Below, piece after piece: positions 1 through 64,000 of a stretch of DNA of 64,000 nt. The notes under the pieces were generated by a model. It did no database searches, was not told the DNA's origin, and saw only the letters and a program-made list of their open reading frames with translations. The position numbers and the translations under genes were made by a program. The DNA lies in contig JABSSW010000052.1 in the NCBI GenBank assembly GCA_018902385.1, positions 1 to 64,000 on the forward strand, read 5' to 3'. The first letter of the stretch is position 1. Every line of letters begins with the position of its first letter. The stretch comes from Physcia stellaris. Lineage: Eukaryota; Ascomycota; Lecanoromycetes; Caliciales; Physciaceae.

Positions 1-3000
1 AATAAAATCATCGTAACAATGTTTAACGTTTTGATATTTTCGCGTACGCGAAAATTCGTGATATTTGATGCGATAAAACGTGAATTAATGAATGTTTTGA
101 AAAATAATCAATTCATACGTTTCGTAAAAATAATTTCGACGAACATTAATAAATAAAAATTGTGAATTTGATTTAACGCGTCAACAATTTTGAAAATTTT
201 GCAACATCAAATTGATATCACGAAACGAACAATTTGAACAAATCGATAAAATTTTTATCATCACGATTAACGCGTCGATGTTATCGCATATACGACGTTT
301 GATTCGTACATTACATTCAACGAAATATGCATGTATTAAATTTTTTGAAAAGCAAATATTTTGAACGAATTTTACAAATAATTTCGCGTGTCATTAATAA
401 ACAATTGAAAATTTTGTTGACGAATTCGTAAATGTTCGAATTTTTTTGACAATTTGTTGTTAATTCATATCATTGCATGACATTTTACATTACTATTTAT
501 TGTTCAATAAAATTTGACGACAATTTTTGAAAATATTTTTGACACGATTCAATTTTTCATGCGACGTAAATTTTGACAATAAATAACGCGAAATAACATA
601 AAAACGAAAAATCGAAACAAAAATTATTTGAATCAATTTGACAATAAATTGTAACGAATTCATGTTGACGTTTTTTGATCGATCATAAACGATGTTTACA
701 ATTTAATCATTTCGTAAAACAGATTTCGCTGTTTTTGAATTAATTTCGTGAAAAACATTCACGATGCTTTGAACATTTTGAAATTCGTCATCGTCGACAT
801 AATATCAGATTCGATCATGAAAATTTCAATTCGATCATTTACAACGATATTGAAAACGATGATAATAATATCGAAATTGCAATATATTATCGAGTTTTCA
901 TTCAAACATTTCATTTGCGATAATTGATTTTGAAAAATCGTTATGTTGTTTTTTCAACGAATTTTTAAAATTTTTTCTTAATAATCAAAAATGAAAAATC
1001 GAATGAATGTGCATATCGTCGAGCAATTTCAATTCATAAACGAAATTTCTTCTTTTGATCATTTTGTATGAATTTAACTTTTTGTCGTTCAATTTGTTTA
1101 ACGAGCGAATTGTTTTTATATGACGACGATTTAATCAAACGTAATTTTCTATTTCAAAATTTATTGAGAAACGAAATTTGTTGATTCGAACAATCATTTT
1201 TTGTTTTGCATTGACAACATTGATTTTGACGTATTCGATGATACAATTCATTTTTTCGACAATGAATTCGTTTTGTTTAATCAGCAAACGTTTTTTAATG
1301 ATGTCGTAATCATTTAAATTTGATTCAAAAATCATTCGAAAATGATAATTCTTATTAATGAAAAATGAAATGAATTCGATGATTGTTGAAACATCGTTGT
1401 TGTCAACGAATTTCATAATATTTATTCAATCAATTCAATCGTTTTGACGATAATTGCAATACAAACGCAATCGAATTTCGATATTTTGATTCGTTCGTTC
1501 GATTTGATCATCGATTTCAAATTGAAATGTCGTGAACAATTTACATTTGATTTTTAATCGTTTACAAAAAAATTTTCAAACGCGATTTACGAATTGATCA
1601 TTTCGATTTGAAATAATGAAAAAAATAATTCATGAATACGAAATACATAATGAAACAATATTTTGACACAAATTTGAATTGTTAAATCATCGTCATCAAT
1701 CACGCAAAAAACGTAATGACGTTTTTGATTAAACGATCGATAATAATACAAATGAATTATTGTTTTTGAAATCAAATAATTCAATTATGAAATTTATCGA
1801 TATATCAATTTATCGTTGATTAAAAATCGACAATAAAATTAACAATTCGTGACGATCATCATATGAAAATTTCGATCGTTAACATTTGTGACAATTACGA
1901 ATATAACGTTTGATAAATAATTTCATATTAAATCAATAATAATAACGTTTAATGAATTTTTCAATACGATTCATGTTCGAATGTGCACAAAAAAATTGAT
2001 CGTGAACGTCACGAATTATTTCAATCATCAAATTTAATTGATTCGACATTCATAAATTTTCGTTTTTAAAAAAAATTTCGTTTCGATCGAAACAATTTTG
2101 TAAATTTATTTTTTCGTTGATGATTTGTTCATCGATCAAAATTTGACGATAATTAATACAATTTTCGTTTTTTCGATTGATTTGCATGACGCGTTCGTAT
2201 AAATCGTTTTGAACGTCAATCGAACATAATTGCAATCGAAAAAATGACAGCAGAATTTGTTTTTTATAAAATTCACGTTCGTCGTTTTCGACGAAACGAA
2301 ATTCAGACATTTTAGTCAAAGCATTCGCTTTGACGTTCTTGATTTCGAATTGATATTGAATTTTGATGTTGTAATTCGCTAAAATTTCGATTCAACGTAT
2401 TTGACGAAAAATAAATTTTTTGTTTGTTATAAAGATTTCGAAATTTTTGTAATCGATGTAAATTTCGATCGATTCGTCGATATTTTCGAATTCGAATTTT
2501 CAATATTTTAAACATCGAATAATAATTAAAAATTTTTTGTCATATATTTCGTAATTGCATTCGACAAAAATCATTTTTTTATTGAAAAAAATCATCGAAT
2601 GAAAAATTTCGTCGTCGTCGTATTGAGATAAAATTTCATTTAAACATCAATTTGAAAAATCGATTTTCAAAATAATTTTACGATTGCGATCGTAATGTCG
2701 AAAAATTGAAATTTCGATTATTTGTTTTTTCAAAATTTCGAATGTTTCGTTAGCGAAATCAATTCATTCGAAATCAATTTTTTTTTTGATTATTCGAATT
2801 AAAAACTTGACGAATTTCGAAAACGTTTTGATAAAACGTCGATAAAAATTGCAAAAATTCACAAACGTTTGCATTTTTTTGATGCATATTGAACGAATTC
2901 AATTGACGATATTTTGCATTTTTTGAAATTCATACGTAAATTTTTTGTCGATAATATAATTTTTAAAAATGAAATTTTTGTTTGAAAAATTCGCATTTTT

Positions 3001-6000
3001 TGATATCGATTTGAAAATCAATTTTTCAATTTTGAAAATTTGAATGAAATGTCGTTCATGTTGTTTTCGAATTTTATTGTAAATGAAAATATCATTCAAA
3101 TACATTTAACAAAAATAATTAATGTATTCAAACAACAAATCATTCATGTAATGTTGTCAATTGATCGAATCATTGATAAAATCGAAAAACAATACATGAT
3201 ATTTGTAAATGTTTAACGAACATATAAAAATAATAAAATTTTCGTTTTGTGAATTCATTCGAAATTTATTGAAAATCGATATAATATTCAATTTGAACAA
3301 AAATTTACAATCGATAATTTTAACGAAAATTTTTCAATCAACGAAATAAAATAATTATTACGTTTGATTATGACGTTCAATTTTCGATAATCGACACACA
3401 AACGAAATTGTTCGTTCGATTTGACGACGAATAAAATAAATAAAACATAAAACGTTTTGTTTGAATTGATAAATTTTTTTTGAAAATTATCGTGTAAATA
3501 TTTTTGAAAAATTTCGAATTTTTTAAACGATAAAAAATAAATTCGATTTCGAAATAATTGATTCGAATTTTTCGTCAATTCGATTTTGTGATCGTAAAAT
3601 TTATGAAAAAATAATTTGTCGATTTTTTTCGAATTGAATACATTTTCGAATCGTTTAAAAAATTCAAAAATTTTACGTTTTAATTTTTCGACGATTGTTT
3701 TCATGATTTTAAAAATTTTTTTGAAATTCAAATCAAAATCAATTTTTATTTTAATTAATTTTTTTTGACGTTGTCAATAATTTCGTTCAATTTTTCATGA
3801 TCAACGAAAATGTTTTGATTTTTTTTTTTTTTAAATTCGATTAGCGATTGAAAAATCGTCGCGTCAATAAAAACGACATTTAACGATGTATCAAAATCGA
3901 AATTTTGTTCGTCATTTTTCATTTCGAAAATTATAATTTTGAATTGTCGATTGAATCGACGCGTGAATTTTTTGATTATGTCGAATTTTTTTATTGATGC
4001 GTTGATCAAAATCGATTTTTGAACTTCGCGTATAATTTTCAATTTTCGTTTTTTCTTGAAAAATTTATTTGAGAAATAATTTTTGTTTATTTTCTCAATG
4101 ACATATTTGAAATTTGAAATCAAAATTTTTTTTATTGATTGTTCGTCTTTCTTCGAGTTTTTCACAATAAAACGAAAAAAAATTACTCGAAAAAATGTCG
4201 AAACGAATCGTTTTTGAAATATTTGATATTTTTGAACGTTTGTCGACGAAAACGACGTTAAAAATCGTTTCGAAAATGATAAATAAAACGTTTTATTCGA
4301 TTGTTTGTTCGAATTAAACAATTTTTGAAATATAAACGAACGTGAAAAAAAAAAAATTTCAACGTAATCACAATGATTTGAAATGAAATAACATTCGTCA
4401 TTGATCATATTGAAAATCATTTCGTGTTTGTTCATTCAAAATTTTTTTAAAATCAACGAATGTTGTTTTATTTTGATAATGAACAATGAAACGAAAAATT
4501 TTGAATGATTTTGTATCGTCATTTTGAACAATATTTGATGAATAATAAATTTGATTTTCGTTTTTTCGAAATTAAAAATTTTTTTAAATCGAAATAAAAA
4601 AATTGAAATTAATTTTAATTTATGACATATTTTTTGCGCAATTTTTTCATTAATGAAAACGTATTCAAAAACATCGATATCAATTAAATCATGAATCATG
4701 ATTTTTTTATCATTCGAAAACAAATTAATTTTTTTAATTAAAAATTTACAATGAAATTCGTTAAAAATGTTATATTGAAAATTTTGAACAAATTTTGATA
4801 ATTTTTTCGCGTTTTCGAAAAAATTGTTAATTTTTCGATTCAACGTCGAATGTGATTGAAACATCGAAATTTATATTATCGTCGTCGATGCTTGAAAAAT
4901 TATCGTTGATCAAAAAAATAATTTGCAAATTAAACATTTTTTATTTAATCAAATTGTCGATTCAATTGTCAAAAAATTTGTCAAAAATGCATTTCTTTTA
5001 TCAATGATTTTTTTCATCACATTTTCGACATTTTTTTTTCAATTTAAACAAATTAAAACGAACAATGACAATTTTATACGTTTTTTTTTAAAAAAATCGT
5101 ATATTTAATTTTCAAATTTTTTATGTATTGTTCATTGCGACGAATTCGAAAACTTAATTGATTGATCGATAATTTGTTTTTAATGAAAAAAATGTTGATT
5201 TTAACATCGTTGTTTTTGATGCGACGATGTTTGTTATTCATGATTTGAAATTTGCGAAAATAATCGTCAAAAATTTCATAATCGTTCAAAACAACGTCGA
5301 CGTGTTGAAATTTCGTTGTGATTTTTTTTTCGAAATCGTGAATTTTGTTTTTTTCATTTTTTTTGAACAATTGATTGATTAAAAAAAAAATTCGAAATAA
5401 AATTCGTTGAAAAATTCAATGAATTTCATTTTCAAATCATCGTATTGACGACGAACGTTTCGAAAATGATCAACATCGATATAAATGTCGTTCAAAAACT
5501 TGAAAATTTGATCAATTGATTCGAAAAAATTGCGTTTAATTTCGCGTCGAATATCGATATGTTTCGCAAATTTTTTTTTGTTCAATCAATAATTGCAAAA
5601 ATTTTTTTGAATTTATCGACGTATCAATCGAAATTGATTTTCAATTTATCAATGCATTTATTTTTTCAAATATCGTAACGAATATATTCGAATGTATTGA
5701 AATTCTTATGTTCAAAAAAAATAAAAAAATCAAAATGTCGAAACGAGCGCGTCTTAAAATCAAAACGAGATTTTTTAACAAAAAAATCAAATTGTTTGAA
5801 CGAACGTTTTTTAAATTCAAAACGAAATTTTTTTTCGAAATTAAAGAATTTTTCAAACTTTGATAATTTAACAGTTTTTTTTCGTTGTTTATTTTTATTT
5901 TCACGAACTCGTTGAATTTTGAAAAACTCATTACATTGAATTTGAACAACAAAAATTTCGACTTTGACGACACGCAAAATCTCGTTGATTTCATACTTTT

Positions 6001-7110
6001 TTTTATTATGATTCGAAATTTTGATTTTCATGTCTTTTATTTGAAAATTTCAGATTCGAATAACGATCACTTTTCGATTTCGATTTCGTCGAAAAATTTC
6101 GAAAATAATTCATAACTCGTCGAAATGATTGACGATCATTGATTGAAATTGTTGTTTCGAAAAAATGTTTATCGAATTAACGATTTTGAACGATTCATTT
6201 TCATCAAGTTCATCGTCATTCTGATTAGAATTTAAAACAAAAAAAATGTCGATGATATGTTGTTCGAAATTTGTGATTATTCGATCAAAAACATACACGT
6301 TCAATTGTGTGATTTCGTTAAACAATAATCGATTTTTCAAATTGATTTCGAAAAAAAAACTTGAAAAAATCATGATTGTGAACTGAAATCGAATAATTGT
6401 TGAAAAAAAAAAAAAAAATGAACAAAACAATGATTTAAATAAATCTTGATGATTGAATTTCATTTAAAATGACAAATTCGATGTGATGTTGAATGAAATT
6501 TCTAAATGTTTGTTTATGATGAAACAAATGAATGTTGAATAAAAATGTTTGTTTGTTGATGTTTTTTTTGATTTAATGATTTTCTGATTTTCAAACACGA
6601 ATGTTTCGTCAAAAATGATAAAAAGAAAAATTTGTTGTATTGTGAATCGAAATTATCGCGTGAATTCGTTTGTTTTGAACGCTTTTTAAAACAAAACAAA
6701 CGAATTTATTATGTTTCGTTTTTTTCAATTCACAACGAGTTTATTATGTTTCGTTGTTTTCGTTGAATGATCAAAATCAAATTGAATCTATTATGTTTCT
6801 ATTCGTTCACTGAATTTAATTGTAAAAAGTTTTGTTTATTTGAATGTTCGCGTATCATGAACGAACATGAAAAAAAAAATGATTTCGATATAATGTGAAA
6901 TGTTATGCAAAAATATAATACTATTACATAATTACACGAAAATATCGAAATGAAAAGCAAATACATGAAATTTGCAAAAACATATGTAAAAAATTTGATT
7001 TTTTGAATGCGTCAAGTCGAATCTCGATTTTAACATTCGATGTGATAAAATAACGATGTTAATTCGATGTTAATTCTGTCAAATGTTGAATTCGATGTAC
7101 GTTCGTCACA
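1..7110 (-). mobile_element. Gypsy LTR retrotransposon fossil, copy A (partial)
   Basis: Broken Gypsy-type element reading right to left; its 3' end lies beyond the left edge of the window. The 5' LTR begins at 7,110 with TGTGACGAACG. Parts seen in order are a gag-like region at about 6,460-5,070, reverse transcriptase with LCVDYRKLN at about 3,401-3,375 and a YLND catalytic box at about 3,102, a region matching RNase H and linker at about 2,515-2,050, and integrase-side sequence down to about 1,135. Peptides match copy B (15,388-22,852) closely throughout, so the two belong to one family. Many breaks are present. The element is old and heavily mutated. Confidence 0.85.
6881..7110 (-). repeat. 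LTR of Gypsy copy A (shared part)
   Basis: This segment, read on the minus strand, matches the two LTR copies of element B (15,388 on and 22,631 on). All begin TGTRACGAACGT and carry the shared stretch ATTTTCGTGTAATTATGTAA. The LTR probably extends further left. At about 6,690-6,795 a motif close to GAAACATAATA recurs three times on the minus strand. The internal LTR boundary could not be fixed. Confidence 0.75.
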
Positions 7111-7859
7111 TTGAATATCGATATTTTTGTTTCGAACGTGTTAATTGAAATTACGAATTAACGTTTGTGTTTTTTGATTGTCGCAATAGATAATGATAAC
7201 AACGAAACAATAAACAAAATTTTTTTAAACAATTAAATTATTTTTGATCGCATTGAAAAATTGCAATTCGTTCAACAAATTCGATAATCAAATAATTTTT
7301 TTGACAATTTGAATTTGATTCATAAATTCGATTTCAAAAATAAAAAAAATTACAATAATTTGTCGTTTGAATAATCAATTGATAATTTCGTTATCGAAAT
7401 TGAAAATGTAATCGAAAATTGAACGACGAATTTTTTTGTTTTCAATTCAATCGACATTCATGTAATTTGTCAAAAAACGAAAAAATTCAAAAAAAATGAA
7501 AAACAAATCGAAAAAAAATCGAAAAAATTTGAAAATTTTAATGACAATTTTTCAATGAATTTTCGTTAAATTAAACGCATATCGATTTATTATTGATATC
7601 GCATATGCAATGTCGAAACGAATTTTGAACATCGCGTACATAAAAAAATTTACAACGAATTGATAACGAAATTTGTCGAAAACGAAACAAATGTAATCAA
7701 AATCAACAAATTCAAATTTGATATTGACGTTTATGAATGTAATTTTATAATTAAAATTTTATATTTCATAATTTTTGAAAAAAAATTTCAAATAAATTTT
7801 TTGATTAAAATAAAAAATTCGTTGTTGTTTATTTTTTGTTACGTTCATGTTTAAATGAT
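7111..7859. other. AT-rich filler between copy A and the Copia fossil
   Basis: Hypermutated DNA to the right of the copy A LTR. It probably includes the 3' part of the Copia fossil that reads leftwards from 9,840, but no domain is recognisable here. A 64-codon plus-strand frame at 7,660-7,854 is most likely a chance opening. Confidence 0.4.
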
Positions 7860-9840
7860 TTCATGTTCGTCATTTGAAAACGTTTATTGAAAATTTTTTT
7901 GATTTATCGAATGAATTTTTTGTTAAATTCAACAATAAAAAAATCGTTCACGTAAATAACGAAAATGATTTTGTCGTTAAAAAAATATTTTGATTGATAT
8001 TCAAAAAAAATTCATGTTTTTTAAAAAAATTGATTAAAATATTGAATCAAATTCGAAACGATTGTTTAAATTTATAAAAAATTTTGCGTAAACGACAATG
8101 AATTTTTCGTTTAAAATCAATATATTCATGAAAAATTTTCATATAAATTTTTTCATCGATGTTTTTATACAAAAAAACGATTTTGATATTCATTTGTTTT
8201 ATTTTTCAATCATTCGTAACGACGATGACGAAAATAATTTTGTAATTTATAAATTTAATAACGATTGAAAACGTTTCGTGATAATCAAAATTTTTTTTTG
8301 TTCGAAATTTCGAACATATTAACGTGTTTTATATTTAATTATTTTATCATTGATTTTTTTTGTTTTATAAATTCATTTATCAAAAAAATTTTACGATTTT
8401 GAAACACGAAAAACACGAATTTTCAAATGTCATTGTTTTTATGAAATTGCATTTTATCGTTCATATTTAATTGTTAATTTATTTTGTGTTGAACGTTTGT
8501 TATTATTTCATTATAAATTTTGAATTCGTGAAAATTTGAAAAAACATATTGAATCAACAAAATCAAAAATTCATTGAAAATCACGACGAAAACGCAAATA
8601 AAAATGTTGTTTTAACGTTTTTTCGAATTGATTGACAATATTGACGATTTCGAATTGAACGAAATCAAAAATATTGATAATCAATTCGTCGATATCATTA
8701 TCAAACAACGTAAAAAATGATCGAATTGAATTTTTCAAAATGAAAAACGAAAAAACAAATTGACGTTGTTTTCGCGATTTTTCGAAATCGTTTTCGAAAT
8801 CGAACGTATCAAAAATCACGAACGTATTATTTTGAAAAACTTTTTGCGATTGAATTTGTGTGAAACGAAAAATGACATCGATGCAATGATTGTCATTTTT
8901 GAATTTCACGTTCAAATTGTTTAAAAAAATATCGATTTGATTTTTAAATGTTTGCGCAAATGATTTTGTCGTTAAATGAAATCGTTTGTTATTCAATCAT
9001 TCGACGTTGAAAAAACGATAAATGTTATTCGAAATGATAATCATTCGATATATGATTTTTTTATCGTATTTTATCAAAATTTCACGTTGACGATGATTTT
9101 GAAATTTTTTTCAATCAATGTTGAATTTGATTATCAAATATTTTTTTTTGATCGATGCGACGAAATTTTTCGATAAAATAAACATGATCGATAAATTTTT
9201 GATAAAAAAATATTGATTTGTCATTGTCGTCGATTACGAAAATGAAAATGAAAACGTTGCGAATGTAATTGACAACATTAACAAATTCGAATCATCATTT
9301 TATGAACAATTTTGAATTTTTCAAAAATGTGTTGATTTTGCGCATAATAATTTGATTAAAACGTTCAACGCATTCGTTCATTTGAAAATTTTCAACAATA
9401 AAAAATTTCATTATGATGTCGCGTTTTTTTCGATAAATCGTAAAAACATTTTCAAAAAATTTATTATCGTTGTCAATTCGTAAACGAATGCAACGAAAAT
9501 GATCGTGTTTAATAATATTCAAAAAATTTTTAAATGAAATCAAAATTTCGAAAAATATTTTGTCGTATAAAATGTTCACGTGAAACATTTGAATGAAATC
9601 GTTAATTCAAATTATTATTCAATAAATATTATTTTGTTTTTTTGAAAAAAAATTTATCAAATCGTCGTGAATAAAATCGTCGACATAACGTTTTGATTTG
9701 ATAAATTTTCGATAAAATTTCGTTTTGTCATTGATTTTTTCGCAAAAAATGCACGAATTCGATAATGATAATTTGAAAAAATCAATATCATGTTGATGAA
9801 TCATTTGAATTATATTTTGAATATTCAAATGATTCAATAA
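7860..9840 (-). mobile_element. Copia-type LTR retrotransposon fossil (D)
   Basis: Broken Copia-type element on the minus strand; only the central part is recognisable. Parts in order are a GAG-pre-integrase region at 9,837-9,619 with HLNIQ and a CIFC pair, an integrase core at 9,588-9,295 with RIDN and NECVERFN, a linker region at 8,996-8,571, and reverse transcriptase with a YVND box at 7,943-7,954. The integrase-before-RT order marks Copia rather than Gypsy. LTRs and gag were not found; gag may lie further right. Many breaks are present and it is as heavily mutated as its neighbours. Confidence 0.75.
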
Positions 9841-12800
9841 TTCGTGTCACATTTTCAACGTGTTTTGATTGACAATTAAACAAATCACAAATTTGTCGAA
9901 TTGAAAAACGTAAAAATTTTGTTATTTCAAAACACGAATGTTTTTGTTATTCATTGCGAAATCGTTGAAAATAATAAATAAAAAACAATCGTTTTGTTGA
10001 AATTGAAAAAAAAAATTATAAATGCAATTTAAAACGTAAAACATTTAATGTATGAATAAATAACGATTTTCGTTAAAAATATCGCAAAGAAATCGCACAA
10101 TATCGTAATCGAAAAATTTGAATTTTTTTTTTATGTTTTCGATTGAAATATCGAAAATGATAACAAAATTGATGAAAAATCAACGATTATTAATCATGTG
10201 AAAAAAACGTTCGTATCGAACAATCAAATCGTGTTGAAATCAAAAATTTTGATGATAACAAAAATGAAAAAAAAATTTGACGACAATAAATTTGTCAAAA
10301 TTGATTGATTTCGAAAAAACAACAATTTCGACGAAAATCGAATGCGTAATTATCGTTTCGTTTACAAATTTTCAAAAATTTTCGTCGAATTTCGTTTTAT
10401 TTTTGTTGTTTTTTTTGTTTTTTTTTTTTTTTTCGTTTGATTTTGATTTTGATTTTGATTTTGATTTTGATTTTGATTTTGATTTTGATTTTAATTATCG
10501 TTACGTTATTAATTTTTGCGTTTGCGTCGTTTTTTTTTTTTTTTTTCGAATTTGTTTGACAACGACAAAATGAAAATGTTTGATAATACATTCGATAATA
10601 TCATGATAAAATTTTTGACAATGATCGCATCATTTGATTTTTTGAATGATAATTTTGATGTGTTCGAAAATGACGTTTTGTTAAAACGATTTAAAAAAAT
10701 TTAAAACAAAATCGATAATCAAAAAAACAAAATTAATATCGTTGATAATCGCAATTTCAAAAAAATTAATATATTAAATTTCGTATAAAAAAATAACGTT
10801 CGAAAAAACGTGTTTAAAATTATTTTTTTGATTATTGTCGAAAAATTTATGTTTCGAAATTCAACGATCAATGAAAAAACGAACGAATTTTGAAAAATTC
10901 GCAAAATATTTGTAAATAAATCAATTTTCATTCATTTTTGAATTGAATGAATAAATGACAAATTCGTTAATAATGTTTCGAAATTTGAATTCAATTCATT
11001 GATATCGACGCAAAAATTTTTTTGAAAAATTCAAATTTGTTATAAATAATCATGAACGCATTGAATTTTTTGAATTTACAAATTTGAATAATTTTTTTTC
11101 AAACATTTTTGATCATATTGATATTTTTAATGTCATGATACAAATCGTCGTTCACAATTGTACGTAAAACAATACAACACAATTCATTATTTTTCATTTT
11201 CAATTGAAAACGTTCGTTGAATATATTTTCACAAACGAATTCATTTGAAAACATTTTTCATTTTTCGATTTCATTTGAAATATTTTTGAAAATCATTGAT
11301 TTTGATAATGATTTTAAAAAAAAAAAAAACGAAAACGAAAACGATAAAAAAAACGTTTTCGACGTCGAATTGAATTGTCGAATTGAACATGATAATTTTG
11401 AAAATTTGAAAAAAAATTGTGCGATTAAACGAAAAAATTCGAAAAAATTCGATGAACTCGATATTTGAAAATTAAATAATGAATTTATAAATGAAAATTC
11501 GACGAATTTGAAAAAAAAAATTGATATTCGTAATTTTCAGTGTTTTTTTCGTTTGATTCGCGAAAATGATCAATTATGATTTGTGCAATTTCGTGTACAA
11601 TATTTGAAAATTTTGTTTCGAAATGTTTTACGTATAAATAACGAATGATTTTTATTTTGTTGATAAAATTGATTGAAAAAAATTGATCAATAAACACATT
11701 TCAATTGAATTGTTGAAAATTTTCGATTGAAAATAAATTTGAATTTCAAATATTGAAATAATTTTGTAACGTTTTCGTTTTTTGTCAATTTTTTCGAAAA
11801 AAAATGTTTGATTATATGCATTTGTTTCAACATTGTTTGAAAATTCAATTTTTGTTGCGACAATAATTTCGATTTTCACGATGATTGAAAATTCAATTTT
11901 TGATAATGCGACAATGATTTTGTTTTCGTTTTGACATTGTTGTCAATCGTTATTGAATTTGAACTTGTTTCAAATGTTTGATTTATTGAAATGTCAATCA
12001 TTTTTTGATTGAATTTTGAAAAACAAAAAATTGAATTTCGTTTAATATTGAATGATTGAATGATTTCAATTTGATTCGATCGTGCATTAATTGCAACAAT
12101 GTTCAATGCGACACGTTTTTAATTTTCGAATTTGTTTTTTTGAATCAATTTATTTGTTTTTTTTTGACAAATCGAATGATTGAAAAATTATCGAATGAAT
12201 CAAAATTCGTGATATTGAAATATGCAATTGCGTTAAAATTTTGATCAAAATCATTTGTCGTTTCAATTCAATTTTGTTTTTGAAATCGTTCAACAATTGA
12301 TCGATTATTGATTTTGATAAATCAATACGAAATTATTGTGAATCGCAATTGTGATTCGTTTGATTGAAAATAATAAAAAAATTGATTGAATTCGAATTTC
12401 GATTGTTCGAAATCAATTGTTCGAATTTTTGTGATGTTGATTTTTCGCAATACGATTTCAAATGAATTGAAAAAATTGAAATTGAAAAATTTTGCATGTT
12501 TTTAGCGACTCGACATTCGTATTTTGACGAAATTAAACGCGTTTTAAATTTCGTTAATCAATTGCGATATCAATCGTTTCACATAATCACATAATTGATA
12601 TATATCGTTTGAATGAATTTATCAATGATTTGTTTGTTTACAATTTCATTAATCAATGCGTTTTTTAACGAAAACGACAAATCGCGAATAAAAAATAAAT
12701 TTAATCGTTTGTTTTTTTTTTTCGACATTTTTGAAATTTGTTTTTGCTCAATTATGTCGAACGAATTTCGATGACATTTTTGAAATTTTTTTTGTTCAAA

Positions 12801-13050
12801 ATTCATGTTTTTTGAAATTGTATTTTTCATTGCAATGCAATGAAATTTTTGATTTTGAAAAATTTTAAAAAAAATTTCGATAAAAATGTATTGAATTTTG
12901 ACGTAAAAGCAATAATAACGCTCGTTCGTTTAAACGATTAATTTGATAAAAAATTACAAATAAATTATTCGTTTTTTCGAACTCATAATTTGTCAAAAAT
13001 AAAAAATAAAACGCATTGTATTGTTAAAAATGTTGAAAATTTGAATTCGT
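9841..13050. other. Hypermutated DNA without recognisable domains
   Basis: AT-rich sequence with only short frames on both strands. Its position, upstream of the Copia domains in reading direction, would suit a Copia protease/gag region and 5' LTR, but I see no motif that proves it. It contains a hexanucleotide microsatellite at about 10,436-10,488. Confidence 0.5.
10436..10488. repeat. (TTTTGA)n microsatellite
   Basis: About nine head-to-tail copies of TTTTGA: eight perfect units at 10,441-10,488 plus a partial first one. Long T tracts flank it on the left. Read on the plus strand it gives alternating Phe-Asp, which explains the small frame there; this is not evidence for a gene. Confidence 0.95.
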
Positions 13051-13170
13051 TATATACATATTGAGACGTCAAAATCGTCTAAATCACGTGACAAGAATAT
13101 AAAATTAATTTCGAGATTTGAATTTTGACAAAATTCACGATTGAAATTTTCTAATATTTTGACGTTTAAA
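13051..13170. other. Less-mutated island with CACGTG, possible LTR remnant
   Basis: A short patch that keeps GAGAC, TCTAA, AAGAA and CGAGA, so it escaped much of the depletion around it. It holds TTGAGACGTC, a CACGTGAC palindromic core and an AATATAAAA TATA-like stretch. That layout resembles a small fungal LTR promoter. No second copy was found in the window, so this is an inference. Confidence 0.35.
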
Positions 13171-14329
13171 TGAATAAATTTTTGAATTTGAATTCGATAA
13201 TTCGTCGAAAACGCGAACGTTTCGAAATAAATTTATTACGAAATTTTTCGTTGTCGTCATTGTCATCGTCGTTTTCGTTATTGAAAAAAAAAACGTTTTT
13301 TTTTTTTTCAACAACGCGAATTGAATTAATTTCGCTTTTTCGAAATGAAACGATATCGAAACGTCTGATTTTTTTCAAAAACAATTTATATTCACGTTTA
13401 TTTTTCGCTTTTTTTTCAATTATCGTTTGAATTGTTCGCAATTGTGCGTAATCAATTTGATTATTGAATTCGAAATCGTCGACGTTCGTTGAAACGACGA
13501 TAACACGTCGAAACGACACGCGAAAAACAACAATAATGCGTTCATCGTTTGATGAATTTTCATAAATTGAAATCAATTCGTTTCGTTGATCGATTTCAGA
13601 TTGAAACGATTTCACGATCGTGTTGTCGAATGATGATGATTGAAACGAAATAACGATATTGTTTCGAATCACGAACGCAACGACAACAGATATTTTCGAA
13701 ATTTTAAATGACGTCATTTGATCGAACAGTCGAACGAAAATTTAAACGATTCAAAATTGTAAAAAAATATACGATTGAATGATCAAATGATTACAAAGTT
13801 GACAAAAAGCGCAATTTTTTACGAAACGATAATGAATCAAATCGTTTTGATAACATTGTGAATAATGATAAAATTGAATCGTGAAAACGAAAAAATGAAT
13901 TTTTCGAATGTTATATTCTATCGATCAAGACGTTAAATTCGATCAGATTAGAGAACATTGACGATCTTGAAAACAATATTTTTGCGAAAAATTCGTTGAT
14001 TTAATTATGATTGTAATTGCGAATCGCGATCGTGTTTATGTCGCAATGTCATATCAAATTTTTTAACACAAAATTATCAATATCGAAAACGAAATATTGT
14101 TCGTTGTGATATGTTACAAATAAATCGCAACAATCACATTTTTGATGTTAAAAAAATAATCGAAATATTTTTCAAATTTTTTTGTCGAACAATTTGAATA
14201 CGCATAATCAAATCGAACATGTTATTGATTTGCAATCAAAAAAAAAATAAAATTTTTGAATTTATATACAATATGTCGAATGACGAATTTATTGTTATAC
14301 GCAATTATTTCGAAAACGCGTTGACGAAA
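13171..14329. other. Hypermutated DNA, possible gag remnant on minus strand
   Basis: The only notable frame is a 183-codon minus-strand opening at 13,717-13,166, rich in acidic and Arg/Lys residues toward its end. It could be a gag remnant of a leftward-reading element, but no zinc knuckle or other diagnostic motif is seen. A second less-mutated patch lies at about 13,915-13,975 (GATCAGATTAGAGAAC, GATCTTG). Confidence 0.4.
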
Positions 14330-15387
14330 AAATGAATTCGTTTTTTCAACGCATTTGCGAAAACATTTGTTTTATCAAAAAATCAAACGACAATTTGCGT
14401 TTATTGTCAAAATTATCGAAAATTCAATGAAATCACGATCAAAAACAATTATTCATTGTCGTTGTTTTTTAAAAACGTTAAAACGTTTCGCGAATCAAAA
14501 CATTTCATCAAAATAAACATTCGAAATGCGTATCATAAAATTCGTATTTCGAAAAAAATGAATGAAAAATTGTTTTTCGTATTCGTTATGAACAATACGA
14601 ATTCAAATTATGTTTTTTCGATTTTGTTAACGTTTTTGCTTTTTTCAATTTTATGTTAATGAAATATTAAAAATAAATTGACGTTTTTTGCGTGATGTAT
14701 TTGAATGATATGTTGATTTATTTCGAAAATAAACAACAACATTGAAAACATGTTCGTTTGATGTTTAAAACGTTGTTACGTTATCGTTTGTATTTCAAAT
14801 TGAAAAAATGCGAAAAAAAAAAAAAATATTTTTTTTTAAATTTCGTTGTTGAAAATTATATTTAAAATGAAACGTTCGCGTATAAACGCAATCGTCGATT
14901 GATTTGAATTCGAAAATGCGAAATCGAAAATCATGATTTTTTAAATTTTGTTGAATTTTTAAACGTTTTGTTAAGAAATTTTCGCAAATCGTAAATCAAT
15001 TTACGAATTTGACGCGTGATGCGAAAAAAATCGTTTTTTATTTGTTATGAAAAAAATATTAAAATTTTTCAAAAACGAGTTCAAAACTAAATTCACGATT
15101 GTTTTTATTTTTACGCATTATAATTGAAAAACGAAATTATTAATGAAAATTTCAAATGTTTTTGGTCGCGAAACAAATAATGTATTCAATCAAAAAAACA
15201 AAAACGATCAATGACATATTTTTTTCGTTTTTCAATTACAAATTCAAAAAAACAAAAATTAAAAAATACGCATTTGAAAAAAAAAAAACTGTATGCGATA
15301 ATGTTTTTTGATTTCAAAAATTGAAAATATTATTTGCAAAATAACAAACATTTATTATTATTTTTGATCAACAATTTTCGATATTTT
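14330..15387 (+). mobile_element. Gypsy reverse transcriptase fragment (E)
   Basis: Broken piece of a Gypsy-type element reading rightwards. Parts seen are the RT fingers and palm (NIRNAYHKIRI at about 14,515-14,550), a YLND box at 14,698-14,709, and sequence matching the RT-to-RNase H transition up to about 15,160. It stops at 15,388, where the LTR of copy B starts, so B appears to have inserted into E and E is the older of the two. It differs from the A/B family in sequence. Several breaks are present. Confidence 0.7.
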
Positions 15388-15613
15388 TGTAACGAACGTA
15401 CATCGAATTCAACATTTGACAAATTAACATTTAACATCGTTATTTATCACATCGAATGATAAAATCGAAATTCGTTTTGACGCATTCAAAAATCAAATTT
15501 TTACATATGTTTTTGCAAATTTCATGTATAAATTTTTCATTTCGATATTTTCGTGTAATTATGTAATAATATCATATTTTTGCATAACATTTCACATTAT
15601 ATCGAAATCATTT
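15388..15613 (+). repeat. Left LTR of Gypsy copy B (shared part)
   Basis: Begins TGTAACGAACGTACATCG and matches the right copy at 22,631-22,852 as well as the copy A LTR on the other strand. The LTR continues beyond 15,613, where it can be followed in copy A but not in the right LTR of B, so its inner end is not fixed. Confidence 0.8.
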
Positions 15614-18600
15614 TTTTCATGTTCGTTTATGATACGCGAACATTCAAATAAACAAAACTTTCTGTTTCAAAATTCAAAAATGATAGAAACATAATAGATT
15701 CAATCGTTTGATCATTCAAAAACAACAAAACGTAACAAAACTGATTGTAAAAAAATGCGAAAAAACGAAACATAATAAATTCGTTTGTCGATTCAATTGA
15801 ATATTTTGAAAAGACGAATTTCAACGATAATCGATTCAAAATAATTTTTTCGAACGTCGATTCAAATTCGTTTCAAAATTTTGACAAAAATTTTTTGTTT
15901 CAAAATGATTCGATTACATTATCAAACACATATCAAATCATTTCGAAAAATGACATTTTCATACAAAAAAAACATCAAAAAGTTAATCAAAAATTTCATT
16001 TTCAATAAATCAATTCAATTTTTTATCAATAAACGACATTACATTCAATCGATTATTTAAATTTTTTATATTTCGAATTTTTTTTTCGAAATTTTTTTTT
16101 TTCAATCAAATTTATTAAATCATCATGATTTTTTCAATTCGTTTGAAAAAACGTCAACGATTCAACGAAATAAAAATTTGAATATTTTCGATTTTAATCA
16201 GAAAATCGATAATTTTGAACGTTTTTCGATATTTATATGATCACAAAATGTTCGATTTTACAAAATCGAATTTCATCGATTTTGACGTCAATCGACATAT
16301 TCAATTTTTCGAAATTAAAAAAAGCGATTTTGAACAATTTGCACGATTTTGAAAATTTTGAAATTTTTCAAAAAAAATAGAAACAAAAATATCAATATCA
16401 TTCGTGTTTGAAACAATCGCGAAAAATACATAAAAACGAAAAATTTAAAACATTTTTCGAATTCGATGAAATCAACGATTTTCAATTCGAAACAAATCGA
16501 ATGAAAATTCGAATAAATATCGTATTAAAATCAACAAACGATTCGTCGCTAATCGTAAAAAAAGAAAAAAAAAAAAAAAAAAAATTTTCGAATGATCAAA
16601 TTGTCGATATTTTTTTCAAAAATTAATTATAACGAAAAAATTGATTTTTTTCAAAATTCGTTCAAAAACAAAAAAAATTTTTAAATACATCGATTTTTTT
16701 ATTTTTTTGAACACAAAAATTCAAACAAATTTTCGATTACATTCGATATAATATTTGAAAAAATAAATGCGTAAATAAATTGAAAATCAATACGAATTGA
16801 TATTTTATTAAAAACAACAAATCACGCAATCGTTCAATGAATTAAAAAACAAAATCGTCGAACACGTTCACATTCGACGTAAAATTCAACGTCAATATTT
16901 TTTCGATTACGAAAAAATTTTCAAATTATTCGATATCATTTACGTTAATGCAAATCATGATCGAAATATTCGACGTCAATACGACGATTTCAAAATGAAA
17001 TTTTCGAATGTATACGAATTTTATTCAAAATTTTTATTATTGATTAATCAATTATTCAACAAATTTGAAACGACAAAATTCATGATTTGAAAAAAAAAAA
17101 TTTATCGTTAAATTCAAACGATTTGAATAATTTGAATAATTGAAAATTTCGTTTGACGATTTTTTATCGAAAAATTCAAACAATCGATAATCGTCATCGA
17201 CGTATTCAAAACAACGACGATAATTTTTTCAAATTTTCGAATTATAAACAAACATTTCGAATTCGTCGAAACGAAAAATATTTTGCGAAATTAATCATCA
17301 ATTACATCAATTCAATCGAGAAAAAAATTTATAAAATTGTCATAATTTGTTTTTTTGTGAAAAAAAAATGTCGTCGTTGTGATAATTTAAAACATTGATA
17401 ATAAAAATGCAAATCAAACAAATCGTTATTCGAATGAATAAACGATTTGATTAAAAAAATATTAATTTTCAAAATATTGCAACGATTTTCGATTATATTA
17501 ACAATATATTCATTTTTTTTTCATTTTTCGTTAAATCGAAAAATTAATAATTTTTTCGAAAACGCGAAAAAAAATTATCAAAATTTGTAAAACGAAATTT
17601 TCAGCATAACATTTTTAACGAATTTTTTGTAAATTTTTAATTAAAAAATAAATTTGTTTTTTGACAATCGAAAAATCATAATTCATAATTTAATTGATAT
17701 CGATATTTTTGAATATGTTTTCATTAATAAAAAAATTGCGCAAAAAAAGTTTGTCATAAATTAAAATTAATTTCAATATTTTTATCGAAATTCAAAAAAA
17801 TTTTTAATTTCGAAAAAAAACAAAAATCAAATTTATTATTCATCAAATATTGTTCAAATAACGATACAAAATCATTCAAAATTTTTCGTTTTTTTGTTTA
17901 TTCATTAAAATAAAACAACATTCGTTGATTTTAAAAAAATTGAATAAACAAACATGAAATAATTTTCAACATAATTAATAACGAATGTTATTTCATTTCA
18001 AATCATTGAAATCATAACGAAATTTTTTTTTATCGTTTCGAAAATCGATATTTCAAAAATTATTTAATTCAAACAAATAATCGAATAAAACATTTTATTT
18101 GTCGTTTTTTGAACGATTTCTTACGTCGTTTTTTTTTACGAACGTTTAAAAATATCAAATATTTCAAAAACGATCAATTTCGATTTCGTTTCGATCGATT
18201 TTTTTTCGTTTTATCGTTAAAAACTGAATCGAAAAAAAATCGTCGTTAAAAAAATTTTTGAATTTTGATTTCAAATATGTTATCGAAAAAATAAACAAAA
18301 ACTATTTTTCGAATAAATTTTTCAAAAAAAAACAAAAAATAAAAACAATACGCGAAACACAAAAATCGAATTTAATCAACGTTTCGATCAAAAAATTCGA
18401 TTTATTCAAAAAATTTACGCGACGTTCTAGTCGAAAATTTAAAATTACGATTTTCGAACATGAAAACGACGAACAAAATTTCGATTTTGACGTATTATTA
18501 AATGTCGTTTTTGTTAACGCGATTGTTTTTCAATCGTTAACGAAATTTAAAAAAAAAATCAAAACGTTTTTTTTGATTATGAAAAAACTAAACGAAATTA

Positions 18601-21600
18601 TCGACAACGTCAAAAAAAATTTAATCAAAATAAAAATTAATTTCGATTTGAATTTCAAAAAATTTTTTTAAAATCATGAAAACAATCGTCGAAAAATTGA
18701 AACGTAAAATTTTTGAATTTCTTAAACGATTTGAAAACGTATTTAATTCGAAAAAAATCGACAAATTATTTTCGCATAAATTTTACGATTACAAAATCGA
18801 ATTGACGAAAAATTCGAATCAATTATTTCGAAATCGAATTTATTTTTTATCGTTTAAAAAATTCGAAATTTTTCAAAAATATTTACACGATAATTTTCAA
18901 AAAAAATTTATCAATTCAAACAAAACGTTTTATGTTTCGTTCATTTTATTCGTCGTCAAATCGAACGAACAATTTCGTTTGTGTGTCGATTATCGAAAAT
19001 TGAACGTCATAATCAAACGTAATAATTATTTTATTTCGTTGATCGAAAAAATTTTCGCAAAAATTATCGATTGTAAATTTTTGTTCAAATTGAATATTAT
19101 ATTTGTTTTCAACAAATTTCGAATGAATTCGCAAAACGAAAATTTCATTATTTTCATATATTCGTTAAACATTTACAAATATCATATATTGTTTTTTGAA
19201 TTAATCAATGATTCGATCAATTGACAACATTACATGAATAATTTGTTGTTTGAATATATTAATCATTTTTGTCAAATGTATTTGAATGATATTTTCATTT
19301 ACAATAAAATTCGAAAACAACATGAACGATATTTCATTCAAATGTTTCAAAAATTAAAAAAAAATCGATTTTCAAATCGATATCAAAAAATGCGAATTTT
19401 TTCAAACAAAAATTTCATTTTTAAAAATTATATTGTCGACGAAAAAATTACGCATAAATTTTAAAAAAATACAAAATATCGTTAATTGAATTCGTTCAAT
19501 TTGCATCAAAAAAATGCAAACGTTTGTAAATTTTTGCAATTTTTATCGACGTTTCATTAAAACGTTTTCGAAATTCGTCAAATTTTTAATTCGAATGATC
19601 AAAAAAAAAAATTGATTTCGAATGAATCGATTTCGTTAACGAAACATTCGAAATTTTGAAAAAACAAATAATCGAAATTTCAATTTTTCGACATTACGAT
19701 CGCAATCGTAAAACAATTTTGAAAATCGATTTTTCGAATTGATGTTTAAATGAAATTTTATTTCAATACGACGACGACGAAATTTTTCATTCGATTATTT
19801 TTTTTAATAAAAAAATGATTTTTGTCGAATGCAATTACGAAATATATAATCAAAAATTTGTAATCATTATTCGATATTTAAAACGTTGAAAATTCGAATT
19901 CGAAAATATTGACGAATTCGTCGAAATTTACATCGATCACAAAAATCTGAAAATTTTTATGATAAACAAAAAATTTATTTTTCGTTAAATACGTTGAATC
20001 GAAATTTTGATTGATTATAATATTAAAATTCAATATCAATTCGACGTCAAAAACGTCAAAACAAATGTTTTAATTAAAATGTTTGAATTTCGTTTCGTCG
20101 AAAACGACGAACGTGAATTCTATAAAAAACAAATTTTGTTGTCATTTTTTCGATTGTAATTATGTTCGATTGATTTTTAAAACGATTTATACGAACGCGT
20201 CATGCAAATCAATCGAAAAAACGAAAATTGTACGAATTATCGTCAAATTTTGATCGAAAAACAAATCATCAATGAAAAAATAAATTTACAAAATTGTTTC
20301 GATCGAAACGAAATTTTTTTTAAAAACGAAAATTTATGAATATCAAATCAATTAAATTTCATGATTGAAATAATTCGTGACGTTCACGATCAATTTTTTT
20401 GCGCACATTCGAACATAAATCGTATTGAAAAATTCGTTAAACGTTATTATTATTGATTTAATATGAAATTGTTCATCAAACGTTATGATCGAAATTGTCA
20501 CAAATGTCAACGATCGAAATTTTCACACGATAATCGTCACGAATTGTTGATTTTATTGTCGATTTTTAATCAACGATAAATTGACATATCGATAAATTTC
20601 ATAATTGAATTATTTAATTTCAGAAACAACAATGTCATTTGTTTTATTATCGATCGTTTAATCAAAAAACGTTATTACGTTTTTTGCGTGATCGATGACG
20701 ATAATTTAACAATGCAAATTTGTGTCAAAATATTAATACATTACGTATTTCGTATTTATGAATTATTTTTTTTTTTTTTTCAAATCGAAATGATCAATTC
20801 GTAAATCGCGTTTGAAAAATTTTCTGTAAACGATTAAAAATCAAATGTAAAATATTTATCGTTTTTCAATCAAAAATTGATGATCAAATCGAACGAACGA
20901 ATCAAAATATCGAAATTCGATTGCGTTTGTATTGCAATTATCGTCAAAACGATTGATTTGATTGAATAAATATCATGAAATTCGTTGACAATAACGATGT
21001 TTCAACGATCATCGAATTCATTTTTTTTTTCATTAATAAAAATTATCATTTTCGAATGATTTTTGAATCGAATTTAAATAATTACGAAATCATTAAAAAA
21101 CGTTTGTTGATTAAACAAAACGAATTTATTGTCGAAAAAATGAATCGTATTATCGAATACGTCAAAATCAATGTTGTCGACGCGAAACAAAAAATAATTG
21201 TTCGAATCAACAAATTTCGTTTGTTTATAAATTTTGAAATAAAAAATTATTTTTGATTAAATCGTCGTTATATAAAAACAATTCGTTCATCAAACAAACT
21301 CGATGACAAAAAATTGAATTCATACAAAATAATCAAAAAAAGAAATTTCGTTTATGAATTGAAATTGCTCGACGACATGCACATTCATTCAATTTTTCAT
21401 TTTTGATTGTTGAAAAAAAATTCTAAAAATTCGTTAAAAAAACAACATAACGATTTTTCAAAATTGATTATTGCAAATGATATGTTTAAATGAAAATTCG
21501 ATAATATATTAAAATTTCGATATCATTATTATCGATTACAATATCGTTACAATTGATTCGAATGAAAATTTCACGATCGAACATAATATTACGTCGACGA

Positions 21601-21976
21601 CGACGAATTTCAAAATGTTCAAAATATCGTGAATGTTTTTCACGAAATTAATTCAAAAACAACAAAATTTGTTTTGCGAAATAATTAAATCATGAATTTT
21701 ATTGTTTATGATCGATCAAAAAATTGTTATCGAATTCGTTACAATTCATTTTCAAATTGATTTCAATAATTTTTTTTTGTTATTCGTTTCGTTATCATTT
21801 CGCGTTGTTTACAATCAAAATTTACGTCGCATAAAAAATTGAATCGTGTCAAAAATATTTTCAAAAATTGTCGTCAAATTTTATTGAACAATAAATAATA
21901 ATGTAAAATATCATGCAATAAAATAAATAAACGCAAATTGTTAAAAAAATTCGAATATTTACGAATTCGTCAACAA

Positions 21977-22430
21977 AATTTTTAATTGTTTATTAATGAC
22001 ACGCGAAATTATTTGTAAAATTCGTTCAAAATATTTGTTTTTCAAAAAATTTAATACATACATATTTCGTTAAATGCAATGTACGAATTAAACGTTGTAT
22101 ATGCGATAACATCAACGCGTTAATCGTGATAATAAAAATTTTATCGATTTGTTCAAATTGTTCGTTTCGTGATATCAATTTGATATTACAAAAATTTTTA
22201 AATTTGTTAATATGCGAAATCGAATTTTTAATTGTTTGTTTATTAATGTTCGTCGAAATTATTTTTAACGAATTGTATAAATCGATTATTTTTCAAAATA
22301 TTCATTATATTCACGTTTTGTCGCATGCAATGTACATATCGATTTTCGCATACACGAAAATATTATTGCGTTAAACATTGTTATCACGATTTTATTAACA
22401 TGTTCAAATTGTTCATTTCAAAATGTAATC
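21977..22430 (+). repeat. About 250 bp imperfect tandem duplication in the 3' part of copy B
   Basis: Two adjacent, diverged units of about 245-251 bp. Paired landmarks are AATTTTTAATTGTTT at about 21,977 and about 22,223, and GTTCAAATTGTTC at about 22,150 and about 22,402. The same arrangement is present in copy A (about 1-480, reverse strand), so the duplication predates both insertions and belongs to the family. Confidence 0.7.
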
Positions 22431-22630
22431 ACATGAATGTTTTCATTTTGACGAATCAATTTCGTTGACGAAATTCATTTCGCGACGTTTCGCGTTTGTT
22501 TTTTTGTTTCGACGATTAATTATTCAACGTTATTTAACAACACATTTATATCGCGCAAAACGTTCATCGATAAAAAAAACAAAAATCAATTAATCGTTTC
22601 GAAACGAAATTGAAAAAAAACGAAAAATAA

Positions 22631-22852
22631 TGTAACGAACGTGCATCGAATTCAATATTTGAAAAATTAACATCGATTTAATATCGTTATTTTATTACAT
22701 CGAATGTTAAAATCGAAATTCGTTTTAACGCATTCAAAAAATCAAATTTTTTACATATTTTTTTGCAAATTTCATGTATTTGTTTTTCATTTCGATATTT
22801 TCGTGTAATTATGTAATAATATCATATTTTTGCATAATATTTCACATAATAT
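22631..22852 (+). repeat. Right LTR of Gypsy copy B (truncated)
   Basis: Begins TGTAACGAACGTGCATCG and follows the left LTR for about 222 bp. The match then ends, and 72 bp of unrelated AT-rich DNA leads to the LTR of element C. I infer truncation at this end. Confidence 0.75.
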
Positions 22853-22924
22853 CAAATTTCAATTATCGAAAAATCGATTAACAATTGTACAAAATTCTTT
22901 TTTTTGCGAAATTTATTCAATTTT

Positions 22925-23108
22925 TGTAAAAATTCAAAATTAATAGAATTGATGTGAAAAATCGTTTGATTTTATATAATAAATTAATCGCAAAAAGCGC
23001 ATAATTGATTTTGACAAAATTCAAAATCAAAATTAAATTTTGAATTTTAAACGAATATATCGTTTCGATTGTCGAAAAATTTTTTATTCAAACAATTTGA
23101 TCATTACA
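22925..23108 (-). repeat. LTR of element C, left copy (184 bp)
   Basis: Starts TGTAAAAATTCAAAA and ends GATCATTACA, with TG..CA termini. It matches 29,861-30,043 along its whole length. It is clearly more mutated than the right copy. Confidence 0.9.
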
Positions 23109-23739
23109 TTTTTTTTTAAACAACAAACAAATAAACAATTATATTGCGTATTATCAAAAAAATTTTCGCAAATATCGTAAATTGATTTCAAATCGTGTAC
23201 GAAATGAATATTTGAAACAAAAATGTTAAAATCATTTGAATGTCAACAAAACATATTTTTTTTTATTTTTCGACAACAACAACATGATCGAAAAATTTTG
23301 AATTATTTGTAAAATAATTTCGTTTTCAATCAATTTGTATGCGCAATTGATTGAATTAACGATAATTTATGATATCGATCGCGTTCGAATTGTCAATCAA
23401 ACGACGATAAATAAAAATTCAATTTTGTGATAATCGTGATTAATAATGAACAATTTTTAAATCGTTTGACGACGCAATTTCGTGAAAAACATTCGAATTT
23501 GCGTCGAACGACAATAAAAATAAACATCGAATATTTCGAAAATGAAAATAATTTTCAAATTACGCATTTTCAAAATTTAACAATTATTTTAATTCAAATA
23601 AAAAATTTTTCAAATTTTTAATATTTTTTTGTTGAACGTGTACGATGAACATTCATGTTGACAATTGATTTAATATAACGATCGAAAAATTAAATTTTCA
23701 TGCAATCAATGTTCGAACATTCGTTCGTTTATTGTTTAT

Positions 23740-24273
23740 ATGATTTTTACAAACGTCAATCAAAAAACATGCGACAATTGTTTTTACATGTATCGTGTTT
23801 TCGAATGTTTTTTTAACAAATACGTTTTTGTTACAAATTTTGATTCGATAATTGAACAACACAATATTTCAATTACGTTCAATAATCGAATTAATACGCG
23901 TGTTCACGACGATGTGATTGACAATTTATCGTCGTATTTTTTTGTGCGAATCAATCGACGAAAATTTGAAATATTGTCAATTTTAACGATTTTGTTTTCG
24001 TCATTATCGCAATCAATGTTTGCAATAACATCGATTGCGACGACGATTCAAACACAATTCGATCAATCATCAAATAAAAATGAAAATTTTTTTATGAACG
24101 ATAAAAACGATTCGATGTTTGCGTCGTTAAATTTATCGTTTTTATCGACGAACGAAAACGAAATATTCGAATCGAATCAATCAACACAATCAACGATTGT
24201 TGTACAATTATCGATTGTAACACAATCATCGATTGTTCAAAAATTCAAAAAATCGTTTTTTGATTTTTCATGA
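23740..24273 (+). other. 177-codon open frame antisense to element C
   Basis: An open frame on the strand opposite to the element's own genes, between its integrase end and its left LTR. The residue mix is broader than in chance frames nearby, with a CDNC pair, a CFF cluster and a Ser/Thr/Gln-rich tail. I do not recognise it. It could be an antisense frame carried by this family, a fragment of another inserted element, or chance. It lies in fossil DNA, so current expression is doubtful. Confidence 0.3.
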
Positions 24274-27200
24274 TCAAAATCATTTTTTTTTGATTTTGAT
24301 TGATTGATAAAACGTTTGAAACAACGTCGTCAAAATGAAAAAAATGATGCACGTTTCGAACGTGTTCATGTTTTCGTCGTCAAATTTAAAAAATTGATCG
24401 TTGCGTTACGACGTCAAAAAAAAACGTTCGATCGTTCGATATCGTGATATCGATAACGTTAAAAATTAAAAATTTCGTAAAACATGATTTTCGAAATGAA
24501 AATTGAAAAAAACGATAAATTTTTTTGTTGAAAATTAGAAATTCGACGTTAAACGTTATTTGTTTTTATGAATCATGTTACGAAAAATCAATGTTATGAA
24601 AAACGATTTTATCGTGTTTGCGTTACATACGACGATACGAAAAAATCAATCGATTATTTTTTGATTGCATTGATTTATGATTTATTCGTATTTCAAATCA
24701 AATTTTACAAAACGAAACAAAAATGCGAAAGTTTGAATAATAAATACGATTTTTTTTTCATTTTTCGAAAATTTCAAAAAGAAAAAACGACAATAATAAC
24801 AACAATAACATAAAAAAAAAACAACAAAAAATTCGATTTTTCGCGTAAAATCATTTTGTATGAATCGTACAAAATTCGACAAATATTTTTTTTTAAATGA
24901 TTCATATTATGTCATTGTTTTCAAAAAATTTATCATTCGAAAATGACATATAATTTTTATTCGATTTTTTTTTTTAACATTTCGAATTTTGCGCGTTTTG
25001 TTACGTTTTTTTTTCGATATCACGATTTTTTTCGCAACGACGTCAATGATTTCAAATTGTTTTTTTGTTTTAAACGAACGTTCGCGATTTTTAAACATAC
25101 GTTAATTTTTGTTCATTTTTTCATTCACATTGATTAATTTCATTCGATTATCATTGATAAAATATTTATTTGACGATTTTTCAAACGATTTGAACACATA
25201 AATATTCAAAATTTTATTGCGTACGATTTCGTAAAAATCATATCAATCGATTTCGAATTTTTTTGATTTTTTCGTTCGTATCAATATTTTGTCGTTTTCG
25301 TGAAAATTTTTTTTTTGATTTTTACATTTCAAATTGTTTTGTTTTTTTTAACACGTTGCATGATTTTTTTGAATGTTTTTGCGCGTTCACGATTCAAAAA
25401 TGAAATCGAATTTATTTTTTCGTTATAAAAATTTGAAATTAATTCATCGACATCGTCAAACAAAATCGAATTAATTTCATAAAAAAAATAAAAAAATGAA
25501 AAATTAATCGTCGTATGCGTTCGAATTCGCGTAACGAACAAAATTTGATTCAAATAAATGTTTTAATTTTTGATAAAATTTTCAATGCAATATTTGATCA
25601 ATTTATGATTCAAAACGTTATTGAAACGTTTCATTGTTTCGTTCGTTTTTGAATGATAAAAAATAATATTTTTTATGTTTGATTTCAAACAACGCAAATG
25701 TTTTAATTATAACAAATGTTTACAAATTAACATTTTTATCAATGATGATTTTTTTGAAAATTTCGTAATCACGATAAATATCGTTAATCACGAAATTCGC
25801 AAAAATTTCGAAAATTGTTTCAAAAACAACGCGTGCAACAAATCATTTGATTATATAATCAATAACAATCACGATTCATTTGTTATTATTAACAGTGATA
25901 AATAATGATTCGATCAAATCGAAATTTCAACGTTTAAATGATTGATTTTTATCAAATCAAATTTTTGAAAAATGCATTACATTTTTTTGACGTTTTTGAA
26001 TTTAACGATCAATTGACATTTTAAACATATTTGTACAAAATGTTTGATGTTTTTACGCATGTCGAATTATCATTGTTTGATTTTAATAATATCAAACAAA
26101 ATCGTATTCGAACAATAATTATAAATTTTGTGAACATGATTCAAATAATTTGCACGAATTCAAAATTCGATGTAAAAAATTCAATTGTCAACAAAAAAAT
26201 TTCGATAATGCGAAACATTATCGTCGTTCAATTTGAATTGATTTTCATATTTTTTCAATTTCGCATTTCATTTTATTTTATTTGACAAAATTTCATTACG
26301 CGTATAAATTATTATCGTTTCGTCGAAAATAATGATACGCAAATTTATTTGCAAAAATCGCAAACGATAATCGTTTTTTCGATTTAAAATATCAAACACA
26401 ATCATTTCAAATTTCGATTTATATTTGATGTTCAAACGATATTTTTCGAATTTAACGAATCAACAAATCAAACGATTCGATGATTTTATCGTATTTTTCA
26501 AATGTTACAATTCGACGTGATTCGTACGTATCAAAATTGTCGTTTCATTTTTCACGTAACATTTTCATTTTCGCAAAATTTTTTTAATGATCAAAAATTC
26601 ACGTTCGTGAATCGCAAAATTACGTTCGACGAAAAAAAATATTTTGTTTTCGAAAACAATAAAATGTTTTTTGTTATCGAAATTTATTTGATAAAATATC
26701 GTTTTTCATTCGAAATTCGAAACATCGATTTCAATAATGAATAACAAAAACGTATCAAATTGCGTCAATACACGATCATTACATATGACATTTTTGATGA
26801 TCGTAAAAACGTTTTTGATCGAAAATTGTTATAAACATCGATTTGTATTTGCGATTTTCAATTTTTTGAATAAATTCATAAAGTGATTCAATGATAATGA
26901 CGAAATTTTTTATGAATTTTCGATAATAAACACAAAAATTCAAAAAAACGAATATCGTGTATCGTTTGAAACGACGATCAATTTTGAATGATTTTTAATT
27001 TGATTTCGTTTATACGCATTTCATCATTGTTTACGATATGTTTATAAAATTTAATTTGTTTTTGAAAAAAAAAACATTTCGACGATTTCGCATAATAATT
27101 ATGTTTGTAAAAAATTTCAATTACGAATTTTACATGTTCGAAATGTTTTTCGTCGTTTTTGAAATAAATCAATATGTCGTTCAAATAAACGATCACAAAT

Positions 27201-29860
27201 TTGTTCAAATACGATTTCAATATATCATTCATGATTGTTTGAAAAATCGCAAAAACATTAATTAATTCGAAAAACATAACGCAAAATTCATATTTGTTTC
27301 GTTTAATATTGAATGTTGTTTTGTGACGATTTTTTTCGATTACATTGATTTGTCAATAATCATTAATCAAATCAATTTTGTTAAAATTTTTCGCTGTTTC
27401 GATTATGTTTAAACAATTTTGAATTTTCGACAATAAATAATCGTTTTTTTGCGTTATCGCGTTGAAAATTTTATAATTTATACATATACGTCAAAAATCA
27501 TTTTTTTTAAAAAAATTGACGTTTTTTTATAACGACGTGTTTGATTATATTAAATTTTTTTTATTAAATAATCGATTTGAATAATTTGTTCGTTCAATTG
27601 TTTTTTAAAAATTCGTACGAAAACTTGTTTATTGATTTAACGTTTTCAATATCAATGCGATGATTTTGCGATTTTTTCGAAAATGATTGATTCGAAAAAT
27701 CGTTTTTAAAAATTCTTTTCAACATATCGAAATTCAAAATTTTGTTCAATTTCGCGTTGTCGATAATGTGTTGAATAAAAACAAATTTTTCAAACGATTT
27801 GACGATTTCTTGATCAATAATACGAACAACGTACAAATAAATTTGAACGTTTTTTCGTATCAATCGTTCGAAAGCACGTTTCGTTACAATTTGAATTTTA
27901 AATGATTGATTTTCGAAAATTTGCAAACGAAAATTGTGATTTTTCATGTTCGCAAACAGAATTTTTTGATTTTCGTCTGTTATACGCATATCGAACGTAT
28001 TGTAATCAAAAATTAAACGATATTTTTGTTAGAAATTTTCGTTTAAAATCAAATCGTTATTCATATTAAAAATCAAACAATCAATGATTGTATAAAATTC
28101 ATTTTTGTTTCATTTAAATTTAATGAAATCAACGACGTCAACAATTTTATCATTTTTCAATTGCATTTTGTCAAAAAAATGTTGTAATTTTAATTTCAAC
28201 AAATCGACAATGCGTTGAACAATGAAACAATGAAAAACATTCGAATTTGCAAATACAACGACGCGACGTTTTTTTTTTTGCGTTTATATCGAAACGTAAT
28301 CACGTTTTCGACATACGTTTATTAACATTCAAATTGATTAAAAACATCAATTCGTTTTTCGATTGTATTTTTGAAATGTACGAATTTTTTTCACGAATTT
28401 CAAAATTTCAAGATTTCGACGTTTTTATATTTGACATTTTCGAAATCGTGATTGTGATAAACGAAATTTGTTCATTTTCAATTATCAAATCGTTTTTTTT
28501 GTCGATTTTAAACGATTTATCGCGATTATCGTGCAATTTATACGACGACGATTTCAAACGTTTTTCGAATTTTTGTTTTTGTCACGATTTTTATCGTTTC
28601 GACGAAATCGTCAATTTGACGAATCATTTTCAAACACGATAAAATTCGAACAAATTGAAAACAAATGATTCGTTTGATTACAATTGTAACATTTTTTCGC
28701 GAAAACATTCATAACGTTTAAATTTTTTTGTTGTTTATTGTTTTGAACGACAAAAATTTGTGTTAATTGATTCGTCGTTAAAATTGTTCGAAAAACACGA
28801 AAAACATATTTTTTTGCGTTGACATTTTCGTGTTTCGAAACATTCGTCATCATGTTGTGCAAATTCATATTCGAATATATTTGATTTTGATTGAAAATGT
28901 AATTTCGAATATCGATTTTGAATTCGTCACGATATTTTTTTTTGATCGCAAACTCAATAACGTGTTCGTAAATGTTTTCGTACATCGACGTGAATTTGTT
29001 ATTGTAATCGACGATTTTATTGTATACGTCAAATTGAATGATTTCGTTGTATATTTTGAAAAATTTTTGTTGTCAATCGTGCTCGTCTCAACGAATGAAA
29101 AAGTATTTTTCGAATTCGAATCATTTGTCATCAAATTTTTGCAAATGAGCAAACAGAAAAATAAATCATTCGACAATTTTGTTTTCGAAATATTGTTCGA
29201 TAACGATGAAAACATTGATTTTGTTGACTAAATGTGAATTGAACACATGAAATTTTTCGTGTTTGAATAAAAATTTCTTGATTTCAACATGATTACGTTC
29301 ACGTTTTTGAAAAATTGAAAAACGATAATCGATGATTTGATTATCGAAAATGATTTGCGTTTCAATTTGCGCGTTCGACAAAATGAAATCAAACAAATGA
29401 TCGTCGTCGTTAAAATCAACGATGTTCGCAAAAAATTGATTGTGATTTATGAATAAATTGATTCGTGATGTACGTTCACGATCGTGACGAAATTGATCAT
29501 TTAATTGAACGACGACATCATTTTCGACGACGATATCATTTTCGACAAAATTAACGTTTTTTTCGTTCGAATTTTCGACGAATTCGTCAACGATTTCATC
29601 GAATTGATTGTCGAATTCTGTTGCAATGTTCGCAAAATTTGAAAAATCGAAAACAATCGTACGTTGTGAAAAATCATCTGAACGATCAAAACGACGTTTT
29701 AAATTATCATCTTGAATAAACATGATGATTGATGAATAAAAAACTTTAAAAATTTTGAATTTTCAAATGAATATCAATGACAAAGAAAACAATTTGAATT
29801 GACAAAAAGCAATGAGCACAATCAAATACACTGTAAATGTAAAAAAAATGATGCTATCAA

Positions 29861-30043
29861 TGTAAAAATTCAAAACTAATAAAATTAATGTGAAAAATCG
29901 TTTGATTTTATATAATAAATTAATCGCAAGAAACGCATAATTGATTTTGACAAAATTCAAAATCAGAATTAGATTTTGAATTCTAAACGAATATATCGTT
30001 TCGATTGTCGAAAAATCTTCTGTCAAACAATTTGATCATTACA
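29861..30043 (-). repeat. LTR of element C, right copy (183 bp)
   Basis: Starts TGTAAAAATTCAAAA and ends GATCATTACA, matching the left copy. It keeps several AG and CT dinucleotides that the left copy lacks. It lies where the mutation load begins to fall off toward the gene-rich DNA. Confidence 0.9.
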
Positions 30044-30659
30044 CAACAAATATTTCGTCACAAATTACATGATAAATTATCGTTCTCATTTAACGAGACT
30101 GAAATGAATTAACTTTACGTGAATTTCATAACAAATTATCAAAAAATAAAATATAAACTGTGCATTCATCAAACGATGATCGCAGAAAATTTCAAAACAT
30201 AATCGCAAAAACAATTTTCGTTCGTCAAACAAAACAATTGAATATATTGTCATGACGACAATCTGTTTATAACACATGTATGACTCATAAAAATATCATG
30301 ATCGTTCAAAAATTTGTCGAGATTTTTCAAAAATGAATCAATTTCAAGTCAATGCACGAAAAATCACGATGTTTTTAAACGTGCATAATTTAAAATTCGA
30401 ATCAATCAAATAACGTTTATGCGTTGACGTCTTGTTTCGCTTTTTGCGAAAATTCAAGTTAAAAAAAAGTTTCGCTAATAGAATTCACGTATCAGTTATA
30501 AGACATCGACATTGACAAAAAATATTCACAAACGAACGATCAAATCACGATCGTACAGCGAAAACGTACTTGACAAACAATCATACGTGCGATTTTTTCG
30601 ATCGTACAATTGACTTGAACAGTCATGTCAATATCGAATATCGCGACGCGTTCAACGTT

Positions 30660-30845
30660 GAACGTGTTCTGTAAATACAATTCGTTTGATAAAAACAATT
30701 GATTTGAAAATAATCATGTCAACATCACGATTTCATGTCATCATTTTGTGTTGTTTATTGTTTAAAATTTATCACGCATGAAAAACTGAATCGTGTCAAA
30801 GACATTTTCAGAAATTGTTGTTCGATCTGATTGAGCGTTGAATAT
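30660..30845 (+). mobile_element. Short A/B-family Gypsy fragment (F), less mutated
   Basis: This stretch parallels the 3' noncoding part of copy B at about 21,730-21,900; both share TGAATCGTGTCAAA with matching sequence on each side. It is a broken remnant well short of a whole element. It retains many AG/CT sites, so it has seen fewer mutations than copies A and B. Confidence 0.6.
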
Positions 30846-31113
30846 AAATATGAATATGAAACAATTCAACGATTTCAATATAAAAAACAGAAAAAAATAA
30901 AAAATAATAGAAATTCGAATTCAAAATTCATTGTCATTCAATTAGTTGTCAGTCATCAAATCGAAAATTGTGAATTGTACGAAATCAAATTTTCGATTCT
31001 GAAAACAACAAACAATGAAATCATCAAATTATGTTTTTTCTGAATTATTCACGAAAGTGATTTTCAGATTTTTAACGCAAACTGAACAGAAATCGAAATC
31101 GAAAAAAACGAAA

Positions 31114-31205
31114 TTCGATGCGAAAATCACGATCACAATAATTTTTCAAATCAACGATTTTCGATGCGAAAATCACGATTACAATGATTTTTCAAATTTT
31201 CAAAC
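31114..31205. repeat. Two-copy 46 bp tandem repeat
   Basis: TTCGATGCGAAAATCACGAT begins at 31,114 and again at 31,160. The remainder of the unit, around ATTTTTCAAAT, is also repeated with a few differences. Confidence 0.85.
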
Positions 31206-32770
31206 ATGAAATACACACACAGATTTAAGAATATTTGTTGCAAAACATATGAAAAAAAATCATTTCAAAAAATTTCGATGCTAAGAAAAAAACGCATGTA
31301 AAATATTCAAAATTCAAATCGACAAAAAATATAATCGAATTTCGACAAAATTGAAATATGCATCATGATCATTTGCAAAACAAACATCGAATTCGAAAAA
31401 ATGTTGTTTGTATTTTTTTGTACAACAACAAACAATAAATCGAGTGATTTGCAATTGAAACACGTTGTTCGATTTATTCGTACAATTAAACAAACAAAAC
31501 GATTATATAATAGAAAATTTGCAAAACAATTAGTTTTGCAATTATTAATCTAGTCATAATATCGTTTTTTGTTATACATTTTTGATGTCACATTTCGTAT
31601 CTTACATGAACGAAACAATGACATATTTAAACATGTTATGAACAAAATGAAAAAATCAAATGAAAATTTTTTTGATATTTTTCGACGAACAATTTTTGTT
31701 TGTAACGATCGTCACATAACGCATTTAAAATATATTTTCAATCAAATTTTGCATGATATCGAGTTTTTCAATTTCGTCGTCGTTCGATTTGTACAATTTT
31801 TACAATTGTTCGAAAAAATAATGTTTTTCAATTTCGACGAAATGTTATCGTTGATGTGAAATCACATGATCAAACGCGAAAAAATTCGTAAAAACGTGAT
31901 AAAACGAACGTCGAAAACAAAACAACGAATAAAAAAACGATACGATCGTGAAATCAAATTCAAATTATATGTGATCGATCAATACGTATTTTTTCGTGAT
32001 ATCAATTTCATTTTTGACAAAAACGTATTTCGATGACGTGAATCGTTCGTTATCGTTAATTCAATAAATGAATACGAATTCAATTATCATTTTTTGAAAT
32101 TCGATGACAAAAAAATTTTGAATCAATTTCACGATAATCATTTACGATTTTTTTTCGTTCGCGAAAAATATTTGCGATCGATCAATGAAAAAATTTTATC
32201 AATGATGAAAATTTTCAAAAAAACAAAAAAAAAAACGATGAAAAAAACGAAACAAAAACGACAAATCAAAAAATCATTTAAACAATTTATTCAATATAAT
32301 TCGATTTCGATCAAATATCGATAAAAAATTCATTTAATTTTCATACAAATCGAAATTACGTCATCGATATGTTGCAAAATTTCGAAACGTTCAAAAACGA
32401 AATTTTCGAATCAACATACGATTTCGATATTTCGAATTTGCGAAACAATATTTCGTATGCGAATTCTGTTGATCAAATTAAACTTTTGTTTATTATTTGA
32501 TGTAAATTTTTTCGATAATTTTGATGTTTCGAAAATTGTTGAACGATCACACATTTCATTAATTTGTTTGAAATTCAATGACAAAATAACGATAACGTAT
32601 GAATATCGACGCTGTCGTTTCAAAAAAAATTAATAAATTGTCGCTAAGAATAGCGATTTGTTGTGTAAAAAAACTGTTGAAAAAAAATAACAAAAAATTG
32701 ATTGAAAAATCAATTGACAAATTGCACGTGATTAATTTTAAATGTTTAACATTCGATTTTTTACATAATC

Positions 32771-33420
32771 ATCTGTAGCATTTTTCTGTTTAGTCATAAT
32801 TGAAGTCACTTTACATTTGCTTCATAGAACCTGATAATTGATCTTATTGGATCTCGATTTCGTACGATCTAGATCTGTGCTAATTATCCTCTTTATTACC
32901 GACAGATCTACGATTACCCGATTTGGGACGGAAGGAGAAGATGATATTTCCTTCATGTCGTCTCCATATGCTTTGTGCCAAACACGGATGAGCGCAGTAT
33001 CATGTTGGGTGTATCGATGGCGATGCATGGGAGGCAGGATAGCACCACACCAGACCAGATACTGCCAGCCTATTTGAATTTGACTTTGTTCTCAAGTCGG
33101 GCTACCACGTGTCCATGTCGTTCGGTGCTCAATCTTGACGAGTGAATCTCGAGACGGACGGAGATACGATCACTTGAAAACCATAATCAGTGTTGGTTCT
33201 CAGAAACTTAATTACCAAGGTATTGCTTTTCGGGATATACAGCCCAGCCATCCTATTTATCACCATGTTACCCCAATATGTAGAAGTCCAACGCCGACAC
33301 ATGCCGCTTGCTGTACATTAATCCGTAATACTTGCATTCCAATGTCTACACTTTTTCTTTCATCTACAAATTTCCAGAGAGTACCGCTTCCGTGGCTGTT
33401 CATAGATTAGCAGTGTCTGA
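32771..33420. other. Transition and 3' flank of the class V chitin synthase gene
   Basis: Composition becomes normal here, with plentiful GG, CC, AG and CT. The stop codon of the chitin synthase lies at 33,421-33,423, so about 650 bp separates it from the mutated block. I see no gene, tRNA or repeat in the interval. Short frames on both strands lack any recognisable feature. Confidence 0.7.
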
Positions 33421-36400
33421 TTAAAGATACGAGTCAAGCTCACCAGAACCAATATACGCCCTCCTCGCCTCCAACGGAATACCAAATCTACGCTCCAGCT
33501 CCATCTTGATACTCTTCTTCGTGACAGTCATTAGATCCGCCGTACGTAGGATTTCTCGAATCTCGGCTAAGATGGCATCGTCACTTGGCAAACCCGCCAT
33601 ATCGGTCAGCTCCATCTCATTGTAGCCTCTGGCGACAACATCCGAAGGTGCAAGTGAAATCCTTGAGCCGAACCTGTCCGCATGTGACATCGGCCGAGAT
33701 GCAGGATAATTGTACTCTGTTGTAGCTGGGTAGTGAGACTTGGTACCGTAGGAGAAGCCAGAGATTTCGGAGCGGTCGTCGCGTTGTGTTTGAGCATCCC
33801 ATAGCTCGGCTTGGTACTCTTCCCATCTCTTATGTGGGATAGAGGCGGGATCGAATTTACCCTCATCCGAAACAATGACTTGGCGACCCTTTTCACCCGT
33901 AACGACACGCGTGTTACCCCACGAAAAGTCGTCCATATGCCAGAAAGAATAAAGAGGGAGGCCGAGAGAGAATACAGGCGTGGCGATAATATAGATGATC
34001 ATCCAGCCAATCATCTCCCATTTGCGGCGAAGAATGAAGATGATCGCCTGAAGACCGTAAATAGCTCCGAGAAGAATAAAAGCTGTGACAGGGATCACGC
34101 TGGTATTAAGTGCAACAAGAACGATAAGATAGACAATATACGCGACGGTGACAGGTTGGACCACAGTGCTGAGGAGGTCGAGGAAGACGACGAATCGCAT
34201 ACTGAAGCAACAGAACCCACAGAGCTGCTCAAGCGGAATGAGCTCGATGAGGTTGTGGACTGTCGAGTTGATCCATCTTCGGCGCTGTGACATGAAGACG
34301 CTCCAGCTGTCGGGTGCAATGGTCCATGCGTGGGCGTTGAATATGTATTTGGTCTTGTACTTTGAATGATATTTAAGCAGCAAGGTCGTAAGGAAACGAT
34401 CCTCGCCCAGATGAAGCAGGTTCTTCATATGAAGAGTATCGACTCGAATGTTGGAATATGCTTCGATAACTTCCTTGCTGACAAACAGCGGCTTCCCGGT
34501 CTCCGCAGCTCTTATCCTGTACATTGTGAAGCAGCCGGGAAGACAGGTAACCGAGCCAAACAAGCTCTCAAAAGCCTTGGTAAGATTGTGGGATATATAA
34601 TATTCGTAGACTTGAATCATAGTGACGAAGGAGGATTTGCCGTTCGTAAGAGACGTCTCTCCGCACACACCGATCAGTCTCGTATCATGCAAGAATGCAG
34701 CCACCATCCGAGTAGCAGAATCAGGAGCCACCACGGTATCCGCGTCGATTTGAAGCATGAATTCGTAAAAGGTCGGATTGACACCAATGATATTGCGTAT
34801 CTGATGATGCATCTCCAGCTCCAGAGGACTCATAGGGTGGTTGTAGTGTACTCGGTTCAAGAAGCGCATGATGACCATCTGGGAATCACGTTTGCCACGA
34901 TTACCAGGCCTAGAGACCTCGGACGGCTTCCCGATCTTGACAACCACCATGAAAGGTACGATGTGGCCTTGCACTTCATAGAGACCGGAATAAACTTTGC
35001 CCATATTATGCTGCTTCATCCCTTCACCTAAACTTTCAAAGCTCAGCGGTTCTGGATCGACGGTTTCGGAGACACCAAGAATATCCAGAACGATCCGCGG
35101 TGTAGGTCTATCATTGCCCTGACCGATGATCATACCGTCACAGACAATGACCAGAAGTTTTCGCTTATCGTCGTACTTCATCCGAGCGGCGGAATCTATA
35201 GCTCGGCGGAGCGAGTCCTCATCTTCAGTGTATGCAGGCACCTGGCAGATGACAAATTTGTCGAGGTTTTCAGGAGTGGGTTTCTTGCCGAATTGCAGTG
35301 CTGCGAAAAATTTGAAGCCAATGACGCTGACCAACAGAATCGAGATGGCAAGGGTGATGTATTGTGCGAAGGTACACTGCGGTGAATTTCGAGTATCCGC
35401 TGAGCCTACTCGGAACAAGTTGTCCAAGCAAACCTGCATTCGATTCCGATCGGCCATCGAAAACGGAAGGGCGTCCCAGTCTTTCGATATGTCTTGGCCA
35501 GCACTGGAGTAGAAAAGATCGGTGACGAGGGAGTCCATAAAGTCGATATCCGCCCCAGTCGGCTTATCATTCTTATCCAGCGCAGCTCGACCTCCTTTCT
35601 GATAGTCGGTCAAGTCATACACTTTTCCATGGATAGTAGCGATTTTATAAGACTTCTTGCGTGCAAGCTGACTCACGTACTGCGGAGTATAGCCAACGTC
35701 GCCTTTCTTGAACTTCGCCTGTAGGATCTTGTGCTGCTCATACCACCAATCCTCCCGAGTATCGTTTGTCTGATACCTGAAATCATGGTACTTGGCATTT
35801 GGATCCTGTCCGCTGATGGCTATTGCAGATCCTGAAACGTTTGAGGGAGTATAGCTGAGTTGAACACTCGGATCGATTCCTTTGTTCGCGTTCTTCCCCT
35901 GGCAGAGAGCGCTGACTTGTACAGGGAAAAGAGCAGTGGCGTCTACCCCAGCGTACTTCTCCAATGCAGAATCTGGGACGATGGACGGATAATGGGACGG
36001 GATAAAGGCGCCAAGGTCGTAGACCTCTCCACGGATAGCCACATACGAAGCGTGGTTTTTCTTGCCGTCGTGTGAGGAAAGCTCCGAGGCCGAATAGACA
36101 TGCTGTTTTGGACAGATAAGCTGAGGGAAGATGACGATGAAGAAGCACACAAAAAGACAGCTGAGCCAGATTAGTAGGTTGATGGCGAACTTCTCCCGCC
36201 AAGCTGTTCTGATATCCTTTCGCTTCATCCGCCCTATCCATTTGATGAGAAAGTCGGGAATCATGAATGTAAGCAGGTAGACGATGAAAAGCCACCGTTT
36301 CCTGCTTCCAGATGTGACGACTGCATCAACTTCGACCAATTTCTTCTGATTACCTTTTTCAGCCATCTGCTCTCGAGTTTCCAGATTACGGAACATATCT

Positions 36401-39131
36401 CCCGAGTTGAAAGCAGACGCCCCGGCCTCGGATTTAGCATCGAGTTCACGGCCACCAAACAGCTCCCCATGCTTTGATTCGTCGCCATAGATGTAGGCAC
36501 CTGGAGTGAGCATTTGTTTGGATGCGGTCAAGTCGTCGGTAGAGTCGGCGAAACCACGAGCAGGTGGTATGCCTTCATCGGCGTGTGAGCTATCAATGTC
36601 TGTATCAAAGTATCGGCCACCAACGAAGCCTTTTTCACTGCTTTTCGCGATGCTCGCCCAACATCTTTCACTCAAGAAAACGCCGGTGCTACCGATCCGA
36701 GCTTCGTTGCCGGGCCATTTCTTTTCATTCAGCAACATTTCGGTCTTCTCCCTCTCACTACCGATGACAAGTGGCTCGGATTCTGCAAGTCCAAGAAACT
36801 CTCCAAATGGAAGGAAAAGGCTAAAGTCTGCATTGCGTAGACGCTGGCTAATCTCTGCAATGCCAAAGGTTTGGATTTGAGTCCGAACGCACTTGCTGTC
36901 AAATTGATTCGCAATACGGCGATCGTTGGGCTTGAGACAAAACACAAAGTAGGGATTGGTATCTGCTGATCCGATGGATTTTGTTATGTTGTCGAGTGCC
37001 GACAGAAATTGACCCGACGCTCCTTGACCGGGTTTCGCTTTCGAATCGCCTTTTCGTCTTGCCGATCTGTTGCGTGGATCTCCGTTCTGGCTATCGTCAT
37101 CATCCAATTCCTCAGAGCGGTTGCCGCTCATAGCGCGTGCCGCGAGTCTTCCGGGGCGCTCTCCTCTTCTGCGAGCCATACTTGGCATTCGTGAGGGCTT
37201 CGAGCTGACTTGTGCTTGCATAATGGCGGTCCTTTCGTTCGGATGCATCACTTTCTGCAGGGCTTCCTGGCCGAAGAGTTCGCGGACAAAGTCGCTCCGT
37301 GTAGAATTGATCAAGTTCATGAGATCGCCGGGAATAACTTCACCATTCTCTTCCACCAATCCTTGGACAGGATAATCGACTTCGCCGGCAAAATGGCGTA
37401 TGGTGAAAGACGCTGCGGTGTTTTGAGTCGCAAAGTTACTCCCAGGCATCTTGGCAGTAGCTTCTCCTACAGTGATGGCAGGATTCTTGTCTTGAAAGCG
37501 CTTCCGCAGACTGTCCAACAATTGCATATCTGTCTTCCCTCGTCGAGTCTGGTCGTTGAGGATAGTTAAAAGTCCGTTCCCTTGCTTGAGCAAACCACGA
37601 ACGGCATCCCCATTGTCAAAATAGCTAGTAGCTGGAACGGTGACCTCTTCGGTTTCAAGCAAATCGGCCTTGCGTTCGAAAAAGCTTTGCAAACAGAAAT
37701 TGTAGAGTGATTCGGTGGCTGCGTTGTTCAGCAGCTGATCTAAAGTCGATCCGGTGGAAGCTGATTGAGCAAATCCAGGAAAATCGACAATGGATATAGT
37801 ATTCGCGATAGCGTCCTCCAAAGCACATGTACGTTGGTTGATTTGCTCGATGATGAAAGCCACAAGCAAAGAATACAATGTCCGTGCCAATTCATCTGCG
37901 TTTCCGCGAGCACCTTTAGGATCCAGCATTACGGTCACTCGTTCTCGATGTATCGTCTCAGTCTTATACCCAAGGGTGGTTTCCAGATCTTGTATGCTTA
38001 AGCCCAAGAACGCTGCGACGATACTCAGTACTTCTCGGTTCTGCACCATCGTCACCATTTCTCCGCCTTCATGAGAATAGCCCCCACTTTCATCGGCTGC
38101 CGGAGTGGTGGACTGGGTAGAGTGGAATTCGAGTTGGCCAATGTGTAGAATGCAGGCGAGTATTTGACAAATTTCTGCAATTTCGCCTCTTGGAAATTCC
38201 AGCTTTCGTAAAGCCGTCTTGAAATGCTGGAATCCTTCCGCATCGTTTATCCCCACTTTCAGCTGAGTGGGATGACCCAAGTACCGCCACCTCTTGTGTC
38301 CAATAGTCCCAGAAGCTCTATTTCCAAGTGATGGACCTCCTTCAGAAACAAACCCTGACGTGTCCAGACCAAGATGTGATTTTTCTGCCGGACTCGTACC
38401 GGCTAAAAGATAGTATAAGACGTGAAAGCTGCGTTCGCCTGTGGGTACAGAAGCAATCCTGCTCCGTTCTAGCCGATGATCTAAAAGCTTCCCACCAATG
38501 AGAGTAGGGTTTGTAGTTGATGATGCGTCGTATTGCAGCTCGTAGAAAAGTCCTGCTTTGGAAGCGGTAGGCGTAGTGAGAGATTTTGTGGTGGTGAGAG
38601 TATCGAAGACGAAGGCCGCTAGAGATAGTTTGGTAGATAATGGTGTGGAAGAAAAGGACAGGATGGAGGAAAGGAGATGCGATCTGATTGTCGTCTTCCC
38701 GGAGCCAGATTCTCCCCTGATAACGCCCAATGTCAGGAATGTTTCTACAGCATACAGAAGCGTGGAGCAACGTACAAGAAGACCACAGCTTGATTCTCCC
38801 CTCTGCCTCCCAATCGTGCCCAAGCTCTTCCGGCCATATCTTCGGCCTCGCCCATGGCGCTACCCGCCGTCCCGCCATCAGGACCTTTGGCAGATGATGT
38901 GTAGGTGTTGACTGAAACGAGGGCCTGGGAAGACAATTTGGAAACTGGAAGAGACACATGGAATCTACAGACCCGTCAGTGAAGTCTTCCCAACCTAGCG
39001 ATACTCGGAGCAGCTTACCGACTGGCGAGGTGGGCAGTTAGGTGAGTGTCGGATTGAAGATGTGAAGGTAATGCGGGTAAGGACGGTTGGGCGTGAGACG
39101 GCGCTGGTGCGGTCAAAGAAGGAAGACCCAT
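33421..39131 (-). CDS. csmA: Class V chitin synthase with myosin motor-like domain
   Basis: Polymerises UDP-GlcNAc into chitin at the plasma membrane; the N-terminal motor is known in this family to bind actin at hyphal tips. Exons run 39,131-39,019, 38,964-38,776 and 38,716-33,421 (introns 54 and 59 nt), giving 1,865 aa, normal for class V. The start is an ATG in AACCATGG context, giving MGLPS. The P-loop GESGSGKT at residues 102-109 is restored by splicing across intron 2. A switch II-like DFPGF follows. Next are membrane segments from about residue 910, a cytochrome b5-like region from about 970, the catalytic chitin synthase 2 domain from about 1,250 with LGEDR and QRRRW (about 1,578), further membrane helices, and a C-terminal DEK-C domain ending at GSGELDSYL. 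It is divergent from the class VI/VII gene at 40,521. Confidence 0.96.
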
Positions 39132-40520
39132 GGTTGAGCTGTGCAAGGTTGCTGGGTGCCTCCAGGGCGGGATGGGTATCAGGTTTGAATTACAGAACAG
39201 AACAGATGACTAAAGTTCATCCATGGAGTGTGCTCAGGATACGCAAGTTCTTGCCCCAAGTCTCTCTCGATGATCCAGATATCGACAATGGTTCAGACCG
39301 CGAAACGAAAGTCCTCGATTCGGTCAAACACCGGAGAACAAACAGCGAGTGACAGGAGAGCAAAGGGCAGACACAAACGAATGTGTTGACTGGGGATTAG
39401 GCTGGACAGGGTAGAGGAAGGATAGAGATCCAGTATTCGAGGGTGTCTGGAGGGCTCGTGTTGTTGCGTATTGCAGTGCAGATTAAGTGGACCGGCGGCG
39501 AAAAAGCACTAGCCTCGGATTGGGAGTCTCACATTGCCACAATCCCTTTCCCCGATTGTGGAAAATTTGGCACGGATATAGGAGCAAGATGTTGCCCGCG
39601 TGAATGCGTGTCTTGATGCAATTCTACTGCAACATCAATTCAAATCTATAGTGATTTCTCATGTACTGTTTTGGCTTGTTGACACTGCGCTCTGGCCTGC
39701 GAAACAGCCTCTTGGCGCGTTACACCTAGACCATCTAGATCTACCCCTGTGTCCCCTGCCTGTCAAAAAGCTGGGAAGGTGTACATGATACTTGACGAGT
39801 TTATGTACGTGCTCATGAACATACAAGTTCGACGTTCGGAGTCTGGCATCCTGGACTCTCTCTCGCCCGGAATTGCTATGTCAATTGATGAAGAATCAAC
39901 CAACTCCCGCTCGCTGTCAACTGTAAATTGTTTCGGGGGTGTAAAAATAGGTTGAAGAAGCATTGATCAATCTGGCAACTTCTCCTTGCTGCTTTGACAT
40001 GTTCGTATCCAGGGAACACGAGAATCGCATCATTCAGTCGAGTCTCTTTGGCTCAGCCTCGCCAGTCGTTGCTCGTATCGAATAAAGCGGCAATCACCGA
40101 GTTTTCTTCTCCGGTTGCCAGCACTACGACTGTGCTAGGGTCTGGCCACTACCCGTGTTTAGGGTTCATCCTGATCAAGTTTAGCCGAAGAAACACTCGG
40201 GGCGTTCTACGGTGATCGCCTCCGTATCACTTTGCACTCATCTTCTTTGCCTCATACTTATCTTCAGTCGTCAGCATCTGTCTAAGAGAGGAGTCTTGAG
40301 CATCTCCTTCCACACTCGTTTTCCTCTAAACCATATCCATCTTTCATAGCACTTCTCTGCTGCCCTCTTGGTGAAGCAGGCCAGGCCTCTTCGCTCGACG
40401 ATCGCTAACCATTCGTGCCGACTTACGTTGTGCCGTATACTTGAATATCGAATGGGCCTTCTCTAGGTCGTGGAGATAAAAAGACCTCTTGATTGAGAGT
40501 CGTCAATCGCTTCCATCACC
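39132..40520. promoter_or_regulatory. Shared divergent promoter of the two motor chitin synthases
   Basis: This 1,389 bp interval separates the two start codons. On the side of the class VI/VII gene (about 40,230-40,400) the plus strand is pyrimidine-rich, as is usual for filamentous fungal 5' leaders. A CCAAT box in csmA orientation is visible near 39,516 (GATTGG on plus). No TATA box can be assigned with confidence. Shared control of the pair is inferred from the layout. Confidence 0.7.
40452..40466 (+). promoter_or_regulatory. Possible five-codon upstream ORF of csmB
   Basis: ATGGGCCTTCTCTAG encodes Met-Gly-Leu-Leu-stop and ends 54 nt before the csmB start codon. It would matter only if transcription begins upstream of it, which the long pyrimidine-rich leader suggests but does not show. 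Confidence 0.35.
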
Positions 40521-43500
40521 ATGGCCTCCAACCGATTATCCACCTACTCTGGCGCCTCTACACCTACAGGCTTTCGTTCAGCAGCCCAACACTCCAATCA
40601 GGTATCAACCACAACTCTACTCAATGCCCTCCATACCACATACACATCAGCCCAACCTTTTCGACTTGACGCCAGCACCACTCTCGTTGTAAATACATGG
40701 CTCACCGCAGCAAATTCAAATATTGATGGTCATCAAGGCGGCACGGTAGACGCAGAATTGGTTCGGCAAGCATGGGAACATGCCAGAAGGCGGGCTGAAG
40801 ATGGGTGTATACTCTTAGGGTTTGTGGCCTCAAGATGAAGTACGTGACTGGACTGATCATTGTGGTAGATCTCTACACCCTTCGACTCCCTCCCTCTTGA
40901 CGCCAGTTGTTTCCACTCTACCACTCGCGCTCCCTTCAACACTATACACATCCCTAGCGGTTCTCCGACCGTTTCTCAATGCCGTCACTCCTTTCAACCC
41001 CGCGACTCCCAAATATTCTGCCCTTTCTGCAGCTTTCAGCGTCACTTTAGCAGGCAATCTCCATAGCGCAACTCTTGCCATCTCAACCTCCGGGATACAC
41101 ACAACCAGCGGCCTCCTGAGTATTCCACCCGAAGCGGGATACCGGGCTTTCGACGTCTTTTACTATCTTCTCACATCTGCTTCCACTCCTGCCGAACGGG
41201 AGTTTCTTGGCTTGAAACATCCTTCGGCTTATAGCCTGCTAAATCAATCCGGGACTTTTACTCCTCCGTCATACCTTCCGACAGCAGATGATGCGGCATC
41301 CGCTGAGGATTTCCGGTCATCTCTCAAGGCCATTGGAATCAAAGGCTCAACGCATAGGAGCTTACTCTCTGCGTTAGCCGGCATATTGAAGTTGGGGGAC
41401 ACCGTTGGCTTCCTGGTAGATGGCGATGCTCTCGAAGAGATTTGCGAGGATGTTGGTGGCCTTCTCGGAATTGACCCAGAAGTCCTCATTCGTAAATGCA
41501 GTACAGATGATCGTGAGATACTGATAGCTGGCATATACGAAGCTCTTGTCGATTGGGTCTTAGTCAAAGCCAATGATGCCATTTCGGCGGACATACAGCG
41601 AATGAAGGAAGAAGATACTTCAAGCGAGGATGGTAGCGGCAGAGTCGGAGCAAGAACACCGCGAACAGAAGAAGACAACGAAGACACTGTCACTCTCACA
41701 ATAGTCGAAGTCCCAAGTCAAGATCTAGGCAAGGCGGTAGCACTTCGTGGGGTTTTCGACGACAGTTTGGGAATAAATGCCGAGATGAAAGAAGACGGTG
41801 TCGAAGTGATTCCAGCTGGATCTTCAGTCATCAAGGACATGACCAATGCCATGGCTGATGTTGCAGCCGATTTGGGCGTCGCACATGGCCCGGCTGGTAG
41901 AGATCGAGAATACGAGCGCGACCGACGTGAAGCAGTCCTTGAAAAGGTTGGCCTCGAAGCTGAAGTTGGGGGATTCCTGAGGGAAATTTTGTACCCGCAA
42001 GAAGATGGACGTATTACAGAAGGCAAGAACGCACGGATTGATCTGCCGATGCTCCTTGGCAGCACCCGAGTATGGTACCACCTTGTCTTGCATCCCACCG
42101 ACGAATCTCCCGGAAGCCTCGCGTCCCTGGCTTCAACTACCTCCGCTTGGTCTGCTGGTACGGTATCAAGACAGCTTCGTGCCTGGAGGCTTCCTGAGTG
42201 GGCCAACAGGCGCAACAAAAATCTCGATTTTACTGCAGACTTTGAGATTGATGAATTTTGCGAGCGATATGCACGTCTCGGTTGCCAAGATGGTCGAGAC
42301 GGAGTCGAAAGCTGGATCCTGGAGAGGGGATGGAGTAACGGCGAAGTCATCATCGGCCATAAACGCGTCTGGATCCGAGAGGCTGCTTGGTGGGAGGCAG
42401 AAAGTATGCTGGATCTGAAGCCAGCAGAAAATCCATTCTATGGTCAGCACGAAGGCGGTTACTCCAATATGACACCTGACCCTGCTGCCAGTGGCTTCTT
42501 TCCTCCAATGGCAGAAAATTACGACCGGGATCCTTTCCTGTCAAGACAACAAAGTATCGCTACGTTACCACAAGCTCCACGTGGACCTGCGAAGTCGATC
42601 GCTCCTACGGTAGCGCGCACTTTGAACACCATGCCTGGAGACTACGGGCTTGGTGCCAAGGGAGATGAGACCAAAGGAGGAATTACTTATTACAACGATG
42701 AGACTGGTCAGTACTTGAGCGAGTTGGATCCAGAATTACCCGATCCAAAGGCTGTCATCTCTCAGCCCATTTCAACATCTCGTCGTGTCTGGGTTGCGGT
42801 CGTCTGGGCTTTGACTTTCTGGATCCCTTCATTTGTTCTCAGATACGTTGGCCGAATGAAGCGGCCGGATGTACGAATGGCTTGGAGGGAAAAGGTAGTC
42901 TTGTGCCTGCTGATCTTCTTACTCAACGCCACGGTAATCTTCTACATCATCGAATTCGGTAGGCTTCTTTGTCCGAACTTTGACAAGGCCTGGGATCAAA
43001 AGGAAGTCGGTTACCATACAGGAGACAACGATTTCTGGGTCAGCATCAATGGTGGTGTATATGATATCAGCAAGTTCTGGAAGATAGACCATGGGACCAC
43101 AGCGAATTCGGCCTCGAAAGCCGTGATGCAACCTTTGGGTGGAATGAATCTTGATGCATATTTCCCGCCACCACTTTCGCAGGCATGCCACGACTTGATC
43201 CAGGACGATTTTGTTCAGCTAGAAATCAACAACACCATGTACCCCCGATCTGAAGCTATCCACAAGTGTGGCAAGCGATACGTATCGTATCCAGGCACCG
43301 GATTGGATGACATACACTGGTACAGCAATGTCTTCCTCCAGAAAATGAAAAAGTACTACAAAGGTGATCTAGTTACTAAAAAGTCTTCGCTCAAGTCCCA
43401 GGGAGAAGAAGATCCCCCTCGCCAATGGTTCATGATTCGCGACAAAATATACGACTTGACAGAATATTACAACACATTAAAGACGCAGGGAGGTTCAGAA

Positions 43501-45979
43501 ATCTACAGCTTCATTCCAGACGATGTTTCCGAGCTAATCAAAGCCAATCCTGGACAAGACGTCACTGATAAATGGTTGAACACGAAGAACTTTACACGCA
43601 CCCTGACATGTTTAAACAATGCGTTCTACGTTGGAAAGTCCGATTTCCGAGACTCCGCCAAATGCCAGGTCAATAATTATATCCTACTGGCTTTTACGAT
43701 CATCCTGTGTTCGGTCATTCTTGTCAAATTCCTGGCTGCGTTACAGCTAGGGTCGAAGAGGCGTCCTGCTCCGCAAGATAAATTTGTCATCTGTCAAGTC
43801 CCGGCTTATACCGAAGGTGAAGATCATCTACGAAAAGGACTCGATTCGTTGACGGCGCTTCAATACGACAACAAGAGGAAGCTCATTTGCGTCATGTGCG
43901 ATGGCATGATTGTTGGCGGCGGCAATGACAGACCAACTCCCAAGATCGTGCTCGATATCCTTGGTGTGGACCCCAAAATCGACCCTCCCGCTCTTCCATT
44001 CAAGTCACTTGGCCAAGGAAGTGAGCAACTCAATTATGGCAAGGTCTATTCTGGTCTCTACGAATTTGAGGGTAATGTGGTCCCCTACATCGTTGTTGTC
44101 AAAGTGGGTAAGGAATCCGAGCAGACCAAAGCAAAGCCTGGGAATCGTGGAAAGCGAGACTCGCAAATCTTACTACTCAGCTTCCTCAACCGTGTCCACC
44201 ACCGAGCCCCGATGTCACCCCTAGAACTTGAGATGTTCCACCAGATCAATAACGTCATTGGCGTAGATCCTGAGCTTTACGAGTATCTGCTGATGGTGGA
44301 TGCCGATACGAGCGTCAAGGAGGACTCATTGAATCGACTAGTCGCAAGCTGTGCCAACGACGCGAAGATTGCCGGTATTTGTGGCGAAACCAGTCTAGAG
44401 AACGAAGGGCGAAGTTGGTGGACTATGATACAGGTCTACGAATACTACATTTCGCATCATTTAGCCAAAGCCTTCGAGTCACTCTTCGGTTCAGTCACAT
44501 GTCTGCCAGGATGGTAAGTCACTGATTACTGCGATTGCTATCTTCGAAGCTAACGTGGCAGTTTCTCCATGTACCGACTCCGTACAGTTGACAAAGGTCG
44601 CCCTCTGATCATTTCGGACCAAGTTATCAACGACTACAGCACCTGCGATGTAGACACCCTCCACAAGAAGAACCTGCTATCACTAGGAGAAGATCGCTAC
44701 CTCACCACACTAATGACGAAATACTTTCCAACCATGTCCTACAAATTCATCTCAGATGCCTATGCAAGCACTGCCGCTCCGGAAACCTGGGGGGTCCTAA
44801 TCTCGCAGAGACGACGCTGGATCAATTCTACCGTGCACAATCTGGCTGAACTAGTCTGGCTCAAGGATTTGTGCGGCTTCTGCTGCTTCAGTATGCGCTT
44901 CGTGGTCTTCATCGATCTATTTGGGACCATCATCCTGCCAGCAACATGCGGATATTTAGGTTATCTCATCTACCGTGTAGCAACGCACACTGGCCAGTTC
45001 CCGCTGATCTCGATTATTATGATCGCAGCGGTCTATGGATTGCAGGCTGTGATATTCATCATCAAGCGACAATGGCAGCACGTCGGATGGATGATCATCT
45101 ACATCTTGGCTTTCCCAATCTACTCGTTTGTTCTGCCGATCTTCTCCTTCTGGCATCAAGATGACTTCGCTTGGGGTACCACCCGCATTGTCATTGGGGA
45201 GAAAGGCAACAAGCAAATCGTTGCGCTGGAAGATGAAGGTTTCGATCCTCGCAGTGTTCCCCTCCAGAGGTGGGATGACTATGCTGCAACCAATAATCTT
45301 CCAGGACGCCGAGGCATGCCCGGGAACACGGAGAAGTCGTATCAAGAAGGTTTTGCAGACGCTGGCTACGAGATGGACGACATACGCTCAATATACTCTT
45401 CCGTCAAACCGGCTTCAACCGTCTTGACAGGCTTCCATAATCGCCGGCCAGCATACATGCCGCCAATATCGCCTGCACCCTTCTACAGCCCTAGACAATC
45501 GCAGACTCCAAATTTCGAGCCATACAAGGACAAGCCGCAGTATCAGCATTCCAGGATGCAGTCAATGACTGGCATGAGCGAAGCAGGTCGCCAAAACGGT
45601 GCTAGCAGTCCGTACGGCCATCGATTAGGAGCGCCAAGCCAAGACAATCTGATCGCCATGCATTCGCCACCTTTGAGGCAAGTTCGAAGCCCATTAGGTG
45701 AGAGTAGACCGGTTAGCATGATCGACTTCCGTGGCACCACGAATGGGCCTGATGAGAGTGCAATCGTGGAAGCCATCCAGGGCTGTTTAGCAGAGGTTGA
45801 TCTGGATAACGTTACGAAGAAGCAAGGTCAGTGATTGTGCCTCGGTTTCCTATCAAGAGCTTAACTGACCCTCATTCGTAGTGCGAGCGTTGGTTGAACA
45901 GAGATTACAAACGGAGTTGACGGGCGACAAGAAGATCTTTCTGGATAAACACATCGACATTGAGCTAGAGAATATGTAA
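40521..45979 (+). CDS. csmB: Class VI/VII chitin synthase with reduced motor domain
   Basis: Partner of the class V enzyme (CsmB type; called class VI or VII in different schemes). Exons are 40,521-40,819, 40,869-44,513, 44,562-45,826 and 45,882-45,979, giving 1,768 aa, usual for the family. The start has CACCATGG context. Intron 1 begins with the less common donor GTTTGT; intron 2 (GTAAGT, branch GCTAAC) restores LPGCFSMYR. The motor-like region (to about residue 650) has no P-loop where class V has GESGSGKT, as is known for this group. Membrane segments start at about 737, a cytochrome b5-like region at about 820, and the catalytic domain at about 1,070, with LGEDR (about 1,357) and QRRRW (about 1,397). 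The C terminus is a short DEK-C-like tail completed by exon 4. Confidence 0.95.
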
Positions 45980-46530
45980 AAAGTCATGAGATGTGGTAAT
46001 GGGAAACGAAAAGCATAGGATTTGGCGTTGACAGCTGTTGCATTTACAAGGAAAAGGCATTGTTGGTGTTCCAGCGAGTGATTTGGTCAGGTAGTGAGCA
46101 ATTGTATGAAGTATCAAATCGTAGTAATGAACATAACACTCCTTGCAGTGGAAACCAGGATGCTTTTTGCCTGAGACTATACTATCTTCACATTGCTTGA
46201 CTAAACTCAACAAGACACGGTCCATAAACAGGTACCACGTAAGTACTTATGTCAGAGTAAGTAGCTGATCATTTCCCATAACCTAAAACGTCACTCTCGT
46301 TAGTCTTCAACCCTAAGTAAAAGAGTACATACTACACGTAGTCTTACTTATATCGAACCCCATATCTCGGCAACACATTCATGACTCTCCTTAATTTCAG
46401 CTCATCGGTTGATAGATAATCCTTTCGCTTTTGGACTTCGTAGATTCTGCGATATAGGTACCGAACGAAGTAGCGAGCTTCGGTCTGTCTGTAACAAAAA
46501 GTTCTTAATGGAATATCGAAGCAGGCCAGC
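45980..46530. other. Intergenic region between csmB and the TatD gene
   Basis: It must hold the csmB terminator and the promoter of the downstream gene. A short inverted repeat, TACTTA then TAAGTA with an 8-nt loop, lies at 46,244-46,263. I see no gene or RNA. Confidence 0.6.
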
Positions 46531-47778
46531 ATGGCGAATGACATGGCTTGGGTGCACGAGATCCTCAATGCGTTACCCCAGGACGACTCACTAGAAGTCT
46601 TCCCCTGGCACCTTGGGGTGTTCGACGCCCACTGCCACCCGACAGATACCCCATCATGTCTCGACGAGATTCCAAGTATGAAAGCACGGGTCCTAACAAT
46701 CATGGCAACTCGAGGAGAAGATCAAGATGTGGTCGTCAACTTCGCTCAACAATCCGGAATAAGGGGTACCTCGATACCGCAGCTTCTGCAAACTGACGTG
46801 TCTCACAAGCAATGCGAGTTGATTCCATCTTTCGGATGGCATCCGTGGTTTTCTCACCAAATCTACGACGATTCCATCCTAGGGTCTCAATCTACCATCC
46901 AACCATCTGAGAAAGTCAAACATTACAGATCCGTCATCACGCCCACCCCAGAAGACGACTCTTTCTTGCAATTCCTTCCAGACCCGCGTCCACTATCCGC
47001 CCTCCTAACCGAAATTCGAAAACACCTTCAACAATACCCCTACGCCCTAGTCGGCGAAATCGGTCTTGACCGCACTTTTCGCCTCCCTGAGAACTGGCTT
47101 CCAAACATCCACACGGAATCTACCAACGGTGCTACGCCGGGCGGCCGCGAAGGCCGTCGCCTCTCACCGTATAAAGTCCACATGGACCATCAACGCAAGA
47201 TACTTAAAGCTCAACTCAACCTCGCCGGAGAAATGCAGCGCCCAGTCTCGGTCCACGGAGTGGCAGCCCACGGAATCCTTTTCGAGGCCCTTGCAGAAAC
47301 CTGGAAAGGCCACGACAAGCCCGTCCTCAGCAAGCGGGAGCAGAAGCGGCGAGCCAATGCTGTGAAGACACAGACCGAAGATGCTGACGAGCCAGGGAAC
47401 GACTCTAAGGGAGGAGGTAACGCTGACAATGAACCGAAGCCCTTCCCACCGAGGATATGCCTCCACTCTTACTCTGGGCCACCGGACACTCTGAGGCAGT
47501 ATTTTCACGCTTCGGTCCCAGCTGAGGTTTATTGCTCATTTTCTGTGCTTGTCAATATGAAGGCTGCTACTGCCAAGAAGACAGTAGAGGTTATTAAGGC
47601 TGTTCCGGACGAGAGGATTCTCGTCGAGAGTGATCTGCATTGTGCAGGGGAAGAAATGGATCGATTGCTTGAGCGAATGGTGAGGATTGTGTGCGGAGCC
47701 AAAGAATGGTCGCTGGAGGAAGGGGTAAAGCAGTTGGGTTCGAACTGGTTTCGATTCGTGTTTGGGCGGGAGCCTTGA
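46531..47778 (+). CDS. scn1: TatD-family metallohydrolase, Scn1-like
   Basis: Single-exon gene of 415 aa with start context CAGCATGG. TatD proteins are metal-dependent phosphoesterases with a TIM-barrel fold. The metal-site residues can be followed: HCH at 34-36 (DAHCHPTD), Glu176 in GEIGLD, His242 in SVHG, His312 in LHSYSG and Asp368 in ESDLH. Fungal relatives include fission yeast Scn1, known from its interaction with the cyclosome subunit Cut9. A charged, low-complexity insert (about residues 275-305) separates two barrel segments and is likely a surface loop. It is convergent with the gene at 48,188. Biological substrate is unknown; nuclease or other hydrolase activity is inferred from the family. 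Confidence 0.88.
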   Translation: MANDMAWVHEILNALPQDDSLEVFPWHLGVFDAHCHPTDTPSCLDEIPSMKARVLTIMATRGEDQDVVVNFAQQSGIRGTSIPQLLQTDVSHKQCELIPSFGWHPWFSHQIYDDSILGSQSTIQPSEKVKHYRSVITPTPEDDSFLQFLPDPRPLSALLTEIRKHLQQYPYALVGEIGLDRTFRLPENWLPNIHTESTNGATPGGREGRRLSPYKVHMDHQRKILKAQLNLAGEMQRPVSVHGVAAHGILFEALAETWKGHDKPVLSKREQKRRANAVKTQTEDADEPGNDSKGGGNADNEPKPFPPRICLHSYSGPPDTLRQYFHASVPAEVYCSFSVLVNMKAATAKKTVEVIKAVPDERILVESDLHCAGEEMDRLLERMVRIVCGAKEWSLEEGVKQLGSNWFRFVFGREP

Positions 47779-48187
47779 GATGAGCAGCGGGAGACGATAG
47801 ACTTCAAGATTCAATAGGGGGATCAAGAGAATGCTCACTGACCTCACTTGAAACATTTGGACAGGTTCCAATCAGTCTCTGATTGGATATGGATCAGCCT
47901 AGGCAGTTACCGCTCAATCCAGGAAATTCGCCACATTCTATCAGTTCTCGGTCTAGGACAGCGAACTCGCTGATCTGTTCCCATTTTCACCATTTGCCCG
48001 CGAAGGTGCGCTTATGCCCTGGGTTAGAAATTCGCATCGTTCATTCAGAAGACTGCGCCCCTTTTTCCAGCATGGGATCGTCAGCCAAGCTCGTAATGAA
48101 CGCAACAGTTATGTTTCGAGCCAATGCAATGGCCTCCGGGGTATGCGCTTGAGGGAGGTGCTGGAACACGGTTCGGCCGACTTTCTC
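47779..48187. other. Convergent interval, with orphaned frame of the peptidase gene
   Basis: Between two convergent genes. On the minus strand the peptidase frame continues open past its TGA from 48,187 to a second TGA at 48,043-48,041, adding 48 codons that include RTVFQHLP, the expected context of the catalytic histidine. The remainder shows nothing recognisable. Confidence 0.6.
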
Positions 48188-48874
48188 TCAATGGGCCTCG
48201 GTCAGATGAGGCGCTGCTAGAGACGAATAGAGACGGAATTCACAGAAGTAGAGCCCTGCATCATGCGAGAGGAATATCGGCTCATCCTACGCTTGTAGTT
48301 AATGCGTTGTGCATACGCAGCCATTGGCATAGCACTCACTGGAAACTTTTCCTTCACTTTGCTCCACGCGGCCTCGATGTCGAACGAGGTTGCTAGAGTC
48401 TCCGGCAAACCAAGCTCCTTAAGTTTTCTAGAATCGACGTACTTTCCATCGTCACCTGGCAGTTCATATCCATCTCTGCACGCTATCGTCTCGAAGCGAA
48501 ATTGATCTGGTCCCCAACCTAGGGCGACCATACCCAAGTGAAGGATTACATCAATGTCAACTTTCTGCTCCGTATCACTTGGTCCCGGCTCGGGCAAGAA
48601 TAGAGCACGTTGACCACCCCAGATCTCTTTCGACACACGTCTCACATCCTCATACGTATCTCGGGTAACACGGGCATACTTGAATATCTTGATCTTCCGT
48701 TTGTTCGTTTGCTCAATCAATTTCGGCAAAGCATCTCTAACCATCGAGGATGTATTAAAATCAAACTCCATGAACGGCTGCATGGTAGATCTTAGCCGCG
48801 TGACGAAGGATTCGTAGAATTGGACTTACAGCACTGCCAGTCACAGCCACATTGAAGGTGTCTTTGGACGACAT
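48188..48874 (-). CDS. Pyroglutamyl-peptidase I (C15), interrupted before catalytic His
   Basis: The family is a cytosolic cysteine peptidase that removes N-terminal pyroglutamate. Exons are 48,874-48,830, 48,777-48,340 and 48,286-48,188 (introns 52 and 53 nt; donors GTAAGT and GTGAGT), giving 193 aa. Family marks are VTGSAPF near the start, HLGM, Glu111 in FETIACRDGY and Cys176 in HDAGLYFCEF, the catalytic cysteine region. An in-frame TGA at 48,190-48,188 then ends the frame. Downstream in the same frame lies RTVFQHLP, expected to carry the catalytic His, so the third triad member is lost. No plausible intron spans the TGA. The product is either a pseudogene, a shortened inactive protein, or the result of a base error. 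Without the TGA the length would be about 242 aa, normal for fungi. Confidence 0.82.
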
Positions 48875-50537
48875 AACGGTGTGCCGAACAAAGTTCTGTT
48901 GCAGACCTTCGAGCGTTGCTGGACCTGTTGAAAGATTCCGGTTGGACGAGTACTGAAGCAACCGATGACCAGTGAAGTCTTGTCAAGCCCGGGTAGACAA
49001 ACTTGATTCAGAATCTGTTACCTCGGCGGTGAAAGGCGTTTATAGCGTGATTAATTGCAGGGAAACGCCTTCATCACAGTCCTCTCGACATTCGTGGACT
49101 ACTTGACGAGCTTTTTATAAAAATCCTTGTGTACGTGGCTGAGATCTAGTCTCCATCGAGCTGATCTATGATTTCTAGGAAGAAGAGGCAGAGTGCTCAC
49201 TGCTACACTTTTCTATTTCACCTGCAGCCTGCCTGGTCGTACCACGTCACTGTAACACATTCACCTCTATTCTCACGTCTTCCTCAAATCAGACTGTGAA
49301 CAGTCCCTTGTTAAAGCTCAATGATAGCAAAAGAGTACCCCTGCTAAGGTATTGTATGATGATGAGCTTTAGTGGCAGCGCCCTCGAACTGACACACTGG
49401 CTAGCTTCGGGGAATGGATCAGCATAGTTCCAGGAAGACGAAAAGGCACCCTTCTCCGAAAGCCTTGTAGAGCTGACTATGGTTGCCACCGCAAAGGCGT
49501 GGTATCGTCTAGAAATGTACGGCAATGGAGAGAACTCGGCACGCTTTAAAAGCTACAGGAGTTCTTTGCGAGAAAGATATTCCTCACCAACAGAGTCGCC
49601 CAAAGCGTTGAAGACAATCCCCTGGCGCAGAACAAAGTCCCAAGAGATTGCAAACGGACTGTTTCTTCTTGTAAGTATTCCGAATGTGACAGAACAGACT
49701 TGAAAGCTTGCCGATAGCATTTCGAGATGTTTGATACACTTCTCTTTTGTGAAGTCCAAGAGGGAGTCCAACGTGCGTGGCAAGCAGTGGAATAAGTGAA
49801 AAAGGAGAATAACGTGAAGTCTACTGCAATGAGCAACTACACTCGATTTGACATCGCAGTAACACTCAAAGGAGCGACTTTCCTGCCAGCCATAAAGCAT
49901 ATTCGTTCTGACATCGAAGCAACGCTCAAAAGAGCGACTTTCCTGCCAGCCATAAAGCATATCGAATACCATGGATAGCTTCAACGCGCAATTGAATATA
50001 CTGCATGGATGCGCCAGAAAGTCGTTCACATTGGATCTTTCAAAGGATTGACACCGGTCGTACAATGCCCAGGGAACTGTTACAGGAGCCTCTGGCTGCA
50101 TACCGAAGACGCACAATATTACCAAGGCCATTGCACTGCTCGCCCGGCCGATGCAGAGCACTGTTGTTGCTGTCACAGCCAATGCCAAACCAGAAGGCTT
50201 GATGACAATGCTCAGGTCATGCAGACAAAATTGACGCAAAACGAGCTCCACAAGACTTCAGAAGTGGGCGATACCTATCACCTTTACCCTCCTCAGGGGG
50301 TCAATTTGAAGGAGAAGATTTATCTGTTGAGCACTGCCCATGGAAATCTTGATCGGCCGTGTATGTAGTTCGATAACGAGCTCTAAAAGTGAAATAATTT
50401 CAATCGGAGAGGGCAATGAAATCGTCAAATCCTGATACAATTAAGAGTGTCATGGATGTCGCTCTCAAACCCTACAACTTCGAAACCCCTTTCAATTGAC
50501 CAAGCGCGCCCTTTCCGCCACCCTGTTCTGCAGCTCC
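48875..50537. other. Intergenic region upstream of the peptidase, downstream of the ThDP enzyme
   Basis: About 1.66 kb without a convincing gene. The longest frame (minus, 50,251-49,553, 232 codons) runs straight through a tandem repeat and shows no domain, signal or conserved motif, so I leave it out as a gene. The 60 bp tandem repeat at 49,841-49,960 is the only structure seen. Confidence 0.55.
49841..49960. repeat. Two-copy 60 bp tandem repeat
   Basis: Units 49,841-49,900 and 49,901-49,960 match at 53 of 60 positions by direct comparison; the last 30 bases, including GCGACTTTCCTGCCAGCC, are identical. Both lie in noncoding DNA of normal composition. Confidence 0.95.
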
Positions 50538-52502
50538 TTACTCAAAGAATGAGTCCCCATTTACCGGCTGTTCCTCTGGAGGGGTCTGTGGTACCGGTGC
50601 GTCAAGATGACAATCTAGCACCGCGCCGATCCCGTTCTTCACCGACTCGACGGCCTTGGGCAACAAATCTCCCAACTCCTTGGCAGTACTTGCATGTCCA
50701 GCCCAGAGATTCCCACCCGCCGCAGCCTTAGCGATACCGGCATAGTCCGGTGAAGGCGCAAAGGAGATGTTGAGTTCTTCATGTGTGGCCTTGGATCCGT
50801 ACCCGTCTGGATGGACGAGCAGCAGTGAGCGCTTCGGAGCATGCCAGCCCTTGTTGTTCAGTACAATGGTCAGGACAGGCAGCTTGTATCTTTGACTGAT
50901 CCAATACACGCTTGCAGGAACGGCGAAGAGGAATGCACCATCTCCGACTATTTGGCATACGAACCGCTTCTCACCTGCCGCGAGCTTGATGCCGAGGACA
51001 GCTCCGCCGCTCCACCCTAGGCCGCCGCCCCCGCAATTGATGTACGTTCCGGGAATGCAAGCTTGGAGCTGGTCGGCCACGAACGCCGTGTTTGTCACCG
51101 CTTCGATGGCGAAAATAGTGTCTTCTGGTACGAATCGTCGGACCAAAGCAGTAAGGTACGATGAGTTGAAAGAATCCGATGGGGAGGGTTGGGCGAGATC
51201 CTGAATCATGGCCAACCGCTTGCAATGTTGCTCCTGAAGACTATCCCAGCGGGCTGAATATGTCGATACCTTTTCCGAGAGAGCAGGCGTGCGAGAAATG
51301 TATGAGTGCAACTGCTTGAAAGCGGTATAACTGTCTGCTTTGTAGATACCCTCGGCCTCGATCCAGCCGACTGGCATCTGCTGTTTGAGTGGGTCGACAT
51401 CGATGTGGAAAACACGGGCTGAGTCTTTGGGTTTGCATTGCGTCGGTATCCATGGGACATCACAGTCTGCTACAAGGATCACGTCGGCAGTTGTGATGCT
51501 TGCGTCTACCCCATAGCGCACACCGAGAGACCCGCGGTGGTCTGCAGGGAAGCACATGTCGCTACCTCCGGTATCGAGGACTCGAAGACCTTTAATGGTG
51601 TCTGCTAGCTTTACAAGTTCCTGAGGAGCATTGTGGTTGCGGCCGGAATAGCCTGTAATGAGCAAAGGTTCCTCTGCTTCCGCCAGTGCCGTTGCTATCT
51701 CCACCACAGCCTCGTCGGTCAAAGCGACTGGTCCCACCGTGCCCCAAAGCGTCTGCTTCAGCGAGTATGGCTTCAACTCCTCCGCCATCGACTCCCTGGC
51801 CCCATACAAGTATACCGGGCCTTGAGGTGCCTGCGTTGCAAATTGTAATGCACGATTGACCATCTGCTTGACGTTCTTGCCTGTCTTAATCTCGCCAGTA
51901 TACCGGCAGTACTGAGCGACAATCTGCTTCTGGTCCGGCACGTCTTGAATCCAGTGGATGTACTCCGTCCTGCTTCCTCTCATCTCGCCCTCAGAGGTGA
52001 AAGGCGATAAGCCGGCAAAGATAAGGACCGGGCATCGACCACAGGCGGCATTGTGTACAGCTGCACCAAGACCTTGAGTTCCAACGTCGACATGCACAAT
52101 AACACATTGAGGTTTCCCAGTAAGGCGAGCGAAGCCGTCAGCCATGGACATAGCAACCATCTCATTTGGGCAGGTGATGATACGAGGGAATTGATCCCGA
52201 CGTTCATTTTGACCTCGGACAATTGCCTCTAGGATGCTAGGGTGGTCGGATCCAAGGTTCACGAAGCAGTAAGTGATGCCAGCCTGCGCAAAGACCGGGG
52301 TCAGTGAAGCCGCTCATGCTCTGCTTGCGGGGTCCTGATCGACCGTACCTCCCATAATGCTTCAAAAAAGGCATACGAAGCTGTGTACCTGTACCAAAAT
52401 CAGTCCTGGTATACTCAATCGAAGCAAGCTGAAGGCTCGTGGAATGAAAGTACGAGAACTCAGCAGTGTGCTTTGGAACAACGGCGATAGCGGGACTTAC
52501 AT
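50538..52502 (-). CDS. Thiamine-diphosphate enzyme, acetolactate synthase-like
   Basis: Thiamine-diphosphate enzyme of the acetolactate synthase/benzoylformate decarboxylase superfamily; the specific reaction is not predictable. Exons are 52,502-52,501 (only AT), 52,388-52,349 and 52,283-50,538, giving 595 aa. The start codon is split: AT before a 112-nt intron (donor GTAAGT, acceptor GTACAG) and G after it, giving MYTASYAFFEALWEAG, which fits the conserved N terminus. Reading without splicing gives ATG TAA. Intron 2 (65 nt) has branch CTGAC. The N-terminal domain holds the expected cofactor-activating glutamate, Glu55 in NEMVA; the cofactor motif GDG at 461-463 ends in NN at 490-491. There is no targeting peptide, so a cytosolic role is inferred, unlike mitochondrial Ilv2. 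Confidence 0.9.
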
Positions 52503-53214
52503 TGTGAAAGATGCAGAGACTGGAGCTCGATAGGCCAACGAAGAGCTTGTAAATATTGCAGTAACTTGGAGAAACTCGAACACAGACCCACATTTCAAGG
52601 TGTTATCTAAAGGCAATCGGCCATGATTATGAATTGGGCCGCGGATAACCGCACGCAAGGGCAGAGTGAGTGCCCCTCCATGGCTGCGGCGGAAACAATA
52701 TTAATAATGCGTTGAGAGCGCTGTCGTTCAAGAGGTGTATGATAAGAGCAGGCTTTAGTTATGGCGACTTCTAAAGCAGCATTCGTCTCAATGCTTCCTC
52801 ATGTCGTGCGAGGTGGAAGCTGCATTCACGCGAGCCTAGCGCGAGCCCGCCGCGTGCTCGGTAGTGACCTTTGACGTTGGTGGCTGTTGGGTTGGTTGAA
52901 GTTTAGGGAGCCTGTCGCACCCGAGTGTTGGGCTTAATCGTAGTTCGATTGCTTGACTCGATCGGAGCTGGTGGGTATGTCGTCCGTTCCAGAACCGGGA
53001 GGCTGCCTCTGTAACGCGTCCCGATGGAGAAATCCCCGCCTGAAAGATTTCCAAACGGAAAACATCGGTTTGCGCAGACCTTCACTATCCGCGAAGACAA
53101 GTGTAGCAAGTCAAGCGCACTGCTTGCAGAAATCAGGTTTGATTAATGGAATCCTCCCCATTCACCAAAACCCCTCGCATGTTCTAGAAAGCAGAGACCA
53201 ATGCCCGGCACCTC
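52503..53214. promoter_or_regulatory. Upstream region of the ThDP enzyme gene
   Basis: About 0.7 kb between the split start codon and the 3' end of the DUF300 gene, both on the minus strand, so it must contain that gene's terminator and this gene's promoter and leader. I see no clear TATA box, RNA gene or repeat. Confidence 0.5.
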
Positions 53215-55390
53215 TCAACTTTCATTCCAAATATTCCTATCATCAAGCTCTCCATATCTTGCACTGGGTTTGTTTCTCGAATTGTCGAGATCTGCATCTT
53301 CTTCCTCATCTTCGTCATCGCCAACGGCGAACTCGGCACTAGGAGCTGATGTGGCAGGAATCTCAGATGGGTCGAAACCTTCTCGAATCTGCTCTCCTTC
53401 GTCCTCGTCTCCGTAAGTTCTCCTATTTGATAGTCAGCCAAAACCGGAGCAGCATTGCAAGATTCGCTCACACAAAATGTTTGGTCTCATCTTCATTCCA
53501 CGCCGCCCCTCCCTCTTTTCGAGCTCGCACCCGTTCAACTTCCTCGGCATCATGATCCTCCACTATTAAATCCACTAATTGGCTTCGGCCAGACTTTGCG
53601 GACCCTGAGGATGTCGATTCTTCTCGAATCATGCCACCGAGTACTGGAGCTCGAGATCTCGAGCCACCACTACTTGTTCGATGTTTTCCCTTGTCCAGAT
53701 CCTTCTGAATCTCGCTCTCGCGTCTTTCCTTGTTTCTTTTCGTAGGCTGGATGAGATTGCGATTGGTAGACGTGGTGATCAACTGGGGATGAGAACCGAA
53801 CCACTGCTCCGCTGAAGGCACATGGGCGGTAATGACAGGATACTGTATGCAGATCAGTCTACAGTCACTTCATTCTGTATGAAAACCCACGTTCCAATCC
53901 CCAAATTCAAGAACCTTTGCACTCGAAAAGAGTCTCTCATCTTCGGGATCAAGGTGTGTCTCCTCGACATATGGACTTCGATCGTCATCACCTGGCCGTC
54001 CTGTTTTGGAGTAGCTCATTGTAGTCGCCCGACTAGCTCCAATGTGATCAACCAGCAGAGGCGTCCGGCTGTTAGCTTGTCCAGGCTTCGGGATCCAATA
54101 TTTACCCTTTCCATTCCTTTCATACCTCATACCCTCCATGAGGCGGGCAGTTCGCGACTCCGAGTCCTCATGTGCAAGTACGTTGTCGCCAGTGTCGAAC
54201 GATCTATAACCGTAGCTGCTGCCTCCAAACGTCTCCTTGGTGTCTTCTATGAGATCACGAGGTCCAAAAGCATCGCGTAGAGCGAATTTCACCGGCATCC
54301 GTGCTGCAGATATGGTAACGTCCGCATAATCCCGCCATGAAAAAGCATACCAGTGCGCTATAGCGAAAATGGGCATCTCGAAACATATCATGGCGTCCTG
54401 TATGGCAGCTGCTAGATTGTCCGGAGAATAACCAGGAACATCGTTCGGTATGGCTCCACCGGCCTGTAGTATTGAGAGAAAGATTCCTTGCCAATATGTG
54501 GCAAAGATGATCAGTTTGATGCAAAGAAACTTAGGGACTGGCCTGAAAGGTTTGAGATCTTGCGACATACAGACCCAAAACATTGCCAGAGAGTAGAGAC
54601 TGAGTGTTACGCTGAGATTGTAGAAGATACCACTCCACAAATATCCAGAGGTGAGCCCAAGATACCCTTCCTGGTATGTGTTGGTAGCCTTCATGACTAT
54701 CGTGGCTATACCAAGGACCGGCTTGAGCCAGGCATATTGGAGGATACCTCGCTTGATTGACAGAAAGGTATGGGGATCTGAGATGTCCACTCTTGGCAGG
54801 CAATAGCGCATTGGCCATGGATGAGGTGCGGGCGGTCGTCCATGCATCATCACGATGAGCGAACGCTCTCCACCGAGAAAATTTATCAGGAGTTGGAAGA
54901 AGGTGTATATGGTAAACGCCTGTATTTCTTGAGTTCATGTCCTGCAATGGGAAGAGGTTCGCATAATCCGACCTCGTAGATATCCCGTAGAGGGTCAATG
55001 TAGAACGCTGCGGTCTGGGACATGAGACTGGCGTAAGATGATGCTGAATAGATGGGAACCCTTTTTCATGTGAGAAGTATTCTTCCATTCAGATTCCACA
55101 AGGCGTACATGAATAGGATCCGAATGACATAGCGCTGTAGGAGCGGTTTCCGGTAGTTCTTCCTGTAGCGTGGATCAGCAGCTATCGCTGTTCGTATAAC
55201 ACTTGGCTCACGTCTGCAGCCATATTGACCTGTATGCAGGCCCGTTTGTTAGCATAAGACATTAGAGATCTGCTGGGGCGACGTACACAAAAGACAGCAA
55301 GGTTGCGACCAGCGAAGCCACTCCACAGACAATCACAGTGGCTTTTGTAAGCTTCGCACCGTGACCATGACCAGAATGGTCGTTAGCCAT
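53215..55390 (-). CDS. DUF300 / TMEM184-family membrane protein
   Basis: Multi-pass membrane protein of the organic solute transporter alpha / TMEM184 / plant LAZ1 family; molecular role in fungi is unsettled. Seven exons join in phase: 55,390-55,287, 55,229-55,212, 55,162-55,109, 55,060-54,973, 54,919-53,891, 53,842-53,472 and 53,422-53,215, giving 623 aa. Exon 2 is only 18 nt. The start is MANDHSGHGHGAKLTK, followed by a first helix at about 17-38. Family marks are RILFMVPIYSASSY, DIYEAFTIYTFF, INFLGGERS, the helices within 150-280, and LEFGDWNYPVI later. The C-terminal third (from about 310) is soluble, Ser/Arg-rich, then strongly acidic, and ends in IWNES. The introns are short, 42-57 nt. 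The gene is divergent from the Csf1-like gene. Confidence 0.93.
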
Positions 55391-55945
55391 TGCAGGTACG
55401 GGTTGATTCGTATCTGTTGCCTCCGTTGTTTGACTTGAGAACCAGCGCGTGTTCCCTTGATTGAAAGGGCTGCAGAAGCATAGATGAAGTCGGAACTCAG
55501 AGAGGCACGCAAATACAAGTCGTGAATGAGGGGCGAAGCATTGAAAATTCCATTGGAGATTGTGCAGTCATGACGAGGAATTGTTCGCTTGAAGCCTGCG
55601 TCCACTGCAAATGCAGCTACTGGCCAATCACGGTCACATGTCATTGTGCAGGAGTGGAAGACTTGGCGCGTCCGCTCAGCCCTACGATGCTTCGATGCTG
55701 GAAAAGGTATGTATTCGCCCTTTCGATTGCTCATACAGTCATACAAATGTCAGCACCACGGTGATGCAGCTCTAAGGAGCTCCGGTGACGCAGTCCTGCA
55801 GTTGGGACCTCCAGAGTTCTGCGTCTGCCATCGCGTCATATCATGAACGAACATGTGACGCATGAAGAGGACTCGTCACCGGCACCAATGCTAAAGCTAC
55901 GCAGGCAACCCCGGCGTTATACATAGATATGGCTTCGGAGCGATC
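55391..55945. promoter_or_regulatory. Divergent promoter between the DUF300 and Csf1-like genes
   Basis: The two start codons lie 555 bp apart and face away from each other, so this interval drives both. An out-of-frame ATG at 55,929 starts a 36-codon frame that overlaps the Csf1-like start and ends at 56,039; it would act as an overlapping upstream ORF if included in the transcript. No other element is clear. Confidence 0.6.
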
Positions 55946-58900
55946 ATGGCGACTCATGAAATTGAGCCCCGGAGACTGTTACCGGACAGTCGATTCAATT
56001 GGGTGTATCCGGTCGACCTTGTCATTGGACTTATCGTGACACTGTTCTTCCTTTTCTACTTCAACCGTGTGTTCGGGAGCGTTGTCGCTTATGCAATCCG
56101 CAAGTATACTTGGTATAAATACCGTATCTACGTGGATGTCCAAGCTCTTCAAATCTCCTTTCTCGCCGGCAGAGTCTTCTTTAAAGGCTTCCGCTATCAT
56201 GGACACAACGAGACTATCCTCATCAACGACGGGTATATAACTTGGAGGTACTGGCTCCGGAGGGCCAGGGAGGTGGGATGTATCTCCTTGCTCAAACACG
56301 GGCTGGGGACAGATTCGGGCGCCCAGCAAAATCATGGCCTGGAAGAGAATACGGAAAGAAAGGCCTTGAATAATCTGCCGTGTCGAATCAAGGCCAAGAT
56401 CCGTGGAGTGGAATGGTTCATCTACAATCGGAGTCCGGCCTACGACTCTATCCTAGAAAATATATCCCCCAAGCAATCTTCAAGTGACACCAAGAATGAC
56501 GGTTCGGCCAGGAAAAGGGCGCGACTGAACAAGTCGAACTACCCAAGTAAAGAGGAGCATCAGCAGAATATAGGCAGTCCAACCGAAAGTTCATGGTCGT
56601 CTCATTCGGAACAAGCCTTCGAGCCCACGGCAACCAAATCTACAGTAAGCTCAAAACCTGTCTCAGGCCTCTCTCAGACAGAACAGAGCAGTGACCTACC
56701 TCTTATGCTACAAATCTTACCCATCAAGGTGGAATGCTCAAAAGGTGCAATAGTCATGGGAAACCAGCATACACGATCTATTTTGACTGCCAAATTTGAC
56801 AGTGCCACGGGACTGATTGATGCTCAAAAGGCGTCCTCTTCGTTGGACCAGTATAAGCAATTGATAGATCTAGACTTCATCGATCCGGTGATTCAACTCA
56901 AACCGAATCGAGCGTTTTCAAACGGCCAATTGGCAGAAGTCGCCAAACGTGATGCAGCGTCCCATCCTAGCAAAGATGTCAGAAAAGCACATATAAACCC
57001 AGAGTCCCGCGGTCCAGATGGAAGTCTATGGTCTTCCTTGGGTGGTTTGCTACGACGTTTAGGAGGATCCGGCACTTCGCTTTCTCACAATCGAGTGAGA
57101 AAGCCCAAGGCTTCGGAGAAAGAAGGCATCCCTGGAGAGTATCGGTGGCTTGGATTGACTCGTTACATGGACGATGAGGACGACTTGATAGAACAACAGC
57201 GCTGGAAAGCCGTGGAGTATGCCCGTTTCGAGACGATCGTTGACTCGCCAGGCATATCTATGAGCATTCATTGGGATGTTGCAGGACGGGTGCCTAGAAG
57301 ACAGGCTAGCTCGCCTGACACTGTGGGCATTGACATCAATGGAGATGAGCCTCCAGATTGGAGTATAGATCTTCGTATCCGCGGAGGAGACATACACTAC
57401 GGTCCTTGGGCAGACAGGCAGCGCACCGATTTACAAAATGCCTTTTTCCCTACTCTTTACAAAAATGCAGCTCCAGCTCCAATTATTCCACGTGGAGAAC
57501 AGAGGATCAGCACAGTCTTCAAGCTCGTACTCGAGGTTGAGAAAGCTACCAAGTTAATACTGCATACCAGGGAAGAATCCAAAGACTGGAGATGGAGAGG
57601 CCAGCCCACTAGTGACCATGCTCGTGACGCAAAGTTGAAGACTAAGAAACATCGTGGTAAAAAGAAAGAGAAGGCAAACTTGAGCCCAGAAATCCGTCCT
57701 TATGGCTGGTTGGATCTTCAAGTGATGCCAGACTCAACGATGAATTTCACCATGGATTTGGTTGCGAGACCCAACGGATATAAGAATCGAATTGAGTTGG
57801 ATCTTCGAGGACCTGAGATGGCGTCTAGTGTAAACCACGAGCTTCTTTGGCGGTCCAAATCTCAGATCATTTCTTGTGACTTGTCAAACCCTCTAGAGTG
57901 GAACACGTTACGCCAGTGGTACATCAACATCCAGAGTGACGCTTTAGAGGTGTTCCTACTTCGTGACCATATCTTTCTTTTGACCGACCTTATCAATGAC
58001 TGGGCTTCGGGTCCTCCTGGCGACTACTACACTTTCGTACCATTCAAGTATTTAATCAACCTTCAGTTGACCAGTTTCAGGCTCTACGTTAATGCTAATG
58101 ATTCCAACATAATCAATAATCCTACCGATGTCAACGATAATACATTCATTGTGGTGTGGGGTGAACATCTAAATGCTGACCTTACGATACCCATTGAGCA
58201 CTACCAGCCTCCTCGAAATGCAATACCGTTCGACGTCGATGCCCGAGACGGTGGGTTCGAATTGTGCACCCCGCAATGGAATACACAACACTCTTTTCTG
58301 AAAGACAAAGCAGTCGCTTCTCTCAACGAGCTCAGAATCAATGGATCTTACAACTACGCCTCAACGACATCACCGGCTTTGACCGACATCCTCCTAATGG
58401 AGGTATATGGTGATAGTCCAAGAATACAAATGTACGGATTTCTGATTCGATACCTTATGAAAATCAAAGACAATTATTTCGGCGAAGATTTTCATTTTCG
58501 AACCTTGGAGGAGTACAAAACTCAGGTGGCTGCTAAAGAGCAAAACGGCAATGCGAATGTGGATTCCAACCAGCACACCAAGATCAGTAATGATCTAGAT
58601 GTCATCCTCAAAGTATCAGCTGACAACTTATGCGGCGTCTTGCCAACAGGTTTGTACGCTGCAGGACTGGGTATCACGCTCGATATTGCATCATTGTGCG
58701 GTGATCTTCGGTTTACAAATTACTACATGGACGTCGGCGTTACATTCAGTCCTATTTCAATGGCTTACGCGAAGTCTACCACGTTAGAGAACTCACCAGA
58801 AGATATCGAATCCAACACGCAAGTTTTTATTGACGGTTTGTACCTCTATGGTCACCGACTGTTCGGATTACCACCAGCCGAACCGACATATGTATGCAAC

Positions 58901-61900
58901 TGGGACTTTGATGTGGGCTCGATTCATGGCGAATGCGATCCACTGTTCTTACAAGGGCTTTTATTGGGTGTACGCTGCTTCGGATTCTCGTTTGACGACA
59001 TAGAGAATGCTTTGCCCCCATTGAATCCCCCTATCATCCACGATGTTACTTTTCTTCGGCTGAGAGTCCAACCGATACTCGTCTGGCTACGTACAGACCT
59101 TGCTGCTTTCCAACTTGGCATGCAAAGTGTGGAACTCGACTACAATGACTGGGCAATGGATCAATATTCTGCAAAACTCAGTGTCCAGATCACAGAATTG
59201 GTTGTAGCTATTGTAGACGACAAGCGATCTCCTTTGGATCGAGCGAACGAAGATCTGCAAAGAACTACTCAAGCGTATCTGCAAACAACAGTCAACTTGC
59301 GGATGCTAACGAGAAAAATGATGTCTGAGCAAGACCGTCAACTGCAACAAAGTCATATCAGACTACAGGATGTGAGAACCTATAGGACCCCCTGGCTCGT
59401 TCACAATATTGACCAACCAACCTTGCAAGCACCGTCTGTTCCACGATCCAAAATTAGGCCGCCTGCAATGCAATTTCCGCAAATGCCTGAACCTTTGAAT
59501 CGCGGACATAACGTGAACTCAGGATTCTTCTCAACCTCGTCAATCTCAGGGCGGTCCAAAACATCGTCCGGACTCTCCAGTCGTAAGAGCTCATTTCTTA
59601 CTGATAGAAGTGCGAGGGCTGGCAACACGTCTCAATCAGCGCGGCGTCGGATATCCAGCCCTGAAAACAAACCTTTTCAGTATGCTCACAATTCTCCATG
59701 GCCTCCAGATGTCTCGCATGATCCTTCACCTCGAAACCAGCGAGATAGTCTCACGCCGCAAGGAATCACCTCCTCTAGTCCTTACCAAACACCTCACTTT
59801 CCTCTGCACAACCTCAACCCGATTTTGCAAGATGTACCCACAGCTTCCAAAGGAGATAGGCCGAGTCCCGTGAGGCGTCTAGGGAGCGTCCCTCTCGAAT
59901 TGCAGCATCAAGATCAGAGCATTGCCAAGTCTACTATCATGATCGATCTCACTCCAGGCGTAAGCGCTCTATGTACTCCGACTGCCCTCAGTCACATCCT
60001 GAACCTCCTTAGCGAACTACAAGTGGACACTGTGGAGTCTTTGCTCGACGATTTGCAAATTGATGCCATGGCTGAGACTTCAGTATCGACGCAAAGGAGC
60101 CACAAGCGCTCAGAAAACATTACAGAATTCAACATACGCATTCCAAGCCTTCAGGCTCGCTTCCTGACTGAACCGACCGGATACGCTCCAAGTGCTTCGA
60201 CTTCTAGTGGACTTTGTCTCGGTTTCGAAAGATTAGAAGTCAATGCGAGGATGTGGAAAGGTAGAGTTGCAGACCAGCTAGGAGAGACCAGTGATCAGTC
60301 TTCAGCTCATGTCTCTCTTGGCCAAATTGACCTTTCCCTATTGTCAAAATTCAGGGACAGTCCTCACATTGAAAGGCTACTTAGCTGTACCATGACCGAT
60401 GTCGTCTTGTGGGCTGCAAAGAGAGAAACGTTATGCGGACAGTTCACGTTCAGAGACACGGACATGGTTGCTATGAACAAGGGTTTTAGTGACGTTCTAC
60501 CGTCGGCTTTGCAAGCAATTGCCGCGTTGTCTACAATGGCTGAAATACAGACTGAGATGACAGAACGAGGAAAGATACGTTTCCAGCTACTTGTTCTCTC
60601 AGTCATTTTAGCTGGAGAAGAGGTTCCGGATCCACCCTTCTTGACGAGAGCGTCTTATGTGCTGCGCAGTGCGAATAATCATCTGAGAAGCAGCGACTCG
60701 TGGAAGCTGATGGCTAGGCTTCGATATATCCTGCAATCACTACCAACGGCAACGCATACCGATATTGTAAATCGATGTTTAGGTCAAGCGACCGGCTGCC
60801 CCGAAGACGCAGGGATTCGAGTAGCTGAGAGTCTGGCGCATTGGCGGGCCTGGGATGCGACCCAAGTCAAGCAAAGCTTGTTGATGCGCAAAATTTATGG
60901 ATCTTCTGGGGAATCATCTGAGATTCGAGAGGGTGTGACAACACCAGTAAAGGGATCGGTCCATGGGGGAAGTCTACGAGTAGTATTGCTCACTAGCGGT
61001 GGCCAAAGTAGCATTTTGATCGAGAAGTTCGAAATTGCCCTATTACACAACCAGCCAGCAGCAGCTACTGGAGGCTTCATCGACCCAGAAACCTTCTCTG
61101 TCGGAGATTCTGTCTTGCAAGTTCACTGTGATAGGTTCGCCATAAGCTTGAATTGGGACTTGTGCGAGCTGGTGGATACTGCTTTGGAAATACCATTTGA
61201 TCAGCTCCGGTCAAGTCCTAACAAGGCCTCGAATCCCAGTGCAATTACTAGGAAAGGGAAGATACACCTCGTGGCGTCATCTACCATTAGCATTATCGAC
61301 TTTGAGAGTGTCAATTTCAGGACGACGTTTCTCTGCCAGGGACTGAAAGCTTCGACTCTGCTTTGCCGAACTGCAAGTGGGCAATCAATCAACCTCATGA
61401 TCAACGCCGATGCAGCGACATCAGAGGTGCAGAGTCATTCACAAGTCTTAACAAGGTTGAAAATACAACGACCCAGTATCTATTGCTGTACAGACAACGA
61501 CACTCATGGAGCGAAGAAGGATCAGGTTTGGAAAGTCGCCACCTCTTGTAGCTCCGTATCTTTCAAGGCCCTGCAAGGCCCTCTCCTCATTCTTGAAGTG
61601 GTGGATCTGACACTCAGACATGAGGTTTCTCAAGCAATGCAGGTCGCCCAGGATGTTCGAAAACGCATCGGTCAGAACCAACACAGCACGCCGAAATCGG
61701 TCGAGCCAGCAGCAACCAGGGCACATGTAACGATATTTGTAGACTCCTATCTTCTCGGCCTTACGATACTGCCGACACTGATCTATAGGATCTCCGGTGA
61801 AGGGGCTCGGACTACCATACAATACGGCCTACGTGACGCTTCAGAGACCTTGATAGACTTCGAACTTCAGGACCATGTACATGCCTTCAGGACACAGCGT

Positions 61901-64000
61901 GACAAAACAGGTGACGAGATTGCAGCTCTGCATATACCTCCCATTGATAGCCACCTCGAGCTCGAATTGGATCCTCAACAGCGCTCAGTAGTGCTCAACA
62001 CGACTATAGAAGCAATAAAACTAGAGGCGTCCGCTCTGCACACCTTGCTGGTCACGTTCTCACGCCCCGAGATTGCTAACCTTCCTAAGAGCATTGATCG
62101 CGAAATACGGTTAATTCAGAATAGCAATCAACATCTTTTCGGAGCCGCAGACGGTGATAGTCAGAAAACCCCTTCGGAAACCCCCATCCTATACGATGCG
62201 TGCATCATTGCCGTTGGCCTCAGCATCTTCGCCAGAAGTCCTCTCTCTTCTGTCAATGCTCGAGAGGGTCACCTTGACTTCAGCCTTGGCTGTGTTCAGG
62301 CCAAAGCGTCCAATAGAGATGTTAGCAGCGGAGTGCTTCTTCCATTTATTGAAGTCGATGTACGCTTAAATAGCATACAGGCGGCTTTGGAGCGAGTGGA
62401 GAGCGCTGCCAAAATCCCCAGTGGCAACATCATCGTCTCGGCCTTCTTCAAAAGTACGTCTGAAGCCAGTCATACTGGTGAAGCCATACGCGCATTACAG
62501 CTCCGAATCAACAAGTTCGAAATCAACATGTACGCAGAAACAGCGCCCGTCATTGTAGATATTGTTGGACATCTACAAGACACGCTCAAAACGATAGACC
62601 TAACATCTGAGTTCAAGTCACTGAAAAGCATCCGGCGGCCCAAGTCGCGCAGTGCCATCAGCACTCCCTTACCAGAGCGAAGTGCTAGCCCAGACGATGA
62701 TGACTCCATTCCAACCTCCCTTTTCGGGGCTATGTACTCACTAGAGATGACCAACATTCGCCTGAGCTGGATTATTGGTTCGTCCACACCAATGTCGCCA
62801 GGGCGGGAGGCAGAAGACCTGGTCTTGTCTTTCAGCAGGGTCGACCTCTCAACCAGACGAGACAACGCGGCTCGGCTTTTGATTGAGAATTTCCAGATGC
62901 AGATAGTACCTAGTTCCAAAGCTTCGATGGGTCGGTCGCAGAATTCTGCGCTTCTGCCAGAGGTGGTCTTCAATGTCGCGTATCTTTCTACAGGTAAAGA
63001 CCGTCGACTTGCATTCCAAGCCGCCGGAAAGTCTCTCGACCTTCGGCTGACCTCGAAGTTCATTCTACCTGCAAGCGACTTGAGACGGTCTATTGCCTTT
63101 GCAGTCCAAGAGGTACGGACTGCAACCGCGGATTGGAAAGCTTCCGCGGCCGAGAAGGGCAACCAGACTAGACAGCTACTGGGCGGCAAGAAATTTGCTT
63201 CAATACTAGTGGATGCAGACTTCGCAGGTGCTGTTGTTTACATTGAGGGACGCAACATCGGCGATCGCCAGTTCATGGACTCAAGCAGGGAAGATGGTGG
63301 AAGGATCCCACAGCATGGACGCTACAACCAGTTTACCCCAGACAATTCCAACAGTAGTACAAAGCTACAGTCGCCAGGGCTAGCTTTCAAGATTGAGTAC
63401 AGGCATGGTGGTGCTGACCAAGAGTCATTGAACGCAGAAATCAAGGTGGATGCGTCGAACAATACCCTGCACCCGACGGTAGTGCCGCTCATTATGGAGA
63501 TCTCCTCGAGCGTCAAGGAAATGATGGGAGAGTCCAGTCAACTCGAACAGTCTCCAAAGGCAAGATCTGCTCCATCAAAATTAATGGAAGATGACAGACT
63601 GCGCTCAGCTGATCCGAGTGCCGTATTCGGGAAGATGAAAGTCAACTTTGGGCTGAGGATCTGTAAGCAAGAGTTCAGTCTCAGCTGTCAACCTTGGGCA
63701 AAGGTGGCCGCTACAGCTCGTTTCGAAGACATCTACGTGACTCTCAACACAATTCAGTCAGCGGATCATGGACAATTCTTTACAGTCTCCACTGTATTCA
63801 CAAAACCTGCGCTTTCTGTGCAGCACGCCTACTCGCGAGAGCCTACTGGTAGCCTCAATGTGGAATCGGTCTTTGTATCATTGATGAGCAGCAAGCATGT
63901 CAGTGCTGCCAATGGTTTATCTGTCATCCTCAAGATCAGTCCGATGAACCTTCAGGTCAATGCAAGGCAACTGCAAGATGTTCTGCTGTTCCGTGAGATA
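55946..64000 (+). CDS. CSF1: Csf1/BLTP1-type bridge-like lipid transfer protein (5' part)
   Basis: Open without interruption from the ATG (GATCATGG context) to the window edge: 2,685 codons, the frame checked at many points. Yeast Csf1 has about 2,960 residues, so a few hundred are missing on the right. Residues about 22-40 form one membrane helix (LVIGLIVTLFFLFYFN) followed by YAIRKYTWYKYR, VDVQALQIS and GRVFFKGFRYHG, the family's N-terminal chorein-like signature. The rest is the expected repeating beta-rich groove with a Ser/Pro-rich insert at about 1,165-1,310. The family forms rod-shaped lipid conduits anchored in the ER at contact sites; in yeast Csf1 supports lipid supply for GPI-anchor synthesis and cold tolerance. 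Function here is inferred from homology. Confidence 0.93.
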   Translation, partial: MATHEIEPRRLLPDSRFNWVYPVDLVIGLIVTLFFLFYFNRVFGSVVAYAIRKYTWYKYRIYVDVQALQISFLAGRVFFKGFRYHGHNETILINDGYITWRYWLRRAREVGCISLLKHGLGTDSGAQQNHGLEENTERKALNNLPCRIKAKIRGVEWFIYNRSPAYDSILENISPKQSSSDTKNDGSARKRARLNKSNYPSKEEHQQNIGSPTESSWSSHSEQAFEPTATKSTVSSKPVSGLSQTEQSSDLPLMLQILPIKVECSKGAIVMGNQHTRSILTAKFDSATGLIDAQKASSSLDQYKQLIDLDFIDPVIQLKPNRAFSNGQLAEVAKRDAASHPSKDVRKAHINPESRGPDGSLWSSLGGLLRRLGGSGTSLSHNRVRKPKASEKEGIPGEYRWLGLTRYMDDEDDLIEQQRWKAVEYARFETIVDSPGISMSIHWDVAGRVPRRQASSPDTVGIDINGDEPPDWSIDLRIRGGDIHYGPWADRQRTDLQNAFFPTLYKNAAPAPIIPRGEQRISTVFKLVLEVEKATKLILHTREESKDWRWRGQPTSDHARDAKLKTKKHRGKKKEKANLSPEIRPYGWLDLQVMPDSTMNFTMDLVARPNGYKNRIELDLRGPEMASSVNHELLWRSKSQIISCDLSNPLEWNTLRQWYINIQSDALEVFLLRDHIFLLTDLINDWASGPPGDYYTFVPFKYLINLQLTSFRLYVNANDSNIINNPTDVNDNTFIVVWGEHLNADLTIPIEHYQPPRNAIPFDVDARDGGFELCTPQWNTQHSFLKDKAVASLNELRINGSYNYASTTSPALTDILLMEVYGDSPRIQMYGFLIRYLMKIKDNYFGEDFHFRTLEEYKTQVAAKEQNGNANVDSNQHTKISNDLDVILKVSADNLCGVLPTGLYAAGLGITLDIASLCGDLRFTNYYMDVGVTFSPISMAYAKSTTLENSPEDIESNTQVFIDGLYLYGHRLFGLPPAEPTYVCNWDFDVGSIHGECDPLFLQGLLLGVRCFGFSFDDIENALPPLNPPIIHDVTFLRLRVQPILVWLRTDLAAFQLGMQSVELDYNDWAMDQYSAKLSVQITELVVAIVDDKRSPLDRANEDLQRTTQAYLQTTVNLRMLTRKMMSEQDRQLQQSHIRLQDVRTYRTPWLVHNIDQPTLQAPSVPRSKIRPPAMQFPQMPEPLNRGHNVNSGFFSTSSISGRSKTSSGLSSRKSSFLTDRSARAGNTSQSARRRISSPENKPFQYAHNSPWPPDVSHDPSPRNQRDSLTPQGITSSSPYQTPHFPLHNLNPILQDVPTASKGDRPSPVRRLGSVPLELQHQDQSIAKSTIMIDLTPGVSALCTPTALSHILNLLSELQVDTVESLLDDLQIDAMAETSVSTQRSHKRSENITEFNIRIPSLQARFLTEPTGYAPSASTSSGLCLGFERLEVNARMWKGRVADQLGETSDQSSAHVSLGQIDLSLLSKFRDSPHIERLLSCTMTDVVLWAAKRETLCGQFTFRDTDMVAMNKGFSDVLPSALQAIAALSTMAEIQTEMTERGKIRFQLLVLSVILAGEEVPDPPFLTRASYVLRSANNHLRSSDSWKLMARLRYILQSLPTATHTDIVNRCLGQATGCPEDAGIRVAESLAHWRAWDATQVKQSLLMRKIYGSSGESSEIREGVTTPVKGSVHGGSLRVVLLTSGGQSSILIEKFEIALLHNQPAAATGGFIDPETFSVGDSVLQVHCDRFAISLNWDLCELVDTALEIPFDQLRSSPNKASNPSAITRKGKIHLVASSTISIIDFESVNFRTTFLCQGLKASTLLCRTASGQSINLMINADAATSEVQSHSQVLTRLKIQRPSIYCCTDNDTHGAKKDQVWKVATSCSSVSFKALQGPLLILEVVDLTLRHEVSQAMQVAQDVRKRIGQNQHSTPKSVEPAATRAHVTIFVDSYLLGLTILPTLIYRISGEGARTTIQYGLRDASETLIDFELQDHVHAFRTQRDKTGDEIAALHIPPIDSHLELELDPQQRSVVLNTTIEAIKLEASALHTLLVTFSRPEIANLPKSIDREIRLIQNSNQHLFGAADGDSQKTPSETPILYDACIIAVGLSIFARSPLSSVNAREGHLDFSLGCVQAKASNRDVSSGVLLPFIEVDVRLNSIQAALERVESAAKIPSGNIIVSAFFKSTSEASHTGEAIRALQLRINKFEINMYAETAPVIVDIVGHLQDTLKTIDLTSEFKSLKSIRRPKSRSAISTPLPERSASPDDDDSIPTSLFGAMYSLEMTNIRLSWIIGSSTPMSPGREAEDLVLSFSRVDLSTRRDNAARLLIENFQMQIVPSSKASMGRSQNSALLPEVVFNVAYLSTGKDRRLAFQAAGKSLDLRLTSKFILPASDLRRSIAFAVQEVRTATADWKASAAEKGNQTRQLLGGKKFASILVDADFAGAVVYIEGRNIGDRQFMDSSREDGGRIPQHGRYNQFTPDNSNSSTKLQSPGLAFKIEYRHGGADQESLNAEIKVDASNNTLHPTVVPLIMEISSSVKEMMGESSQLEQSPKARSAPSKLMEDDRLRSADPSAVFGKMKVNFGLRICKQEFSLSCQPWAKVAATARFEDIYVTLNTIQSADHGQFFTVSTVFTKPALSVQHAYSREPTGSLNVESVFVSLMSSKHVSAANGLSVILKISPMNLQVNARQLQDVLLFREI

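Follow-up and report, generated by a model that had tools for sequence, protein, structure and literature searches.

RIP as described for Neurospora crassa and most Pezizomycotina is RID-dependent and turns CpA into TpA, with C-to-T changes on both strands of long repeats while genes are spared. RIP is set off by a new duplication, operates during the sexual phase ahead of meiosis, passes over repeats below a minimum length and clusters its hits strand by strand within single copies. Surveys of RIP mostly define the process through CpA loss and TpA gain. CpT has also been published as a RIP target, alone or beside CpA: C before T is targeted in Magnaporthe oryzae and Botrytis cinerea T4 (PMC4352252), Colletotrichum truncatum (PMC6180176), Anisogramma anomala (PMC10998396) and Tad1 copies of N. 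crassa (PMC2621366). In the parts of these papers drawn on here, CpT stands beside CpA and CpC is not named as a main target. RIP-like C-to-T hypermutation in a non-CpA context, CpG or TpCpG, is described for the basidiomycetes Microbotryum and Rhizoctonia (PMC4352252, PMC4014442). In R. solani, according to the available text, SNPs fall in genes and repeats alike and in all contexts; Table 2 of that paper makes CpC the commonest C/T SNP context in AG8 (one per 214 bp vs. 370 for CpG), while its authors emphasise CpG (PMC4014442).

In Physcia stellaris we analysed a window, meaning one contiguous stretch of 64,000 nucleotides, in which the C-to-T target appears to be C before a pyrimidine (CpY). 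The first-pass annotation had regarded this context as one not known to dominate in any fungus. CpT as a target is already in print in the papers above; our search of open-access literature found no paper naming CpC as the main target of RIP.

Composition and Repeat Content of the Window

Exact counts over positions 1–32,770 (GC 23.8%) gave 0 CC, 1 GG (at 15,164), 126 CT, 115 AG, 1,907 CG (observed/expected 4.12), 1,831 CA (1.24), 1,899 TG (1.27) and 2,027 TA (0.43). Positions 32,800–64,000 were normal, with a GC of 49.6% and observed/expected ratios of 0.91 for CC, 1.05 for CT, 0.90 for CG and 1.13 for CA, and none of the 31 kilobases in 33,001–64,000 held fewer than 80 CC+GG. The comparison of these two parts, which the first-pass annotation had proposed, therefore places the bias in the former. 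Two hundred mononucleotide shuffles of 1–32,740 contained a mean of 926 CC+GG (minimum 850) against 1 observed. The two longest CC/GG-free stretches in the window were 1–15,164 and 15,164–32,830, the third longest measuring 77 bases, and the edge of the AT-rich half was sharp, 32,830 being the first CC or GG past 32,000. Bases 1–300 held 25 CpG, 16 CpA and no CC, CT, GG or AG, exactly as the first-pass annotation had counted; its single GG over about 30 kb, where it expected hundreds by chance, and its strong CpG enrichment were likewise borne out. Lacking CC and GG, this region can hold no codons for glycine (GGN) or proline (CCN). Ordinary AT-richness or codon bias is ruled out by the shuffles and by the unmutated relatives of one element described below.

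The AT-rich half is made of nested mutated repeats, mostly retroelements, and other genomic copies were found for nearly all of 1–32,770. The features of the window are as follows (strand given where assigned):

1..7111, minus strand: mutated retroelement family A, first copy, 0 CC/GG; strand from RVT_1 matches in relatives
7111..13135: mutated repeat family B, about 6 kb, between two family-A copies; 91–94% matches on contigs C84 (two), C48 and others
13132..13970: mutated repeat fragment; one 92% match on contig C87
13971..15317: CpY-depleted stretch with the sole GG (15,164); no repeat match listed at E 1e-20
15318..22396, plus strand: family A, second copy, in the opposite orientation to the first, more mutated, with some CpA loss; from self-alignment and genome matches
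22916..30043, minus strand: mutated repeat family C, about 7.1 kb; six near-full-length matches, 91–95%
30045..31606: mutated repeat fragments, diverged relatives; matches 68–87%
31607..32770: mutated repeat family D, about 1.16 kb; six other copies 87–93%; 0 CC/GG, CT+AG 8, CG 75
32771..32829: boundary; CT/AG frequent from 32,773, CC/GG back at 32,830
32898..33057: short dispersed repeat, about 160 bp, multicopy, not destroyed, of normal composition; 40 further short matches 77–92%
33421..38859, minus strand: chitin synthase carrying a myosin motor domain, of normal composition and serving as an unmutated control
40819..45834, plus strand: second chitin synthase, divergently transcribed, its myosin match slightly below the Pfam cut-off; normal composition, unmutated control

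Positions 1–5000 of the first family-A copy had at least 34 genome matches, among the matches listed, and the matches of 5001–7111 adjoined the same places (e.g., contigs C50, C20 and C29). Several family-A relatives (e.g., on C57, C39 and C68) carried RVT_1 matches on the strand corresponding to minus in the window. The second copy, with its edge between 15,318 and 15,388, aligns over 17529–22396 to positions 4845–1 of the first at 89.6% identity. A loose-scoring self-alignment of the AT-rich half produced spurious long alignments and was discarded in favour of the one used here. Family C retained a reverse-transcriptase remnant at 27047–27499 with two in-frame TGA.

The mutated stretch at 13971–15317, which lacks a listed repeat partner, is a possible exception to the confinement of the signature to repeats (13971–15383: CC 0, GG 1, CT 3, AG 2, CG 80). 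It is either a very old repeat or leakage from its neighbours, and leakage is known for RIP. Six fetched copies of the repeat of about 160 bp had a GC of 0.45–0.50 and 15–21 CC+GG. Their C/T differences from the window copy (CC 31/115, CT 14/78, CA 23/159, CG 4/97) lean mildly to CpC, so short repeats may carry light hits. Positions 32001–34556, mostly outside the mutated part, are also copied at the end of the small contig C133 at 97.1% identity, with C/T differences free of CpY bias (13 CG, 14 CA, 6 CT, 5 CC). This copy is probably an alternative haplotype and was left out of the evidence.

Textbook RIP attacks C before A and the process here appears to attack C almost only before C or T, so standard scans score the region as unmutated and the genome as RIP-negative. 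With standard RIP indices, 0 of 64 scoring windows passed, in agreement with the first-pass expectation that indices built on TpA and CpA would misjudge the region, and the RIP composite of the mutated region was −0.91 vs. −0.65 for the genome's own genes. Since the product is TpC or TpT and not TpA, TpA/ApT is low (0.45), unlike the raised values in the available accounts of C. truncatum (PMC6180176) and A. anomala (PMC10998396).

Target Context in Polarised Comparisons

An open-frame Ty3/Gypsy copy from the same genome (L035, positions 600–7000) served as the reference for three mutated relatives and one unmutated relative. C-to-T changes relative to L035 were:

L037, mutated: CC 724/934, CT 327/788, CA 22/826, CG 20/870
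L038, mutated: CC 878/935, CT 624/791, CA 32/825, CG 18/869
L039, mutated: CC 901/937, CT 654/793, CA 43/826, CG 24/871
L036, unmutated: CC 29/922, CT 26/784, CA 19/821, CG 20/854

Losses across the three mutated relatives thus amounted to 78–96% of CpC, 41–82% of CpT, 3–5% of CpA and 2–3% of CpG, the last being the background level, against 2–3% throughout in the unmutated relative. A second reference sequence gave the same spectra. The CpC:CpT rate ratio inferred from the hit fractions was about 2–3 in all three mutated copies. L035 and L036, both long and 96% identical, escaped mutation, so the process does not strike all repeats at once. In the pol frame of L039, TGG became TGA at 17 of 17 codons, CAA became TAA at 1 of 21 and CGA became TGA at 0 of 29; TGG-to-TGA conversion reached 16/17 in L038 and 10/17 in L037. 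An rDNA pseudogene showed the same order of contexts (CC 13/14, CT 9/23, CA 0/15, CG 0/17). No intact 5.8S was found among the 39 of 2,644 candidates scored, the one match being the mutated unit.

Stop types, read from the table of 150 scored RVT_1 matches genome-wide, were 250 TGA, 33 TAA and 3 TAG. An alternative code with TGA for Trp was considered because 250 of 286 stops were TGA, and rejected because the open copy uses TGG and the window's mutated region lacks CC/GG.

Thirty family-A copies held a constant 59.2 ± 1.8 CG per kb while CpC and CpT vanished (CC+GG 0–7.8, CT+AG 1.6–65.3 per kb), CpC being cleared ahead of CpT. This constancy rules out CpG decay and, together with the background-level CpG loss above, does not fit a CpG or TpCpG target. 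CA+TG per kb was 97–107 in the most mutated copies vs. about 120 in the least mutated, and CpA loss in L039 exceeded the background (43/826 vs. 19/821). The window's two family-A copies were counted alone, as an earlier pooling of contexts had mixed five alignments; where both neighbours were shared they differed at 134/477 CpA, 56/512 CpG and 38/41 CpT sites. CpA is therefore strongly but not absolutely spared, with slow erosion in old or most mutated copies.

Of the 20 random 600-base samples taken genome-wide, 12 were normal and 8 AT-rich; six of these eight contained no CC or GG and the other two contained 2 and 4. C:G to T:A transitions occur on both strands in long repeats, and composition is normal in the window's gene half as in the 12 samples. 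The first-pass claim of a process aimed at CpC and CpT is upheld by the polarised spectra, the rDNA pseudogene, the 30 family-A copies and the stop types. Its claim that CpA and CpG are spared stands for CpG and in large part for CpA, failing for the slow loss in the most mutated copies. Three findings that it had named as counting against it did not materialise where the check could be applied: in the examined repeats CpA depletion stayed far below that of CpT, the window's gene half and the 12 normal samples lacked the bias, and a local assembly artefact is ruled out because the signature recurred in many contigs of the 44-Mb assembly.

Tempo, Strand Tracts and Alternative Explanations

Relative to L035, copy L037 carried C-to-T changes at 1051/1722 CpY sites and changes at 59/2962 A/T sites, and the unmutated L036 at 55/1706 and 106/2922, respectively. 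Because L037 has 1051 CpY transitions yet fewer A/T-site changes than L036, its hits arrived quickly. Gradual C-to-T change in step with age does not describe this one copy tested, which is heavily mutated without an excess of other changes. In 100-base bins, L037 showed strand-wise tracts with cold gaps: hits at 1000–1800, 3200–3500 and 5300–5800 reached 4/91, 0/41 and 2/61 top-strand target sites, and 92/120, 32/42 and 56/70 bottom-strand ones. Such tracts were clear in one of the three mutated copies examined, the other two being near saturation. In this best case, the sequence shows strand-wise tracts and a short burst instead of slow decay.

Two separate activities on CpC and CpT, for example two RID-like paralogues that jointly resemble a CpY target, are a possible but rather unlikely source of this pattern. 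The genome does hold two RID-like paralogues, and CpC is cleared before CpT. However, CpC and CpT hits share the same tracts in L037 (hot, CC 0.85 and CT 0.52; cold, CC 0.18 and CT 0.05, with hot and cold set by the joint local CC+CT rate), and their constant ratio is as expected of one enzyme with a graded preference.

Less probable still is DIM-2-type maintenance of dense non-CpG heterochromatin methylation with a CpC/CpT preference, followed by slow deamination of 5-methylcytosine and no programmed burst. A DIM-2-like gene is present, and the CpA erosion of old copies suggests a second, slower process. In N. crassa, most DIM-2 methylation falls on non-CpG cytosines, CpT being preferred (PMC13297926), a pyrimidine lean shared with the mutations here; the part of that account used here describes methylation and reports no CpC preference, while the changes here are fast, strand-wise mutations. 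The low A/T-site divergence of L037, its tracts with cold gaps, and the contrast between nearly saturated CpC and CpG and CpA losses close to background all argue against slow decay.

Strand-wise tracts would also suit a base deaminase, akin to AID/APOBEC or to bacterial toxins, that moves processively along single-stranded DNA without a methyltransferase. Such enzymes read mainly the base 5′ of C, whereas the 5′ base showed no strong preference here with either reference, and on the L037 strand that was hit evenly the hit fractions, split by −1 base, stayed at 0.83–0.91 for CC and 0.43–0.53 for CT. What determines the target is the base 3′ of C, the 5′ base mattering little, as in RIP, and we consider a deaminase of this kind improbable. 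A sequencing, assembly or base-conversion artefact, which the extremity of the pattern might bring to mind, is practically negligible given about 31 kb of normal sequence adjoining in the same contig, the unmutated L035 and L036, the graded mutation among copies and the reasoning that a conversion reaction, whether chemical or enzymatic, would also hit CpA.

Methyltransferases and Proposed Mechanism

Three C5-methyltransferases were identified in the genome and placed by motifs and pairwise identity: one DIM-2-like (L002, ENV triad) and two RID-like (L003, EQT; L001, EET). The latter two are 40% identical in the first half of their catalytic domains and have, by eye, about 70–80 residues between motifs VIII and IX. 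The RID-group marks used were an EQT or EET triad and a short TRD, following criteria in the available part of PMC6709928, where the EET triad is reported for Botrytis and Pseudogymnoascus. RID/Masc1-like genes come in one or two copies, with a table that seems to give two for Botrytis and Sclerotinia (PMC4352252), and the accessible account of A. anomala gives two rid orthologues (PMC10998396). The link from these three candidates to the mutations is inferred from their presence in the genome.

The observations are jointly best explained, with a probability of roughly 80%, by repeats in the AT-rich half having been destroyed by a RIP-like defence that prefers CpC over CpT and both far over CpA and CpG, with a putative RID/Masc1-group agent. 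A C5-cytosine methyltransferase of this group, most likely L003 or L001, would attack duplicated DNA during the sexual phase, run along one strand at a time, and turn target C into T through methylation and deamination or through direct deamination. A change in how the enzyme reads the base on the 3′ side would account for the move from CpA to CpY, and the DIM-2-like L002 may contribute. We suggest tentatively, at somewhat less than even odds, that a RID-group enzyme, probably the EET-type L001, switched its 3′ neighbour from A to pyrimidines, and that the outcome is genuine RIP specific for CpY, which has altered a large share of the genome (8 of 20 samples, 44 Mb).

Relation to Known Systems and Significance

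The process resembles N. crassa RIP in its both-strand C-to-T changes in long repeats, its sparing of genes, the presence of RID-group methyltransferases, the strand-wise hits in one copy and the mutated rDNA unit. Unlike classical RIP, it targets CpC above CpT and nearly or fully spares CpA and CpG (CpA 3–5% vs. CpC 78–96%). In contrast to the R. solani SNPs, it is seen here in repeats only, with CpG the most protected context. The context specificity is very clean, with losses of up to 96% at CpC and 2–3% at CpG. What sets the RIP target is an open question because RID catalysis has gone undetected in vitro, as far as the available part of PMC13297926 goes, and the two RID-like enzymes of this genome offer a natural pair for asking it. 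In other genomes, the predicted diagnostic would be repeats without CC or GG, in which Trp codons have become TGA and glutamine codons are unchanged. If the proposed switch is true, any species that has switched its target would escape screens based on CpA and TpA.

Composition and Repeat Content of the AT-Rich Part

The window spans positions 1–64,000 of contig C52 (assembly size 43.97 Mb, 147 contigs). Its left half (32,770 bases) had a GC content of 23.8% with no CC and a single GG dinucleotide, and the right half was of ordinary composition (49.6% GC). By eye, the first-pass annotation had counted 25 CpG, 16 CpA and no CC, CT, GG or AG in bases 1–300, which proved exact. It had also placed GG far below chance, and shuffles of equal base composition bore this out (mean 926 CC+GG vs. 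one observed). On both strands of the AT-rich part, the contexts TCA (2,063), TCG (2,117), ACA (1,295) and ACG (1,369) were retained, and TCC (0), ACC (1), GCC (0), CCN (1 in all) and CT (241) were nearly lost. Thus the base 3' of C decides and the base 5' does not, and the target is referred to here as CpY (C before pyrimidine). The left half is a nest of repeats, assigned from repeat matches in the genome:

1–7,111: retroelement of family A, copy 1
7,111–13,135: repeat family B
~15,318–22,396: retroelement of family A, copy 2, inverted relative to copy 1
22,916–30,043: repeat family C
30,045–31,606: stretch with diverged relatives
31,607–32,770: repeat family D

Positions 1–5,000 had 34 genome matches among those listed, and 13,971–15,317 had no relative among the matches listed at E 1e-20. 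The right half carries two divergently transcribed chitin synthase genes: a myosin motor domain is present in the first, and the second has a myosin match slightly below the cut-off. It also carries genes for a TatD-like protein and a thiamine-diphosphate enzyme. A 97.1% copy of 32,001–34,556, which crosses the AT-rich edge, was located at the extreme end of the small contig C133, and its C/T differences lacked CpY bias. This copy is probably an alternative haplotype, in which case the sample would be heterokaryotic, diploid or mixed.

Polarised Mutation Contexts

Ten of the 150 scored reverse-transcriptase matches in the genome were stop-free. One of these, L035 (contig C12), sits in a Ty3/Gypsy-type element of 52% GC with open frames and matches to zinc knuckle, reverse transcriptase, RNase H and integrase, the protease match falling below the cut-off. 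Its DNA served as the yardstick for three mutated relatives (L037, L038 and L039), which are long matches (81, 75 and 73%) selected from the 32 listed, and the unmutated copy L036 (contig C5; 96.4% to L035) gave the background. Swapping the yardstick to L036 gave the same outcome.

C-to-T changes relative to L035 by yardstick context, both strands
Copy; CC; CT; CA; CG
L036 (background); 29/922; 26/784; 19/821; 20/854
L037; 724/934; 327/788; 22/826; 20/870
L038; 878/935; 624/791; 32/825; 18/869
L039; 901/937; 654/793; 43/826; 24/871

L035 and L036 are long copies, 96% identical, that both escaped mutation; the first 500 bases of each locus, which lie just outside the element, are AT-rich.

Codon changes agreed with these counts. 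The L035 pol frame holds 17 TGG, 21 CAA, 21 CAG and 29 CGA codons; in L039, TGG became TGA at 17/17, CAA became TAA at 1/21 and no CGA became TGA. The TGG to TGA change, also seen at 16/17 in L038 and 10/17 in L037, arises because the CpC cytosine is lost on the opposite strand, where CpA mutation would give TAG; CpA mutation of glutamine codons would yield TAA or TAG. Genome-wide, stops within the 150 scored matches were TGA (250), TAA (33) and TAG (3), with 112 matches holding TGA only, 26 TGA plus another stop, two no TGA and ten no stop.

A mutated rDNA unit (C41:44399–47552), which contains the sole 5.8S match found, showed the same CpY pattern, with C-to-T changes at CC 13/14, CT 9/23, CA 0/15 and CG 0/17. 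Counting was restricted to the strongly conserved (upper-case) positions in the consensus of the Rfam 5.8S model and of LSU model positions 1–453 (first five printed model blocks, with later LSU blocks and the SSU match left out). Because the ancestral sequence is known from eukaryotes at large, this result is independent of the choice of transposon reference. The 39 candidates scored, of 2,644, included no intact 5.8S.

Timing, Strands and Order of Attack

Against L035, L037 carried CpY transitions at 1,051 of 1,722 sites, with changes at 59/2,962 A/T sites and 38 transversions, vs. 106/2,922 and 53 in the unmutated L036. By ordinary divergence L037 is no older than L036, and its CpY hits therefore came within a short time. 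Its bottom strand was hit throughout (0.56–0.80 of target sites per 400 bases), including 92/120, 32/42 and 56/70 target sites across 1000–1800, 3200–3500 and 5300–5800, where the top strand had gaps (4/91, 0/41 and 2/61; summed bins). Neighbouring target sites were correlated on the same strand alone (phi 0.175, vs. −0.073 between strands); the near-saturated L038 and L039 gave no same-strand signal. When the top strand was sorted by local hit rate, CC and CT rates were 0.85 and 0.52 in hot parts and 0.18 and 0.05 in cold parts (bottom strand 0.87 and 0.50), and this joint variation favours a single activity. Bottom-strand rates were hardly affected by the −2/−1 base (CC 0.83–0.92, CT 0.42–0.55) and moderately by the +2/+3 base (CC 0.77–0.94, CT 0.38–0.63).

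Family A was compared across 30 copies, the window's two and 28 from elsewhere in the genome: CG stayed at 59.2 ± 1.8 per kb at every degree of mutation, CC+GG was already at 0–7.8, CT+AG ran from 65.3 to 1.6, and CA+TG fell from ~120 to 97, mainly in the most mutated copies. The order was therefore CpC, then CpT and, far later, CpA, while CpG escaped. Between the two window copies, sites with both neighbours shared differed at CT 38/41, CA 134/477 and CG 56/512. The earlier description of the process as sparing CpA stands in that CpA is strongly spared relative to CpC and CpT, but CpA does erode, and this erosion is its main qualification. In the most mutated copies (L007 and the one at 15,318–22,396), TpA reached 71–73 per kb, vs. 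~55 in the least mutated, and CpA was lowered, which hints at a second, weaker CpA-directed process.

Genome Scope and Standard Indices

Twenty of 60 planned random 600-base samples were obtained, at positions drawn over contigs of partly estimated size. Eight were AT-rich (GC 0.19–0.31), six of them with no CC+GG and the others with two and four; the remaining 12 were normal (CC+GG 55–113). The two AT-rich samples that kept CC/GG (L047, 4; L050, 2) had much TpA, unlike the other six, and are possibly of different origin or age.

RIP in Neurospora has a repeat-length threshold. Here, a dispersed repeat of ~160 bp (32,898–33,057; possibly a SINE or MITE), with 40 further short matches listed over the assembly (77–92%), was undestroyed despite its copy number, with normal composition in 6/6 copies fetched. 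This is in line with a RIP-type length threshold, which we do not call proved because C/T differences among the six copies lean mildly to CpC (CC 31/115, CT 14/78, CA 23/159, CG 4/97).

As the first-pass annotation predicted, standard RIP indices misjudge the region: none of 64 windows passed the thresholds of 1.1 for TpA/ApT and 0.75 for substrate. TpA/ApT, (CpA+TpG)/(ApC+GpT) and the composite were 0.45, 1.36 and −0.91 in 1–32,770, vs. 0.63, 1.28 and −0.65 in the flank. As a whole, the region also fails the 0.89 and 1.03 thresholds given in PMC6180176. By (CpC+GpG)/(TpC+GpA), one of RIPCAL's further indices (PMC2621366), it scored 0.000 vs. 0.738 in the flank.

Comparison with Known Systems and Candidate Enzymes

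In the features compared, the mutation works like RIP; the CpA feature of the classical form, when tested, was absent. The accessible parts of the following sources describe related contexts: signatures at CpA, CpT and CpG across ten genomes, CpC not being one of them, with CpA/CpT tied to RID-class genes (PMC4352252); CpT beside CpA (PMC10998396, PMC6180176); CpT strong or dominant in alignment-based counts (PMC2621366, PMC7882544); CpC and GpG depletion beside dominant CpA in Stagonospora nodorum repeats (PMC2621366); and CpC to TpT double changes beside classical CpA in Monilinia (PMC8959702). In Rhizoctonia solani AG8, CpC is the commonest C/T SNP context, at one per 214 bp vs. 370 (CpG), 422 (CpA) and 491 bp (CpT) (PMC4014442, Table 2), although these changes extend beyond repeats. 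Our search of an open-access library found no paper in which CpC is named as RIP's principal target, and on this basis we class the process as a probable new form of RIP-like mutation.

A PF00145 profile search of the genome (four candidates, four matches, three places; DNMT5 without a search of its own) identified three C5-methyltransferases. L002, with an ENV triad and a DUF7893 domain, is DIM-2-like. The RID group is marked by EQT or EET instead of ENV together with an 80-residue TRD, EET being present in Botrytis and Pseudogymnoascus (PMC6709928). L003 (PPCQFFS, EQT) and L001 (PPCQSFS, EET) are thus two RID-like enzymes within one genome; two RID-class genes have likewise been published for Anisogramma and, it seems, for Botrytis and Sclerotinia. 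L001 and L003 share 40% identity in the catalytic domain's first half, 41% across the stretch to motif IX, recognition region included, and 34% in a common N-terminal region; L001 and L002 share 26% over the catalytic half. We infer that CpY mutation may be carried out by L001 or L003.
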